Of a stretch of 64,000 nt of DNA, positions 1-64,000 are shown piece after piece. Under the pieces are notes generated by a model. The model did not search any database, was not told where the DNA came from, and saw only the letters and a program-made list of their open reading frames with translations. The position numbers were made by a program, and so were the translations under genes. This DNA comes from Butyrivibrio fibrisolvens 16/4 (GTDB lineage Bacteria > Bacillota > Clostridia > Lachnospirales > Lachnospiraceae): NCBI GenBank assembly GCA_000209815.1, contig FP929036.1, positions 205,907 to 269,906 on the forward strand, in the 5' to 3' direction. Numbering within the stretch: the first letter of the stretch is position 1; each line of letters starts with the position of its first letter.

Positions 1-169
1 ATATATTTTTCACAAATTGCTTATATTATGTTCATAATTGCCTAATATTGTCATGGTAATATTTTTAACAAACTGTAAAGATTGTATATTTTAAGCCTTT
101 TAAGTAATGTTGTGATTATGAGATTTTTACAATTAATAGTAATTACCCTGTATTTTAGGTATTAAAAAA
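1..169. other. AT-rich intergenic stretch at window edge
   Basis: No coding frame, tRNA or convincing promoter is visible. The sequence is strongly AT-rich. It lies downstream of the thrH terminator and probably separates that operon from a gene outside the window. Confidence 0.5.
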
Positions 170-200
170 GCAAGTTTTGATAACAACTATCAAAACTTGC
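170..200 (-). terminator. Intrinsic terminator of the hom-thrH operon
   Basis: A perfect 13-bp inverted repeat (GCAAGTTTTGATA and its complement, 5-nt loop) is followed on the minus strand by six T residues. It sits 10 bases past the thrH stop codon. Confidence 0.9.
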
Positions 201-209
201 TGATTGTCT

Positions 210-810
210 TTATTTCTGAGCTTCTACAATAGCATTGTATAAATCATCATATTCTTCAAAGGCTGGATACTGTGGATAGTCCTTTTTAATAGCATCAGTT
301 GTTCTAAATAAGAATCCTGCCTTAGAAGCTTCAATCATAGCTAAATCATTAAAGCTATCTCCGCTGGCAATAGTCTCAAAACCGCAGGACTGAAGCGCCT
401 TAACTGTGGTAAGCTTGCTCTTTTCACAACGCATCTTGTAGCCAGTAATCTCACCATCATCTGAAACTATAAGCTCATTACAGAAAATGGTAGGCATTCC
501 AAGCTTCGCCATAAGTGGTCCTGCAAACTGTGAAAATGTATCACTAATGATAATAACCTGACCAAAGGCTCTAAGCTTGTCTAAAAACTCTTTTGCCCCT
601 GGCAGCGGATCGATTGTTGCAATTGTATCCTGAATCTCCCTTAATCCAAGTCCGTGCTCCTTAAGAATTCCAATTCGATAATTCATAAGCTTATCGTAAT
701 CCGGCTCATCTCTTGTTGTTTTTAAGTTCTGGAATTCCTGTTGCCTCCGCAAATGCAATCCATATTTCCGGAACCAATACACCTTCTAGGTCTAAACATG
801 TAACAAACAT
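210..810 (-). CDS. thrH: ThrH-type HAD phosphatase / homoserine phosphotransferase (frameshifted in this sequence)
   Basis: Likely phosphorylates homoserine in threonine synthesis, as ThrH does in Pseudomonas, and may also dephosphorylate phosphoserine. The HAD motifs are visible: DLEG near the N-terminus (motif I), ISDTF (motif II), and a conserved Lys and GDSFND in the C-terminal half (motifs III and IV). The TTRD..PDYD..M segment also matches ThrH. The reading frame from ATG 810, preceded by AAGGAG, runs through [15 protein letters not shown] and meets a stop. One extra A in the A-run at 719-723 accounts for the break, and removing it gives 199 aa, the normal ThrH length. The start is 12 bases past the hom stop, so the two are surely co-transcribed. 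I see no ThrB-type homoserine kinase in the window, which fits this role. The frameshift is probably a sequence error. Confidence 0.85.
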
Positions 811-822
811 AGTATTCTCCTT

Positions 823-2019
823 TTATGCCAATCTAATTACTGAAATGATACCGCCGAGAGCCGCTTTTCTCTCGTTGAATTCGTGTTCTGTCATTTCTGA
901 AGTAATGAAACCAACCTCTTCATCTAAATCAAGAGATGCATATTCCACATTGTCAAATTCGTTTTCTATATTAGATTGAAGAGCTGAGGTTCTAACAAAA
1001 TATCTGAACTTCTCATCAGCAGGATTAGCCAACTGATATTTTTCAGATGTCCAACCAATTTTCACATATTTATTAATGTTCTTAGCCAAGAATACCATAT
1101 CCCCTACAACGGCCGAAGCTGTAGGAAGTGCTCCTGCGCCGGCGCCGTAGTACATTGATTCGCCAAGCATATTACCCTTTACCGATACTGCATTCATAAC
1201 ACCAGCTACGTGATAGAGCATATTATCTGGTTTAACCAAATATGGTGCAACCCTACAGGCATATTTATCGCCGACCTTTACACTGCGAGCAATAAGCTTG
1301 ATGCTTCTGCCCATAGCCTTTGCATATTTAAAATCTGTAGATGATATCTTGCTGATACCCTCTGTAGGAATATCATTGAAATCTACATTTTTTCCAGTAA
1401 CAAGAGAAGTAAGAATAGCTATTTTTCTACAGCTATCAAAGCCTTCTACGTCAGCTGTAGGGTCCTTCTCGGCATAGCCCAACGACTGAGCCTCAGCCAA
1501 AATCTCCGCATAGTCACTACCAAACTGCTCCATATTTGTAAGCATATAGTTTGTAGTACCATTACAAATAGCATCAATTTCTTCTATGACATCACCAGTC
1601 AAGCAGGCAGTCAGGGTTCTAATAATCGGAATACCGCCACCAACAGCAGCTTCAAACACAAAATTCACATTGTGCTTTTCTGCAATCTCCATCAGTTCTG
1701 CTCCCTTGTCAGCCACAAGTGCCTTATTGGAGGTAGTAACTGATTTTCCAGCTTCCAACATTGCCTTTACAAAGATAAATGCAGGCTCAACTCCGCCCAT
1801 TGTCTCCACAACAATTTTGACATCTTTGTCTTTAACAATTTCCTTGTAATCCTTAACAAAGCATTTCTCATAAGGATCACCAGGGAAATCTCTAAGATCA
1901 AGAATATATTTAAGCTCTAATGGCTCACCAATTCTTGCCGCCAAGATGTCTTTGTTTGTCTCAAGTACCTTTGCTACACCGGAACCAATGGTTCCATAAC
2001 CCATAATTGCTGCTTTCAT
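823..2019 (-). CDS. hom: Homoserine dehydrogenase
   Basis: NAD(P)-dependent reduction of aspartate semialdehyde to homoserine, at the branch to threonine and methionine. The Rossmann motif GYGTIGSG is at residues 8-15. The catalytic domain holds GGGIP, NGTTNYML and the DPTADVEG..D segment of the family. The protein is 398 aa. The C-terminal about 75 residues, ending in AALGGIISVIRLA, resemble a shortened regulatory domain related to ACT, so feedback control by threonine is plausible but not shown. It follows the ACT-domain gene by 7 bases and precedes thrH, forming a homoserine/threonine operon. Confidence 0.95.
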   Translation of the reverse strand: MKAAIMGYGTIGSGVAKVLETNKDILAARIGEPLELKYILDLRDFPGDPYEKCFVKDYKEIVKDKDVKIVVETMGGVEPAFIFVKAMLEAGKSVTTSNKALVADKGAELMEIAEKHNVNFVFEAAVGGGIPIIRTLTACLTGDVIEEIDAICNGTTNYMLTNMEQFGSDYAEILAEAQSLGYAEKDPTADVEGFDSCRKIAILTSLVTGKNVDFNDIPTEGISKISSTDFKYAKAMGRSIKLIARSVKVGDKYACRVAPYLVKPDNMLYHVAGVMNAVSVKGNMLGESMYYGAGAGALPTASAVVGDMVFLAKNINKYVKIGWTSEKYQLANPADEKFRYFVRTSALQSNIENEFDNVEYASLDLDEEVGFITSEMTEHEFNERKAALGGIISVIRLA

Positions 2020-2026
2020 CCTGTTG

Positions 2027-2470
2027 TCACTCCCTTGCTAAAATCTTTACATAATGAACACCATCAACGGCTTCAATAGCACTGACCAAATCAGCAAAAT
2101 CTCCCGAATCCTCCAGTACGTCCACAGAAATAGTAAGAGTGGCAAAGCCGTTTACAGGAATACTTTGATGTATAGTCAAAATATTCACGTGGAAATGGGC
2201 CATTTCATCCAGTACTCTGGACAGAATTCCTGGCTCATCCTCCAGCTGGATGACCATATTAACTGTCTTCCCCTTAATATCCTCATGGAATGGGAAAATG
2301 TCATCCTTGTACTTATAAAATGAGCTACGGCTTATGCCAACCTTTTCTGTAGCCTCCTGAACTGAATCACATTTGCCAGTATCAATAAGCTTTTTAGCGG
2401 CAACGACCTTTAGCAATACTTCTGGTACAGCTTTTTCTTTTAAAACAAAATAGGTAGTCTTCTCTGCCAT
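2027..2470 (-). CDS. ACT domain-containing protein, PheB/UPF0735 family
   Basis: A 147-aa protein with an N-terminal helix-turn-helix-like part (KVGISRSSFYKYKDD, about residues 45-60) and a C-terminal ACT domain (about 70-145) containing LEDEPGILSRVLDEMA, the usual amino-acid-binding fold. In Clostridia this family commonly sits directly before hom, as here, and probably acts as a small-molecule-responsive regulator of aromatic or aspartate-family synthesis. That role is inferred. An upstream in-frame Met at 2512 exists, but ATG 2470 is chosen because GGAGGAGAT precedes it at ideal spacing. Confidence 0.85.
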   Translation of the reverse strand: MAEKTTYFVLKEKAVPEVLLKVVAAKKLIDTGKCDSVQEATEKVGISRSSFYKYKDDIFPFHEDIKGKTVNMVIQLEDEPGILSRVLDEMAHFHVNILTIHQSIPVNGFATLTISVDVLEDSGDFADLVSAIEAVDGVHYVKILARE

Positions 2471-2492
2471 ATCTCCTCCACAAGTGTCTTTA

Positions 2493-2510
2493 GTACAAAT
2501 ACATTTGTAC
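2493..2510. promoter_or_regulatory. 18-bp palindrome upstream of the ACT-hom-thrH operon
   Basis: GTACAAA-TACA-TTTGTAC is a perfect 7-bp inverted repeat, 22 bases before the ACT gene start. It could be a repressor site or a small hairpin in the 5' leader. No T-run follows, so it is not an obvious terminator. Confidence 0.35.
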
Positions 2511-2570
2511 ACGCTTCAAAGATAATAACATTAAACACTACCTAAATTCAAGTCCTTTGATATTTAATTT

Positions 2571-3708
2571 TTAATCATCAGCAAGGTTGCCTCTGTCAGG
2601 ACATCCAAGAGACAGCCACTTAAGATATGCGTTCATAAATGGTGTGAGTTTTCCATCCAAAACTGCATCGGCATTTCCAGATTCCTCACCTGTACGTAAA
2701 TCCTTAACCATTGTGTATGGCTGAAGGACATAAGAACGAATCTGATTGCCCCAGCCGATTTCTGATACCTCGCCACGGATACCGCTAGCCTTTGCTGCAT
2801 TCTCCTCCTGCTTTAATAGAAGAAGCTTTGTCTTCAGCATCTGCATAGCCTTGTCCTTGTTCTGGAACTGGCTTCGCTCGTTCTGACAGGTTACTACAAT
2901 TCCTGTTGGGAAGTGAGTAATACGAATAGCCGAGCTGGTCTTATTGATATGCTGACCACCAGCTCCCGATGAACGATAAGTATCTATTCTGATATCTTCA
3001 TCACGAATCTCTACATCAACATCCTCTTCAATATCAGGCATCACATCACAGCTGGCAAAGGATGTCTGACGCTTACCCTGAGCATTAAATGGGGAAATAC
3101 GTACCAGTCGGTGGATACCTTTTTCGGATTTTAGATAACCATAGGCATTATCTCCATTTACCTGGAAAGTAACAGATTTAATTCCTGCCTCATCACCTTC
3201 CTGATAATCAAGCTCATCTACTGCAAAGCCCATATCTGAAGCCCAGCGACTATACATTCTATAGAGCATCTGTACCCAATCACAAGCCTCAACACCGCCT
3301 GCACCTGAATGTAATGTAACAATAGCACTATCACTATCATACTCTCCAGAAAGAAGAGTTTTCATACGAAGGGACTCTAAATCGTTTTCAAATTCCTCAA
3401 TAAGAAGGGCTACAGTATCAACTATCTCCTGGTCCTCTTCCTCATTTCCTAGCTCAATATAATCTTCTATTTCTTTATATAAATCTTCTAGTTTATCTAT
3501 GACAGCAACGTCATCCTTCATGGATTTCAGCTCTTTCATTTTGGCTGTTGATACTTGCGCATCTGTCCAAAAATCTGGAGCCTCCATTTCGCGCTCTAGC
3601 TCTTCTATGCGAGCTTTCTTAGCTGCGACGTCAAAGTGAATCCCTCACTTCCGTCATAGAATTTTTTTGCGACGTAAGTCGCACTTTGAACTGATCAAGT
3701 TCTATCAC
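2571..3708 (-). CDS. prfB: Peptide chain release factor 2, with programmed +1 frameshift
   Basis: RF2 recognises UGA and UAA and triggers peptide release. The long frame holds the family signatures: GAGGVEACDW, the codon-recognition tripeptide SPF in RISPFNAQG, and the catalytic GGQ in SSGAGGQHINK. The gene starts at GTG 3708 after AGAGGTGA. A 25-codon leader ends VRDSL followed by in-frame UGA at 3631-3633. Slipping +1 at CUU-UGA-C continues with DVAAKKARIEELERE and then MEAPDFW, giving 378 aa. This is the classic autoregulatory frameshift: low RF2 favours slippage. The upstream Shine-Dalgarno-like element here is GAGGG, slightly weaker than the common AGGGGG. It lies 17 bases after ctpA in reverse order and heads toward the ACT gene. 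Confidence 0.95.
3624..3689 (-). promoter_or_regulatory. prfB recoding site with overlapping inverted repeats
   Basis: The slip site CUUUGAC (3630-3636) follows GAGGG (3643-3647 region). TCAAAGTG at 3682-3689 is the exact complement of CACTTTGA at 3631-3638, so the slip site itself can be paired. A second hairpin, TGCGAC-TTAC-GTCGCA (3668-3683), uses part of the same 5' arm and would compete. The recoding function is established for prfB; the pairing is only seen in sequence. Confidence 0.7.
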
Positions 3709-3725
3709 GAAATCACCTCTTTTCA

Positions 3726-5018
3726 TTATTTTGATAACACGTCTAATGCCTTTTGAATCTGATTATCCAGATCTACGGAGTACGCGTCGTCTTCACCACC
3801 CTGGAACTCATACTCAAGCTCGATGTCTGGCTTGATGCCCTTCCCGTGGATGGACTCGCCATTTGGAGTGTAATATGTCTGAGTTGTAAGCTTTAATGCT
3901 GAACCATCTGTAAGAGGAATTGTTGACTGTACAATGCCCTTACCAAATGTATTGGTACCGATGATTGTTCCATAGTTAAAGTCTCTGATTGCGCCTGTGA
4001 AAATCTCTGCAGCAGAAGCAGTGTTTTCATTAACAAGAACAACGATAGGAATATCCTTAGAGGAAGCATCATCTGATAGATAATCTTCACGATGACCTGC
4101 CTTATCCATTGTATAAACCACAGTGCCCTTTGGAAGAAGATAATCAAGCATCTCCACAACAGAATCAACAAGACCGCCACCGTTATTTCTCATATCAAAG
4201 ATAACAGATGTCATACCCTGCTTTTCCAAATCCTTGTAAGCTTCAACAAAGTCCTTGTATGTGTGCTCTGTAAATTGTGATACTGCAATATAACCTACAT
4301 TTCCCTCAAGCATTTGATGCTCTACTGTAGGTGTGGCAATAGCTGCTCTTGTACATACTATTTTAAGCTCCTCAGATTCTCTTAAGATAACAAGCTCAAC
4401 ATCTGTACCAGCTTCTCCACGAATATGCTGTACAAATGTATCCAGCCCTTCATCGGTTCCTGCAAAGCCATCTGCAGATACAATAATATCGCCAGCTAAG
4501 AGCCCTGCCTTTTCTGCTGGTGTATCCTTATAAACCTTTGTGATACTAACTGCACCTGTCTCGGCATTCTTCTGAAGTAGGGCACCGATTCCTGCATAAT
4601 TGCCTGTCAATGTAGTCATCAGGTCCTCATACTCCTCTGCAGTGTAATACTCGGAATATGGATCATCAAGACTCTTAACTACACCTTTATATACGCCATT
4701 TACAAGTGTATCGTCATCAACATCCTTGTAATAATAAGTCTCGATGATATCGATGATTGTGCTAAATTTCGAATTATCTGCCCCACCCTCCTGAAGCGAT
4801 TCCAACACTTCTGAAGAAGTCTCATCTGAAAATGAAACCCTAGAGCCGATTACCATAAGTCCAGCTATAAGGGTAATACAGCAGCCCAACACAAGACAAA
4901 TAAATCCAACTAAAAAGTATGGCCATTTCTTTGTCTTTTTCTGAGGTTTTTCCTCATAGTAGTAGTTAACAACCCCTGGGTCTACTACCTCTTTTCTTTC
5001 ATTCTGTTCTTCGTACAT
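3726..5018 (-). CDS. C-terminal processing peptidase, S41 family (CtpA/CtpB-like)
   Basis: A membrane-anchored serine protease acting outside the membrane. A short cytoplasmic N-terminus (about 30 aa) is followed by one transmembrane helix (about residues 33-56), a PDZ domain (about 125-210, with GIGALLQ and GLLAGDII) and the S41 catalytic domain. The catalytic Ser lies in NENTASAAEIF and the Lys in TFGKGIVQ. At 430 aa it has normal length but lacks a C-terminal peptidoglycan-binding domain. It sits directly downstream of ftsEX, a common arrangement in Firmicutes, suggesting a role in processing cell-wall or division proteins. Confidence 0.93.
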   Translation of the reverse strand: MYEEQNERKEVVDPGVVNYYYEEKPQKKTKKWPYFLVGFICLVLGCCITLIAGLMVIGSRVSFSDETSSEVLESLQEGGADNSKFSTIIDIIETYYYKDVDDDTLVNGVYKGVVKSLDDPYSEYYTAEEYEDLMTTLTGNYAGIGALLQKNAETGAVSITKVYKDTPAEKAGLLAGDIIVSADGFAGTDEGLDTFVQHIRGEAGTDVELVILRESEELKIVCTRAAIATPTVEHQMLEGNVGYIAVSQFTEHTYKDFVEAYKDLEKQGMTSVIFDMRNNGGGLVDSVVEMLDYLLPKGTVVYTMDKAGHREDYLSDDASSKDIPIVVLVNENTASAAEIFTGAIRDFNYGTIIGTNTFGKGIVQSTIPLTDGSALKLTTQTYYTPNGESIHGKGIKPDIELEYEFQGGEDDAYSVDLDNQIQKALDVLSK

Positions 5019-5040
5019 TATTATGCCTCCGTTAATATAG

Positions 5041-5067
5041 TAAGTGCCTCAGCATCCGCCAAGGCAC
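5041..5067 (-). other. Hairpin between ftsX and ctpA
   Basis: AGTGCCT and AGGCACT form a 7-bp stem on the minus-strand transcript, without a good T-run. It may tune ctpA expression relative to ftsEX. Function unknown. Confidence 0.4.
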
Positions 5068-5082
5068 TCAAATTCAATGTTA

Positions 5083-5990
5083 TTAAACTCTGAGATGTTT
5101 GTGCAAGGTCACTCTTGAACCAAACCAACCGATTCCAATACCAAGCAGTAATGAAATAGGAACAAGAGTCCTGAAAATGGTTTCAACCGGAATAAAGCTT
5201 ACCATATTGCTAAGGAAATTGAATTCTGAACTAGCGTATTCGATAACCTTTTCATATATAAGGAAAAGAAGCACTAGCGGAATAATTGAACCAATAAGTC
5301 CAATAAAGATACCCTCAACTACGAATGGCGCTCTAACAAATGCATCCTTTGCACCTATAAGCTTCATAATAGCTATTTCTTCTCTTCTAACAGAAATACC
5401 TACCATAACTGTATTACTGATAAGGAAAACAGATACAGCCAAAAGTATTATGACAATAGCCATTGAAACTATTGTAATAGCTTTATTAATATCTGTAAGA
5501 GTCTTTGCTGCAACCTCTGACTGATTAACCTGACGGACACCATCCAGTCCCTCCAAAAAGGATACTAATGTAGGCTGCATAGAAACATCATTTAAATAGA
5601 TTTCATAGTTTGCAGAATTAGCAAGCGGATTGTCATCTGCAAATCCTGCTGCAAGATCAGCATTACCACCAAAATACTCTTCCTGGTAATCTGCCCATGC
5701 CTGTTCTGCAGAGATGAAATTAAAATTCTTAACTTCTACACGTTTTTAATTTCTTTTCCAATTTCATCGATGCGCTGCTGTGAAATACCCTCGTCGAAGA
5801 ATACTGTAACTGCAACACCTTCCTCAGCTGTTTTTACCATTGACTGGAAGTTTGTGCCAAGGGAATAGAAAATACCGAAAAGGAAAATACAAGCTGTCAT
5901 AGTAGCTATTGAAGCAAGGGAGAACATCTTATTTCTCCATACATTCTTCAAGCCCTGTCCAAGGTTGTAAATATGTGTACTAATCTTCAT
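5083..5990 (-). CDS. ftsX: Cell division protein FtsX (frameshifted in this sequence)
   Basis: Integral membrane partner of FtsE. The FtsEX complex uses ATP to activate peptidoglycan hydrolases outside the membrane. The N-terminal part (KNVWRNKMFSLASIATM and the first transmembrane helix) and the C-terminal part (NTVMVGISVRREEIAIMKLIGA, then two more helices) lie in different frames. Adding one A to the run at 5743-5747 joins them through KKRVEVKNFNFISAEQAW into one 302-aa protein of normal FtsX length. The start ATG 5990 has GGAGGTGAT upstream and overlaps the ftsE stop by 11 bases, indicating translational coupling. The break is probably a homopolymer error because both halves are well conserved. 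Confidence 0.9.
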
Positions 5991-6660
5991 AGTCATCACC
6001 TCCAACGTCGCTAACTACCACGCCTTTTTTAATGGTGATAACTCGTTTATTCATAGCCCTAACGATTTCCATATTGTGAGTAACAACAACTACTGTAGTA
6101 CCACGCTGATTAATCTCATCAAGGAGCTTCATGATTTCCCATGTATTGTCATTATCAAGGTTTCCTGTAGGCTCGTCTGCCAAGATAATCTTTGGCTCAT
6201 TAACCAGAGCTCTTGCTATGGCCACACGCTGCTGCTCTCCACCGGAAAGCTGGCTAGGTTTTGATTTATATTTTGCTGCAAGTCCTACAAGGGATAACAT
6301 TGTAGGAACCTTTTTCTTGATTTCTCGATTGGAGCACTCCACTACTTTCATGGCAAATGCAACATTTTCATAAACGTTTCTATCTGGCAACAGACGGAAA
6401 TTCTGGAATACTACGCCAACATTCCTACGATACATAGGAATCTTTTTGTGTGTAACCTTTCTTAGGTCCTGTCCATTAATATAAATTTTGCCTTTTGTAG
6501 GCTCCAATTCTTTCAATAATAATCTGATAAGAGTAGACTTACCAGAACCACTATCTCCAACAACAAAAACAAATTCGCCTGGATCAATGTGAATAGTCAC
6601 GTCCTCAAGTGCAGGCTTCCCTGCCTCATAGGACTTGCTAACATGATCTAATCGTATCAA
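5980..6660 (-). CDS. ftsE: Cell division ATP-binding protein FtsE
   Basis: Cytoplasmic ATPase of the FtsEX complex. Walker A GDSGSGKS is near residue 35, the ABC signature [15 protein letters not shown] near 140, and Walker [13 protein letters not shown] follows. At 226 aa it has family length. The start is TTG at 6658-6660, preceded by GAGG; the frame has no better ATG before [12 protein letters not shown]. It is read after the CdaR-like gene by about 30 bases and overlaps ftsX. Confidence 0.95.
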
Positions 6661-6690
6661 TTTTATACCTCATTTCCAAACTAACTAATC

Positions 6691-7779
6691 TTAGTACTTC
6701 TCACTTTCCATATACTTCATGTATTTTACTACCATTAATGCAATCTTGAAAGTGATAGCATCTTCAAATACACGCAAATCAAGACCAGTACTCTTCTCAA
6801 GCTTATCCAATCGGTATACAAGAGTATTTCTGTGAATATAAAGCTGGCGAGATGTTTCTGATACATTCAGGCTGTTCTCAAAGAACTTGCTGATAGTAGT
6901 AAGTGTCTCCTCGTCAAAATCATCTGGAGATTTATTCTCAAAAATCTCTGAAATAAACATCTTGCAAAGTGGAATAGGAAGCTGATAAATAAGACGACCA
7001 ATTCCAAGCTGTGAATAAGCGATAACATTCTGATCATTGAAGAATATTTTGCCAACATCCATGGCCATAGAAGCTTCTTTGTAAGAACGAGAAACCTCTT
7101 TTATTTCTCCAACCACTGTACCATAAGATACACGAACTTTCTTTGTATCCTTATCGTGGAAAGCATCAATAATAACTGCTGCTATCTTATCTATTTCATT
7201 ATTAGAGTCGTTCTCTCCCAATTCCTTAACAACAATAATATTTCTTTCATCTACAGCTGTGACGAAATCCTTATTCTTGCCACCAAATACTGAACGAACT
7301 CTATCTAACTCATCCCCGTCCTTCTCTGGACCCACCTCTACAATCATTACAACGCGGCGTGCATTGATATCAACATGAAGCTTCTTAGAACGATTATAAA
7401 TATCTACCAAAAGGAGATTATCCAACAATAAGTTCTTAATGAAGTTATCCTTGTCGAAGCGCTCCTTATAAGCAATCATAAGCTCCTGAATCTGGAATGC
7501 CGCAATTTTACCAATAGTAGAAGCCTCCTCACTGTCGCCAACAGCCAAAACTACAAACTCCAGCTGCTGATCATCAAATACCTTGAAGAAGTGACAACCT
7601 AATGCTACCTGGCTTTCTGCCTCAGAAGCAGCGAACACTGCTACTGCGTCAGAGTACTGAGTAGTATCCCCAAATGTAGCTGCGCACATTACTCCATCAG
7701 AATCCATAACTGCCAAATCAATCTTGGTAAGCTGATGAAGTCCCTCTAATGTATTTTGCATAATTTGATTCGAAATCAT
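6691..7779 (-). CDS. CdaR/PucR-type transcriptional regulator with C-terminal helix-turn-helix
   Basis: A 362-aa regulator. The C-terminus (about residues 295-355) holds the PucR-type HTH: NVSETSRQLYIHRNTLVYRLDKLE. The N-terminal part (about 10-130) resembles the CdaR putative sugar-diacid-recognition domain, and the middle is a GGDEF-like domain without catalytic motifs. The effector is unknown. The start ATG 7779 follows AGGAGG; an upstream Met in the same frame lacks a ribosome site. It lies just upstream of ftsE, but a link to division is only positional. Confidence 0.8.
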   Translation of the reverse strand: MISNQIMQNTLEGLHQLTKIDLAVMDSDGVMCAATFGDTTQYSDAVAVFAASEAESQVALGCHFFKVFDDQQLEFVVLAVGDSEEASTIGKIAAFQIQELMIAYKERFDKDNFIKNLLLDNLLLVDIYNRSKKLHVDINARRVVMIVEVGPEKDGDELDRVRSVFGGKNKDFVTAVDERNIIVVKELGENDSNNEIDKIAAVIIDAFHDKDTKKVRVSYGTVVGEIKEVSRSYKEASMAMDVGKIFFNDQNVIAYSQLGIGRLIYQLPIPLCKMFISEIFENKSPDDFDEETLTTISKFFENSLNVSETSRQLYIHRNTLVYRLDKLEKSTGLDLRVFEDAITFKIALMVVKYMKYMESEKY

Positions 7780-8093
7780 ATCGAATACCTCCTGAGTATA
7801 TATATGCAATATCAACAATGAAAAAAGCTCTTTTTGCATACAAATTCACATAACCTATGCATATTCTAATATAAATAGACAAAAAATAAAATAGTATTCT
7901 TCCTCTTTTTGTGCAAATTTTCATCTTTTACTAGGAAAAGTGCTTTTCCATATTTCTACAAGTCCAAAAAAGTTCTCTATTGTCAGATAATATGCAGATA
8001 TTTCAGATAAATGTATTGCACTTTCAAAGTCAAGTCTTTTCAGCAATTTAACAACTTTTGTTGATTTAGGACAAAACAGATATTCTGAGTAAT

Positions 8094-8144
8094 TGTGGAT
8101 AACTTTTAAGAAAATTTCACAATTACGGTGGATAAAGTGGATAA
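8094..8144 (-). promoter_or_regulatory. Cluster of three DnaA-box-like nonamers
   Basis: On the minus strand TTATCCACA is perfect at 8094-8102. TTATCCACC (8127-8135) and TTATCCACT (8136-8144) each differ only at the last base. All three share one orientation. They could bind DnaA as a titration or regulatory site; a replication origin is not supported by the gene context. Confidence 0.5.
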
Positions 8145-8353
8145 GTCGTTAACAAGTCCGATTTTTCGTTGTGATTGTGTGAATTTTTGTTGATAAAATG
8201 TTACATGCCACACAATAGATTATTATATGTAATTTTAACTATAAACTTCTTTTGTGCAATATTATCTATCAATCCTATTTTTTAGCAATTATTGTTTTCT
8301 GACGATTTGAATAGTTGTCTGTATATTTTTAAAATACCAAATTCACAAATTAA

Positions 8354-8377
8354 AAGGCACCACAAATGTGATGCCTT
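8354..8377 (-). terminator. Terminator of the NlpC/P60 gene
   Basis: AAGGCATCACA pairs with TGTGGTGCCTT (one wobble) and is followed by a T-rich tract on the minus strand, about 20 bases after the stop codon. Confidence 0.75.
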
Positions 8378-8397
8378 AGTATCAATATTAATTAGCA

Positions 8398-9612
8398 TTA
8401 GAAAATTCTTCTGATTGCTAAAATCTTTTTGTAATTTACATTAGAGTATGTAATACCTGTTCTCTTGTTTGAAGCATGAAGAAGTGTACCATTACCAGCA
8501 TAAATACCTACGTGACCTGAGTAACATACAATATCTCCTGGCTGCATCTCATCATATGAAACACCATAACCAGCACTACGAAGAGCACTAGATGAATGAG
8601 GAAGGCTAACTCCAAATGCAGAATAACAACTCATAACAAAACCTGAGCAGTCTGTACCATTAGTAAGTGATGAACCACCGTATACATATGGATTACCAAC
8701 AAACTGTGATCCGTAAGATACAACAGAACCACCGCCTGAACCAGAAGGAGCTGAATAACTCTTTCCTGATGAACCAGATGAAGAAGATGATTTTGAAGAC
8801 TTTGAAGCGGCTGCTGTAGCCTTTCTTGCTGCTTCCTGTGCTGCCTTCTTCTCTGCTTCTTCCTTGGCAATACGTGCCTGCTCTGCGGCCTTAGATTCTG
8901 CTACTGTAAAATCAGTAGAGATATTAACATAATCTGTGCTGACGTATCCTTCACCTTCGTTACAAGTAACCTTTACCCATCCATTATCTGCATCTGACTC
9001 ATCGATAACAACAAGATCATCTCCGATAGGAAGTAAATCGATAACTGCTGAATCAGTAGAAGCAGCCTCTCTAACATGAAGAGTAGTAGTAGTAACTGTA
9101 GCAAGACGCTTTGATACCTGCTTAGCAAGTTCTTCATCATTCTGAACTACATATTCGCTCTTTACATATCCTGTAACATCACCTGAAGTGATAAGTAACC
9201 ATGTTCCATCATCTGCCTCTACAGTATCTGAAACTGTAGCTGCTGAATTATTATAAAGTTTACCAACGTATTCGCTCTCAGCTGATGCTGTCTCACGAAT
9301 GTATACATAATTATCTACCTGAGCAATAGCTATATTAGCGTATGGATTGTCTGCTGCTGCAACTGCATCAGCTCCATTATCAGCTAACTGTGTTTCTGTC
9401 GAAATGGCTGTAGCATTAGCAAGCATATCATTAACCGTAAGCTGGACACCTGCAAATGCTGTATAACTAGTAGTCTCTAAAACTCCTGTAGCACTAGATA
9501 AAGCGCTAACTCCTGAAGTAGCACTAGCCGCATCAGAAGTAAGTGATATAGCAGAAGCAACGACGCAAGCAGCGATGGTATAGCTAACGGCTTTTGTCAA
9601 TTTTATATTCAT
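8398..9612 (-). CDS. Secreted NlpC/P60 peptidoglycan hydrolase with SH3 domains
   Basis: A 404-aa exported cell-wall hydrolase. A signal peptide (residues 1 to about 29, KAVSYTIAACVVASAIS, then AASA) is followed by two bacterial SH3 domains (about 95-160, with YIRETASAESEYVGKLY, and 168-235, with LHVREAASTDSAVIDLL). A Lys/Ala/Glu-rich then Ser/Gly-rich linker (about 240-295) leads to the NlpC/P60 domain (about 298-404). The catalytic Cys is in TDCSGF, the first His in GHVGIY and the last polar residue in LLHASN. It likely cuts D-Glu/diamino-acid peptide bonds. It is a single gene with its own promoter and terminator. Confidence 0.95.
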   Translation of the reverse strand: MNIKLTKAVSYTIAACVVASAISLTSDAASATSGVSALSSATGVLETTSYTAFAGVQLTVNDMLANATAISTETQLADNGADAVAAADNPYANIAIAQVDNYVYIRETASAESEYVGKLYNNSAATVSDTVEADDGTWLLITSGDVTGYVKSEYVVQNDEELAKQVSKRLATVTTTTLHVREAASTDSAVIDLLPIGDDLVVIDESDADNGWVKVTCNEGEGYVSTDYVNISTDFTVAESKAAEQARIAKEEAEKKAAQEAARKATAAASKSSKSSSSSGSSGKSYSAPSGSGGGSVVSYGSQFVGNPYVYGGSSLTNGTDCSGFVMSCYSAFGVSLPHSSSALRSAGYGVSYDEMQPGDIVCYSGHVGIYAGNGTLLHASNKRTGITYSNVNYKKILAIRRIF

Positions 9613-9660
9613 TATGTAAGAAATCCTCCAATTTGTTACAACTTTATTACAACTTTTAAC

Positions 9661-9689
9661 ATTATATAATCTAGAATTGCTCCTGTCAA
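9661..9689 (-). promoter_or_regulatory. Near-consensus sigma-A promoter for the NlpC/P60 gene
   Basis: On the minus strand TTGACA (9684-9689) is separated by 17 bases from TATAAT (9661-9666), a perfect match to the housekeeping consensus, about 50 bases before the start codon. Strong constitutive expression is expected. Confidence 0.93.
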
Positions 9690-9765
9690 GTCCAGACTAT
9701 CCCTTGTAATTACAAGGCGTTTAAAATATTAACTGTCGTAATAATTTTGAAAAAGCTCTCTAACC

Positions 9766-10677
9766 TTAATTTTGCAAATACTTTTCTATCGAAGTAATAG
9801 CATTTGCTCCATCAGATGTAGCAGTAATAACCTGACGTAGCTGCTTAGTTCTAACATCCCCCGCAGCATAAATTCCAGGCACCGATGTCTCGCAAGTCTC
9901 ACCAGCGATGATGTAACCTGCCTCATCCTGTTTTGGCAATCCCTTAATAGAACCTGTGTTAGGAATATTGCCTACTGCAATAAATACCCCATCCAAATCA
10001 ATTCTCTCAATTTGATCTGTATTTTTGTTTTTAATGTTTATTCCTTCTACCTTATCCTGACCGATTATTTCCTCTACTGTGGAATCGAATAGGATTTGTA
10101 TCTTATCTGAAGACTTGACCTGTTCCTGAAGAACAACAGCTCCTCTGAACTCATCACGTCTATGAATCAGATAAACCTTTGAACAGAACCTAGCAAGATA
10201 AATTGCATCTTCAAGCGCAACATCTCCACCGCCCACAACTGCTACGATCTTGTCCTTAAAGAAAGCACCGTCGCAAGTAGCACAATAAGATACGCCTACA
10301 CCTGAAAGCTCTTCCTCACCTGGACACTCTAATTTCTTATTAGATGCCCCTGTGGCGATAACAACCGTTTTGGTCTCGTAGGTAGCCTTCTTTGTGATTA
10401 GCTCTTTAGTAGTGCCCTTATCTTCGATAGAAGTAACTCTGCCTCTTGCAAACTCCACCTGAAGCTTTTCACAATGTGAACGCATAGCACTAGCTAAATC
10501 CTCGCCTGAGATACCTGGCATTCCAGGGTAATTATCTATCTCGTATGTGCTAAGAATCTGTCCTCCGCTGAAGGAACTGGTATCTAAGACAAGAATATTT
10601 CTTCCTGCTCTCTTGCCGTAGATAGCCGCTGCAAGGCCCGCTGGACCTGCACCTACAACTATAACATCATAAATCAT
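9766..10677 (-). CDS. trxB: Thioredoxin-disulfide reductase
   Basis: FAD- and NADPH-dependent reduction of thioredoxin in the cytoplasm. The FAD-binding motif GAGPAGLAAAIYG is at residues 9-21. The redox-active CATC is in SYCATCDGAFF (about residue 135), followed by the NADPH motif VVGGGDVALEDA and the C-terminal FAD contact GIYAAGDVR. At 303 aa it has normal length. The gene follows ridA by 18 bases and probably shares its transcript. Confidence 0.96.
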   Translation of the reverse strand: MIYDVIVVGAGPAGLAAAIYGKRAGRNILVLDTSSFSGGQILSTYEIDNYPGMPGISGEDLASAMRSHCEKLQVEFARGRVTSIEDKGTTKELITKKATYETKTVVIATGASNKKLECPGEEELSGVGVSYCATCDGAFFKDKIVAVVGGGDVALEDAIYLARFCSKVYLIHRRDEFRGAVVLQEQVKSSDKIQILFDSTVEEIIGQDKVEGINIKNKNTDQIERIDLDGVFIAVGNIPNTGSIKGLPKQDEAGYIIAGETCETSVPGIYAAGDVRTKQLRQVITATSDGANAITSIEKYLQN

Positions 10678-10695
10678 AACTTATTCTCCAAAATC

Positions 10696-11073
10696 CTAGT
10701 TTTTAGTGGCAATAGCCTCTGCCTCTAAAAGAACATCCTTTGGGATTCTGGCAACTTCTATGCACGAACGTGCTGGGAATGGCTCTGGGAAGTATTTTGC
10801 GTATACTTCGTTGATAGCTGCAAAATCATCCATGTTCTTGATGAACACAGTAGTCTTTACAACATTAGCCATAGATGTGCCTGCTGCCTCTAAAAGAGCA
10901 GACATACTTTTGAATACTCTGTCGGCCTGAGCAGCTGCACCTTCTGGAATCACACCTGTAGCTGGATCTACAGGGATAATACCTGATGTGTATACCATAC
11001 CATTGACCTCGATAGCCTGTGAATATGGTCCAATCGCTGCCGGAGCCTTGTCGGTAGAAATGACATTTTTCAT
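10696..11073 (-). CDS. RidA-family enamine/imine deaminase
   Basis: Hydrolyses reactive enamine intermediates made by PLP enzymes such as threonine dehydratase. The 125-aa protein shows IGPYSQAIEVNGMVYTSGI near the N-terminus, and the substrate-binding Arg and Glu in PARSCIEVARIPKDVLLEAEAIA. The start ATG 11073 is chosen for its AAGGAGG ribosome site; the longer frame upstream has none. It is placed between cvfB and trxB. Confidence 0.93.
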   Translation of the reverse strand: MKNVISTDKAPAAIGPYSQAIEVNGMVYTSGIIPVDPATGVIPEGAAAQADRVFKSMSALLEAAGTSMANVVKTTVFIKNMDDFAAINEVYAKYFPEPFPARSCIEVARIPKDVLLEAEAIATKN

Positions 11074-11160
11074 ACCAATATCCTCCTTTTCTCCCATAAC
11101 TAGATTAATTATACCATGTAATTTAATCGACGGCACGACGAATTTTGCCATCGTTCAAAG

Positions 11161-11952
11161 TTATTTTCTTTCCTTATAAAGACGGCCTATTGCACGCTTA
11201 AAGGCTGCTTTTGAAAGGCCTGTCTCTCTCTTGATAACCTCTGGTGAAGCCTTCTCTGAAAATGGAAGTACACCTGCATAGCTATCGATAAGCTCTAAAA
11301 TAGCCTCAGCATCATCCTCCATCTGAACGTACGCCTTGTCTCTGATTGTAACATCACATTTACCATCTTCCTTGATGCCAGTGATGCGAACCATAATCAC
11401 ATCTCCGATGCGGTATTTAGATACATCCTCGTGACGAGGAATCATTGATGAATATTTGTCCTCTAGAGCAACAAATGTTCCAAAATCATGGCCAAACTCG
11501 TAAATGCGAGCCTCTACTTCATCACCGACCTGATATGGTGGCTTCTTTGAAAGGAGCTCATAAATACCTTTCATACTGGCACAAAGTCTTTCACTTTTAT
11601 CAATGTAGACTCTGACTAAAATCTCATCACCTTCAGAAGGCTGTCTGGTCATTTCTTTAAAAGGAAGGAATAAATCCTTTTCAAGACCCCAGTCTAAAAA
11701 TGCTCCAACCTTATTAACCTGACTAACAGAAAGGACACCATACTGACCAAGTGTAAGCTTTGGCATATTGGTAGTAGCGATAAGTCTATCCTTTGAATCC
11801 TTGTAAACAAAGGCAGTAACCTCGTCGCCTATACCTGCCCCCTCAGGAACCTGTTTTTTAGGTAGAAGCACTCTGTCCTCACCATCAGAAAGGTATACTC
11901 CGAATTCTACTTTCTTTTCTATTTTAAGCTTTTGTATTTCTCCTAGCTTCAT
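11161..11952 (-). CDS. CvfB-type RNA-binding protein with S1 domains
   Basis: A 263-aa cytoplasmic protein of the YitL/CvfB family: tandem S1-like OB folds (about residues 1-60, 65-130 and 140-210, with GQYGVLSVSQVNKVGAFLD and GEVEARIYEFG-like segments) and a C-terminal winged helix (FSEKASPEVIKRETGLSKA). Family members bind RNA and affect virulence or toxin expression in staphylococci; the role here is unknown. It overlaps the thioesterase stop codon by one base (TAATG). Confidence 0.85.
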   Translation of the reverse strand: MKLGEIQKLKIEKKVEFGVYLSDGEDRVLLPKKQVPEGAGIGDEVTAFVYKDSKDRLIATTNMPKLTLGQYGVLSVSQVNKVGAFLDWGLEKDLFLPFKEMTRQPSEGDEILVRVYIDKSERLCASMKGIYELLSKKPPYQVGDEVEARIYEFGHDFGTFVALEDKYSSMIPRHEDVSKYRIGDVIMVRITGIKEDGKCDVTIRDKAYVQMEDDAEAILELIDSYAGVLPFSEKASPEVIKRETGLSKAAFKRAIGRLYKERK

Positions 11953-12650
11953 TATTTGTACTCCACAATTGTATAAATTTCATCGTCCTTCTTTAGAACG
12001 ACCTGGTAACCTTGCTCTAATTCTACCAAATAAACCTGCAACTCATCAAATAATAGTGCAGCCTTCTTGTAATTAACTGTAATGGTAGAAAAATCTTCCC
12101 TTGGAAGAAAGCGTCTTGTCACATCTATATAATAAGAATTATTCATGTGACTATTTGTATCTAAATGTATCTCGTTTACTATAAATGTTCCTACCTGCTG
12201 GCCTTCTCCATTGTATTTTAACTTACTCCGGTTAAAGCTAAACTCTGGTCTATCAGGGTCCTCTGGATATGCCTCAATCATCTTCTCTGTAAGACGGGCA
12301 GGATGTTGATTCTTAAGATCCATCAGAACCCAAAGAGAATCCGCATAAACCAAAAGCTCGCCATTCTCTGTTTCTATAGTATAAATACGTCGTGCCAGCA
12401 TGCCTCTAACCTGATATGGATATGTCTTAATGACAATTCTTTCCATGTATTTAGGCATTCTATTGATATGGATATCGTAGGATGTAACAAACCAGCCCAG
12501 CCCCTGAGGTGCCAGATAGAAAACACCTACACCTACATCATCAGAATGAAAACAGCTGCAATCCTGTAAATAATTTACCAAATCAAAATACGTAAGATTA
12601 AGATTAGAATCTACTTCGCTATAGCTTACTCTTGAATTAAACTGATACAT
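11952..12650 (-). CDS. Acyl-ACP thioesterase
   Basis: Releases free fatty acids from acyl carrier protein. The 232-aa protein is a double hotdog of the FatA/FatB bacterial family. The first half holds SYSEVDSNLNLTYFDLVNYLQDC, and the second half the catalytic-loop segment HLDTNSHMNNSYYIDV with conserved Asn and His. Expressed immediately before cvfB with a one-base overlap. Confidence 0.88.
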   Translation of the reverse strand: MYQFNSRVSYSEVDSNLNLTYFDLVNYLQDCSCFHSDDVGVGVFYLAPQGLGWFVTSYDIHINRMPKYMERIVIKTYPYQVRGMLARRIYTIETENGELLVYADSLWVLMDLKNQHPARLTEKMIEAYPEDPDRPEFSFNRSKLKYNGEGQQVGTFIVNEIHLDTNSHMNNSYYIDVTRRFLPREDFSTITVNYKKAALLFDELQVYLVELEQGYQVVLKKDDEIYTIVEYK

Positions 12651-12685
12651 AAGAATCCTCGTTTTTACTTTACGATAAAAAAAAT

Positions 12686-12709
12686 GGACCTAAGCACTAG
12701 CTTAAGTCC
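12686..12709 (-). terminator. Terminator after tRNA-Gln
   Basis: GGACTTAAGC and GCTTAGGTCC form a 10-bp stem with one wobble, followed on the minus strand by a run of eight T residues. It ends the tRNA transcript before the thioesterase gene. Confidence 0.85.
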
Positions 12710-12717
12710 TATTGGAG

Positions 12718-12789
12718 CTGGCCCACAAGGATTCGAACCTTGAAATGACGGAGTCAGAGTCCGTTGCCTTACCATTTGGCGATGGGCCA
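12718..12789 (-). tRNA. tRNA-Gln (anticodon CUG)
   Basis: A 72-nt cloverleaf. The acceptor stem is TGGCCCA/TGGGCCA. The anticodon arm is ACGGA-CTCTGAC-TCCGT, giving anticodon CUG for CAG codons, and the T arm has GGTTCGAATCC. The discriminator is G and the 3' CCA is not encoded. It is followed by a strong terminator. Confidence 0.95.
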
Positions 12790-12887
12790 TTACTATTCGT
12801 TGCGCTGTGTTTTTGTTTCTTTACCGCGTCAACGAATGCTATTATAGGGCATAGATTTAAAAAGTGCAAGTACTTTTTTCAACTTTT

Positions 12888-13539
12888 TTAAAATTTTAAA
12901 ATTTGTCCGTTTAGAATGTCATATTTAATCTCGTCATCCCAGGTAATTACTGCATTTCCGGCGGTTTTGTCTGCGATGATAGTATTTAAATTTTCTACCA
13001 TTTCTGTTGGTGCAACGGATGAAATTTTAACATCAGCCCCAAAATCCGTATTTAAAATTGGAAGATTTTTTTCTCTTAAAACATATTCTATTTTTCCATA
13101 TCCATTATAGTCAGTTGTAATAGAACACTCTCTTCCATTTTTAGGAGAAAGAATCTGGCAATTTTTAAGGCCTTCCTGAACAGCAGCCTGATACGCGCGC
13201 ACTAGTCCGCCCGTTCCCAAAAGAACTCCTCCAAAATATCTGGTAACAACCACGACGCAATTATGAATATTCTCTCTAAGAAGAACATCTAACATAGGTC
13301 TGCCCGCAGTCTGAGCTGGCTCGCCATCATCATTACACCTTGTAATCTCGTTATTTGTGCCTATTACAAATGCAGAACAATTATGTCTGGCGTCCCAGAA
13401 TTCTTTTCTTTCCATTAATAAATTGTACCGCCTCTTCCTCGGAAGTAACCGGAGCTATATGAGCGATAAATCGAGACTTCTTTTCCTCGATTTCTCCTGT
13501 GGCGCCTTTGTAAATAATCCTAAATTCTTTCTCTGACAT
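12888..13539 (-). CDS. YigZ/IMPACT-family protein (frameshifted in this sequence)
   Basis: A 216-aa protein of the UPF0029 (YigZ/IMPACT) family, whose function in bacteria is poorly defined. Family signatures are WDARHNCSAFVIG, DDGEPAQTAGRPML and TRYFGGVLLGTGGLVRAY. The N-terminus starts at ATG 13539 with MSEKEFRIIYKGATGEIEEK and KKSRFIA. It joins the rest only if one G is removed from the GG at 13412-13413, giving QFINERKEFWDARH. The break is probably an overcalled base. The protein is divergently placed to the PBP gene. Confidence 0.85.
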
Positions 13540-13589
13540 ACTACCTTTGCCCTCTTTTTGATTCTCTTTATTATAAGGGATTATTTTGG

Positions 13590-13595
13590 TATAAT
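13590..13595 (+). promoter_or_regulatory. Extended -10 promoter of the PBP gene
   Basis: TTGGTATAAT gives a consensus TATAAT with an upstream TGG extension, 23 bases before the start. A weak -35 (TTTATT) lies 17 bases upstream. Confidence 0.65.
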
Positions 13596-13618
13596 GAAGT
13601 CTAAATTTGGAGGTTATT

Positions 13619-16200
13619 ATGAATTACGGAAAAGAAAATGCAGCTAAGCAATCAGCAAAGCTTGCAGGACGAAGCAAACGTAAGCGCCACAGTGCCGGTC
13701 TTGCTATAATTCGTATCACATTGATATGTATAGTCTCTGTCATAGTAGCAAGCGGTGTTTTTGCTTACCTCTATGCTAAAAATCTCATCGATCAATTACC
13801 AGATGTTTCTACTATAGACATCTCACCTACAGGGTATATGAGCAAGGTATACGATTCTGATGGGAATGAAATTGAGACTTTGGCATCTACTGGTGCTAAC
13901 AGAACCTACGTTACATTGGACCAGATTCCAGAAGATTTACAACACGCATTTGTTGCAATAGAAGATTCTCGTTTTTATGAGCATAACGGAATTGATCCCC
14001 AGGGTATTATAAGAGCTGGTGTTGATGGCATTTTAAGTGGTTTTCATTTTTCACAGGGTGCCAGTACTCTTACCCAACAGTTACTAAAAAACAACTATTT
14101 CACCACCTGGACATCTGAGCACACCAAGATGGACAGTATTAATCGAAAGATTCAGGAACAGTACCTGGCAGTACAACTGGAAAAGATTGTTAAAAAATCA
14201 GTCATTCTGGAGAACTACCTTAACAGTATCAACCTCGGCCAAAACACATTAGGTGTTCAGTCCGCAGCTGAAAGATACTTTAACAAGCCAGTTTCAGAGC
14301 TTACCCTTTCAGAAAGTGCTGTTATAGCTAGTATTACACAGAATCCATCAAAGTATAATCCAATTACTCATCCTGAAGAGAACGCGAAGCGTCGTAAAAA
14401 TGTCTGAATCATATGCTTGATCAGGGCTACATTACAAAAACCGAGTACGAAACAGCTCTTGCAGATGATGTGTACGATAGAATTCAGGTTCTAAACACAG
14501 AGCTTTCTACTTCTTCTACTTCATATTTTGTAGATGCTCTTACTGATGAAATCGTTGTAGATTTACAGGAAAAGCTTGGTTATTCCGAGTCTGAAGCTTA
14601 CTCATTATTATATTCAGGCGGTCTTTCAATTTACTCTACTCAGGATTCTAATATCCAGAGTATTGTAGAGGAAGAAATTAATAACACTGATAATTACAAC
14701 AAGCTTGAAAAGGTTTCTTTCTCATATCGACTTACAATTAATAAGGCTGATGGTTCTACAAAGAACTACTCTGATGTAACAATGCTTTCTTATTATCAGG
14801 CTAGCAATAAGAACTACAATCTGGAGTTTGATTCTGAGGAAGCAGCTGCAGAAGCAATAGAACAATACAAAGCAGCTGTTATGGAAGAAGGGGATGAAAT
14901 CGGTGGCGAATCAGTCACCTACACACTTCAGCCTCAGGCAGCTATGACAATCATCAATCACTCTACTGGAGAGGTTGCGGCAATGGTTGGTGGACGCGGC
15001 GACAAGACAGCAGCCAAAACACTTAATCGTGCTACTGGCATTACGCGTCAGCCGGGTTCAACATTTAAGGTTATAGCCTGCTACGCAGCCGCATTAGATG
15101 CTGGAGGAATGACTCTTGCATCTGTAGAAAATGATATGCCTACCACATACCGAGATGGAACATCTCTTAAGAATTACAACAATGCTTATCTTGGCTGGAC
15201 AAATATTCGTACAGCTATCACTCATTCCATCAACGTAGTTACTGTTGAAGTTATGGGAGACATTGGAACAAGCCTTGGTTTCCAGTACGCAAAGGACCTG
15301 GGCATCACTACTCTTACTGATGGTGATAACAACCAGGCTCTTGCACTTGGTGGTATTACAAAGGGTGTTACAAACCTTGATTTGACTACCGCTTATGCAA
15401 CTATCGCAAACGGCGGAGAATACAATAAACCAATATTCTATACTACAGTTGTTGATCATCAGGGTAATATCATTCTTGATAATAGAGATAATACTTCTGA
15501 AAGAATACTTAAACCTACCACAGCTTGGCTTCTTACCAGCGCAATGCAGGATGTTATGACATCAGGTACTGGTAAGGTTGCCAGCTTCGAAGGAATGGCT
15601 GTAGCCGGAAAATCCGGTACAACCACAAAGAATCGTGACACTGTATTTGCTGGATTTACTCCATACTATACAGGAGTTATCTGGGGCGGATATGACGATA
15701 ATACACCACAGAGCTACACAACTTACTCTAAGGTCATCTGGAAGGCGGTTATGAGCCGAATTCACAAGAATTTAGCCTATAAGAATTTCACTCAGCCTTC
15801 GGGTATAGTTACCGCTACAGTATGTAAAAAATCCGGAAAATTAGCAGTTCCTGGAGTATGTGATTGCGATCCAAGAGGTTCACAGGTTTACACCGAATAT
15901 TTTGAAGAAGGCACTGAGCCTACAGAATACTGTGACAAGCATTATCTTGGTAATGTATGTATTCAGTCACATATGTTTGCAAATTCAGAATGTCCACATT
16001 ATTCAGGCGTATTTATAATTGGAGCTGGCCCAGGTTCCCAGGATGAACCATATGGCGTTGATCCGGCCACATTCGGACAGTATTGTCCTTACCACGGTGG
16101 CGAACAGCTTCCTAACTCAGGTACCTTTGGAGGAAGCGCAGGAGGCACAACAGAGACCACTTCAGACGGAGTAAAGATTCAAGTCGTTGGTGGAGATTAA
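13619..16200 (+). CDS. Class A penicillin-binding protein (PBP1A type; frameshifted in this sequence)
   Basis: Bifunctional peptidoglycan synthase. It has a basic cytoplasmic tail, one transmembrane helix (about residues 28-50), a GT51 glycosyltransferase domain (about 65-240; EDSRFYEHNGID and GASTLTQQLLKN) and a transpeptidase domain (about 370-690). The transpeptidase shows nucleophile STFK in QPGSTFKV, SIN in HSINVV and KSGTT in AGKSGTT. A Cys-rich, Gly/Thr-rich tail follows. The start ATG 13619 has GGAGG upstream. One T is missing at about 14405: adding it turns a stop into NVLNHMLDQGYIT and yields 860 aa. It is one of the few plus-strand genes and stands alone between a promoter and a bidirectional terminator. 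Confidence 0.94.
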
Positions 16201-16216
16201 TAATAAAATTTATATA

Positions 16217-16272
16217 AGGCTACGGGAAGGCAGCGCCCATTCATAATTGCCTTCGGCAGGGCGCCCCGTGGT
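16217..16272. repeat. GC-rich branched inverted repeat between PBP and glnN
   Basis: CTACGGG pairs with CCCGTGG on the outside. Inside, GCGCCC pairs with GGGCGC and encloses a TGCC-TTC-GGCA mini-hairpin. GC content is much higher than in the surroundings. It could be a small RNA structure or a REP-like repeat; no second copy was found in the window. Confidence 0.5.
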
Positions 16273-16277
16273 AATAT

Positions 16278-16306
16278 AAAAGGACTAGTCAATGACTAGT
16301 CCTTTT
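16278..16306. terminator. Bidirectional terminator between PBP and glnN
   Basis: AAAAGGACTAGTCA and its exact complement form a 14-bp stem. The A and T ends provide a T-run in both directions, serving both convergent genes. Confidence 0.92.
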
Positions 16307-16316
16307 GTATTACATA

Positions 16317-18437
16317 TTAAACTTCAAATATCATATCGCCGTAGCTTGGCATTGGCCATTCTTCCTTATCTACAATCATCTCTAAGGCATCTACAGGACG
16401 ACGGAGGTTATCCATAGCCTTAACAACTTCCTGATGGTAGAAATTAGCTTTTTCGCAGCTAGAAGCCTTCATAGTGTAGGCCTTTTCATTAATCTCTCTA
16501 AGTGCAACAAGGGCTTCCTTTGCCTCTCTAAGATAATTAGAAAGCTTGATAAGGAGCTCCTTCTGAGTGCTAACATCTGCCTCTGGGCAAGCATCAGAAA
16601 TAGTACCTATAGATAATCCAAGCTCTGTAGCATAGCTGATTACAGCTGGAATAATCTGCTTTGAAGCCATATCAATCATTGTGCGGGCTTCAATGTTAAT
16701 AGATTTGATATACTGCTCATATTCGATTTCTGCACGAGATTCAAGCTCTACCTTTGAGAATACACCAAACTTTTCGAACATTGAAACTGTGGCATCTGTT
16801 GTAAGAGCAGGAATAGCCTCAACAAGTGAATTGATGCTTGGAAGACCTCTCTTCTTGGCTTCTGCAATCCATTCCTCACCGTAACCATTTCCATTAAATA
16901 CGATACGCTGATGCTCTGTTGCAAGCTTTTTAATCATATCGTGAACAGCAGCATCAAAATCCTTTGCCTTTTCAAGAACATCACAGGCCTCGCAAAGAGC
17001 CTCTGCCATAATTGTATTTAATACAACATTTGGCTCTCCAACCGAATCCTGTGAGCCAGGCATTCTGAACTCAAACTTATTTCCAGTGAAAGCAAATGGT
17101 GATGTACGATTTCTGTCTGTAGCGTCCTTTCTGAAATCAGGAAGTGTTCTAACGCCTGTAGCGAGCTTCTCGCCCTTCTTAGATTTTGTAGCTGTACCTG
17201 TAGAAATAAGCTGTGTAAGAACGTCCTCAAGCTGCTCTCCAAGATATACAGAGATGATAACTGGAGGTGCCTCATTGCCGCCAAGACGCTGATCGTTACC
17301 TACATCAGATGCAGACTCACGAAGGAGATCTGCGTGTCTGTCTACTGCTTTTAATACAAGACAGAGAACAAGTAGGAACTGAATATTTTCATGTGGTGAC
17401 TTTCCTGGCTCGAAAAGATTGATTCCATCATCTGTAACAAGAGACCAGTTATTGTGCTTTCCTGAACCATTAACACCACTAAATGGCTTTTCGTGAAGGA
17501 GACACTGGAGTCCATGGCGATTTGCCACCTTTCTAAGAGTCTCCATAATAATCTGATTATGATCTACTGCAACATTGCACTGTGCATAAATAGGAGCAAG
17601 CTCGTGCTGAGCAGGTGCAACCTCATTATGCTGTGTCTTTGATGAAACACCAAGTTTCCAAAGCTCAATATTAACATCACGCATATAAGCCTCGATGCGC
17701 TCTGGAATGGCACCAAAGTAATGGTCATCCATCTCCTGTCCCTTTGGAGGCATAGCGCCAAATAATGTACGTCCTGTGTACATTAAATCTTTACGTGCAA
17801 GATACATTTCACGGTCAATAAGGAAATATTCCTGCTCTGCACCAACTGAAGGTGTTACACGTTGTGAAGTAGTATTTCCAAATAATCTGAGAAGACGAAT
17901 AGCTTGCTCTGAAAGAATTTCCATAGAACGAAGAAGTGGTGTCTTCTGATCTAGGGCCTCACCTGTGTATGAGCAGAAGGCTGTAGGAATACAAAGTGTA
18001 GCCCCAGCTGCATCCTGTCGAACAAATGCTGGAGAAGTTGGGTCCCAGGCTGTGTATCCTCTAGCCTCAAATGTGGCACGTAATCCGCCTGATGGGAATG
18101 AAGAGGCATCTGGCTCTCCCTTAATTAATTCCTTACCTGAAAAGCTCATAAGAACCTTTCCTGAAGGTAATGGAGCAGAAATAAACGAATCGTGCTTTTC
18201 TGCAGTAATACCTGTAAGTGGTTGGAACCAATGTGTATAGTGGGTAGCCCCTTTTTCGATTGCCCATTCTTTCATCTCATGAGCGATAACATCTGCTGTC
18301 TCTAAATCAAGTTCTTTGCCCTCAGAGATAGTCTGCTTAAGCCTCTGGTAGGTTTTCTTTGGAAGACGCTCTTGCATAACAGTGTCGTTAAAAACATTTT
18401 CCCCAAAGATGTCCGCCACATTAAAATATTGTTCCAT
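16317..18437 (-). CDS. glnN: Glutamine synthetase type III
   Basis: ATP-dependent synthesis of glutamine from glutamate and ammonia, the main ammonium assimilation route in many gut anaerobes. At 706 aa it has the length of GSIII, far larger than GSI. Visible signatures are [12 protein letters not shown], the E-rich catalytic segments ([20 protein letters not shown]) and [10 protein letters not shown], which binds glutamate. GSIII forms a dodecamer. A ribosome site (AAAGGAT) precedes ATG 18437. It stands alone between terminators. Confidence 0.96.
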
Positions 18438-18468
18438 TATGTATGTATCCTTTCACTGAATATATAGA

Positions 18469-18514
18469 AATAGACAATCAGGAAGAGGTCCAAAGGCCTC
18501 GCCGATTGTCTATT
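18469..18514 (-). terminator. Hairpin terminator after fba
   Basis: AATAGACAATC and GATTGTCTATT form a perfect 11-bp stem with an inner GAGG/CCTC stem, followed on the minus strand by a T-rich tract. Confidence 0.75.
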
Positions 18515-18548
18515 CATAAAGCTCATGTAGGAGCTAAATTACTAATTC

Positions 18549-19411
18549 TTAAGCCTTGCCTACTGAACCGAAAAGTTCCATTTTTCTTTTACTGTAGCCT
18601 TGATAGCGTCTGTACCAGGAGCTAAGAGCTTACGTGGGTCAAATCCCTTGCCCTCAAGATCCTTACCAGCCTCTACATACTTACGTGTAGCATCAGCGAA
18701 TGAAAGCTGGCACTCTGTGTTAACGTTGATCTTAGAAACGCCAAGCTCGATTGCCTTCTTAATCATATCAGCTGGGATACCTGTACCACCGTGAAGAACG
18801 AGTGGCATAGCACCTGTCTTCTGCTGGATAGCATCAAGTGTCTCAAATGAAAGACCAGCCCAGTTCTCTGGGTACTTACCGTGGATGTTACCAATACCAG
18901 CTGCAAGCATATCAACGCCAAGATCAGCGATTGTCTTGCACTCTTCTGGATCAGCACACTCGCCCATACCTACAACGCCGTCTTCCTCACCACCGATTGA
19001 ACCAACTTCGCACTCGATAGAAAGGCCAAGCTGATGAGCTACGTGAACGAGCTCTGTAGACTTAGCAAGGTTCTCTTCGAATGGATAGTGTGAACCATCG
19101 AACATGATAGAAGTGAAACCAGCCTTAATGCACTTGTAGCATCCTTCGTATGTACCGTGATCAAGGTGAAGAGCTACAGGAACTGTAATACCAAGCTCCT
19201 CGTCCATAGCCTTAACCATAGCTGCGACTGTCTTGAAACCAGTCATGTACTTACCAGCTCCCTCAGAAACACCAAGAATTACAGGTGAGTTGAGCTCCTG
19301 AGCTGTAAGAAGGATAGCCTTTGTCCACTCAAGGTTGTTAATGTTGAACTGACCTACTGCATAGTGGCCTGCTTTTGCCTTATCAAGCATTTCTTTTGCA
19401 GAAACTAACAT
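18549..19411 (-). CDS. fba: Class II fructose-bisphosphate aldolase (C-terminal frameshift in this sequence)
   Basis: Zinc-dependent cleavage of fructose 1,6-bisphosphate in glycolysis. Metal ligands are visible in HLDHG, NIHGKYP and LHGGTG, and the catalytic Asp in LDHGT. The frame as given ends KEKWNFSVQ. Adding one A to the run at 18581-18585 restores the conserved family tail MELFGSVGKA and a stop at 18549, giving 287 aa. This recovered tail is strong evidence that the break is a sequence error. It follows the lipid kinase gene by about 75 bases. Confidence 0.95.
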
Positions 19412-19485
19412 AAAATTATTCCTCCATATTTTCGTATTTGGCTTTTAAACCCTATCTAAACGAAATTTTAGCATAAGCTAAATTT

Positions 19486-20378
19486 CTATTCAATAGCTAT
19501 TTCCACCGCGTGGCTCTCATCCTTTATGACAACCACATCATGTTTTCCACCAAACTCTCCGTCAAGAGTCCATGGAACAACATCTGAACTAAGAAATTTA
19601 ATTTCTTTTGTTTGGAAGGCATAAACCATATCTGATTCAGATATGATTCCTGTCATAAATCCAAGAATCTCATTTAACTCAATCGGATTACGAGGCATTT
19701 TAATAAGTGTAACTTCAAAGACACCATCATTTAATCCTATATCTCCACGGATGATTCCCTGGAATCCACCAACAGATTTTGAATTAGTAATCATGCCATA
19801 AATAAACTCTTCATATACAACATTACCATCATATTCAACCTGCATTCTAAAGGATGGAATATCTCTAAGCTGTTTTGCCCCTTCTATAATATAAGCTGCA
19901 TGTCCTAGAATATTTTTCATGTCCTGAGGTGTAGCATAAGATACTTCTGTAAAAATACCAAATGCAGCCACATATACAAATGAATCTGCATTAAAACGAC
20001 CTATATCACATGGAAATAGATTATCAGAAACACTTATACGCGCTGCATTTAACATGTTCTTATCTATACCCAGAGAATTTCCAAAATCGTTTGTAGAGCC
20101 TGCTGGAATGTATCCAATAGGCTTTCTTTTTCTGGTGGAAGCTGCATCATACCTGTAACAACTTCATCTAATGTTCCATCACCGCCAGAGCATACAATAC
20201 GATCAAAATTCTCCGCTTGTTCAATTGTTTGATTTGTGGCATCTCCACCAGACTGTGTAACATGTACACTAACCTGATAGCCTGCCTTAATCATAATATC
20301 TAAGATGTCAGCAAGATGTTCTTTTATTTGTCCCTTGCCTGAGCGTGGGTTAACTATAAATAATAATCTCTTTGACAT
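19486..20378 (-). CDS. YegS/DagK-family lipid kinase (frameshifted in this sequence)
   Basis: A diacylglycerol-kinase-fold enzyme that phosphorylates diacylglycerol or a related lipid. The N-terminal part has VNPRSGKG and the nucleotide-binding SGGDGTLDEVV. The second part, in another frame, continues with the family segment IGYIPAGSTNDFGNSLG. Adding one A to the run at 20127-20131 joins them into 297 aa, the usual length. It starts 20 bases after crh, so it belongs to the hprK-crh cluster transcript. Confidence 0.88.
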
Positions 20379-20398
20379 AAATCCCTCTAATTGTTTGC

Positions 20399-20647
20399 TT
20401 ATTTTGTAAGGAAATCAGAAAGCTCAGCTACTGCTTTTTCTTCATCATCACCTGCTGCATCAATAACAACTCTAGAACCCGAAGATAATACCAAACTCAT
20501 CATTCCCATAATGCTCTTTGCATTAACCTTTTTCTCATCCATTTCAAAATAAATAGAGCTTGAGAATCTATTTGCTAACTGTACTAAATGGGCTATTGGT
20601 GTAGCTTCCATTGAATTTGACATCTGAATAGTAACTTCTTTTTGCAT
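20399..20647 (-). CDS. Crh-like HPr paralogue lacking the catalytic histidine
   Basis: An 82-aa HPr-fold protein. The position of HPr His15 (normally GxHARPA) reads SMEATPIAHLVQ here, so His15 is Glu and Arg17 is Thr. PTS phosphotransfer should therefore not occur. The regulatory Ser46 region is intact (NAKSIMGMMSL), so it can still be a target of HPr kinase. Bacillus subtilis Crh also lacks His15 (it has Gln) and lies right after whiA, as here. A role as co-effector of CcpA-type carbon catabolite control is likely. The start ATG 20647 follows CAGGAGG. Confidence 0.85.
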   Translation of the reverse strand: MQKEVTIQMSNSMEATPIAHLVQLANRFSSSIYFEMDEKKVNAKSIMGMMSLVLSSGSRVVIDAAGDDEEKAVAELSDFLTK

Positions 20648-20688
20648 GACGTCCTCCTGAATTTCTAATAAAACCTGCAACTGACCTT

Positions 20689-21531
20689 TTATAATTCTTT
20701 CGCAATAGCGGCCAGCTTTTTGAACCTGTGGTTAACTCCTGATTTTCCGATAGGCGGATCCAACAACTGCCCCAAATCAGCCAATGGGGTATCTGGATAA
20801 GCAAGCCTAATCTGAGCAATTTCCTGCAGCTGTTGTGGAAGATTTTCTAATCCAATTTTAGTCTGGATTAAATTTATTTCCTCAATCTGCCTAACTGCTG
20901 CATTGACAGTCTTCCCTATATTAGCTGTCTCGCAGTTAACCTTGCGGTTGATTGTGCCTCGCACTTCCTTTACAACTCTGATGTTTTCCAGTTCCATAAC
21001 TGAATGAGGTGCCTCCATAACCCTGAGGATTTCAACAATCTGTGCACCTTCTTTAAGGTATACCACATGCTTTCCATTTCTCTCAACTATTTTTGCCTGA
21101 ACATCAAAAAACTTCATAACCTTTTGAAGTAATCTGGCCTGAGAGATGGTATTACAAACTATCTCAAAATGGTATCCCTTGTTAGGATCTGAAATAGAGC
21201 CTGCTACTAAAAAAGCACCTCTGATAAAAGCTCTCTTGCAACAGATTTGCTGGATGATAATCTCATCGATTAGCTGTCCATCCTCTGAAAGCTTAATCAT
21301 TTTTTTAGTCTCTAAAAAAACATCGTCCGTAATAGCGATGACATCTTTTCCTATATTACAAGTATTATTTAATAAAGTAAAGACTTTTCTATTTAAATGG
21401 TCATCCGAAATATTTTTGATTGAATCTTTCCCTTGTAGAACAAAAATGCCTGCAAGTTCAGCAACCATACAATGTCTGCTCTTCGGAACAACCTGAAAAA
21501 GTTCCTCTTTTACATCCCTTGAAAATGACAA
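20689..21531 (-). CDS. whiA: DNA-binding protein WhiA
   Basis: A 280-aa regulator linked to cell division and chromosome segregation in Firmicutes and sporulation in Streptomyces. Seen are MSFSRDVKEEL, CCKRAFIRGAFLVAGSISDP (the homing-endonuclease-like fold, without catalytic acids) and the C-terminal HTH: LPQQLQEIAQIRLAYPDTPLADLG followed by PPIGKSGVNHRFKKL. It is somewhat shorter than the usual 300-320 aa, mostly before the CCKRAF segment. It abuts rapZ and precedes crh, the Bacillus yvcJ-yvcL-crh order without yvcK. Confidence 0.95.
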   Translation of the reverse strand: MSFSRDVKEELFQVVPKSRHCMVAELAGIFVLQGKDSIKNISDDHLNRKVFTLLNNTCNIGKDVIAITDDVFLETKKMIKLSEDGQLIDEIIIQQICCKRAFIRGAFLVAGSISDPNKGYHFEIVCNTISQARLLQKVMKFFDVQAKIVERNGKHVVYLKEGAQIVEILRVMEAPHSVMELENIRVVKEVRGTINRKVNCETANIGKTVNAAVRQIEEINLIQTKIGLENLPQQLQEIAQIRLAYPDTPLADLGQLLDPPIGKSGVNHRFKKLAAIAKEL

Positions 21532-22403
21532 TTATTTTCCCCTCAAAGCATCTTTTCCAATATCTCGATGCTCAATTTTAAGTCCGTAAGACTCGTCTCC
21601 GTTTAGTGCCTCAAAAATTTCATTTGCCAAACATACAGAACGATGTTTACCACCTGTACATCCAACAGCGATAACCAGCTGATTCTTTCCTTCGCTAATA
21701 TAATTAGGAATAAGGAATTTTATAAGGTCTGTAGTTTTTTCCAAAAAGATTTGCGCCTCATCATATTTCAGTACAAAATCCTTAATGGCCTGGTCGTTAC
21801 CTGTAAATGGACGAAGCTCAGTATCATAATATGGATTAGGTAAAAATCTCACATCGAATACAAGATCTGCATCCTCTGGTATACCATATTTGAAACCAAA
21901 TGAAATGATGGTAACAAAAAGACTTTTGTAATCCACATCATCCACAAAAATCTTTTCAAGCTCTGCCTTAAGCTCCCTTGTAAGAAGATGAGTTGTGTCG
22001 ATAACATAATCTGCTTCTTCACGTAAAAATCCGATGGACTTTCTTTCTTCTTTGATACCAGCTGCTATTCTCTCTCTACCAGATAATGGATGATTTCTTC
22101 GTGTCTCTTTATATCTTTTTATAAGGACATCATCCTCAGCATCAAGAAATAGTATATTAAATGGCTTTTGATCGTTATCAAGTTCTTGCAAAATATCCGG
22201 CAAAAGCTTCATTGCTGTGCCATTGCGGACATCAATTCCAACTACAATTTTCTTATCAAAAGAACCATTATCTGCCAATTCCACTACGCTCTTAAGTAAT
22301 TGTACAGGCAAATTATCCACGCAATAATAACCCATATCCTCCAGCATTTTGAATGCTGTATTTTACCTGCACCGGACATTCCCGTAAGAATTAGTAGCTT
22401 CAA
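21532..22403 (-). CDS. rapZ: RapZ/YvcJ nucleotide-binding protein (frameshifted in this sequence)
   Basis: P-loop protein that binds nucleotides; in E. coli RapZ controls the GlmZ small RNA and amino-sugar synthesis. The N-terminus from TTG 22403 reads LKLLILTGMSGAGK. One A added to the run at 22361-22364 joins it to TAFKMLEDMGYYCVDNLP, giving 290 aa. Other signatures are DVRFLPNPYY and the C-terminal GCTGGKHRSV. TTG overlaps the murB stop TGA, which fits coupled translation, and GGGAGG lies 8 bases upstream. Confidence 0.92.
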
Positions 22404-23334
22404 TTGATGTTCCTCCCGATAATTCTAACTTCTGGAGTAAGGTGTACTCCAAATTTCTCATAAACTATTTGGTCCACATTCTTCATAAGCTGTAATACAT
22501 CTGAAGCTGTGGCATCTGATTTGTTAATAACAAAGCCGCAATGTTTCTCTGAAACCTGTGCGCCTCCTACAGTATAGCCTCTTAGCCCTGCATCATCAAT
22601 AAGTTTTCCTGCAAAATATCCTTCAGGACGCTTAAATGTAGAACCTGCACTTGGAAAATTCAGGGGCTGTTTCTCAATACGCTTATCTCTAATATCAGCA
22701 ATCGTAGCTTTTATCTCATCTACATTGCCTGCTGCAAGCTGAAGCTTTGCCGATATTACAATCCATTCATTTTCCATTAGAGCGGAGTGCCTATATGACA
22801 AGTCCAAATCATCAACGTATATCTCTTTTAATTCCCCATTGCCTTCTAAAATGGTTGCACTTACGATAACATCTTTCATCTCTCCACCATAAGCGCCTGC
22901 ATTCATATAGATTGCACCGCCTATAGTACCAGGAATTCCTGATGCAAATTCTAGACCCGTAAGTCCAGCCTCTGCTGCTCTGTTAGCTACAGATGAAAGC
23001 ATTGCTCCAGCAGCAGCTACTACAGTTTGCGTAGATTCGTCAATTACTATTTCAGACATAGCTTTTCCTAAAGCCACAACAACACCTTCTATTCCATCAT
23101 CAGAAATCAGCAAATTGCTGCCATTTCCGATTACCATAAATGGTGCATCTATTTCTCTCAGATAAGCAATAAGAGGAACCATCTGATAAATAGATGGCTC
23201 CACATAAATATCGGCTGGGCCGCCAATCCTGAAGGTTGTATGAGTCTTCATTGGTTCGTCCATTAAAAACTGTACTTCAGGAAAGCGCTTAATCAGCTCA
23301 TTATAAATTTTGTTTTCGAAAAACTATTATGCAT
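22400..23334 (-). CDS. murB: UDP-N-acetylmuramate dehydrogenase MurB (N-terminal frameshift in this sequence)
   Basis: FAD- and NADPH-dependent reduction of UDP-GlcNAc-enolpyruvate in peptidoglycan precursor synthesis. The FAD-binding domain shows TTFRIGGPADIYV and GNGSNLL; the catalytic region shows GIPGTIGGAIYMNAGAYG and NFPSAGSTFKRPEGYFAGKLI. The frame has no good start. Adding one T to the run at 23319-23323 links it to ATG 23334 and MHNSFFENKIYNELIKRF, for 311 aa. That ATG overlaps the end of the aminopeptidase gene, suggesting coupling. The Ser of AGST fits a MurB type I-like active site. Confidence 0.9.
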
Positions 23335-24724
23335 ACTTGATAAATGCCTCGTATCCTAATAATGCTTCGTATAAATCAACCTTTGAAATAATCTCGCAAG
23401 GTGCGTGCATTGAAAGAACTGCTACACCTGAATCAATTACCTGCATGTTGTAGTTGCCCATGATGTAAGCGATTGTTCCGCCGCCGCCCTGGTCTACCTT
23501 ACCAAGCTCGGCTGTCTGCCAGCAAACTCCATCCTTATCCATAATTGCACGAACTTCTCCAACGTACTCTGCAGAAGCATCGTTTGAACCACTCTTTCCT
23601 CTAGCACCTGTGTACTTGTTGAATACAAGACCACGTCCAAGGTAAGCTGCATTGTTCTTTTCAAATGCTGATGCATAGTTTGGATCAAGAGCTGCTGATA
23701 CGTCTGATGAAAGAACCTTTGAGTTTGTAAGAGCACGACGTAACTTTAGTTCTGAGTAATCTCCCATAAGGTTATAAAGCTCTGCAAGTGTGTTCTCGAA
23801 GAACTTAGACTGCATACCTGTTGCGCCTACAGAACCGATTTCTTCCTTATCTACAAGAAGAGCACAAGCTGTCTTGTTAAGCTTCTTTGTAGTGTTAAGA
23901 AGTGCCATAAATGATGGGTAAGCACAAACTCTATCATCGTGACCGTATCCTAAAATCATAGAACGATCAAAGCCGAAATCACGGGCTGCTCCTGCTGGTA
24001 CTACTTCGATTTCTGCTGAAATAAAGTCTTCCTCTTCAATATCGTACTTATCCTTGAGAAGCTTGAGGATGTTCTTCTTAACAGATTCCTTTTCCTTCTC
24101 ACCCTTCTTATCGAAGCCTGGGATGCTTCCAACGATAACATTAAGGTCTTCACCTTCCACAACCTTTGCACCCTTTTTATCCATCTGGTCTGCTGCAAGG
24201 TGAATGAGAAGATCTGAAATACCAAATACTGGATCACCTGCATCCTCACCAACGTTTAACTTTACAACCGAACCATCCTTCTTTACAAAAACTCCGTGAA
24301 GAGCAAGAGGAATAGTTACCCACTGATACTTCTTGATACCACCGTAGTAATGTGTATCAAGAAGAGCCATATCTGTATCCTCATATAAAGGATTCTGCTT
24401 TAAGTCCATTCTTGGGCTATCGATGTGAGCGCCAAGGATGTTAAGTCCGTTCTCAAGAGCCTCTTCGCCGATGTTAAATACAGCCATCATCTTACCCTTG
24501 TTTACAGCATATACCTTGTCTCCAGCCTTAAGCTTTGTATTCTTTGCAATAGCATCCTCGATATTGATATATCCAGCCTTCTCAGCCTTTTCTACGAAGA
24601 AATCAATGCATTCTCTTTCTGTCTTGCACTCTGAAAGGAACTTTCTATAATCCTCTCCAAATGCCATGACCTTTTTCAAATCTTTTTCTGAAGTATACTT
24701 ACTCCATGCGTTTTTGCGTTCCAT
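23327..24724 (-). CDS. M18-family aminopeptidase
   Basis: A cytoplasmic metallo-aminopeptidase of 465 aa. Metal ligands are visible: the His and Asp in GAHIDSPRMDLK, Glu residues in DKEEIGSVGATG, and His in the C-terminal VLSMHAPCEIIS. GYGHDDRVCAYP is also family-typical. It releases N-terminal residues, probably acidic ones, for peptide recycling. It lies between hprK and murB with no obvious functional link. Confidence 0.92.
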   Translation of the reverse strand: MERKNAWSKYTSEKDLKKVMAFGEDYRKFLSECKTERECIDFFVEKAEKAGYINIEDAIAKNTKLKAGDKVYAVNKGKMMAVFNIGEEALENGLNILGAHIDSPRMDLKQNPLYEDTDMALLDTHYYGGIKKYQWVTIPLALHGVFVKKDGSVVKLNVGEDAGDPVFGISDLLIHLAADQMDKKGAKVVEGEDLNVIVGSIPGFDKKGEKEKESVKKNILKLLKDKYDIEEEDFISAEIEVVPAGAARDFGFDRSMILGYGHDDRVCAYPSFMALLNTTKKLNKTACALLVDKEEIGSVGATGMQSKFFENTLAELYNLMGDYSELKLRRALTNSKVLSSDVSAALDPNYASAFEKNNAAYLGRGLVFNKYTGARGKSGSNDASAEYVGEVRAIMDKDGVCWQTAELGKVDQGGGGTIAYIMGNYNMQVIDSGVAVLSMHAPCEIISKVDLYEALLGYEAFIKYA

Positions 24725-24796
24725 TTCTATATAACTCCTAACTCTATAATTTAAATTGCCCGGTCAAAAGACCTTTCTATCTAAGGCAATTTTTAA

Positions 24797-25731
24797 TTAC
24801 TTATTTGTTTCAATATTGTTTTGAACTCTTCTATAGAGCTCCTCTGCCGCATTGTATCCCATCTTCTTCTGGCGATGGTTAACAGCAGCTGCCTCACAGA
24901 TAATAGCAAGGTTTCGACCTGGTCTGATTGGAAGTGAATGACAAGTAACATCTATTCCCAAGATATTCATGTACTCATCTGTCATGCCAAGACGATCGTA
25001 TTCCTTTTCCTTGCTCCAATCCTCAAGCTTTATAACAAGATCGATTCTCTGCTCATCCTTAACAGCCTCAACACCGTAAAGTGATTTTACATCGATAATA
25101 CCGATACCTCTAAGCTCGATTAAGTACTGTGTGATTGATGGTGCACGACCATAAAGTCTCTCATTATTTGGGCGACGAATCTCAACAACATCATCTGATA
25201 CTAATCTGTGACCACGTCTGATAAGCTCAAGAGCAGCCTCCGACTTACCAATTCCAGACTCACCAGTGATAAGAAGACCCTCACCGTAAACATCAACCAA
25301 TACACCGTGAATAGTAGTGTATGGAGCGAAGTCCTTATTCAATGAGAAGATAAGAGCTGACATAAATTCTGATGTAGCACGGTCTGTTCCTAAAATTGGA
25401 ACATTTGCCTTAACTGCTTCCTTTAACAGAACGTCGCCAGGCTTCTCGCCTCTACAGAAAATAATACATGGAATGTCATAAGAAAAAAGCTTAGTGAAGC
25501 TTTCTGTTTTTCTTCATCACTTTTCTTTGATATATAAGCTGCCTCTACATTACCAATTACCTGAATACGGCTTGGCTCAAAATGCTCGTAAAATCCGTGA
25601 AGCTGAAGGGCTGGTCTATTGACATCAGCTACAGTAACCTTCGCCTCCTCCAAATTTAATTCTGGTGTGTAGTTTGTAAGATTAAATCTTTCCTGCACAG
25701 TAGCTACTGTTACAAATTTATTAGCTGCCAT
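24797..25731 (-). CDS. hprK: HPr kinase/phosphorylase (frameshifted in this sequence)
   Basis: Phosphorylates HPr and Crh on Ser46 in response to fructose bisphosphate and reverses it, controlling carbon catabolite repression. The N-terminal domain runs from MAANKFVTVATVQERF. The C-terminal kinase has Walker A GESGIGKSEAALEL, then RGHRLVSDD and the family signature RGIGIIDVKSLYG. Adding one T at the pair 25497-25498 joins the parts (QKAFTKLFSYDIPCIIF) into 311 aa. The start ATG 25731 has GGAGGG upstream. Its substrate Crh is encoded four genes downstream, and HPr itself is not in the window. Confidence 0.95.
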
Positions 25732-25780
25732 AAAAAATCCCTCCATTTATTTGCTTTATATATGATAGCTTATTTTCTAA

Positions 25781-27630
25781 TTAATTAACAGGGTGAAAGT
25801 AATTATACACATTGGATGCTGCTTCCTGATTCATTCCTTCAGTAGCTGCCAATTCTTCCAACGTCGCCTCTGCCATCTTATCAGCAGATATAAATCGCTT
25901 CATAAGCGCCTTGCGACGTTTTGGACCGATTCCTGAAATATCATCCAGGAAGCTGTGAACCTGCCCCTTACTTCTGAGACTGCGATGATACTCAATGGCA
26001 AATCTATGGGCCTCATCCTGTAATCTGGTTATTAGCTTAAAACCTTCTGAGTGTGTATCTATAGGAAGCTCCTGATTCTTATAATATAAGCCTCTGGTTC
26101 TGTGGTGATCATCCTTTACCATTCCTGCGATAGGAATGTGAAGCCCAAGCTCCGCTATTACCTGCTCAGCAATATGAACCTGACCTTTTCCACCATCCAT
26201 CATAATAATATCTGGAAATTTAGTGAAACTATCTTCGATAACGCCACCATTCTCCTCAAGCTCCTCTAATCCGTGCGAAAAACGTCTTTTAAGGACCTCA
26301 TACATTGATGCATAATCATTTGGACCCTCAACAGTTTTGATTTTGAATTTGCGGTAATCTGAGCGTTTAGGCTTGCCCTTTTCAAAAACAACCATTGAAC
26401 CAACTGACTGAAAGCCAGAAATATTAGATATATCAAATGCCTCCATTCGACTGGCATTTGGAAGACCAAGCAACGAGGAAATCTCTTTCATTGCGCCGAT
26501 GGTTCGCCCCTCTTCCTTCTTGATTTTCTCTCTGTCCTGATCCAACACCATCTGGGCATTTTTTGCTGCAAGCTCTACAAGCTTTTCCTTGGCTCCACGC
26601 TTTGGAGTTCTAAGATAAACTCTAGCACCCTTTTTATTGGTAAGCCAATTTTCTATGAGCTCCGCCTCCTCCAAATCATATTGGACGAATATCTCTCTTG
26701 GTACAAATGGTGTACCTGTATAATAATCCTTCAGGAAATACTGTATCAGTTCTTCATCCGTATCATCCACACGAATATTTATAAAGAAGTGTTCCCGGCC
26801 AATCATCTTGCCACCGCGAATAAAGAACACCTGAACTACAGCATCCTCATTTGATTTTGCCATAGCAATAATATCTCTATCCTCTCCATCCAGCTGAGTA
26901 GCCTTCTGACGACCTGCGCATGCCTTAACTGATTCTATCAAATCCCTGTATAAAGCTGCTTTTTCAAAATCCAGCTCCTCTGATGCCAAAAGCATCTTTT
27001 CTTCTAAATCTTTTAGGGTATCGTAATAATCCCCGTTTAAGAAATCTATTACCTTTTCTACGTTTTTACGATACTCATTTTGATCAACATTTCCCTGACA
27101 AGGTCCTAGGCACTGGCCTATATGATAATTAAGGCAAGGTCTGTTCTTGCCAAAATTTTCAGGGAGCTTCTGTGAGCAGGTGCGAATCTTGTATAACTTC
27201 TGAACTAAATCGATTGTGTCGTGAACAGCACCAGCAGATGTAAATGGACCGAAAAACTTGCTACCATTCTTTTTTAGTCTTCGTGAAAATAATACTCTTG
27301 GATATGCTTCTGTGAGAGTGACTTCGATGTAAGGATATGTTTTATCGTCTCGAAGCATTGTGTTATATTTCGGACGATATTCTTTTATTAGATTGCACTC
27401 CAAAATGAGGGCTTCCATTTCGGAATCTGTAACGATAAATTCAAAATAATCAATATTCTGAACCATCTGTTTTTCTTAAGGCCCTCATCGTGACTTGGCT
27501 GAAAATATTGACGGACTCTATTTCGCAAAGACAACGCTTTACCTACATAGATAATCTCATCATTTTTCCCGTGCATTAGATAAACTCCCGGTTGGTCCGG
27601 GAGTTTACTTAAGTCTTGTTCTGTTACCAT
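25781..27630 (-). CDS. uvrC: UvrABC system subunit C (frameshifted in this sequence)
   Basis: Endonuclease making both incisions in nucleotide excision repair. In order: GIY-YIG domain (PGVYLM and [16 protein letters not shown]), UVR domain ([18 protein letters not shown]) that contacts UvrB, RNase H-like C-terminal nuclease ([21 protein letters not shown]) and helix-hairpin-helix ([13 protein letters not shown]). The first 60 residues are in another frame; one A added to the run at 27470-27474 joins them ([15 protein letters not shown]), for 616 aa. It is 3 bases from ftsH. Confidence 0.95.
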
Positions 27631-27633
27631 AAA

Positions 27634-29663
27634 TTACTCATCAAAAATACTATCTGAAACTACATTTTTAGGATCATCTTCTTCGTCGAAAATGCTCTTA
27701 TGTTCTGGAAGAAGGGAATCAGATGAATTCTCCTTTTCAGCATCTGGATCTGGGATTCCCTTAATCTCTCTAAATATCTTCATGAACTCTTTACCAGTAA
27801 TGGTCTCGTGTTCGAAAAGGTACTCAGAAATCTTATCAAGGCTTTCCATATTCTCGCCAAGAAGCTCTTTAGCCTTTGCATAGGCATCGGTAATCATCTT
27901 TAATACTTCTTCATCAATCTGTGCCGCTGTATTCTCGCCGCAGATAAGCGATGCTCTACCATCAAGGTACTGGCTCTCTACTGTAGCAAGTCCCATCATT
28001 CCAAACTTTTCTGACATACCAAAACGAGTAACCATCGCTCTGGCAATCTTTGTAGCCTGCTCGATATCATTTGCTGCACCTGAAGTGAATGAACCAAATT
28101 TGATATCCTCAGCTGCACGTCCACCCATATATGTGACAATCTTTGCAATAAGCTCATCCTTTGTCTCAAGGAACTTCTCCTCCTCTGGAGTCTGAAGTGT
28201 ATAGCCCAAAGCGCCCATTGTACGTGGAACAATTGTAATCTTCTGTACTGGCTCAGCATCCTTTTGAAGAGCTGATACAAGTGCATGACCTACTTCGTGG
28301 TAAGATACGATTCTTCGCTCTTTCTCACTCATAGCTCTATCCTTCTTTTCCTTGCCACCTACAGCGACAAGCTCAAAAGCCTCGAATAAATCCTTTTGAT
28401 TAACAAACTTTCTATTATCCTTAACTGCAAGGATGGCTGCCTCGTTGATAATATTTGCAAGATCCGAGCCTACAAGTCCAACTGAAGCAAGTGCCATAGC
28501 ATCTAAATCAACTGATTCATCCATCTTAACGTCCTTTGCATGAACCTTAAGAATTTCAAGACGACCCTTCTGATCTGGGCGATCTACGATAATACGTCTA
28601 TCAAAACGACCTGGACGAAGAAGTGCCTTATCAAGGACCTCTGGACGGTTAGTAGCCGCAAGAATAAGAAGACCCTTATTTGAATCAAAACCATCCATCT
28701 CTGAAAGGAGCTGATTAAGTGTCTGCTCACGCTCGTCATTTCCTCCGCCGTAATGAGCATCACGACTCTTACCGATAGCATCAATCTCGTCGATGAATAC
28801 AATACAAGGTGCAACCTTCTGTGCCTCTTTGAAAAGATCACGTACACGTGAAGCACCTACACCAACAAACATCTCCACGAAATCAGAACCTGCAAGGGAG
28901 AAGAATGGTACTCCTGCCTCACCGGCAACTGCCTTTGCAAGAAGAGTTTTACCTGTTCCTGGAGGGCCAACAAGAAGTGCGCCCTTTGGAAGCTTAGCTC
29001 CGATTTCCGTATATTTCTTAGGATTGTGGAGGAAATCAACCATTTCCTGAACTGATTCCTTGGCTTCATCCTGGCCTGCAACATCCTTAAATGTGACGCC
29101 TGTGGCCTTTTCCATGTTGTAAAGCTTTGCGTTTGATTTGCCAACGCCCATAGGACCTGCGCCCATTTTCTTCATAAGGTAACCAAGAATTACCCACAGA
29201 AGAACTAATGGAAGAACAAATGAAAGTATGTTGTAGATAATGGCTGCTGTAGAATCTGGTATTGTGCCATTGATTTCAACCTTATGCTCTTTTAATAGAG
29301 GAATTAATTCCTCATCCTCGATTCCTATATATGCAGTATATAAAGAGGTTTTAGCCTTAGTGCCTGTGGCCTCATAAAGCTGCTTAAGTTTTGCGGCATC
29401 CTCCTCAGATATTCCGTAGGTCTCGCCCTCTTTAAGCTCGATGTTAATAACATCATCCTTGAAAGTGACAGTATCTACCTTATCATCCTCTACCAACTGC
29501 AGAAATTCTGTATAGGTGATTTCCTGATTACTGCTGGAATTAGAGCCCTTATACATCATACTTGTAAAGAAAAGTGCAATAAGCACTAAAATACCTAATG
29601 TATAAAAAGGCTGACGATTATTTTTTTATCTCCACCGTTTTGGTTGTTATTATTCTCGTTCAC
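27634..29663 (-). CDS. ftsH: ATP-dependent zinc metalloprotease FtsH (N-terminal frameshift in this sequence)
   Basis: Membrane AAA+ protease for quality control of membrane proteins and some regulators. Walker A is [13 protein letters not shown], Walker [13 protein letters not shown], the second region of homology [19 protein letters not shown], and the zinc site HEVGH. Two membrane helices flank an external domain. The frame starts inside the first helix; one A added to the run at 29621-29627 extends it to GTG 29663 through NQPFY-like sequence [17 protein letters not shown], for 676 aa. GGAGG lies 5 bases before GTG. Confidence 0.93.
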
Positions 29664-29766
29664 ATCTGCCTCCGCATCGTAATTTAATTTTGTACGATAC
29701 TAATTTATCATAAAACGCCACAAAAGTAATGATTTTAATACTTTTTTAATACAATTAATATAATAA

Positions 29767-29861
29767 AACCACCTGTTACGCTCTCAAGCCTTGGCATTAC
29801 TCCGTTCAACGTAGAATGTTTCGCTTTAGTAACGCCAAGAGCTTGATAGCTACAGGTGGTT
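29767..29861 (-). ncRNA. Structured intergenic RNA element, copy 1
   Basis: A 95-nt element. The outer stem AACCACCTGT/ACAGGTGGTT and inner stem TTGGCGTTACT/AGTAATGCCAA (with one G-U pair on the minus strand) enclose the loop AAAGCGAAACATTCTACGTTGAAC. ATCAAGC and GCTTGA pair between the two stems. A T-rich stretch follows, so it could also terminate the upstream ABC operon. A related copy is at 58731-58814. Confidence 0.7.
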
Positions 29862-29872
29862 AACCAAATAAA

Positions 29873-30669
29873 CTATTTCGATAAAATTTCAGTATCATTC
29901 GTAAACTCTGTTCCTGACACTTCTTCGAATTTATGCAACAAATCTTCGATTGTTAAATTCTTTTTTCTTCGCCACTAATATTAAGAATTACACGACCTTC
30001 ATTCATCATAATAAGTCTATTACCATAATTGATGGCATCACGCATATTATGTGTAACCATCATAGCTGTAAGTCCGTGTTCCTTTATAAGCATATCAGTA
30101 ATTTCAAGTACCTTGGCTGCAGTCTTAGGATCAAGTGCCGCAGTATGCTCATCTAAAAGAAGAAGCTTAGGCTTTTGGATAGTTGCCATAAGAAGTGTAA
30201 GAGCCTGACGCTGACCTCCTGAAAGGAGTCCAACCTTTGCTGTAAGTCTGTCTTCCAATCCTAAATCCAATTCTTTAAGCATTTCGTGGTAGTGCGCACG
30301 TTCCGAACGTGTGACACCCCAGCCAAGACCTCTTGATTTTCCACGGCGGGCTGCAAGGGCCATATTCTCATCAATCTGCATATTTGCTGCTGTTCCTGTC
30401 ATTGGATCCTGGAATACACGGCCAAGATATTTTGCTCTCTTGTGCTCTGGGAGTCCCGTTACATCAATCCCATCGATAGTAATACTTCCACCATCAACAG
30501 GCCATACTCCTGCTACCGCATTAAGAAAAGTAGATTTGCCTGCACCATTTCCACCAATGACTGTGCAGAACTCACCTTCCTGGAGATTAAGAGTTGCTCC
30601 GGCAAGTGCTATTTTCTCATTTATTGTGCCTGGATTGAAGGTTTTTTGTAGATTCATCGCATTAAGCAT
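29873..30669 (-). CDS. ABC transporter ATP-binding protein, TrpZ/COG1101-like (frameshifted near its end)
   Basis: Cytoplasmic ATPase of the importer formed with the next two genes. Walker A is GGNGAGKSTFLNAV (near residue 37), the signature LLSGGQRQALTLLMA and Walker B LLLLDEHTAALDP. As given the frame stops after EEKR. One A added to the run at 29961-29966 restores the C-terminal NLTIEDLLHKFEEVSG tail and a stop at 29873, for 265 aa. The family takes up tryptophan or a similar compound in streptococci; substrate here is inferred. Confidence 0.85.
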
Positions 30670-31591
30670 TTTCCTTACCTCCTCTCCTAGCTGCCTTTCT
30701 AAATGAGCTATTTGAAACGCTCTTCAAATATGGTACTGCAAGGAAAATAGCAACGATGATAGCTGTGAAAAGCTTCATATCGTTTGCTGGCATCTTCAAC
30801 CACAGCACAATTGCAATAAATAAATAGTATAGTATTCCGCCAAATACAACAAAAGAAAGTGTAAGTACAAAATTTCTTCTCTTCTTAAATATTGCATTGC
30901 AGATTACTTCACCAATAATAATAGAAGCAAGACCAATGACAATGGCGCCACGTCCCATATTAACATCTGCATTTCCATTAAACTGAGCACTTAATGCACC
31001 CGCAAATGCAACTAATGCGTTTGAAATAACAAGACCAAGTGCCTTCATATAATTAACATTAATACCCTGGGCTTTTGACATAGCAGGATTTGTTCCTGTT
31101 GCTCTAATTGCAGACCCCATCTCTGTTCCAAAGAACCAATACATTATAGCAATAATAATTACGGCCATAACAAATACTGTAACCAAAGCATCTTCTTTGT
31201 ATCTCAAAGAAACTGCCAAATTGTATTTATCTACAGAGATAGGTGTATTTGGCTGGTTTCTCGTAATTCGAAGATTAATTGAGTACAAGGCCAGCTGGGT
31301 AAGTATTCCAGCTAATATATCTGGAATACCAAAAATAGTGTGCAAAACACCTGTAATCATTCCTGCTAATGCTCCAGCCACGAATGCCAGAGTAATAGCC
31401 AGAATCCATGATTTTCCTGAAATGATAACCATAGCAGCCACTGCTCCACCTGTAGCAAATGAACCATCAACAGACAAATCTGCGAAATTTAATAATTTAA
31501 ATGTAATGAAAATGCCAAGTGCCATTATTCCATATATAATTCCCTGTGCGGCTGTTCCTGGCAAACCTGAAATTAATGTTTCTATTCCCAT
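30662..31591 (-). CDS. ABC transporter permease, TrpY/COG4120-like
   Basis: A 309-aa integral membrane protein with about eight to nine hydrophobic helices and the branched-chain-permease-like fold: GSFATGGAVAA, a GILTQLALYSINLRI segment, and GLASIIIGEVI. It forms the channel of the importer. The start ATG 31591 is chosen for GGAG upstream; the TTG four codons before is weaker. It overlaps the ATPase start by 8 bases. Confidence 0.85.
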   Translation of the reverse strand: MGIETLISGLPGTAAQGIIYGIMALGIFITFKLLNFADLSVDGSFATGGAVAAMVIISGKSWILAITLAFVAGALAGMITGVLHTIFGIPDILAGILTQLALYSINLRITRNQPNTPISVDKYNLAVSLRYKEDALVTVFVMAVIIIAIMYWFFGTEMGSAIRATGTNPAMSKAQGINVNYMKALGLVISNALVAFAGALSAQFNGNADVNMGRGAIVIGLASIIIGEVICNAIFKKRRNFVLTLSFVVFGGILYYLFIAIVLWLKMPANDMKLFTAIIVAIFLAVPYLKSVSNSSFRKAARRGGKENA

Positions 31592-31606
31592 CTTAAACTC
31601 CAAAGA

Positions 31607-31628
31607 GCAAGGTCAAAAATGACCTTGC
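31607..31628 (-). other. Stem-loop between binding protein and permease genes
   Basis: GCAAGGTCA-TTTT-TGACCTTGC is a perfect 9-bp hairpin just before the permease ribosome site. With no real T-run it more likely protects or processes mRNA, keeping the binding protein in excess. Confidence 0.6.
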
Positions 31629-31666
31629 CCAAAATTTTTATAATTATTTCTAATTTTCAAAGTCTA

Positions 31667-32686
31667 TTATTCCATCTCGATTGCAACATAATCTTCTGGA
31701 AGAGTAATTCCTAACTCTTCTGCAATCTTAGGATTATATTCTTTAGTAAATTCTGTAGCGTACTGAATATCCATTGATGCTGGGTCTGCACCATTTGCAA
31801 GTATTTCATAAGCCATAAGACCAGCCGCATAACCAATGTCATAGTATGAAATTGAAAGTGTAGCGATTCCACATCCCTTACAGATGCCTTCTTCACCAGC
31901 GATAATAGGTACCTTTTCTGTAAGTGCAATGTTGTTAATTGTCTCTGCTGCGTTTGCAGCTACATTATCTGTTGGTACATATAAAACATCACTAGAAGCA
32001 CAAGCAGACTGTACAACAGTTCCAACATCAGCTGAATCAGCAAATGTATAATGTGTTACCTTATAGCCAAAGCTTTCAAGAGTAGTTGTGATTGTGTTTG
32101 CCTGATAAAGGGAATTTACCTCACCTGAACAATAGATAATACCGACTTCCTTGGCATCAGGGAAAATCTCGTGAAGCATTTCTGCCTGACCATCAAGTGG
32201 AGCTAAATCAGAAGTTCCTGTTACGTTAATTCCTGTAGCACCGCTCCAATCATCAATGTCCAAAGCTGAAGCATAATCTGTGATAGATGTTGCAACAACA
32301 GGAATAGAATTTGTAGCTGTCTGCGCTGCCTGTAAAGCAGGTGTTGCATTGGCCATTATCAAATCAACGTTATCTGATACAAATGTATTTGCGATTGTTG
32401 CACAAGTAGGAATATCACCAGATGCATTCTCAATCGTTACATTTACATTATCTCCTAACTTCTCTACAAGAGCAGCCTTAAAGCCTTCTGTTGCTGCATC
32501 AAGTGCTGGATGCTGTACCAGCTGAATAACTCCCACATTATATGTTTTTCCATCGTCAGTAGGTGCTTCTGCCTCTGTAACTACTTCTGTATTCTCAGCC
32601 TCTTTCTGAGCTGCAGCATCAGTACCACATCCTACTAACGAAAATGTCATAGTCATGACTGCTAACAGACTTACAATTTTCTTCAT
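31667..32686 (-). CDS. Substrate-binding lipoprotein, TrpX/COG2984-like
   Basis: A 339-aa extracellular lipoprotein. The lipobox LVGC (Cys at about 20) follows a signal peptide MKKIVSLLAVMTMTFS. The periplasmic-binding-protein fold shows IQLVQHPALDAATEGFK, ANATPALQAAQ and GEEGICKGCGIATLSISY, all typical of COG2984. It presents an amino-acid-like ligand, possibly tryptophan or tyrosine, to the downstream permease and ATPase. No T-box or tryptophan-specific leader was recognised upstream. Confidence 0.85.
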   Translation of the reverse strand: MKKIVSLLAVMTMTFSLVGCGTDAAAQKEAENTEVVTEAEAPTDDGKTYNVGVIQLVQHPALDAATEGFKAALVEKLGDNVNVTIENASGDIPTCATIANTFVSDNVDLIMANATPALQAAQTATNSIPVVATSITDYASALDIDDWSGATGINVTGTSDLAPLDGQAEMLHEIFPDAKEVGIIYCSGEVNSLYQANTITTTLESFGYKVTHYTFADSADVGTVVQSACASSDVLYVPTDNVAANAAETINNIALTEKVPIIAGEEGICKGCGIATLSISYYDIGYAAGLMAYEILANGADPASMDIQYATEFTKEYNPKIAEELGITLPEDYVAIEME

Positions 32687-32792
32687 AGTCCTCTCCTCCT
32701 TAGTTTATTGTGTCCACTTTAGCACTTTTAATGACTAAAGTCAATCAGTCAAATTAACGCTTTTGGAGGAAAATTATATCTTCATTTATTGC

Positions 32793-34156
32793 TTATAATT
32801 GATGACAATTTTCTGCACAAAACTTTTTCTCTAATTTGTTGCAGCAATAATAGAATCCTGGAATAAGGAAGATTACAGCAAATAACCATGCCACTGGACT
32901 AGCCCATATAGCACCTGCATATCCTATCATTGGCACAAAAGTGAATGCTACAAGAATTCTAGCAATCATCTCCATTACTCCAGAATAAATGGCAAATGTG
33001 GAAAATCCCATTCCCTGAATTGAAAATCTGAAAATATTGACTGCCGCTAAAAGTGTATATGTAGCCGCATTAGCCAGTAAGAACATCATAGCCTGATTTA
33101 TAACAACTTCAGTAGATGTGAACATTCTAAGCATATACTTCCCAGTAAAGAAAAGTATTATCAAAATAATGACCGCATATATAGTTCCGAGGAGCTGTGC
33201 TGTCCAGGTTCCTTTTTTAACTCTAGGAATATTTTTTGCACCTACATTTTGACCTGCGTAGGTTGCCATAGTTCCTCCTAAAGCATCAAATGGGCATACT
33301 ACAAACATAGAAACCTTTGCACCTGCTGTCATAGATGCAACAGCCACTGTACCAAGTCCATTTACGGCTGTCTGAAGAATTACTGAGCCGATAGCTGTAA
33401 CTGAATATTGAAGTCCAAATGGAATTCCCATAGAAATAAGCACCTGACTATGGTGTTTGCCAAGCTTTATATCACCTTTAGCCAGTTTTAAGATAGGAAA
33501 TCTTTTTTTCATATATATCACACAGCTAATTCCAGCAATAAACTGAGAAATAACCGTTGCGAGAGCCGGACCGTTTACGCTCATCCCAAGAACAATGATA
33601 AACACAATATCAAGCACCACGTTAATGCCTGCTGCCATAATCAAAAAATAAGTAGGTGTTTTACTATCCCCTAATGAACGCATAACACCTGCTGTAAGGT
33701 TATATAAAAAGTAACTGGAATTCCAAAGAAAATAATTGAAATGTAGGAATATGCTAAATCAATAATATCCGATGGCGTCTGCATAATAGCCAATATTTGA
33801 TAACAGAAAATACTAACCAATGTAGTAATTACTAGTGCAAAAATTGCTGATAAAACAATTGCATTGCCTACAAATTTGCGCATAGAATCATAGCTTTCTG
33901 CTCCGAAACGCTGAGCAACAGGAATCGCAAATCCTGAACACATTCCCATACAAAAGCCATTTATAAGAAAATTAATAGAACCTGTAGAACCTACTGCAGC
34001 AAGGGCACTATCACCAAGTGTCTGCCCTACGATAATTGTATCAACCAGATTATACATTTGTTGGAATAATAATCCTGCCAACATAGGAATTGAAAATCCT
34101 AAAATTAGAGTAAGTGGATTTCCTTGAGTCATCTTTTTTGTTGTATTTGCTGCCAT
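32793..34156 (-). CDS. MATE-family multidrug/cation efflux transporter (frameshifted in this sequence)
   Basis: A 12-helix exporter using a cation gradient. The N-terminal half has GNPLTLILGFSIPMLAGLLFQQMYNLVDTIIVGQ (the family start) and the second half begins MRSLGDSKTPTYFLI. One T missing from the run at 33706-33710 separates them; adding it gives FLYNLTAGVMRSLGDSKTP and 454 aa. The start ATG 34156 follows GAGGGTG. It is a single gene between the ribosomal operon terminator and the ABC operon. Confidence 0.92.
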
Positions 34157-34270
34157 ATACACCCTCGTATTCTATTATTTTATATAATAACTTATTTTTC
34201 TTCTTATACTCTCATATTCACATAATACACTAATTGTAAACAATTAGATAGATTAATCTACTTATAAAAA

Positions 34271-34296
34271 AGACCTAGGATATAAATCCTAGGTCT
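34271..34296 (-). terminator. Terminator of the ribosomal protein operon
   Basis: AGACCTAGGAT and ATCCTAGGTCT form a perfect 11-bp stem with a 4-nt loop, followed on the minus strand by TTTTTT. It is about 14 bases beyond the rplQ stop. Confidence 0.95.
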
Positions 34297-34309
34297 AGAA
34301 AGTCATATA

Positions 34310-34834
34310 TTAAACTAACTCAAGAACAACTTCCATAGCTGCATCGCCCTTACGTGGTCCGATCTTTACGATACGTGTGTAACCACCCTTACGATCAACG
34401 TACTTTGGAGCGATCTCATCGAATACGAAGTTAGCCATATCAACCTTGTGTGACTCTGACTTCTTTGTACCCTTAGCTGTTGGAGTGTAAAGAACCTGCA
34501 TCATCTGACGACGAGCGTGAAGTCTTGAAGGAGAATCCTTCTTAATCTTCTTGTCTACTGTATCGTATACAGTAACCTTCTTGCCATCAACAACTTCCTT
34601 TACTCTCTTACCATCTTTATCCTTACGAGCAACCTTTGCCTGAACTGTAACTTCTTCGAAGTTATCCTTTTCCTTTACACCAAGTGTAATGATGTGCTCA
34701 GCAATCTTCTTTACTTCCTTAGCCTTAGCCTCAGTTGTAACGATCTTGCCGTGATAAAGAAGCTCAGTTACCTGATTTCTTAAAAGTGCTTTTCTCTGTG
34801 AAGATGTTCTGCTTAACTTTCTGTACTTTGCCAT
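34310..34834 (-). CDS. rplQ: 50S ribosomal protein L17
   Basis: Large-subunit protein near the exit tunnel. The N-terminal MAKYRKLSRTSSQRKALLRNQVTELL is typical. The 174-aa protein is longer than the usual 115-130 because of an insertion of about 50 residues after the first third (AKVARKDKDGKRVKE), a variant common in Lachnospiraceae rather than an error. Start ATG 34834 follows AAGGAG. Last gene of the operon. Confidence 0.96.
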   Translation of the reverse strand: MAKYRKLSRTSSQRKALLRNQVTELLYHGKIVTTEAKAKEVKKIAEHIITLGVKEKDNFEEVTVQAKVARKDKDGKRVKEVVDGKKVTVYDTVDKKIKKDSPSRLHARRQMMQVLYTPTAKGTKKSESHKVDMANFVFDEIAPKYVDRKGGYTRIVKIGPRKGDAAMEVVLELV

Positions 34835-34861
34835 TTCTTTTCTCCTTATTGCTGGCGTCAC

Positions 34862-34970
34862 AGGTGCTCATCGGTCTTACCCCGCAACTTGATTAATGGA
34901 AAGGCATCCGCGAAATTGCTCATCGGTCTTATATTTCACGTATTATTTCCTGTTACTTTATATAGGCGAT
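34862..34970 (-). ncRNA. Candidate leader before rplQ with repeated 15-nt loop
   Basis: TAAGACCGATGAGCA occurs twice on the minus strand (34917-34931 and 34865-34879), identical over 15 bases. The first copy is enclosed by CGTGAAAT/ATTTCGCG, the second by GCGGGG/CCT..CGC. Two hairpins presenting the same loop sequence suggest a protein- or RNA-binding leader that controls rplQ. Confidence 0.55.
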
Positions 34971-35930
34971 TTAGTCCTCAATCAATCTGAGTGAAAGACC
35001 AAGCTCGCTAAGCTTCTGCTCTACTTCTTCCATAGACTTGCGACCAAGGTTACGAACCTTCATCATGTCATCTGGCGACTTGTCGCAAAGCTCTGCTACA
35101 GTATTAATACCTGCTCTCTTTAAGCAGTTGTATGAACGAACTGAAAGCTCAAGCTCATCAATGCTCATTTCGAGAGTCTTACCTGTAGTATCATCAGGCT
35201 TGTCAGCGATAACGCTAAGATCCTGAGCAGCCTCTGAAAGGTTTACAAATAAATTAAGGTGCTCACTGAGTACCTTAGCAGCCATAGAAACAGCTTCATC
35301 TGGACCCATAGTACCATTTGTATAAACATCAAGTGTAAGCTTATCGTAATCAGTAACCTGACCTACACGAGTATCTTCTACTGTCATGTTTACACGCTCT
35401 ACTGGTGTATAGATTGAGTCAACTGCAATCTTGCCGATTGGAGTATCTGGAGTCTTGTTCTTATCTGCTGAAATATAACCACGATTCTTTGTAATTGTAA
35501 GCTCCATGTAAAGCTTGCAATCATTGCCACCATTAAGATGTGCAATAACAAGATCAGGATTAATAATCTCGATATCAGAGTCAACCTGGATATCAGCAGC
35601 TGTAACAACGCCCTCTCCCTCGAACTCGATATATGCTGTCTTTGGCTCATCAGAACTACTATTATTTCTAATAGCAAGCTCCTTGATATTCATAACGATC
35701 TCTGTAACGTCTTCTTTAACACCTGGAATAGCACTAAACTCATGAAGAACGCCCTCAATCTTAATCTGGCTAACTGCAGCTCCTGGCAGAGATGAAAGCA
35801 TAATTCTACGAAGAGAATTGCCAAGTGTAATACCATAACCTCTCTCGAGTGGCTCTACAACAAATCTGCCGTATTTTTTGTCCTCAGAAATCTCGACGAT
35901 TTCAATATTTGGGTTTTCAAAATTTAACAC
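34971..35930 (-). CDS. rpoA: DNA-directed RNA polymerase subunit alpha
   Basis: Scaffold for polymerase assembly. The 319-aa protein has the N-terminal dimerisation domain ([20 protein letters not shown]) and the C-terminal domain (about 250-315; [18 protein letters not shown] and [11 protein letters not shown]) that contacts upstream DNA and activators. Confidence 0.97.
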
Positions 35931-35964
35931 TACATTGCCTCCTTAATATAATGTGCTAGACTCT

Positions 35965-35993
35965 AAAAAACAGAATATTTTAAAAATATTCTG
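35965..35993 (-). terminator. Intrinsic-terminator-like attenuator before rpoA
   Basis: CAGAATATTT and AAATATTCTG form a 10-bp stem followed on the minus strand by TTTTTT, within the operon between rpsD and rpoA. It probably lowers or regulates rpoA-rplQ transcription. Confidence 0.75.
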
Positions 35994-36030
35994 AATCTGC
36001 TTATGCCGTATAAAAAAATTTTAACAAATC

Positions 36031-36060
36031 GCACTTATACAAGCAAGCTTGTATAAGTGC
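36031..36060 (-). other. Perfect 14-bp hairpin between rpsD and rpoA
   Basis: GCACTTATACAAGC and its exact complement with an AA loop. The minus strand shows no immediate T-run. Together with the next hairpin it forms a tandem element that might be the target of S4 or of antitermination. Confidence 0.6.
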
Positions 36061-36085
36061 TTTTTGTAAGAATTTACTATATTTT

Positions 36086-36679
36086 TTACTTAGAATATAA
36101 CTCGACGATAAGCATCTCGTCTACAGGAACATCAATCTGCTCTCTGTTAGGAAGCTCTTTAACTGTACCCTTAAGGTTCTCAGCATCAACATCGATCCAC
36201 TCAGGAACCATTCTACCTGCTGTAACTTCTGTAATATCCTTAAATCTCTGAAGGCTCTTTGACTTCTCGCGAACTTCGATAACATCGCCAGCCTTTACAA
36301 GGTATGAAGGAATATTTACTGCCTTACCGTTTACAAGGAACATCTTGTGATCAACAACCTGACGAGCTTCCTTTCTTGTACGTGCGAATCCCATACGGAA
36401 TACTACGTTATCAAGACGGCTCTCAAGCATTGTCATAAGGTTTTCACCTGTCATACCCTTCTGACGATCTGCCTTCTCATAGTAATTGCGGAAAGGCTTC
36501 TCAAGTACGCCATAGATGAACTTAGCCTTCTGCTTCTCCTGAAGCTGAAGTGCGTACTCAGACTTCTTACCTCTTCCTCTATTCTTCTGTCTACGTGACT
36601 TTTTATCATATCCTAAAAATGTAGGATCTAAATCAAGAGATCTACATCTTTTAAGAACTGGTGTCTTATTAACTGCCAT
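36086..36679 (-). CDS. rpsD: 30S ribosomal protein S4
   Basis: Primary 16S rRNA-binding protein that starts small-subunit assembly. The 197-aa protein has [35 protein letters not shown], the S4 RNA-binding domain. No zinc-binding Cys cluster is present at the N-terminus. In E. coli S4 represses the alpha operon. Confidence 0.97.
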
Positions 36680-36695
36680 TAGATTTTCCTCCTAA

Positions 36696-37088
36696 TTAGA
36701 CTCTTCTACGCTTTGGTGGACGACATCCGTTATGTGGAACTGGAGTAACATCCTTGATTGTAAGAACCTGAACGCCGTTTGCATCGATTGCTCTGATTGC
36801 AGCTTCACGTCCTGAACCTGGTCCCTTTACGAATACATCTACACTCTTTAAACCGTGAACTAATGCAGCCTTAACTGCTGTCTCTGCTGCCATCTGTGCA
36901 GCATATGGAGTAGATTTTCTTGAACCTCTAAATCCTAGACCACCAGCACTTGCCCATGAAAGAGCATTACCCTGAGCATCTGTAATAGTAACGATAGTGT
37001 TATTGAAAGATGCCTGAACATGTACCTGTCCGTGTTCAACGTTTTTCTTTACACGCTTTTTTGTTGTCTTCTTTGCAACTTTAGCCAT
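36696..37088 (-). CDS. rpsK: 30S ribosomal protein S11
   Basis: Platform protein of the small subunit. The 130-aa sequence shows [35 protein letters not shown] and the C-terminal [18 protein letters not shown]. Sits between rpsM and rpsD. Confidence 0.97.
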
Positions 37089-37122
37089 AATTAAACTAAC
37101 CTACTTTCTTTCTATTAAATAA

Positions 37123-37491
37123 TTACTTCTTCTTATTAGCTACTGTACGCTTTGGACCCTTACGAGTACGAGCGTTTGTCTTAGTCTTCTGTCCACGAAC
37201 AGGAAGACCCTTTCTATGACGGATTCCTCTATAGCATCCGATTTCCTGAAGTCTCTTAATATCAAGGGCAACTTCTCTTCTAAGATTACCTTCTACAGTT
37301 AATGTCTCATCGATAACTGTGCTGATCTTCTTAACTTCTTCATCAGTTAAATCCTTAACACGTGTGTTAGGATCTACGCCAGCTGCCTCAAGAACCTTGT
37401 TTGAGCTTACTCTACCAATTCCGTAAATGTAAGTTAAACCAATTTCAATTCTCTTGTCTCTTGGTAAATCTACACCTGCAATACGAGCCAT
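37123..37491 (-). CDS. rpsM: 30S ribosomal protein S13
   Basis: Head protein contacting the P-site tRNA and forming bridges to the large subunit. The 122-aa protein starts [19 protein letters not shown] and ends in a basic tail, [18 protein letters not shown]. Start of the alpha part of the operon after a structured gap. Confidence 0.97.
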
Positions 37492-37500
37492 GTGTGTTTA

Positions 37501-37699
37501 CACCTCCATAAATATTTCTACAATTAATAAGCGATATAAATAATGCAGCTCCGGAAACCGGCCTGAAATGTGTGCATATCCATATCTTGTCCAAGTTTGG
37601 CCCCGGTATGATGGGCCTTTTTATTATGAACAGCCTAAATTAGATACTCTTTAGGCTGCAGCCGCACATAATAAATGCATTACATAAACTAATCAGAAA
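37501..37699 (-). other. Structured gap between rpmJ and rpsM
   Basis: Contains CAGCCTAAA/TTTAGGCTG (37631-37658, 9-bp perfect), GGCCC/GGGCC (37599-37617) and a CCGG-TTT-CCGG hairpin. No coding frame is present. It may be a leader for the rpsM-rpsK-rpsD-rpoA-rplQ part. Confidence 0.5.
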
Positions 37700-37813
37700 T
37701 TAACCCTGACGCTGCTTATGCTTTGGGTTTTCACAAATGATGCGAATGCTACCCTTTCTTTTGATGACCTTGCACTTCTCGCACATAGGCTTTACAGAAG
37801 ATCTTACTTTCAC
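37700..37813 (-). CDS. rpmJ: 50S ribosomal protein L36
   Basis: A 37-aa protein starting at GTG 37813 after GGAGG. It reads [20 protein letters not shown], then [15 protein letters not shown]. The zinc ligands Cys-X2-Cys, Cys and His are all present, so it is the zinc-containing form. Confidence 0.96.
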
Positions 37814-37945
37814 GATTTTCCTCCTTTCCATGCCCTTTTTTCAAAGGTTGTGGTCAACTTATATTTGAACATTCTAAAAACGTCCGCTTAATAGTATAGC
37901 GACCGTTTAATAGTATGTCAATAACTTTTTAATAACAAATTGTGA

Positions 37946-38164
37946 TTATTTATCTCTCCAAATAATTCTTCCTTTTGAAAGATCATAAGGACTCATTTCA
38001 ATTGTTACCTTATCTCCTGGTAAGATACGAATGTAATTCTGTCTTAACTTACCACTGATATGAGCAAGAATCTGATGACCATTCTCAAGCTCTACTTTAA
38101 ACATAGCGTTTGGAAGTTTTTCAACTACAACTCCCTCTACTTCAATAACATCTGCCTTAGACAT
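37946..38164 (-). CDS. infA: Translation initiation factor IF-1
   Basis: A 72-aa OB-fold protein that occupies the A site during initiation. It reads [21 protein letters not shown], then [25 protein letters not shown]. Its start overlaps the end of the KOW gene. Confidence 0.97.
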
Positions 38165-38421
38165 CCTGGTTCCTCCTATTATAAACCTTAAGAATTCTTT
38201 TAATTGCTATATCATCCATCGCTTTTATATTCTGGACTTCATCCAATATCTCAGATGGAATATTTTTTATGATCTGTAAATGAATCTTTTCTTTTCTTAG
38301 GCTTTGCAACGGTCTTTGTTGTACCATTTGCAATCAAATAGAAATCATTCATTTCTTCTATAATAATATATGTCTGATTTTTATCATGACCTGCCTTAGA
38401 TGTTGCAAGCATTAAATCCAT
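38157..38421 (-). CDS. Small KOW-type RNA-binding protein (frameshifted in this sequence)
   Basis: An 87-aa protein of a family often found between map and infA in Clostridia. The N-terminus [22 protein letters not shown] resembles a KOW motif, and KPKKRK is followed in the other frame by [19 protein letters not shown]. Removing one base in the A-runs at 38287-38295 joins them. The start ATG 38421 overlaps the map end and has GGAGGG upstream; the stop overlaps infA by 8 bases. Likely ribosome-associated; function unknown. Confidence 0.75.
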
Positions 38422-39212
38422 TTATTACCCTCCGGATTCGAAAGCTCTGATGGAGTAAGTGTAAGAATTTCTGGAGCTCCATCTGTTATAACAATCGTGT
38501 TTTCATAATGGGCTGATAATGATTCATCCATTGTAACGACAGTCCATTCATCATCCATCCAAGCTACATCAGGTGTTCCTGCATTTATCATAGGTTCAAC
38601 AGCGAGTGTCATACCTTTCAAAAGCTTAGGACCTTTTCTAAATTTACGACGGAAGTTTGGAATCTCTGGTGCCTCGTGAAGAGAACGGCCAATTCCGTGA
38701 CCTACCAAATCTCTAACGACTCCATATCCAAAGCTTTCAGCGTAATCACCAATTGCTCCTGAAATATCATAAAGATGTCTTCCGGCTGTAGCAAATTTCA
38801 TTCCTTGGAAGAATGACTGACGAGTTCTTTCTATAAGAAGTCTTGCTTCTTCGCTAATCTCTCCAACACCAACTGTTCTAGCTGCATCAGAATGATAGCC
38901 TTTATATAAAACTCCAGTATCCAAACTAACAATATCGCCATTTACTAATATATGGTCTGCTGTAGGAATACCGTGAACTACTTCATCGTTAACTGAAACA
39001 CAAACACTTGCTGGATAGCCATACAATCCTTTAAAGTTTGGTTCACAACCATAACTTCTAATGACTTCCTCGCCCAATCTATCAACATCAAGTGTAGACA
39101 TACCCTCGTGAATCTCTTTTGCAAGAGTTTCATGAACCTGAGCAAGAATCTTTCCGGCTTCTCTCATTAATTGAATTTCTTCTTCAGTTTTAATAGTTAT
39201 AACTTCTGACAT
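38412..39212 (-). CDS. map: Methionine aminopeptidase
   Basis: Removes N-terminal Met from nascent proteins. The 266-aa enzyme shows the metal ligands: two Asp in SLDTGVLYKGYHSDAARTV, His in GHGIGRSLHE, and Glu in AVEPMINAG and HYENTIVIT. It follows adk by one base. Confidence 0.97.
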   Translation of the reverse strand: MSEVITIKTEEEIQLMREAGKILAQVHETLAKEIHEGMSTLDVDRLGEEVIRSYGCEPNFKGLYGYPASVCVSVNDEVVHGIPTADHILVNGDIVSLDTGVLYKGYHSDAARTVGVGEISEEARLLIERTRQSFFQGMKFATAGRHLYDISGAIGDYAESFGYGVVRDLVGHGIGRSLHEAPEIPNFRRKFRKGPKLLKGMTLAVEPMINAGTPDVAWMDDEWTVVTMDESLSAHYENTIVITDGAPEILTLTPSELSNPEGNKWI

Positions 39213-39213
39213 C

Positions 39214-39858
39214 TTAAGCTCCTAAAATAGCTGTGATATCCTCAAAAACCTTTTCCATTGGCTGTGTACCATCAACAGACTTAAGAATACCCTTACCTGA
39301 ATAGTAATCAATAAGTGGCTGAGTCTGATCATGATATACATCAAGTCTCTTCTTAACTGTCTCAGGTTTGTCATCATCTCTTAAAACAAGCTCGCTACCA
39401 CAAGAATCACAAACGCCTTCCTTCTTAGGAGGAATTGATACGATATGATATGTAGCACCACAGTTAAGGCAAGCTCTACGTCCTGACATTCTGTTAATGA
39501 TATTCTCATCTGGAACGTCTACATCGATTGCAAAGTCCATAGCCTGGCCAATCTTTGTAAGGGCAGCATCGAGAGCCTCTGCCTGAGGAATTGTTCTTGG
39601 GAAACCATCTAATACAAATCCATTCTTAGCGTCATCCTGTGCAATACGGTCCATTACAAGATCACATGTAAGTTCATCTGGAACAAGCAAACCCTGATCC
39701 ATGTATTCCTTTGCCTTCTTGCCGAGTTCTGTACCGTTTTTAATGTTAGCACGGAATATATCACCTGTCGAAATGTGAGGAATCGAATACTTGGCTGCAA
39801 TCTGCTTTGCCTGAGTTCCTTTGCCTGCACCAGGTGCACCTAACATAATAATCTTCAT
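39214..39858 (-). CDS. adk: Adenylate kinase
   Basis: Converts ATP and AMP into 2 ADP. The P-loop [10 protein letters not shown] is at residues 7-16, the NMP region shows [11 protein letters not shown], and the lid has a zinc-type Cys cluster (CLNCGATYH...CDSCG). The 214-aa length is exact for the long form. Start ATG 39858 is preferred for AGGAGG upstream. Confidence 0.97.
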
Positions 39859-39965
39859 AGCTATAAAAACCTCCTGCATAGATAGTTTTGCAATTTTTTC
39901 TCTAAAAACACCTTAAGAGATACGCAGAAAAAACCCACGTATCTCCTTTGGTATCCTAATGACAA

Positions 39966-41279
39966 TTAGTCATTTAAAAAGCCTTTGTAATTACGAACCA
40001 TCATCTGTGATTCTACCTGCTTAAGTGTCTCAACGATAACACCAACAATAATAATGATTGATGTACCACCGAATGAAACGCTTGCGCCAAGTAAACCATT
40101 AAAGACGAGTGGAAGTAATGCTACGATTGAAAGCCCAATAGCACCAATAAAAATGATGTGCTTCAGAATGCTTGTTAAGTAATCTGAAGTTGGCTTTCCT
40201 GGTCTAATACCAGGGATGAATCCGCCTGAGCGCTTAAGATTCTCAGCAATCTCAAGTGGATTGAAAGTAATCTCTGTGTAGAAATAAGCAAATCCAATGA
40301 TGAGAAGTACATATACAACTGCACCGATTGTATTTACCCAATTTCCAGGATTAAACCAGTTAGACTGATTCATAGCATTTAACACTTTACCCCAGAATCC
40401 CTGAACACCATTCTTATCGAATAACTGAACAAGCATTATTGGAGTCTGTAAAAGGGACTGTGCGAAGATAACTGGAATAACGCCTGCTGTATTAACCTTC
40501 ATAGGAATTACAGAAGAATTACCACCAACCTGTCTTCTTCCCTGTATTTTGTTGGAATACTGTACTGGGATACGTCTCTCTGCGCTCTGTAAGATAACAA
40601 CGAATACTACAAGAGCAACGATAATTGCTGCAATAATGATTCCAGCAAGTGTTGCCTTAGGCATTGTCTTACCTTTCATGAACTGCTCATAAAGCTTTGT
40701 TAAATCAGATGGGATACGGCTAATAATATTAATAGTAAGTACTATTGAAATACCATTTCCGATACCTCTTTCTGTAATTCTCTCACCAATCCACATAAGG
40801 ACAGCTGAACCAGCTGTAAGAGAAGCTACAACTAAAATAACATATAAAGGATTATAAGCAACAAGATATCCGCTTCTTCCAAATCCAATTGCCATTGCAA
40901 TAGATTCACCGAGTGCTAAGCCGATTGTAAGATAACGAGTAATCTGTGTCATCTTCTTTCTACCGGCTTCACCATCACGCTGCATCTCTTCTAATTTAGG
41001 AAATGCAATTGTAAGCAACTGCATAATAATTGAAGATGTGATGTATGGTGTAATGTTCAGCGCAAAAACTGACATTGCTGAAAAAGAACCACCAGTGATT
41101 GAATCAAAGAAATTCAATGCACTGTCACTATCCGCGAAGAGACTGCTAAAGGCACTACCATTGATGCCAGGCACTGGAAGCAAGCTTCCAAGCCTAACAA
41201 CAATAAGCATTAAAAATGTAAAACCAATTCGTCTTCTTAAATCTTTAATTTTAAAAGCATCGCGTAGTGTTTGAAGCAT
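39966..41279 (-). CDS. secY: Protein translocase subunit SecY
   Basis: Channel of the Sec translocon with ten membrane helices over 437 aa. Seen are RLGSLLPVPGI, SIIMQLLTIAFPKLEEMQRDG, GIGNGISIVL and FYTEITFNPLEIAENLKRSGGFIPGIRPG. Its start overlaps the rplO stop (TAATG). Confidence 0.97.
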   Translation of the reverse strand: MLQTLRDAFKIKDLRRRIGFTFLMLIVVRLGSLLPVPGINGSAFSSLFADSDSALNFFDSITGGSFSAMSVFALNITPYITSSIIMQLLTIAFPKLEEMQRDGEAGRKKMTQITRYLTIGLALGESIAMAIGFGRSGYLVAYNPLYVILVVASLTAGSAVLMWIGERITERGIGNGISIVLTINIISRIPSDLTKLYEQFMKGKTMPKATLAGIIIAAIIVALVVFVVILQSAERRIPVQYSNKIQGRRQVGGNSSVIPMKVNTAGVIPVIFAQSLLQTPIMLVQLFDKNGVQGFWGKVLNAMNQSNWFNPGNWVNTIGAVVYVLLIIGFAYFYTEITFNPLEIAENLKRSGGFIPGIRPGKPTSDYLTSILKHIIFIGAIGLSIVALLPLVFNGLLGASVSFGGTSIIIIVGVIVETLKQVESQMMVRNYKGFLND

Positions 41280-41722
41280 TAGATCACCTCTACAGTTCCG
41301 CCTAAAGCTTCAATCTTTTCCTTTGCGCTTGCGCTAAATGCATTAGCCTGAACGTTAAGCTTCTTTGTAAGCTCACCGCCGCCAAGGATCTTCACACCAT
41401 CACGAGGGTTCTTAATGATACCGCTCTCGATAAGTGTATCAACAGTTACAGTAGCACCATTATCAAATCTCTCTAAATAAGAAACATTGATACCAACGAT
41501 TTCCTTTGTATTTCTATTCTTGAAACCACGCTTAGGAAGACGTCTGTATAAAGGCATCTGTCCACCTTCGAATCCAAGTCTAATGCTTCCGCCAGAACGA
41601 GCCTTCTGTCCCTTATGACCCTTACCAGCAGTCTTGCCATTTCCTGAACCGTGACCACGGCCTCTTCTGAAATTATCGCTATGCTTTGAGCCTTCTGCTG
41701 GCTGTAAGTTAGATAAATCCAT
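41279..41722 (-). CDS. rplO: 50S ribosomal protein L15
   Basis: A 147-aa assembly protein. The N-terminal region is Gly-rich and basic ([20 protein letters not shown]), followed by [18 protein letters not shown]. Directly before secY. Confidence 0.97.
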
Positions 41723-41739
41723 TATGGCACCTCCTTCTA

Positions 41740-41925
41740 TTAAATTTCTTCAACTTTTACTAAGTGATTGACCATTCTAAGCATTCCGCGAACGCTGTCG
41801 TTGTCAGGAAGCTCAACAGTCTTATTGACCTTTCTAAGGCCAAGTGCTTCTACAGTCTTCTTGTTCTTAGGAACAGCACCGATTGTAGACTTTACGAGTG
41901 TTACTCTTAACTTCTTCTCTGCCAT
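41740..41925 (-). CDS. rpmD: 50S ribosomal protein L30
   Basis: A 61-aa protein; reads [29 protein letters not shown], then [13 protein letters not shown] typical short bacterial L30. Confidence 0.96.
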
Positions 41926-41939
41926 TTTAACTTTCCTCC

Positions 41940-42449
41940 TTAAGCAAGAATGTCTTCAACCTTCTTGCCACGAGCCTTAGCTACTTCTTCAGGTGACTTA
42001 AGAAGCTTAAGTCCTTCGATAGTAGCAAGAACAACGTTCTGCTTATTTGATGATCCAAGTGACTTTGTACGGATATTTCCGATACCTGCAAGCTCACATA
42101 CGGCACGTGCTGGACCACCAGCGATGATACCAGTACCTTCTGGAGCCTTCTTAAGAAGGACAGAAGCACCTGTGTGCTTACCCTGAATGTCATGTGTAAT
42201 ACTGTGGTTGTCATCAAGCTTAACTGTGATGAGCTTCTTCATTGCATCTTCCTTACCCTTGCGGATAGCTTCAGGAATTTCAGCTGCCTTGCCAAGTCCA
42301 GCGCCAACGTGTCCGTTCTTATCGCCTACTACAACAAGAGCTGTGAAACGCATGTTACGTCCACCCTTAACAACCTTTGTTACACGCTTAATTTCTACAA
42401 CCTGCTCAGTTAACTCTAACTGGCTAGCGTCAATGATTTCACGTTTCAT
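41940..42449 (-). CDS. rpsE: 30S ribosomal protein S5
   Basis: A 169-aa protein important for decoding accuracy. It reads [37 protein letters not shown] and [19 protein letters not shown]. Confidence 0.97.
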
Positions 42450-42460
42450 GTGTTCTCCTC

Positions 42461-42829
42461 CTAGAATTCTAATCCAGCTTCTCTAGCTGCGTCTGCAAGA
42501 GCTGCAACCTTGCCGGCATAAATGTAACCACCTCTGTCGAATACGACTTCCTTGATTCCCTTTTCCTGTGCCTTCTTAGCAATAACTGTACCAAGCTTTG
42601 AAGCTGCTTCTACGTTATTTGTCTTAGCAAGATCTGCCTTAACGTCTGCGTCAAGAGTAGATGCTGAAACGAGTGTATTTCCACATGTATCATCAATAAC
42701 CTGAACATACATGTGATTGTTGCTTCTGAACACTGCTAAACGTGGTCTTTCTGCAGTACCGGCTAGAGTGTTACGAAGTCTTCTATGCTTTGTCTGGCGA
42801 ACTACTGATCTAGATTTCTTACTTACCAT
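42461..42829 (-). CDS. rplR: 50S ribosomal protein L18
   Basis: A 122-aa 5S rRNA-binding protein. It shows [18 protein letters not shown] and the C-terminal [23 protein letters not shown]. Confidence 0.97.
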
Positions 42830-42847
42830 TTTACATTCACTCCTTTA

Positions 42848-43387
42848 CTATTTCTTACCGGTCTTACCGACTTTACGTCTAATAACTTCATCAGAGTACT
42901 TAATACCCTTACCCTTATATGGCTCAGGTCTTCTCTTATCTCTGATGTTGGCAGCGTACTGACCAACTTTTTCCTTGTCGATACCCTTGATGATAATTTT
43001 ATTTCCGTCAACAGTTGACTCGATACCCTCTGGATCTTCCATCTCTACTGGGTGTGAGTAACCAAGGTTAAGAGTAAGCTTCTTACCAGCCTTAGATGCT
43101 CTGTAACCTACACCGTTAACCTCAAGAGTCTTCTCATAGCCATCTGTAACACCAACAACCATGTTGTTGATAAGTGTTCTTGTAAGACCATGTAAAGACT
43201 TCATCTTCTTTAAATCATTAGGTCTAGTAACAACAACTTCTGCACCCTCGAGCTTAATATCCATCTCTGATGGAAGTGTTCTCTCAAGAGTACCCTTAGG
43301 ACCTTTTACAGTCACATGATTATTTTCTGCAATCTCAACTGTAACTCCAGCTGGAACTGCGATTGGCATTCTTCCTATACGTGACAT
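42848..43387 (-). CDS. rplF: 50S ribosomal protein L6
   Basis: A 179-aa protein near the factor-binding site. It reads [19 protein letters not shown] and ends [19 protein letters not shown], the conserved C-terminal signature. Confidence 0.97.
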
Positions 43388-43416
43388 GCCCGTACCTCCT
43401 TAAATATACTGTATGT

Positions 43417-43433
43417 CCGGCTTCTATAGCCGG
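43417..43433 (-). other. Hairpin between rpsH and rplF
   Basis: CCGGCT and AGCCGG form a 6-bp GC-rich stem with a 5-nt loop in a 90-base gap inside the spc part of the operon, one of the larger gaps there. Could be an S8-type regulatory target; not shown. Confidence 0.4.
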
Positions 43434-43475
43434 GTTATACTTTTGGGTAATTAGTTACTTATTGTTTGGAAATGA

Positions 43476-43877
43476 TTACCAAACATATGCAAGAACTTCG
43501 CCACCAACCTGAAGCTTACGAGCTTCCTTATCTGTGATGATGCCCTTGTTTGTTGAAAGGATAGCGATACCAAGTCCACCTAAAACGTATGGGATATCGT
43601 CCTTACCAGCATAAATACGAAGACCTGGCTTAGAGATTCTCTTAATACCAGAAATAATCTTCTCGTTCTTGTTTGCACCGTACTTTAATGTAACACGGAT
43701 ATCCTTGAAGTTACCATTATCAACGATGTCGTACTTTGTGATAAATCCTTCATCAACAAGAATGTCTGCAATTGCAAGCTTCATCTTTGATGCAGGAATA
43801 TCTACTGTATCATGTTTTGCAGTGTTTGCATTACGGATTCTTGTAAGCATATCTGCTATTGGATCACTCATATTCAT
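43476..43877 (-). CDS. rpsH: 30S ribosomal protein S8
   Basis: A 133-aa protein that binds 16S rRNA directly and represses the spc operon in E. coli. It shows [23 protein letters not shown] and the C-terminal [18 protein letters not shown]. Confidence 0.97.
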
Positions 43878-43918
43878 GATGCAAATTTCCTCCTAATTTT
43901 CAATCTGTGCTCGTTATC

Positions 43919-44104
43919 TTACCATGAAGCTTTCTTAACGCCTGGGATCTGTCCCTTGTAAGCTAACTCACGGAAACATACTCTACAAATACCATACTTT
44001 CTAAGGTATGCATGTGGACGACCGCAGATTTTGCAGCGGCTATATTCCTGTGTAGAGAACTTAGCTGCGCGCTGCTGCTTTACTTTCATTGACTTCTTTG
44101 CCAT
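43919..44104 (-). CDS. rpsZ: 30S ribosomal protein S14, zinc type
   Basis: A 61-aa type Z S14 with all four zinc Cys (CKICGRPH...CRVCFRE). Start ATG 44104 follows AGGAGG; longer upstream frames lack a ribosome site. The zinc-free paralogue is not in the window. Confidence 0.96.
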
Positions 44105-44114
44105 AACTTTCCTC

Positions 44115-44660
44115 CTATGCTTCCTTAGCGAAAGGCATGTTGAATAAACGAAGTAATTCTCTTGCCTCTTCATCTGTCTTAGCTGTAGTTACGAAGATGA
44201 TATCCATACCACGAGTCTTGTCGATCTTATCGTACTCGATTTCTGGGAAGATAATCTGCTCCTTGATACCAAGTGCATAGTTACCTCTACCATCGAAGGA
44301 ATTAGGATTTACACCTCTAAAGTCACGTACACGTGGGAGTGCAAGATTGATGAGACGATCTGCGAACTCATACATCTTTTCTCCACGAAGTGTAGTCTTA
44401 CATCCGATTGCCATACCTTCACGAATCTTGAAGTTAGCAACAGAATTCTTAGCCTTTGTTGTAACAGCTTTCTGGCCTGTAATCTTTTCCATATCATTAA
44501 CTGCAGACTCAAGAAGCTTTGCGTTGTCCTTTGCTTCGCCAACACCCATGTTGACAACGATCTTTTCGATCTTAGGAACTTCCATAATATTCTTGTATCC
44601 AAACTTCTCTACCATTGCTGGTACGATCTCATTAAGATACTGATCTTTTAATCTACTCAA
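44115..44660 (-). CDS. rplE: 50S ribosomal protein L5
   Basis: A 181-aa 5S rRNA-binding protein. It reads [45 protein letters not shown], and ends [19 protein letters not shown]. Confidence 0.97.
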
Positions 44661-44682
44661 CGAACTGTTCTCCTTTCTTCAA

Positions 44683-44994
44683 TTAGTCAATCACTTCGCC
44701 AGTCTTCTTAGCGAAACGGACTTTCTTATCTCCGTCCATCTTGAAGCCAACGCGTGTAGGCTGACCGTTATGAAGTAACATAACATTTGAAGCATCGATA
44801 GGAGCTTCCTGCTCGATGATACCGCCTGCCTGGTTAGCCATGCTAGGCTTAACATGACGCTTAACCATGTTAACACCTTCAACTGTAACGGTGTTATTCT
44901 TCTTATCTACTGCGATAACCTTACCTTCGTTGTTAACATCGCCACCAGCGATGACACGAACTGTATCGCCCTTTTTAATTTTCATTGTTGCCAT
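44683..44994 (-). CDS. rplX: 50S ribosomal protein L24
   Basis: A 103-aa KOW-domain assembly initiator. It reads IKKGDTVRVIAGGDVNNEGKV, then EGVNMVKRHVKPS. Confidence 0.97.
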   Translation of the reverse strand: MATMKIKKGDTVRVIAGGDVNNEGKVIAVDKKNNTVTVEGVNMVKRHVKPSMANQAGGIIEQEAPIDASNVMLLHNGQPTRVGFKMDGDKKVRFAKKTGEVID

Positions 44995-45006
44995 TCGTTC
45001 TTCCTC

Positions 45007-45375
45007 CTACAATACTTCTGGAGCGAGAGAAACAATCTTCATGAACTGCTTCTCACGAAGCTCTCTAGCTACAGGTCCAAAAATACGAGTTCCTCTTGGA
45101 GTCTTGTCATCTTTGATGATGACTGCAGCATTTTCATCAAACTTGATATAAGAACCATCTTTACGACGGGCACCCTTTACTGAACGAACAACTACTGCCT
45201 TAACAACGTCACCCTTCTTTACAACGCCACCTGGTGTTGCATCTTTAACGGTAGCAGTAATTACGTCGCCAATGTTGGCATATCTTCTTGTAGATCCACC
45301 CATAACACGGATAACAAGGATTTCCTTGGCACCTGTATTATCAGCTACCTTTAATCTACTTTCCTGTTGTACCAT
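45007..45375 (-). CDS. rplN: 50S ribosomal protein L14
   Basis: A 122-aa protein at the subunit interface. It reads [20 protein letters not shown] and [14 protein letters not shown]. Confidence 0.97.
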
Positions 45376-45393
45376 TATAGTAGCCTCCTTTAA

Positions 45394-45648
45394 TTATTTT
45401 GCTCTCTCGATTACTTCAACGAGTCTCCATCTCTTATCCTTAGAGAGTGGTCTTGTCTCCATAACCTTTACTGTATCACCGATGTGAGCATCGCCGTTCT
45501 CATCGTGTGCCTTAAGCTTATATGTCTTCTTAACGATCTTGTTGTAAAGTGGATGTTTTACGTTATCACGGATTGCAACAACGATTGTCTTATCCATCTT
45601 GTCGCTTACAACAACACCTGTACGTGTTTTTCTTAAGTTTCTTTCCAC
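45394..45648 (-). CDS. rpsQ: 30S ribosomal protein S17
   Basis: An 84-aa OB-fold protein. It reads [17 protein letters not shown] and [20 protein letters not shown]. Confidence 0.97.
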
Positions 45649-45689
45649 GTTTTTGATCTCCTTTCAAATAATTAAGATTCGTAAGTTTA

Positions 45690-45896
45690 CTATGCGTTCT
45701 TCTCAGCTTCTGTGATAACAGTCTGAATACGAGCGATGTTACGACGAACTTCGCGAATTCTTGCTGTGTTATCTAACTGGTTAGTAGCATTCTGGAATCT
45801 TAAGTTGAAAAGTTCTTTCTTAGCTTCTACGAGCTGAGCATTAAGCTCTGCTACTGAAGTGTTCTTTAAATCTTCTACGTACTTTGTATTCTTCAT
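45690..45896 (-). CDS. rpmC: 50S ribosomal protein L29
   Basis: A 68-aa helical protein at the tunnel exit. It reads [22 protein letters not shown]. Its start overlaps the rplP stop by one base. Confidence 0.97.
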
Positions 45897-46324
45897 TATG
45901 CTTCACCGCCTTCTAAATCCTCACGGGAAACTATCTTGCACTTGCAAGGAAGTTTATGTGTAGCGAGACGAAGTGCTTCTCTAGCAACTTCCTCAGATAC
46001 TCCTGAGATCTCGAATAATACACGGCCCGGCTTAACAACAGCTACCCAATATTCAAGTGTACCCTTTCCTGAACCCATTCGAGTTTCAGCAGGCTTTGCT
46101 GTAACTGGCTTGTCTGGGAAAATCTTGATCCAAACCTTACCACCACGCTTAATGTAACGTGTCATAGCGATACGAGCTGCCTCGATCTGATTAGACTTGA
46201 TCCAAGCTGGCTCCATTGCAACGATACCATACTCACCGTATGCAATCTTATTTCCTCTTGAAGCTTTTCCAGCCATGTTTCCACGGAACTGCTTTCTATG
46301 CTTCGCTCTCTTTGGCATTAACAT
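45896..46324 (-). CDS. rplP: 50S ribosomal protein L16
   Basis: A 142-aa protein contacting tRNA. It reads [19 protein letters not shown] and ends [17 protein letters not shown]. Start ATG 46324 is set by homology and by the AGGAGG inside the rpsC end; longer frames are not native. Confidence 0.96.
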
Positions 46325-46325
46325 A

Positions 46326-46988
46326 TTATTCGGCTCCTCCTTCCACATTCTTCTTCTTTGAAGGAAGTACTTCACCCTTATAGATCCATACCTTTACACC
46401 AACCTTACCATAAGTAGTGTCAGCCTCAGCGAATCCATAATCAATATCAGCACGAAGTGTCTGAAGTGGAATAGTACCTTCATTGTAAGACTCTGAACGA
46501 GCCATATCAGCACCACCAAGACGTCCTGAACAGCTTGTCTTGATACCCTTGATACCTGTCTTCATAGCACGACCCATGCAAGACTTCATAGCTCTACGGA
46601 ATGATACACGGTTCTCAAGCTGGCCAGCGATGTTCTCAGCAACGAGCTGTGCATCACGATCTGGTCTCTTGATTTCCTTGATATCAACAACAAGCTTATC
46701 GCTTGTCTGCTTCTGGAGCTCTGTCTTAATCTTGTCGATCTCAGCGCCGCCCTTACCGATAACAACGCCTGGCTTTGCTGTATAAACAGTAACCTTTACT
46801 CTACCAGCAGCACGCTCGATTTCAATCTTAGAAACGCCTGCAGCGTAAAGCTTCTTCTTAAGAAATTTTCTGATATTATAGTCTTCAACTAAGTAGTCTG
46901 AGAAGTTCTCGCCCTCAGCATACCACTTAGAATCCCAGTCCTTAATAACACCGACTCTTAAGCCATGAGGATTAACTTTCTGTCCCAT
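46326..46988 (-). CDS. rpsC: 30S ribosomal protein S3
   Basis: A 220-aa KH-domain protein at the mRNA entry. It reads [32 protein letters not shown] and [18 protein letters not shown]. Confidence 0.97.
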
Positions 46989-46999
46989 GTTTTGCCTCC

Positions 47000-47389
47000 T
47001 TAATTTTTCTGATCAAGCACGATTGTAAGGTGGCTCATTCTCTTCTCGATTCTGTAAGCTCTACCCTGTGCTCTTGGTCTAATTCTCTTCATTGTAGGTC
47101 CCTTATTTGCATAGCACTCAGCTACTACAAGGTCCTTACGATCTAAGCCGTTATTGTTCTCAGCGTTTGCAATAGCAGACTTAAGTAATTTCTCTATAAC
47201 ACTTGAAGCGTATCTTGGATTGTACATTACGATAGCAAGAGCTGTATCAACATCCTTACCACGAATGGCATCAAGTACGAAACAAGCCTTCTGAACTGAC
47301 ATTCTAGCATAAGATAACTTTGCTGAAGGTCTTGTATCCTTTACATCGTTTCTCTCACGTTTAATTTGAGATCTATGTCCCTTAGCCAT
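47000..47389 (-). CDS. rplV: 50S ribosomal protein L22
   Basis: A 129-aa tunnel protein. It reads [18 protein letters not shown] and [21 protein letters not shown], the conserved beta-hairpin region. Confidence 0.97.
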
Positions 47390-47411
47390 GATTAAAACTC
47401 CTTTCTGTTAA

Positions 47412-47692
47412 TTAGCGTACCTTTGACTTCTTTTCGTCCTTGCCGTGACCTCTATAGGTTCTAGTAGCAACGAACTCACCAAGCTTGTGTCCAACCATGT
47501 CTTCTGTAACATATACTGGAACATGCTTTCTTCCGTCATGTACTGCAATTGTATGTCCAACCATCTGTGGGAAGATTGTAGAACGACGTGACCATGTCTT
47601 GATAACTGACTTGTCGCCGCTAGCGTTCATAGCATCAACCTTCTTTAATAAGCTTGCATCAGCAAATGGTCCTTTTTTAATGAACGTGCCAT
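47412..47692 (-). CDS. rpsS: 30S ribosomal protein S19 (N-terminal frameshift in this sequence)
   Basis: A 93-aa head protein. From ATG 47692, after AAGGAGG, it reads MARSLKK; one A added to the run at 47673-47678 continues [15 protein letters not shown], the correct S19 N-terminus. As given, the frame reads a false upstream extension. Later signatures are [25 protein letters not shown]. Confidence 0.96.
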
Positions 47693-47703
47693 GTGTATCC
47701 TCC

Positions 47704-48546
47704 TTATTTGATTGCTCTACCATCGCGTCTTCTTACGATGAGCTTGTTAGACTGCTTGTGCTTCTTTCTTGTCTTGAGACCAAGAGCTGGCTTGCCCCAA
47801 GGTGTGCATGGACCTGGACGTCCGATAGGAGCGCGGCCCTCACCACCACCGTGTGGATGGTCATTAGGGTTCATAACAGAACCACGAACTGTAGGTCTGA
47901 TACCCATATGTCTCTTACGACCAGCTTTACCGATCTTAACAAGGTTGTGATCACCGTTACCGATTACACCGATAGATGCGCGGCAGTTAAGAGGTACCAT
48001 TCTCATTTCGCCTGAAGGAAGACGAAGTGTAGCATACTTTCCTTCTTTAGCCATGAGCTGAGCTGAGTTACCAGCTGAACGAACGAGCTGTCCGCCACGA
48101 CCTGGATAAAGCTCAATATTGTGAATAAGAGTACCAACTGGAATCTTCTCAAGTGGTAAGCAGTTACCAACTCTAACTTCAGCGTCAGCACCGTTCATAA
48201 CTGTCATGCCGTCTGTAAGACCAGCTGGAGCAAGGATGTAAGCCTTCTCGCCGTCTGCGTAGCAGATAAGAGCGATGTTAGCTGTTCTGTTTGGATCGTA
48301 CTCGATACCAATAACCTTTGCAGGAATTCCATCCTTATTTCTCTTAAAATCGATAAGTCTATATTTCTGTCTATTACCGCCACCGTGATGTCTTACGGTA
48401 ATCTTACCCTGATTGTTACGACCAGCGTGCTTCTTAAGTGAAACAGTAAGTGACTTCTCTGGAGAGTTCTTTGTGATCTCTGAGAAATCTGAACCAGTCA
48501 TATTTCTTCTCGAAGGTGTATATGGGTTATATGTCTTAATTCCCAT
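47704..48546 (-). CDS. rplB: 50S ribosomal protein L2
   Basis: A 280-aa protein essential for peptidyl transfer. It reads [21 protein letters not shown], then [19 protein letters not shown] and [20 protein letters not shown] with the critical His. Confidence 0.98.
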
Positions 48547-48632
48547 TTTGTTTCTCCTTTCAAAAACTCGTTTATTGTCGTGCTCGACTGCACATAAAAT
48601 TAATTAACTCTAGTCTACAAAAGACCTAAATC

Positions 48633-48932
48633 TTAAAGACCTGAGAAAATCTCGATATCTTTGCTATCAGCTGTAAGCTGTACGATAGCTTTCTTTGTCT
48701 TTGCTGTCTTACCAAATGTCATTCCACGTCTCTTTGTCTTGCCATCAGCGTTCATTGTGTTAACTGATGCAACCTTTACTCCGTCGAACATCTTCTCAAC
48801 AGCTTCCTTAATCATAGTCTTGTTAGCTTCTGGATGAACAAGGAATGTATACTTCTTCTCAGCCATAGCGTTCATAGACTTCTCTGTGATTACAGGCTTA
48901 AGGATTACGTCATAATACTGTACGTTTGCCAT
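48633..48932 (-). CDS. rplW: 50S ribosomal protein L23
   Basis: A 99-aa exit-site protein, docking SRP and trigger factor. It reads [22 protein letters not shown] and [16 protein letters not shown]. Start overlaps the rplD stop by one base. Confidence 0.97.
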
Positions 48933-49552
48933 TATGCATACACCTCCTGAATCTGATCAACAGCAGCCTTTGTTACAACTACTGTGTTGTACTTAAGGAT
49001 GTCATATACGTTGATTGTGTTTGTAAGAGCTGTCTTAACTGTAGGAATGTTCTTTGCAGACATAACTACGTTCTGATCGTTTGTATCAAGAACTACGAGA
49101 GCCTTCTCAACGTTAAGGTTTGTAAGAACCTTTGCGAAATCCTTTGTCTTAATAGAATCAAGCTTAAGCTCGTCAACAACGATGAACTTGTTCTCGTTAA
49201 CTACTGAAGTAAGTGCAGACTTAAGAGCTGCTCTCTTTTCCTTCTTGTTAAGCTTGAATGAATAATCTCTTGGAGTTGGTGCGAATACTACGCCACCACC
49301 TGTCCACTGTGGAGATCTTGTAGAACCCTGTCTTGCATGACCTGTTCCCTTCTGTCTCCAAGGTTTTCTACCACCACCAGAAACCTCAGAACGAGTCTTA
49401 GCCTTCTGTGTTCCCTGACGGTTATTTGCAAGCTGCTGGACAACTGCCATGTGCACTAAGTGCTCATTAATCTCAACTGCGAAGATGCTATCGTTAAGAT
49501 CCATGCTGCCAACTTCTTTGCCTTCCATATTAAATACGGATACTTTAGCCAT
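48932..49552 (-). CDS. rplD: 50S ribosomal protein L4
   Basis: A 206-aa protein with an internal loop lining the tunnel. It reads [24 protein letters not shown], then [20 protein letters not shown]4 represses the S10 operon in E. coli. Confidence 0.97.
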
Positions 49553-49581
49553 TGCTAAGTTCCTCCTTTCCTATCGTAAGA

Positions 49582-50265
49582 TTACTTTCCTGCTTTAACT
49601 GACTCTTTGATTGTTACAAGAGACTTCTTTGGTCCTGGAACAGCACCCTTTACTAAAAGCAGATTGTTTTCAACGTCAACACGTACAATCTCAAGATTCT
49701 GGATTGTAACTCTTGTTCCGCCCATCTGACCAGGCATACCCTTGCCCTTGAATACACGGCTAGGTGAAGAACAAGCGCCGTTTGAACCCTGATGTCTGTG
49801 GAACTTAGAACCGTGAGCCATAGGTCCTCTGTGCTGACCTAATCTCTTGATAGCACCCTGGAATCCCTTGCCCTTTGATGTTGCTGTAGCGTCAACCTTG
49901 TCGCCAGCCTCAAAGATATCAGCCTTGATTTCCTGAGCGAGTGCGTAATCTGCACAATTATCAAATCTGAACTCTCTAACAAATCTCTTTGGCTCAACAC
50001 CAGCCTTATCGAAGTGACCCTTCTCTGGCTTGTTTACGCCATTGCGATGAATGATTTCTTTGCGTCCGTTAGCATCCTTATTAACAAGCTTAACCTTCTT
50101 GTCAACAAAGCCTACCTGAACTGCATCGTAACCGTCGTTCTCTACTGTCTTGATCTGTGTAACAACACAAGGACCAGCAGAAAGTACAGTTACAGGAATA
50201 AGCTCGCCGCCTTCATTGAAGACCTGAGTCATTCCGACCTTTGTAGCTAAAATAGCTTTCTTCAT
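49582..50265 (-). CDS. rplC: 50S ribosomal protein L3
   Basis: A 227-aa protein starting large-subunit assembly. It reads [44 protein letters not shown] and [11 protein letters not shown]. Start ATG 50265 follows GGAGG; the ATG five codons earlier lies within that ribosome site. Confidence 0.97.
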
Positions 50266-50280
50266 TTTTCTTACCTCCAT

Positions 50281-50434
50281 TTTCTACAGCGGAACGCTTC
50301 TTGCCCAACTTATTTATCGGGGTAGCGGAACCGTTCATCCTAGAACAGTGTCATATAAGTGGAACTAGATAAGAAATCTAAGTTGCTTCTATATAAAACC
50401 ATCTTGGATGTTAACTAAAATTGGTTGAACTCAA
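50281..50434 (-). other. Intercistronic leader between rpsJ and rplC
   Basis: About 150 bases without coding potential, unusually long for this operon, with partial complementarities (AGCGTTCCGCT and GGTTCCGCTACC). It may regulate rplC onwards. No known motif was recognised. Confidence 0.4.
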
Positions 50435-50746
50435 TTATTTGTTCTTGATGCTGATTTCAACACCTGCTGGCATCTCTAACTTAGAAAGCGCCTCAACAGT
50501 CTTCTGTGTTGGATCGATGACATCAATCAATCTCTTATGAGTTCTCTGCTCGAACTGCTCACGAGAGTCCTTGTACTTATGTACGGCTCTAAGAATTGTA
50601 ACAACTTCCTTCTTTGTTGGAAGAGGTACTGGACCACTAACCTGTGCTCCGTTCTTCTTAACAGTCTCGATGATTTTCTTGGCAGATGAATCTACTAACT
50701 CATGATCATAAGCCTTGAGTGTGATTCTCATAACTTGATTTGCCAT
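50435..50746 (-). CDS. rpsJ: 30S ribosomal protein S10 (NusE)
   Basis: A 103-aa ribosomal protein that also works with NusB in antitermination. It reads [35 protein letters not shown] and [17 protein letters not shown]. First gene of the S10 operon after a long leader. Confidence 0.97.
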
Positions 50747-51000
50747 AAAAAAGTCTCCTCCTTTTTCGTTTTTCTGACTTCTGAAAAATCGAACAAGTGG
50801 CGACTGTACACTTACCCGTGTGTATCATGGTTTAAAACTCAAAGTTCGAACCAAGTTCTCACACGTCGTCTCCGCGAATGCGGACGGTTTTCTGTTGTAC
50901 AGTGACTTGTCGTCAGTTTCCTAACTTGACATTCGCTCCACGGAAAACCAACCTGAGTAACTAGGTTGCAACCTCACGCTTCATAGCTATCATGTCACAG
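50747..51000 (-). ncRNA. Structured leader of the S10 operon
   Basis: About 250 nt from the mapped promoter to rpsJ. Pairings on the minus-strand RNA include ACTGTACA/TGTACAGT closing a branched domain, TCCGC-ATT-CGCGGA within it, GTGTG/CACAC, and TTTTTC/GAAAAA right before the ribosome site. The last stem could expose or hide the start region. Ribosomal leaders in E. coli bind L4; that function here is inferred. Confidence 0.65.
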
Positions 51001-51008
51001 CAAGTTAT

Positions 51009-51037
51009 AATATACACGTCAGTGGGGGTATATGCAA
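51009..51037 (-). promoter_or_regulatory. Promoter of the S10-spc-alpha operon
   Basis: TTGCAT (51032-51037), 17-base spacer, TATATT (51009-51014) on the minus strand. Transcription would begin near 51000. Confidence 0.8.
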
Positions 51038-51088
51038 GAAAAAGATGAAAATAATTGTATTTTATTAAGTACAATTTTAAGAACTACT

Positions 51089-51119
51089 AAATCTAGTGGT
51101 AGAACTAGATTTTTTAATC
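51089..51119 (+). other. Mutually exclusive hairpins upstream of the methyltransferase
   Basis: AATCTAGT-GGTAGA-ACTAGATT followed by T residues looks like a plus-strand terminator, but no gene precedes it. CTAGATT-TTTT-AATCTAG overlaps its 3' arm and would compete. Function unknown. Confidence 0.4.
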
Positions 51120-51128
51120 TAGAAATCA

Positions 51129-51156
51129 TTGAAGATTAATAATCTTTAAGTATAAT
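51129..51156 (+). promoter_or_regulatory. Promoter of the methyltransferase gene
   Basis: TTGAAG (51129-51134), 16-base spacer, TATAAT (51151-51156), about 100 bases before the start codon. Confidence 0.75.
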
Positions 51157-51180
51157 AATCGAGGTAACAATAAAAATCAA

Positions 51181-51231
51181 CACCTCATTTGACCTTCGGG
51201 CGCCTTCTCTTAATATAGAAGGCTGAGGAAT
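51181..51231 (+). ncRNA. Structured 5' leader of the methyltransferase gene
   Basis: CCTCA/TGAGG closes a domain containing GCCTTCT-8 nt-AGAAGGC and a CTTCGGG loop region. Its position between a clear promoter and the start codon suggests a regulatory leader. No known riboswitch was recognised. Confidence 0.5.
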
Positions 51232-51254
51232 ATATAGAAAGCAAGGTATATAAT

Positions 51255-52141
51255 ATGCAACCAGCTAATAATTGGAAAGATTACGAAATAATAGACTGTA
51301 GCTCTGGCGAGAAGCTAGAGCGTTGGGGAGACTATGTTCTTCTGCGTCCAGATCCACAGGTTATCTGGAATACAAAAAAATCCTCTCCTTATTATAAGAA
51401 ACTAAACGCTCATTATCATCGTTCAAATAAAGGAGGCGGTGAGTGGGAGTTCTTTGATCTTCCTGAGCAGTGGACTATCAGCTATCCTATCTGTGATAAA
51501 AATCTTACTTTTAATCTGAAGCCTTTCGCATTCAAGCACACAGGTCTGTTTCCTGAGCAGGCTGTAAACTGGGATTGGTTTTCTTCTATTATAAATAAGG
51601 AAATAAAAGAAAGAATCGTCCAGTTAAGGTTCTTAACCTTTTTGCATACACAGGTGGCGCTACACTTGCAGCTGCTGCAGCTGGCGCACAGGTTACTCAC
51701 GTCGATGCATCAAAGGGTATGGTTCAGTGGGCAAAAGAGAATGCTGCATCATCTGGTCTTGCGGATGCACCTATCAGGTGGCTTGTGGATGACTGCCGTA
51801 AGTTCGTAGAAAGAGAGATTCGTCGTGGTAATAAATATGACGGTATCATCATGGATCCTCCATCATACGGAAGAGGTTCTAAAAATGAAGTATGGAAGAT
51901 TGAGGATGATATTTTCCCATTCATCCAGCTTTGTGAGGAAATCTTAGCTGATGATGCTCTATTCTTCCTTGTTAATTCCTACACTACAGGTCTTCAGCCA
52001 GCAGTTTTAAACTACATGATTAGTACTGCCCTTTTAAAGAATCATCCTGGAGAGGTTACAGCTGACGAGATTGGACTTCCTGTTACAGAATCAGGTCTTG
52101 TACTCCCATGTGGTGCCAGTGGAAGATGGGTAAGAAAATAG
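51255..52141 (+). CDS. Class I SAM-dependent methyltransferase (frameshifted in this sequence)
   Basis: Probable rRNA methyltransferase. The N-terminal part (WKDYEIIDCSSGEKLERWGDY) resembles the PUA-like start of RlmI-family enzymes. The catalytic domain shows motif I VLNLFAYTGGATLAAAAAGA, THVDASKGMVQWAKEN, and motif IV MDPPSYGRG. One A added at 51614-51615 joins the halves (NRPVKVLNLF) into 295 aa. It is divergent from the ribosomal operon. Confidence 0.87.
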
Positions 52142-52227
52142 CACTATTATAAATAAGAAAGAACACTCATATTATATAGAAGTAAATCTATAATATATCT
52201 ATACCATTATATTAGGAAAATAATTTT

Positions 52228-53598
52228 ATGAATCAAACTACAAAAATAAATCCACTTGGTACAGAGCCAGTTGGAACACTACTTAGAAAATTTGCTATAC
52301 CTAGCATCATCGCCATGCTTGTAGGTTCACTCTACAATATGGTGGATCAGCTTTTCATTGGAAACTTCGTAGGCCCCCTTGGAAATGGTGCCACAAATAT
52401 CCAGTTTCCTCTCTCAATACTTAACGTATCAATCGCACTTCTTTGCGGTATTGGTGCAGCCTCTACTTTCAATCTTGCAATGGGACGAGGCGAAACAGAA
52501 AAAGCTGGCTATTATATAGGAAACGCCGTTTCATTTATGCTTATTGGCGGTCTTACACTTTCTATTATTACAGAGCTTTTCCTTGAACCAATTCTTTTAG
52601 GCTGTGGTGCTACCGAAAACATCCTGCCTTATGCAATGGAATACTCGCGTATATGCGCTTTAGGATATCCACTTTTTATTCTGTCAGCCGGTGGAGCTCA
52701 CATTGTAAGAGCCGATGGCAGTCCAAATATGACAATGGCTATCAATATGACTGGTGCCATCATCAACACTGTATTAGATTTTCTATTTGTAGCTGTATTT
52801 AAATGGGGAATGGCAGGTGCTGCTGTTGCTACAATCATCGGTCAGTATGTTGCCGGTATTATGGTACTTATTTATCTGACTAGATTCAAAACAGTTAAGC
52901 TTTATAAAAAGCACTTCATCCCTAACCTGGTAATGATTGGTGCCATTGCATCTTTAGGTGCAGCTCCATTCATTAATCAGATTGCTATGATGGTAGTACA
53001 GATAGTTATGAACCACATCATGGGATTCTATGGTGCCCAGTCAATTTATGGTTCTGATATTCCTATTACCTGTGCAGGTATCATCTCAAAGGTTAACGGA
53101 ATCTGCTTCTCATTTGTTATTGGTATATCTCAGGGATTACAGCCTATCGTAAGCTTTAACTATGGAGCTAAAAACTACGATAGAGTTAAAAAAGCTTATC
53201 ATCTTGCTATAAGAATTGCTGCAATTATTACAATTACAAGCTGGGCCTGCTTCCAGCTCTTCCCAAGACAGATTGTTTCAATCTTTGGTTCTGGTAGTGA
53301 ATTATATTTTGATTTCTGTACTAAATACTTCAGAATATTCCTCTTCGGAATTTTCACAGCCTTTTTACAGCCATTATCATCAAACTTCTTCACTTCCATT
53401 GGAAAGCCTTACAAGGGTATTTTTATGTCCCTTACAAGACAGGTGCTTTTCCTTACACCACTTATCATCTGTCTTCCATTATTCTTCGGATTCAACGGAG
53501 TACTTTATGCAGGACCAATTGCAGATGCATTATCATTTACAATCTGCTTCATTCTAGTTCGTAGAGAATTTAACCGTCCTGAATTTAAAAACGCATAA
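52228..53598 (+). CDS. MATE-family efflux transporter
   Basis: A 456-aa exporter with about 12 helices. It reads LGTEPVGTLLRKFAIPSIIAML, YNMVDQLFIGNFVG, and the second-half repeat KAYHLAIRIAAIITITSW. Intact, unlike the first MATE gene, and 86 bases after the methyltransferase, probably on its own transcript. Substrate unknown. Confidence 0.93.
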   Translation: MNQTTKINPLGTEPVGTLLRKFAIPSIIAMLVGSLYNMVDQLFIGNFVGPLGNGATNIQFPLSILNVSIALLCGIGAASTFNLAMGRGETEKAGYYIGNAVSFMLIGGLTLSIITELFLEPILLGCGATENILPYAMEYSRICALGYPLFILSAGGAHIVRADGSPNMTMAINMTGAIINTVLDFLFVAVFKWGMAGAAVATIIGQYVAGIMVLIYLTRFKTVKLYKKHFIPNLVMIGAIASLGAAPFINQIAMMVVQIVMNHIMGFYGAQSIYGSDIPITCAGIISKVNGICFSFVIGISQGLQPIVSFNYGAKNYDRVKKAYHLAIRIAAIITITSWACFQLFPRQIVSIFGSGSELYFDFCTKYFRIFLFGIFTAFLQPLSSNFFTSIGKPYKGIFMSLTRQVLFLTPLIICLPLFFGFNGVLYAGPIADALSFTICFILVRREFNRPEFKNA

Positions 53599-53607
53599 AA
53601 CCAAAAA

Positions 53608-53637
53608 GAGCCCTCTGTGTGCAAACGCAGAGGGCTC
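53608..53637. terminator. Terminator between the MATE and GGDEF genes
   Basis: GAGCCCTCTGTG and CGCAGAGGGCTC form a 12-bp stem with one wobble. The minus strand continues with TTTTT, serving the GGDEF gene; it may also stop the plus-strand MATE transcript. Confidence 0.85.
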
Positions 53638-53653
53638 ATACTTATCTATTCAA

Positions 53654-54939
53654 TTATTTACATACAATCTGATTACGTCCGCCTTCCTTGGCCTGATATA
53701 GATTATCATCAGCTCGTTTCAAAGCATCATCTATATCCTCCCCAGGCTGAAGAGCTGTCAATCCAAAGCTCATAGTAATTTGTCTATCCGAATCTGGAAC
53801 CCAGATAGTGCGAACCTCATTCATTATAAGCTCCAGTTCTCTTCTAGCTATATCAAGCTCACGACCATCAAAAATAAGAAGGAACTCCTCGCCACCCCAT
53901 CTGGCAGCAATGCCTTTTCCAACCATTCCAGCTTTTAGCTTCTCAGCAACACGTCTAAGAACCTCATCACCCATTTCATGGCCAAAGGTATCATTTACCT
54001 TTTTAAAGAAGTCTATATCCGAAATGCAAACACAATACTTTATTCCAAGCTCCACTGCACGTATTCTAATTTCAGCCAGCTTTTTATCAGCATAGCGTCT
54101 GTTATTTAAACCTGTAAGAGCATCATACTCAACCAATGTCTGAATAGCCTTTGCCATTCTCCTACCATCATTGGCAAGATGTTTTAGCTCATCATCTTCC
54201 ACCATAACCTCTCTTGGGATGTCGTTATCAAAGTTGCCGTCCGCAAGAGTATTAATATACTTGCTCATCTTAGAAATTCTAACAGCAAGCTTTCTATTAA
54301 AGTAAACAACTACAAAGCCCATCAACAATGCCGTAAGAATACAGGTTACACATATAGGGAAAATGTATTGTAGCAATTCCTGCTTTACAGATTCCTGAGA
54401 ACGACTTACAGCAATCATTCCCTCGATATTTCCATCTTCGGAGCGAATAGGAGAATAAAAGGCATAGCTTTTTTATCATAAACCAATACATTATTATAAA
54501 ATCTGCTTTCTCCGCCATTTAAGACGTCCTTTTTCACAATAACCGATGCACTGGTTCCTGTAGCTCTGTTGCCTTCGGAATCCTTTAATGTGGTAATAAG
54601 GCGTATATCATTATAGAAAAGAGATATATCTATCTCTAACAGATTGGCCAAATCATCTATCATGGTATATTCACCGTTGATTCTCTGGTTACCCTTATAC
54701 ATTTCAATTTCGCCATCACCGTCAGCGTCTTCTGCCCAATATTCACCTGCATAGACCTCATCTAAAACGTATTGAGCCATCTTTGCATCTCTAATAAGCT
54801 CATCTTCCGTTTCATTAGACATAAGCTGATACAAACCGCTGATGCCTACAGAGATAATAATTATCGCCATCAATGTCAGCGGAATCAATGTGACCCTTAG
54901 CATCTGAGTATTTAAACTGTTTCTTAACTTCTTTTTCAT
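53654..54939 (-). CDS. Membrane-bound diguanylate cyclase (frameshifted in this sequence)
   Basis: Makes cyclic di-GMP. A first helix (about residues 20-42), an extracellular sensor domain, a second helix (about 191-213), a HAMP-like linker and a GGDEF domain (about 265-425) with the active GGEEF in RWGGEEFLLIF. No RxxD inhibitory site is visible upstream of it. One A missing from the run at 54469-54474 splits the gene; restored, it reads YDKKSYAFYSPIRSEDG-like sequence and gives 428 aa. Start ATG 54939 follows GAGGTG. Confidence 0.9.
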
Positions 54940-55018
54940 TAGACACCTCATTTTTGGCTTCTGATAACTCAGTATGATTTTCCCACAATAATATGTATTT
55001 ACGGTGAACATGTGAAAA

Positions 55019-55046
55019 AGCAGACCAATAAAGATATCGGCCTGCT
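55019..55046 (-). terminator. Terminator of the sugar ABC operon
   Basis: AGCAGGCCGATA and TATTGGTCTGCT pair over 12 bases with two wobbles, followed on the minus strand by TTTTT, about 50 bases past the last permease stop. Confidence 0.85.
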
Positions 55047-55093
55047 CTCCCACAGAATTGAATGATTATAATATGAACATGAAAAAGAAAAGA

Positions 55094-56124
55094 TTATTTA
55101 TTTCTCTGTGCCTTAACAAGTGCAAATATTGACTGCAAAATGATGAATACACAAAGAAGTGCTGCAGTTGCAATGTTTGCCCAGCTTGAAAGAAGCTTTC
55201 CATTTGTATTAACAAGTACTGTAATAGTACCATTGATAAGAACACCAAAGAGTGATCCGATTACATTACCAACACCACCTGTAAGAAGTGTTCCTCCAAT
55301 TACGGCTGATGCTATAGCATCCATTTCAAGTCCCTTAGCCTGGTTAACTGAACCTGACATTGTATTCAAACAGTAGAGAATTCCACCGATTGAGCAAAGG
55401 AATGAAGAAAGGATATGTGAAAGCATTCTTGTCTTTTTTACATTAAGTCCCATCATTGTAGCTGATGTCTGGTTGCCACCTACAGCATAAAGGTTGCGAC
55501 CAAACTTTGTGTACTTGAGCATAAGGAAAATTACTACTAAAACAATGATTGCTATAAGTACTGTTGGTCTGATGTAAGGAGCAACAATCTTACCGTGCTT
55601 GTTAGCTTTTCCTAAAAACTCTGGAAGATTAATCTTTGAGTTTGCCCAAGCGTAGAACAATGGGTTGTCTGCCTCTGTAATAGAAATCTGGCCAGAGCAG
55701 ATAACTGCTGTCATACCTCTTGCAAAGAACATTCCTGCCATAGTTACGATGAATGGCTGAATCTCAAGATATCCTACAAGGAAGCCCTGAACTGCACCAA
55801 ATACTAAACCAATAACAAGAACAAGTATTACCATTGGAACAGCGCCCATATGCCACTCTGTCATGCCAAATACAAGAAGCATACAGTCCATAGCAATTAC
55901 TGAACCAACTGAAATATCAATTCCACCTGTAAGCATTACACAGGTCATTCCGCAGGTAACACAGATAAGACCAGCATTGTTAATAAGAACATTCAGGAAA
56001 GTCTGAAGATTTCCAAAGCCCTTATCAGCATAAATTACACAACCAATTGCATACATAAAAATGAATAATGCAATTGTAATAAATATAAGAACTGTATTTG
56101 AATCTAATTTCTTTTTGTCTTCAT
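55094..56124 (-). CDS. Sugar ABC transporter permease, YjfF-like (frameshifted in this sequence)
   Basis: Second permease of a galactofuranose-type importer, 343 aa with about nine helices. It reads GMTCVMLTGGIDISVGSV (the RbsC-family signature), GYLEIQPFIVTMAGMFFARG and GLEMDAIASAVIGGTLLTGG. The N-terminal residues MKTKKKLDSNTVLIF are recovered by adding one A to the run at 56112-56116. Its ATG overlaps the stop of the previous permease by one base. Confidence 0.9.
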
Positions 56125-57187
56125 TATGCTGCCTCCTTTACCATTGTCTGCTGAGCTCTCTGTTCTTTCTGAGCTTTTCTGGCAGCCATGTAAGCCTTAA
56201 AGGCTGGAGCCTGCACAACTACGATAATAATAACGATGATTGCCTTAAATACTGGTGCCTTATCAGTTGAAACACCCATAGCAAGAAGTGTTGTTGTAAT
56301 AGCCTGAATTGTATAAGCACCGATTATAGAACCTGCAAGATTAAATTTACCACCACCAAGTGAGTTACCACCAAGAGCAACAGCAAGGATGGCATCAAGC
56401 TCGTAGTTAAGACCAATGTTATTTGAATCTGCTGAGTAGATTCTTGATGATGCAACGATACCTGCGATACCAGCGCAAAGGCCACATACTACGTAGCAGA
56501 TAAAGCAGATAACATCTGAGTTAATTCCTGAGATTCTTGCAGCTCTACCGTTGATACCAACTGACTGAATGTAAAGTCCAAGAGCTGTCTTCTTAAGAAG
56601 AATAGCTACGATTGCAATAACTGCTGCAGCCACAAATACTGGAGTAGGAATAGGACATCCTGGGAGGAAGTTTCCTAAATATTTGTATGGCTCATATCGT
56701 ATATACGTAATCTGGTTGTTGCAAAGAAGAAGTCCGATAGCACGTGCAGCTGTAAATAAAATCAATGTTGCTACCATTGGCTGAATCTTTAGCTTAGCAA
56801 CAAGTGCACCATTCATAGCACCACTTACACCACCCATAAGTACACCAAAAAGCATACCAACAAGCATTGGAACTGCAAGTGTTGAAACTGAATTGTTTCC
56901 ATATCCAGCAAGTAACATACAACAGCTACAAGCTGAAAGGGACATTACTGAACCAACCGAAATATCTGTACCAGCTGATACAGCAACTACTAATGTCTGT
57001 CCTACTGCTAAAATCGCAATTTCTGATCCACGATTTAAAATATCAATTAATCTACCAAATAAAACACCGTTGTTGATACTGATTGCAAAGAAATCAGGTG
57101 ACTTAATCAAGTTTATCAACAGTACCAATATCATACAGAAAATTGGCAAGAACAGTGGCTTTTTGTAAGTTTCTTAAAATTTTCCAT
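56124..57187 (-). CDS. Sugar ABC transporter permease, YtfT-like (frameshifted in this sequence)
   Basis: First permease of the importer, 354 aa. It reads GQTLVVAVSAGTDISVGSVMSL, KLKIQPMVATLILFTAARA and YELDAILAVALGGNSLGGG, close to RbsC/YtfT. One A added to the run at 57160-57164 restores the N-terminus MENFKKLTKKPLFLPIF from ATG 57187, which overlaps the ATPase stop. Confidence 0.9.
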
Positions 57188-58701
57188 TATTCTCCACCTC
57201 CTGCGATAGCTGCCATTACAGATTCCTGAGTCATCTCTCCAGATATTTCTCCAACCTGTGCGCCATCACGCATTACATACATTCTAGAACAGGTACGAAG
57301 CATCTCCTCAATTTCAGAAGATATAAATACGATACTCATACCCTCCTCCTCAGCAAACTTTAAAGCAAGCTTCTGGAACTCGGTCTTTGTACCGATATCG
57401 ATACCTCTGGTTGGCTCATCTAAGATTAAGAAATCTGGATGTGTGCATAACCATCTTGCAAGAATAACTTTCTGCTGATTACCACCAGAAAGCTGATTTA
57501 TTGGAGTCTCTCGAGATGCTGTCTTTATCTGAAGCATATCGATGAACTTATCAGCCATTTCAATTTGCTTTGACATAGGAATCTTTTTGAATATACCATT
57601 TCTAGCCTGAAGGGCAAGGATGATATTCTCCCTAACTGAAAGATCACCAATACAGCCATCCGCTTTTCTATCATCTGGAAGGTATCCCATTCCAGCCTTT
57701 ATTGCATCAAGTGGCTCCTTGATGTTCAGCTCTTTACCATTTACCTTTAAAGTTCCTGTCTGAGCCTTATCTGCACCATAAATGCAGCGAACCATCTCTG
57801 AACGACCAGAGCCAAGAAGGCCAGTAACACCAACAACTTCGCCCCTCTTAATGCTAAAATCAAATGGCTTAATAGTACCTTTATGACTAAGATTTGTTGC
57901 TTCAACAACCACATCGTCAGAAACATTACCTGCTCCCTCCTTTTTGATAGATGCCAAATCATCAAAATCCTTACCAAGCATTGCCGCTACAAGCTTGACA
58001 CGAGGCATTTCATCAACAGAATACTCACCAGCAAACTCACCATTTCTAAGAACAGTAATTGTGTCACATACTTCATATACCTGCTCAAGGAAATGAGTTA
58101 CAAATATAATTCCAACTCCCTTTGATTTAAGATCTCTCATAACCCTAAAGAGCTTTTCAACTTCGCTATCATCAAGTGATGATGTAGGCTCATCAAGGAT
58201 AAGAACCTTACAATCCATATCTACAGCTCTTGCAATCGCTATCATCTGTTGAATTGCAAGAGAATAATTTTCAAGCGCAATTGTTACATCAATATGTAAA
58301 TCAAGACCATCCATAATATCCTTTGCACGTTTGTTCATTGTGCGCCAGTCGATGGTACCAATTTTTGTTTTTGGTTCACGACCAATAAATAAATTTTCTG
58401 CTACTGTTAAATTAGGGCAAAGGTTTACCTCCTGGTAAACTGTAGCAATACCCTTTTCCTGTGCTTCCAGGGTAGAATGGTTGACAACAGGACCTTCAAT
58501 GCCTGCGACATGAATCTCCCCGGCATCTAATGAATACACACCTGTTAAAACTTTAATAAGCGTAGATTTTCCAGCACCATTCTCTCCCATTAGAGCATGT
58601 ATTTCTCCCTTTCTTAGAGTGAATTGCGCATGGTCTAATGCTTTTACACCCGGAAAGGATTTGGATATGTCTCGCATAGTAATCAAAATATTTTCATCCA
58701 T
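57187..58701 (-). CDS. Sugar ABC transporter ATP-binding protein, YtfR/MglA-like
   Basis: A 504-aa double ATPase. The first domain has Walker A GENGAGKSTLIKVL, and the second has the degenerate motif GLLGSGRSEMVRC plus signature QLSGGNQQKVILARWL and Walker B LILDEPTRGIDIG. Such two-domain proteins energise ribose- and galactofuranose-type importers. Confidence 0.94.
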   Translation of the reverse strand: MDENILITMRDISKSFPGVKALDHAQFTLRKGEIHALMGENGAGKSTLIKVLTGVYSLDAGEIHVAGIEGPVVNHSTLEAQEKGIATVYQEVNLCPNLTVAENLFIGREPKTKIGTIDWRTMNKRAKDIMDGLDLHIDVTIALENYSLAIQQMIAIARAVDMDCKVLILDEPTSSLDDSEVEKLFRVMRDLKSKGVGIIFVTHFLEQVYEVCDTITVLRNGEFAGEYSVDEMPRVKLVAAMLGKDFDDLASIKKEGAGNVSDDVVVEATNLSHKGTIKPFDFSIKRGEVVGVTGLLGSGRSEMVRCIYGADKAQTGTLKVNGKELNIKEPLDAIKAGMGYLPDDRKADGCIGDLSVRENIILALQARNGIFKKIPMSKQIEMADKFIDMLQIKTASRETPINQLSGGNQQKVILARWLCTHPDFLILDEPTRGIDIGTKTEFQKLALKFAEEEGMSIVFISSEIEEMLRTCSRMYVMRDGAQVGEISGEMTQESVMAAIAGGGE

Positions 58702-58730
58702 ATTCTCTCCTCCACTTTTCTGTTTATTAC

Positions 58731-58814
58731 GCTGGTTACGGCTACAAGCCTTGTATTTCCAAGTTCAACCAGAATGTTTCACTTTGGAAACACAAGAGCT
58801 TGATACCTACCAGC
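58731..58814 (-). ncRNA. Structured intergenic RNA element, copy 2
   Basis: An 84-nt relative of the element at 29767-29861. The outer stem is GCTGGT/ACCAGC, inner stem TTGTGTTTCCAA/TTGGAAATACAA, and loop AGTGAAACATTCTGGTTGAAC. ATCAAGCTC and CAAGGCTTG are shared with copy 1. It lies between the binding-protein and ATPase genes and lacks a T-run, so it is not a plain terminator here. Confidence 0.7.
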
Positions 58815-58828
58815 TTACTTAAAATAAT

Positions 58829-58848
58829 AGGGGAGGATAACCTCCCCT
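58829..58848 (-). other. Stem-loop after the binding-protein gene
   Basis: AGGGGAGG-TTAT-CCTCCCCT is a perfect 8-bp hairpin followed by ATTATTTT on the minus strand. It probably attenuates or stabilises so that the binding protein is made in excess over the transporter. Confidence 0.7.
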
Positions 58849-58876
58849 GATTACTATTCGTTTATACGAATTAATT

Positions 58877-59971
58877 TTAGTATGAAGCCTGTGAAGCTGC
58901 ATCTGTTACCTGGATAAGATCCTCTGTAACTTCATCGCCAGCATTGTTTGTGTATGTGATTGACTTAAGAATATCTTCTGCAACATACCATGGCTCTGTC
59001 ATGAATGTCTGCTTAGCAACTGTTTCGCCATTCTGAAGTGCCTTAACGATGTCTGCACAGTAAGAACCCTGAAGTGGGTAGCACATAAAGTCTGCATTGA
59101 TGTCGCCTGACTGAACATACTCAAGACCAGCCTTGCAAGCATCGAATGAGATAAGGATTACGTCCTTGTCAACACCATAAGAAACACCAGCTGCCTTCAT
59201 AGCATCCATAGCACCGAAAGCTTCGTTATCGTTCTGGCAAACAACTACGTTAAACTTGCCTGCATATGACTTGCAGTAAGACTCCATAACCTGCTGTCCA
59301 CCGTCCTGTGTGAAGTCACCATCCTGAGAATCAAGGATTGTCCATCCCTCAGCATCAGCATACTTCTTAAATCCATCTGTACGTCCGATCTGAGCTGAAG
59401 AACCATTAGAACCCTCAATAACAAGGATGTTAAGGTCTGTAATACCCTTAGCCTCTGCATAAGCCTTTAACCAAGCACCTGATGCAAGACCTTCGTTCAT
59501 AAACTCTGAACCTACCCAAGAAACATACTTGTCTGAATCTTCGATTGTTCTATCGATTACGATTACAGGAATACCTGCATCCTCGCACTCTGTAAGTACT
59601 GTATCCCAACCTGTTGAAACGATTGGATCGATTACAATGTAGTCAACGTCGTTCTGGATGAACTGTCTAACTGCCTCAATCTGCTTTGCAGAATCGTTAT
59701 CGCAATCAACAAACTGTAAATCATATCCATTAGCTTCTGAGAAAGCATCCTGAACTGAGTTTGTAGAAGCTGTACGCCAATCTGACTCGTGTCCTACCTG
59801 AGCAAAACCAACTGTGATCTTATCACCAGAAGGTGCTTCAGCAGCTGTGTCTGTTGACTCCTCTGCTGTTGTGTCTGTTGTTGTCTCTGTAGCTGTATCT
59901 GAGCTTCCGCAAGCAACCATTGATGCAGCCATAAGTGCTGTGAGCATTCCTGCTACTATTCTTTTTTTCAT
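58877..59971 (-). CDS. Sugar-binding lipoprotein, YtfQ-like
   Basis: A 364-aa extracellular receptor. Lipobox MVACGS (Cys at about 21) follows a short signal peptide; a Thr-rich spacer comes next. The fold shows VGFAQVGHESDWRTAST, YIVIDPIVSTGWDTVL, EGSNGSSAQIGRTDG and CQNDNEAFGAMDA, matching the galactofuranose-binding YtfQ group. First gene of the transport operon; the real sugar is not determined. Confidence 0.9.
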   Translation of the reverse strand: MKKRIVAGMLTALMAASMVACGSSDTATETTTDTTAEESTDTAAEAPSGDKITVGFAQVGHESDWRTASTNSVQDAFSEANGYDLQFVDCDNDSAKQIEAVRQFIQNDVDYIVIDPIVSTGWDTVLTECEDAGIPVIVIDRTIEDSDKYVSWVGSEFMNEGLASGAWLKAYAEAKGITDLNILVIEGSNGSSAQIGRTDGFKKYADAEGWTILDSQDGDFTQDGGQQVMESYCKSYAGKFNVVVCQNDNEAFGAMDAMKAAGVSYGVDKDVILISFDACKAGLEYVQSGDINADFMCYPLQGSYCADIVKALQNGETVAKQTFMTEPWYVAEDILKSITYTNNAGDEVTEDLIQVTDAASQASY

Positions 59972-60318
59972 AAGGTTATCTCCTTCCTTCTCCTGCCAGT
60001 TAACCTTTTTACTGGCCCCTTTGTTTTTCTGATATTAATTTATCATTTGTAATTTTTTACAACAATGAAATGGGTTCAAAAAAGATTGATTCTATTTTTG
60101 AGATAATACCAATTTTTACGTATGATAAATTTTGCATACCAATTTGATTTTTAGTGGGATTCTTTCGAGATTGTGTTGAATATTTTTAAAACAAAATGTG
60201 ATTATTTTATGATTGGTATGTTTTCATTTCCAACAAATTTCATACCAATTTTATTTCATATATGCTAGAATCAAATGTAGTCACATGGAAACTCTTTTAA
60301 TAAAGGGGAATATTTTTT
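59972..60318. promoter_or_regulatory. Divergent regulatory region with repeated ATACCAATT motif
   Basis: About 350 AT-rich bases between the transporter and the regulator. ATACCAATT occurs at 60106-60114, 60136-60144 and 60242-60250, and inverted as ATTGGTAT at 60212-60219. The right-hand copy overlaps the -35 position of the regulator promoter (-10 TAGAAT at 60266-60271, with TG extension), which fits autoregulation. No protein-coding frame is visible. Confidence 0.75.
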
Positions 60319-61281
60319 ATGGTTCCGAAATATATATATTTAAAAGAAAAAATAAATGAAGATATTTTATCAGGGATTTACCCTTTAGATTCAAAATTAC
60401 CTACCGAAGTTCAGCTGGCAGATACCTATAAAGTCAGCCGCTCTACTGTTCGTCAGGCACTAGAGCTCCTTGTTAACGAAGGCATCATCAGTAAACGCTG
60501 GGGAAGTGGAAATACCGTTATTTCAAAAAGTAATTCCTCAAAGAAAAATACTGTCATGGTACTTTTGCCAGATTCCAAGGGTGGAAATTCTTCTGCATTA
60601 CTAGACGACATCACATCCACTCTCATAAAAGAAGGTTTTACTATAGAAGAGCATGAAACTGCAAATCAATTGTCATTAGAAAGAGCTTTTCTATCTGATA
60701 TGTTGGATGAAATCTACAGTGGTCTTATTATTAGCCCTGCTCTTTCAGCTTTGCCATCCACCAATTCTGATTTGATACACCAGCTGTTAAAAAGACAGCT
60801 CCCAGTTGTATTTATAGGCTCTGCTCCTACCGGAATATACAATGCCACAGTCGTATCCTTGGATAATTACGATAAAGGTTATCAAATGGCAAGAAGATTT
60901 ATTAATTCCGGTCACAAGTCTCTGGGAGGAATATTCTTACACGACAGTGCTGATTCTGTTTCAGCTTTTTCAGGATATATTGATGCTATTAGAGATGCTG
61001 GCCTTTCCATCTGCGATTCCTGCTTTCTTTGGTGCAATTCAGTAGACCCTCAGGGTATTAATACCAGAAGTGCATCCTTCGTAAACAAGTTTCTAAAGCA
61101 CGCCTGTGAAACAGCAGACATTATCTATCTGGATGATGAAAGCATTGGAGCAGACCAACAGTTTCCTGTCAGGGCAAACGCTTTGGAAGCCGGAAAATCC
61201 CTTGGAAAAGAAGCTGCAAAAGCCTTAATAAATCAAAAAAAGAATGGCAACGCTCCTGGCATCACCATTCCTTTCCATTAG
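60319..61281 (+). CDS. GntR/LacI-type (AraR-like) sugar regulator with shortened effector domain
   Basis: A 320-aa repressor-like protein. The N-terminal winged helix (residues about 1-68) reads KLPTEVQLADTYKVSRSTVR, GntR type. The rest (about 75-320) is a LacI-type sugar-binding domain: VMVLLPDSKGG, GLIISPALSA, VVSLDNYDKGYQMA. Near the C-terminus it goes from IIYLDDESIGADQ almost directly to EAGKSLGKEAAKALI, missing about 45 residues usually present, and the end GITIPFH is abrupt. The stop overlaps the convergent lipoprotein stop by 4 bases. It probably controls the transport operon. Confidence 0.85.
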   Translation: MVPKYIYLKEKINEDILSGIYPLDSKLPTEVQLADTYKVSRSTVRQALELLVNEGIISKRWGSGNTVISKSNSSKKNTVMVLLPDSKGGNSSALLDDITSTLIKEGFTIEEHETANQLSLERAFLSDMLDEIYSGLIISPALSALPSTNSDLIHQLLKRQLPVVFIGSAPTGIYNATVVSLDNYDKGYQMARRFINSGHKSLGGIFLHDSADSVSAFSGYIDAIRDAGLSICDSCFLWCNSVDPQGINTRSASFVNKFLKHACETADIIYLDDESIGADQQFPVRANALEAGKSLGKEAAKALINQKKNGNAPGITIPFH

Positions 61282-62294
61282 AATCTACGTTTTTCTATTA
61301 TTTCCGGTGTGAGATCATCACTTACAAAACACTCCTCGTGCACATAAGTGATTTTCGGAACAGCATTTCCTCTTTCCAGACGACTTACAAGATTATAAAT
61401 ATATGGTCCCTGGAGAGGATTGCATTCCGCTTCAACACTAATCTGGCCATTCATACAAAGCACCAGTGCAGAATTCATAGCATCAAAGGATACCACCTTT
61501 ATTCCACCATTTTCACCATAGCTTATACCTGCCTCATTCATGGCAGATATTGCTCCATATGCTTCTTCATCATTTTCACAATAAACAACATCAATATTTT
61601 CTGCACCGATTTCTTCCAATACCTGGGCCATTATTTCCCTGCCCTTGGCCTTAGTAAATTCACCGCAATCCTGACTGACGATATTCCAATCCTGATGTTC
61701 TTCAACGGCCTCTTCTATAGCCTTTGTTCTTCCAATCTGTGCTGAGGAGCCTAAAGTTCCCTGAATGTGAACAATATTTATCTGGCCATCCTCATCCTCC
61801 TGCTGCTCTAAAATATTTTCCAACCTTAAAACTGCAGATTCTCCTTCAGTTTTAAAATCAGAGCCAACGAATGCGGTGTAAAGATTTTCATTTCCTACAA
61901 CCACATTTCTATCGCAAATTATAACAGGAATACCTGCATCCTTTGCTTCCGAAAGTACTGTATCCCAGCCTGTCTCCACAATAGGACTGATAATAATATA
62001 ATCAACTCCCTGCTGGATAAAAGTTCTAATATCTTTAATCTGATTATCCTGCTTGGATCTTCCATCTTTATATATCAGCTTGTAGCCTCTTTCCTCTGTA
62101 AAGTTCTCCTTAACAGAATCCGTCAAAGCCACTCGCCAGGCAGATTCTGCTCCAGGCTGAGAAAAACCTATTACCACTAAATCACTATTTTCCTCTTCTA
62201 ATAATTCATCATTAGTCTGGCTTGAACAGGCGGTGATTCCAAAAGCTATAAGAACGCCTATCATAGCCCTGACTATTCTTTTAGACCTAAACAT
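61278..62294 (-). CDS. Sensor-type sugar-binding lipoprotein, YtfQ-like paralogue
   Basis: A 338-aa lipoprotein similar to the transporter receptor: GFSQPGAESAWRVALTDS, YIIISPIVETGWDTVL, QGTLGSSAQIGRTKA and CENDEEAYGAISAM. Lipobox ITACSS. The start ATG 62294 follows AAGGGG and overlaps the kinase stop. Co-transcription with a LytS-type kinase suggests it senses the sugar and signals, like XylFII in Clostridium, rather than feeding the transporter. Confidence 0.85.
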   Translation of the reverse strand: MFRSKRIVRAMIGVLIAFGITACSSQTNDELLEEENSDLVVIGFSQPGAESAWRVALTDSVKENFTEERGYKLIYKDGRSKQDNQIKDIRTFIQQGVDYIIISPIVETGWDTVLSEAKDAGIPVIICDRNVVVGNENLYTAFVGSDFKTEGESAVLRLENILEQQEDEDGQINIVHIQGTLGSSAQIGRTKAIEEAVEEHQDWNIVSQDCGEFTKAKGREIMAQVLEEIGAENIDVVYCENDEEAYGAISAMNEAGISYGENGGIKVVSFDAMNSALVLCMNGQISVEAECNPLQGPYIYNLVSRLERGNAVPKITYVHEECFVSDDLTPEIIEKRRF

Positions 62295-63732
62295 TTGCAA
62301 TCCCCTTCTCATTATTCTCAACCTTTGGAATAACAGCAGTAATGGTTGTACCTACGCCTTCTGTACTAGAAATAGTAAGACCATATTCTTCCCCATACAA
62401 AAGCTGCATTCTCTGATGAACTGTTCTTAATCCGAAGCCTACCTTTTCTCCATTTTCGATGGCGTTTCTCATTTCTGATAATCTTTCAACTGTCATTCCT
62501 GCGCCATTATCCTTAACAGTCAGCTCAATCTTATCTCCCAAATCCATTGCACTGACTTTGATTTGTCCCTTTTCACGCTGGAGCTTTATTCCATGGTAAA
62601 TACTGTTTTCTACAAGGGGCTGCAAAGTAAGCTTTGGAATAGAATATCCATAAAGACTTTCAGGAATGACGACCTCGTAATCCATTCTGTCCTGATACCT
62701 TATTTTCTGAATAGACAGATAGCTAAGCACATGCTTTTGCTCTTCCTCCAGTGTGATTATATCCTTGCCTCGACTCAGACAAAATCTAAAGAAATCCGAA
62801 AGGGCACTTACCATCTCTATACTTTCTGATTTTTTATCTGCCTCTATAAGCCAGATGATTGTATCCAAAGTATTGTATAAAAAATGAGGATTAATTTGAG
62901 CCTGAAGCAGTTCCAATTCCGCGTGACGTTTTCTACGCTCAGCCCTCTTATTCTCCTGAATCAGAGTATTTAATTGACCAACCATTTCTTCAAATCCATC
63001 TGAAAGGGTCTGAATTTCTATCTCCTTAGCCTCAACAGGAGTGTGCTGCTCAAAATCTCCCCTTTGAATGTCCTTAACTCGTTTTGTAAGGAAAGTAAGT
63101 GGAGCTGTAATTTCATTTGTAACTCGTGATGTATATATCGTAATTGCGATAATAAATATAAGAAACAAACCAATAGCCGCCATAATAACATATTGCAGCT
63201 GTTCTATTACCTCCGACTGAAGCTGACTCATATGGGCTGATTCATAATATAAATAGTCGTACATATAGGTCTGAATCAGCTCAGTAAGAATATAGATATT
63301 GTTCTCCAGCTGAGTCATGCCCTCATCGTAAGAACCAGCATCATCTATTTCATTCATTCGCTGTTCAAGAGTAATGCAAAGATCACGAACAGACTCTATT
63401 GCCTCAATACTCTTTTTCTCGGTTGTATGGGATAAAAGAGTATCTGCCAGCTCCCTGGCACTTTCTACTTCTGCAAATGGCTTTCCTTCCGAATAAGCAC
63501 TATCACTCACATAGTAGAACATTTTAAGATCAACGTCGCTTTTGAAATTCTGGTTGAAGGCTGAAGCTGCCGTAACGTTCTGAAGAATAGTTTGATATTG
63601 AAGAGAATACCAGCACAAAACACCTATGAGTATAGCCACAACTATACTCATAGGTACTAAAATAGCTGCTATAAGTCCGCGAAGCTTGGCGCTGGTAGTT
63701 GACTTTTTCATTAATCGTTCTTTAAGTCTCAT
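62287..63732 (-). CDS. LytS/YesM-type sensor histidine kinase
   Basis: A 481-aa membrane kinase. Two helices (about 18-42 and 165-190) flank an extracellular sensor; a HAMP linker leads to the His kinase motif LQAQINPHFLYNTLDTII (His about 295) and an ATPase domain with NSIYHG and KDNGAGM. ATG 63732 overlaps the response regulator stop by 4 bases. Confidence 0.93.
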   Translation of the reverse strand: MRLKERLMKKSTTSAKLRGLIAAILVPMSIVVAILIGVLCWYSLQYQTILQNVTAASAFNQNFKSDVDLKMFYYVSDSAYSEGKPFAEVESARELADTLLSHTTEKKSIEAIESVRDLCITLEQRMNEIDDAGSYDEGMTQLENNIYILTELIQTYMYDYLYYESAHMSQLQSEVIEQLQYVIMAAIGLFLIFIIAITIYTSRVTNEITAPLTFLTKRVKDIQRGDFEQHTPVEAKEIEIQTLSDGFEEMVGQLNTLIQENKRAERRKRHAELELLQAQINPHFLYNTLDTIIWLIEADKKSESIEMVSALSDFFRFCLSRGKDIITLEEEQKHVLSYLSIQKIRYQDRMDYEVVIPESLYGYSIPKLTLQPLVENSIYHGIKLQREKGQIKVSAMDLGDKIELTVKDNGAGMTVERLSEMRNAIENGEKVGFGLRTVHQRMQLLYGEEYGLTISSTEGVGTTITAVIPKVENNEKGIANV

Positions 63733-64000
63733 GCGCCCTGCCCCTTTGCTCTAAATTCCTTAGGGCTAAGACCATATGTCTTTTTAAAAATATAACTGAA
63801 GTAATGTGGATCCTTGTATCCCACCTGCTCTGCAATCACCTGGGATTTTTCACCAGTTGTAAGAAGCATTTTCTTAGCCTGCTCCATTCGTTTTCCGGTC
63901 ATGTATTCTACGAATGTAGTTTTGTTCTCTCGAGAGAACATTGCACTTAAATAGCTAGGAGAAATATTAACCTCCTTTGCCACCTCATTTAAGCTAAGAT
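63729..64000 (-). CDS. YesN-type AraC-family response regulator, C-terminus only (cut by window edge)
   Basis: The last 90 residues of a regulator: the double HTH of AraC type reads NISPSYLSAMFSRENKTT and GYKDPHYFSYIFKKTYGLSPKEF. The frame is open to the window edge (LSLNEVAKE), so the true start and receiver domain lie outside. It pairs with the kinase. Confidence 0.92.
   Translation of the reverse strand, partial: LSLNEVAKEVNISPSYLSAMFSRENKTTFVEYMTGKRMEQAKKMLLTTGEKSQVIAEQVGYKDPHYFSYIFKKTYGLSPKEFRAKGQGA

Follow-up and report, generated by a model that had tools for sequence, protein, structure and literature searches.

Two hairpins lie within the window (the whole stretch of 64,000 nucleotides of Butyrivibrio fibrisolvens 16/4 analysed here), and they raise the question of what kind of element could keep a common loop while its paired arms change. 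The first-pass annotation had read them as a structured RNA, perhaps undescribed or little known, present in two copies. Both are located in the sequence where that annotation had placed them (Table 1), the model match for copy 2 exceeding the span first given by four bases at either end, and both contain the common loop and the flanks ATCAAGCTC and CAAGGCTTG that had been pointed out. In the folds and alignment of the two copies, outer and inner stems differ in sequence and stay paired, as had been claimed. The gene contexts described for them are borne out by Pfam matches: a binding protein, a permease and an ATPase precede copy 1 at the end of an ABC operon, with ftsH after it, while copy 2 has a periplasmic-type binding protein and an ABC ATPase on its two sides. 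The ATPase frame before copy 1 seems to stop early when compared with that of a relative (G027).

Table 1. Features of the two hairpins and their surroundings (window positions; fractions refer to the 46 aligned copies).
Feature	Position	Strand	Remark
Copy 1 (class I, full 10-bp outer stem)	29767..29861	-	covariance-model match of 114.7 bits, as a training copy of that model (R1)
Copy 1 outer stem P1, 5' arm AACCACCTGT	29852..29861	-	pairs with 29767-29776
Copy 1 outer stem P1, 3' arm ACAGGTGGTT	29767..29776	-	pairs with 29852-29861
Copy 1 GUA of A/GUA internal loop	29777..29779	-	opposite A at 29851
Copy 1 P2, 5' arm GCU	29848..29850	-	pairs with 29780-29782; covarying
Copy 1 P3, 5' arm CAAGC	29841..29845	-	pairs with 29785-29789
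Copy 1 bulged U after P3 5' arm	29840	-	U in 45/46
Copy 1 P4, 5' arm	29828..29839	-	12 bp with 29790-29801; covarying
Copy 1 apical part: short helix, tandem GA/GA, AUUCUA-type loop	29802..29827	-	tandem GA/GA in 40/46
T-rich stretch directly downstream of copy 1 (TTATTATATTAATTG), class I terminator-like tail	29752..29766	-	
ABC transporter ATPase, before copy 1	29953..30669	-	open frame and Pfam
ftsH, downstream of copy 1	27634..29586	-	open frame and Pfam
Copy 2 (class II, A-G mismatch in outer foot, GTAAGC...GCGTAA)	58727..58818	-	91.6 bits, as a training copy of R1
ABC periplasmic-type binding protein, upstream of copy 2	58877..59971	-	open frame and Pfam
ABC transporter ATPase, 25 nt downstream of copy 2	57187..58701	-	open frame and Pfam
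Separate GGGGAGG...CCTCCCC hairpin between binding-protein stop codon and copy 2	58828..58849	-	

A covariance model trained on the two window copies alone (R1) was run on the same genome and on related ones, as the first-pass annotation had proposed, and it recovered many further copies with covarying stems. The first supposition, a stand-alone intergenic RNA in two copies, is not supported; the hairpins are members of a high-copy dispersed repeat that occupies the 3' ends of genes and intergenic gaps. R1 gives 44 matches at E ≤ 1 in the genome of origin, 42 of them below 1e-5, and across the genus it detects the element in 27 of the 29 genomes, with up to 133 copies per genome; G014 and G016 gave no matches and G017 gave 5. 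A total of 142 matches were counted in one genome (G028) and 106 in Pseudobutyrivibrio YE44, and copies outside the training set reach E-values down to about 1e-23. A second model (R2) was built from alignment A4, that is, 46 copies hand-picked from A3 to the exclusion of copies with an apical part of type B or of irregular shape, the near-duplicate L137 and L176-L189; because of this selection, R2 and the counts over 46 copies (pair types, G-U and A-C cells, invariant positions) describe type A copies. L134, which has the same sequence as L133 in another genome, was left out of the copy set. With R2, the element was found in none of 248 other genera of the same bacterial family, in a search that scored 17 first-look candidates per genome and that divergent copies could escape, and in none of 16 other named genomes besides YE44. 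Copies are about 95 bases long (mostly 83-97 bp) and average 64-66% identity, with compensated stems. Since the mean identity among 18 copies from the genome of origin is 64% (maximum 86%), a recent burst is not indicated. A scan of genome contigs for the loop motif returned 114 stretches, mostly from unrelated phyla judging by title, which were taken as chance.

The core fold consists of P1, an A/GUA internal loop, P2, P3, a bulged U, P4 and an apical helix with tandem GA. Folded as minus-strand RNA, the two window hairpins have z-scores of -8.5 and -8.2, and as plus-strand RNA of -7.9 and -5.8, with 0/200 shuffles equally stable on either strand. The fold is strand-specific. Over all pairs read on the minus-type strand, G-U cells outnumber A-C cells by 46 to 10, and the inner-stem G-U pair to which the first-pass annotation had drawn attention is real: among the 46 aligned copies this pair is G-U in 20, A-U in 15 and G-C in 5. 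Compensatory changes are widespread: across 72 distinct copies, in an alignment fitted to the model, 94.6% of cells are paired (72.9% after shuffling), and double changes occur at 26 of the 29 pairs. Additionally, RNAalifold was applied to 46 copies aligned by MAFFT without regard to structure; of the 36 pairs that it predicts, 30 are changed on both sides. Several unpaired core positions are invariant among the 46 copies, for instance the A of the internal loop, which faces a G and a U present in 46/46 and a last A present in 43/46; the difference in information between unpaired and paired columns is not significant (p 0.13), and our claim of conservation consequently applies to the named positions only.

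The suggestion that this element may be undescribed or little known agrees with its absence from Rfam. At the gathering threshold, Rfam 15 gave no match to it in the window or in 20 other copy-bearing loci, where the only matches, located elsewhere, were the S10-Clostridia leader, T-box and tRNAs, and permissive scans of both window copies gave only matches far below gathering scores. No description of the hairpin family was found in a literature search, whose matches were off-topic judging by title and the start of the abstract. The element is a structured feature overlooked by Rfam-based annotation of these genomes. What stands of the first-pass reading is the conserved strand-specific fold, its compensatory changes and the lack of an Rfam family; what finds no support is the stand-alone RNA in two copies.

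Two classes were distinguished over 103 copies, with the best 30 of 106 matches from YE44 and the best 30 of 142 from G028 being classed and a 60-nt match of the genome of origin (L188) left out of the counts. Class I (50/103) has a complete outer stem and a mean of 5.3 T among the 10 bases at the 3' end, and class II (47/103) has a mismatch in the foot, typically A-G, and a mean of 3.1 T. With genes called by a naive longest-ORF picker, a Shine-Dalgarno sequence and start follow the element in 5/50 class I and 24/47 class II copies (none by pattern in the other 23/47), and convergent genes flank 23/50 class I as against 4/47 class II copies; under another ORF-calling rule, 6 of the 44 copies in the genome of origin overlap a called frame. 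The upstream gene is co-directional at 83 of the 103 copies and on the opposite strand for 10/50 of class I and 9/47 of class II. Between co-directional genes, 53 copies are sense and 17 antisense (p 2e-5), an excess seen in class II (34 to 7) and not significant in class I alone (17 to 9, p 0.17); some top-scoring copies are antisense to the preceding gene (L121, L145, L425-L428). The features of an intrinsic terminator, a stable stem with a U-tract behind it at the 3' end of a gene, were found in class I only, a clear U-tract not being seen in class II. A simple terminator scan left copy 1 unflagged, under a rule that permits loops of 3-8 nt only. We rejected a riboswitch or leader RNA, given that the copies lie behind genes or in the gaps of operons, and the 10 annotated downstream genes show no common theme.

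Presence varies between close relatives. In 82 comparisons of orthologous sites, the site was filled in 25, this being what remains of 28 copies above 50 bits once three lying away from the site (L330, L331, L347) are not counted; orthology was judged by 150-base anchors, which matched in 19/20 cases (L157 being the exception). Several relatives lack the element at sites where it sits between a stop codon and a Shine-Dalgarno sequence, and at least one empty site (L180 in G004) looks like a deletion. Two genomes (G012, G019) have the stem CCTCCAGT at the ftsH site in the form of a plain terminator, while in G028 this stem bears the element core; in this comparison, L240 and L256 (start near contig end) had no usable upstream region and L262 was left out. 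At other orthologous sites, relatives carry unrelated plain terminators, so class I exchanges with ordinary terminators at orthologous positions. L400 is a collapsed element that persists in plain-terminator shape, and the plain terminators whose stem recurs in an element may represent such collapsed elements instead of sites before insertion.

We also observed copies nested one inside another and cores inverted within one shared stem. The 142 matches of G028 are mostly singlets and include 3 adjacent inverted pairs. At the L150 site, G004 has a short near-perfect palindrome. The arms are complementary and their sequence is not fixed across copies, and inspection by eye of the orthologous sites compared showed no clean target-site duplication. 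With its many dispersed hairpin copies, whose presence varies among relatives, the family bears this mark of MITEs and small interspersed repeats. Membership of REPIN/RAYT was rejected: Y1_Tnp was present in 10 of 29 genomes, none of the 18 loci around its hits contained an element, and some genomes in which no Y1 transposase was found have as many as 85 copies. A pattern for the 3' half gave 33 matches. Known copies account for 30 of these; the 3 orphans comprise one collapsed element and two matches that seem due to chance (a reversed-pattern control gave 2 matches), and none of the three had a gene between element halves, as an autonomous copy would.

We therefore have a family with a covarying fold, two classes in different contexts, variable presence, nesting and inversion, and we consider it probable that these are genus-restricted small interspersed hairpins resembling non-autonomous mobile DNA, class I serving as terminators and class II lying inside operons. 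Judged from sequence comparison, the element appears mobile-like, and its movement may involve an enzyme that recognises a folded single strand. Copies would be transcribed as mRNA 3' ends and intercistronic segments. Class I, with its core in either orientation, would act as the intrinsic terminator of the adjacent gene, as copy 1 may exemplify; class II, mostly inside operons and often between stop codon and Shine-Dalgarno sequence, would be read through by transcription, probably including copy 2, and may affect mRNA stability or translation of the next gene. That such terminators are ordinary ones grown alike by convergence is a practically negligible alternative: class I has terminator features and exchanges with terminators, but the sequence-specific core common to 72 distinct copies refutes convergence as a full explanation, and the low E-values of non-training copies, the nested copies and the absence from the 248 other genera tell against it as well.

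A repeat between malE and malF, a REP of E. coli, sets differential expression within the operon, and the present element might likewise be a cis-acting one, whose core a genus-specific RNA-binding protein would bind or a ribonuclease would cleave, giving differential operon expression, with spread being secondary. Intercistronic sites such as that between binding protein and ATPase, the mostly sense orientation of class II, the excess of G-U on one strand and the invariant unpaired positions with the tandem GA speak for this; nevertheless, we hold it to be unlikely, as high-scoring copies occur antisense, the core flips inside a conserved stem, relatives have the same operon sites without the element and the downstream genes lack a common theme. 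Somewhat better placed, if still at less than even chances, is a process at the DNA level, in which the hairpin would be the single-stranded substrate of a putative transposase or recombinase, RNA effects would be incidental, and arm complementarity would be maintained through selection for transposition or through template-switch correction. Elements nested in hairpin loops, inversion between shared arms, the G004 palindrome, inverted pairs side by side and antisense copies that keep the core are in its favour, while no candidate enzyme could be linked (the Y1 family was searched), class II shows a sense bias and a characteristic placement, and the asymmetric loops have been kept instead of being corrected. 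Quite improbable, in our estimate, is a further reading, a self-spreading hairpin that would pass from loop to loop via a folded single strand (RNA or ssDNA) and so take the place of intrinsic terminators and operon spacers throughout the genus; it would be a mobile terminator with a variable stem, whose core would be an unrecognised structured motif.

By analogy, pneumococcal SPRITE and BOX, ERIC and REPINs appear to be the closest in kind to the interspersed hairpins that we favour. SPRITE, BOX and RUP of Streptococcus pneumoniae are described as small interspersed hairpins, SPRITE being Rho-independent-terminator-like and enriched near gene 3' ends (PMC3049150), and as far as that description goes the present family is alike in these respects. 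It differs in that a single core occurs with either of two kinds of foot, one terminator-like and the other operon-internal, and in its mean identity, compensated stems, invariant loop bases and tandem-GA apical helix. ERIC, NEMIS and YPAL are likewise described as palindromic repeats that fold in RNA, and Yersinia ERIC is said to control neighbouring genes via RNA hairpins (PMC2267715); those repeats belong to other phyla, and the outer arms here vary with compensation and form no fixed terminal repeat. DNA-uptake-sequence terminators, mentioned in the same source, have paired uptake words that make the hairpin; they too are dispersed repeats that also serve as terminator hairpins, but the present repeat is a loop-side core with a variable outer stem. 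REP and REPIN with RAYT are, by the account given in PMC3116915, dispersed hairpins believed to move in the form of folded ssDNA. Unlike them, the present hairpin is longer, more complex, mostly a singlet and not linked to a Y1/RAYT transposase. The GTAG-like 5' side of the core, which we take to resemble REPs, is a lead only.

In this family, which reaches 142 copies per genome, a comparison of related genomes reveals structure, orientation, presence, nesting and inversion alike. Two questions thereby become testable: by what route small hairpin repeats spread when no transposase is obvious, and what share of a genome's terminators and intercistronic hairpins derives from such repeats. Close to copy 2, the separate GGGGAGG...CCTCCCC-type hairpin occurs in 17 of the 17 genomes with a readable gap, whether the element is present or absent.

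Both hairpins of the first-pass annotation were recovered in the sequence at the positions that it had assigned to them. As minus-strand RNAs, copies 1 and 2 fold with -47.8 and -41.6 kcal/mol (z -8.5 and -8.2), and their plus-strand folds are stable too (z -7.9 and -5.8). The element had been described as two-copy; although both copies are real, they are not the only ones. R1, the covariance model built from the two, as the annotation had proposed, yields 44 matches in the 16/4 genome at E up to 1 (42 below 1e-5) and further copies in 27 of the 29 genus genomes, with 5 to 133 matches in each positive genome. The suggestion that the element is undescribed holds in the Rfam sense, as release 15 has no family at gathering level for either copy. 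Permissive scans of both gave only matches far under gathering scores, chiefly to miRNA precursor families, and on 20 more element-bearing loci Rfam placed T-box and tRNA elsewhere, but nothing on the element.

Features of the window and adjacent inverted element pairs
Feature	Position	Strand	Remark
Copy 1	29767-29861	-	Class I; after ABC operon, before ftsH
Copy 2	58727-58818 (first-pass hairpin 58731-58814)	-	Class II; between ABC binding-protein and ATPase genes
End of ABC ATPase gene	29873-29953	-	Frame stops at 29953; DNA on to TAG 29873-29875 resembles the gene end in genome G027
Overlapping frames	25781-27630 (27388-27630 and 25781-27466)	-	Look like one gene in two frames, presumably UvrC-like
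S10-Clostridia ribosomal protein leader	50907-50992	-	Rfam, 92.2 bits
tRNA gene	12718-12789	-	By Rfam
Inverted pairs, genome G028	near 331.4, 390.3 and 654.7 kb		Minus then plus
Inverted pair, YE44	G277:C15 near 18.0 kb		Minus then plus
Inverted pairs, one each	loci L129, L135, L139		Minus then plus

The compensatory stem changes reported earlier extend through the family. In 72 distinct copies aligned to R1, an alignment that leans to the model, standard pairs occupy 94.6% of cells (72.9% after shuffling, 27-42% when slid), double changes occur in 26 of 29 pairs and the covariation score is 0.594 versus 0.181. With a structure-blind MAFFT alignment of 46 copies, RNAalifold gives essentially the same hairpin, 30 of its 36 pairs having double changes. 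From the 5′ end, it comprises an outer stem P1 of 10 bp, an internal loop (A opposite GUA), P2 (3 bp), P3 (CAAGC/GCUUG), a bulged base (U in 45 of 46 copies), P4 (11-12 bp) and an apical helix with tandem GA/GA (40/46) and an AUUCUA-like loop; of the 61 rows of alignment A2 that are on the forward strand, 8 show a second apical type, bearing AGCCAATCTC. A11, A37, U46, G85 and U86 are invariant in all 46 copies, in which unpaired columns, taken as a group, show no significant excess of conservation over paired columns (p 0.13). G-U pairing had been taken to point to the strand and does so, since G-U cells exceed A-C cells on the minus-type strand (46 to 10, or 26 to 10 omitting a single G-U-rich pair), favouring one strand.

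The element-bearing genus is Pseudobutyrivibrio in the database's sense. R2, the covariance model of 46 copies, was positive in two of 250 Lachnospiraceae genomes, both of this genus, and in none of the 248 from other genera (17 candidates scored per genome). When 150 candidates were scored, 106 matches were obtained in Pseudobutyrivibrio sp. YE44 and none in the 16 genomes behind other named contigs, one of them a Butyrivibrio. The element places of G020, of the same genus, coincide with those of YE44. The two genus genomes without R1 matches (G014 and G016; completeness 83% and 86%) have the lowest FtsH identity (82-83%). Pairwise identity of copies averages 66% overall and 64% within a set of 18 from the 16/4 genome.

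Copies were classed in 43 of the 44 members of the 16/4 genome and the best 30 each of YE44 and G028. Class I copies (50 of 103) form pair four, counted from the foot, and no fewer than three of the four foot pairs; in class II (47) the fourth pair is not formed, typically AGC...GCG, and six copies are intermediate. In the element's last two bases and the next eight, class I has a mean of 5.3 T and class II 3.1. Gene neighbours are convergent at 23 of 50 class I copies, and a Shine-Dalgarno-like word and start codon lie within about 40 bases 3′ of 24/47 class II and 5/50 class I copies. The preceding gene runs in the element's direction in 83 of 103 cases. Of the copies between co-directional genes, 53 lie in sense and 17 in antisense orientation (p 2e-5). 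This bias holds for class II (34 to 7); in class I (17 to 9, p 0.17) it does not reach significance. The 10 annotated genes 3′ of class II copies share no theme: DHFR, an Era-like GTPase and a MraY-like transferase (both labels our readings of Pfam hits), a GtrA-like protein, a sugar dehydratase/epimerase, Ham1, glycerol-3-phosphate dehydrogenase, a family 3 glycosidase, a ferredoxin-like protein and DUF1292.

At the copy 1 site, 29 loci around ftsH were compared; those of the 16/4 genome, G027, G028, G015 and G022 contain the element, and that of G026 has a shortened one. In G028, where its core is reversed with respect to ftsH, the element stands on stem CCTCCAGT; the same stem is a plain terminator in G012 and G019. 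The neighbouring ATPase frame may contain a shift close to its 3′ end, in which case copy 1 would begin 11 bases past the stop at TAG. At the copy 2 site, 6 of the 17 genomes with a readable gap carry the element (16/4, G007, G009, G011, G022 and G028); it is absent from the four genomes with the closest binding proteins (G012, G004, G019 and G027; 96% identical), and G006 has an apparent deletion remnant. A separate GGGGAAGG-type hairpin occurs in all 17 gaps. In G021 (L271), a different hairpin (AACTGATGGCGATCTAC...GTAGACCGCCAGTT), perhaps of another repeat family, occupies the element's place.

For 20 other sites of the 16/4 genome, 19 anchors matched, giving 82 places in five relatives, 25 with the element. 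Element-less class I sites often hold unrelated plain terminators (L149, L153, L154, L156, L167); element-less class II sites have, in several relatives, a stop codon and Shine-Dalgarno only (L158, L166, L170). Some empty sites would be losses, because in G004 the L180 site resembles the result of a deletion between two AGC words. Cores are inverted between 16/4 and G027 within common flanks and outer stem (L153), and between 16/4 and G019 on the common stem GCACCTGT (L150, where G004 has a short near-perfect palindrome). Nesting of one element in the loop of another is seen at the copy 2 site in G011 and G022 and at the L151 site in G028. All seven adjacent inverted pairs, 2 to 83 bases apart, run minus then plus, and YE44 additionally has one close same-direction pair.

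The class I outer stem and tail are built like an intrinsic terminator and exchange with plain terminators whichever way the core points; thus, the sense core seems unneeded for termination. What the core is for can be read in two ways. Antisense copies keep it well (L121 and L145, antisense by our gene calls, are the top scores in G028), which speaks for the folded core taking part in spreading. Class II, by its sense bias and its placement, speaks for an effect at the mRNA level. A REP element sits between malE and malF, where it has a stabilising or processing role, and a similar role is possible for copy 2. As to spreading, a Y1 transposase, the sole transposase family searched, occurs in 10 of 29 genus genomes; none of 18 loci around it has the element, and no clean target duplication was seen at element sites.

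The family is of the same kind as other known repeats. Pneumococcal SPRITE is described as similar to a terminator and over-represented near 3′ ends; BOX, RUP and SPRITE appear to insert into one another (PMC3049150); ERIC, NEMIS, YPAL and others have been catalogued (PMC2267715), as REPINs have been described (PMC3116915). In the parts of these accounts consulted, no single family was met that is divided by its stem foot into terminator-like and operon-internal forms while showing compensatory change as deep as here. A literature search covering few subscription journals turned up no report of an element like this from Butyrivibrio, Pseudobutyrivibrio or Lachnospiraceae. Near position 1501 of locus L400, a collapsed element has outer stem ACCACCCAGT/ACTGGGTGGT around a shortened core, followed by a T-run, as if it had decayed to a plain terminator.
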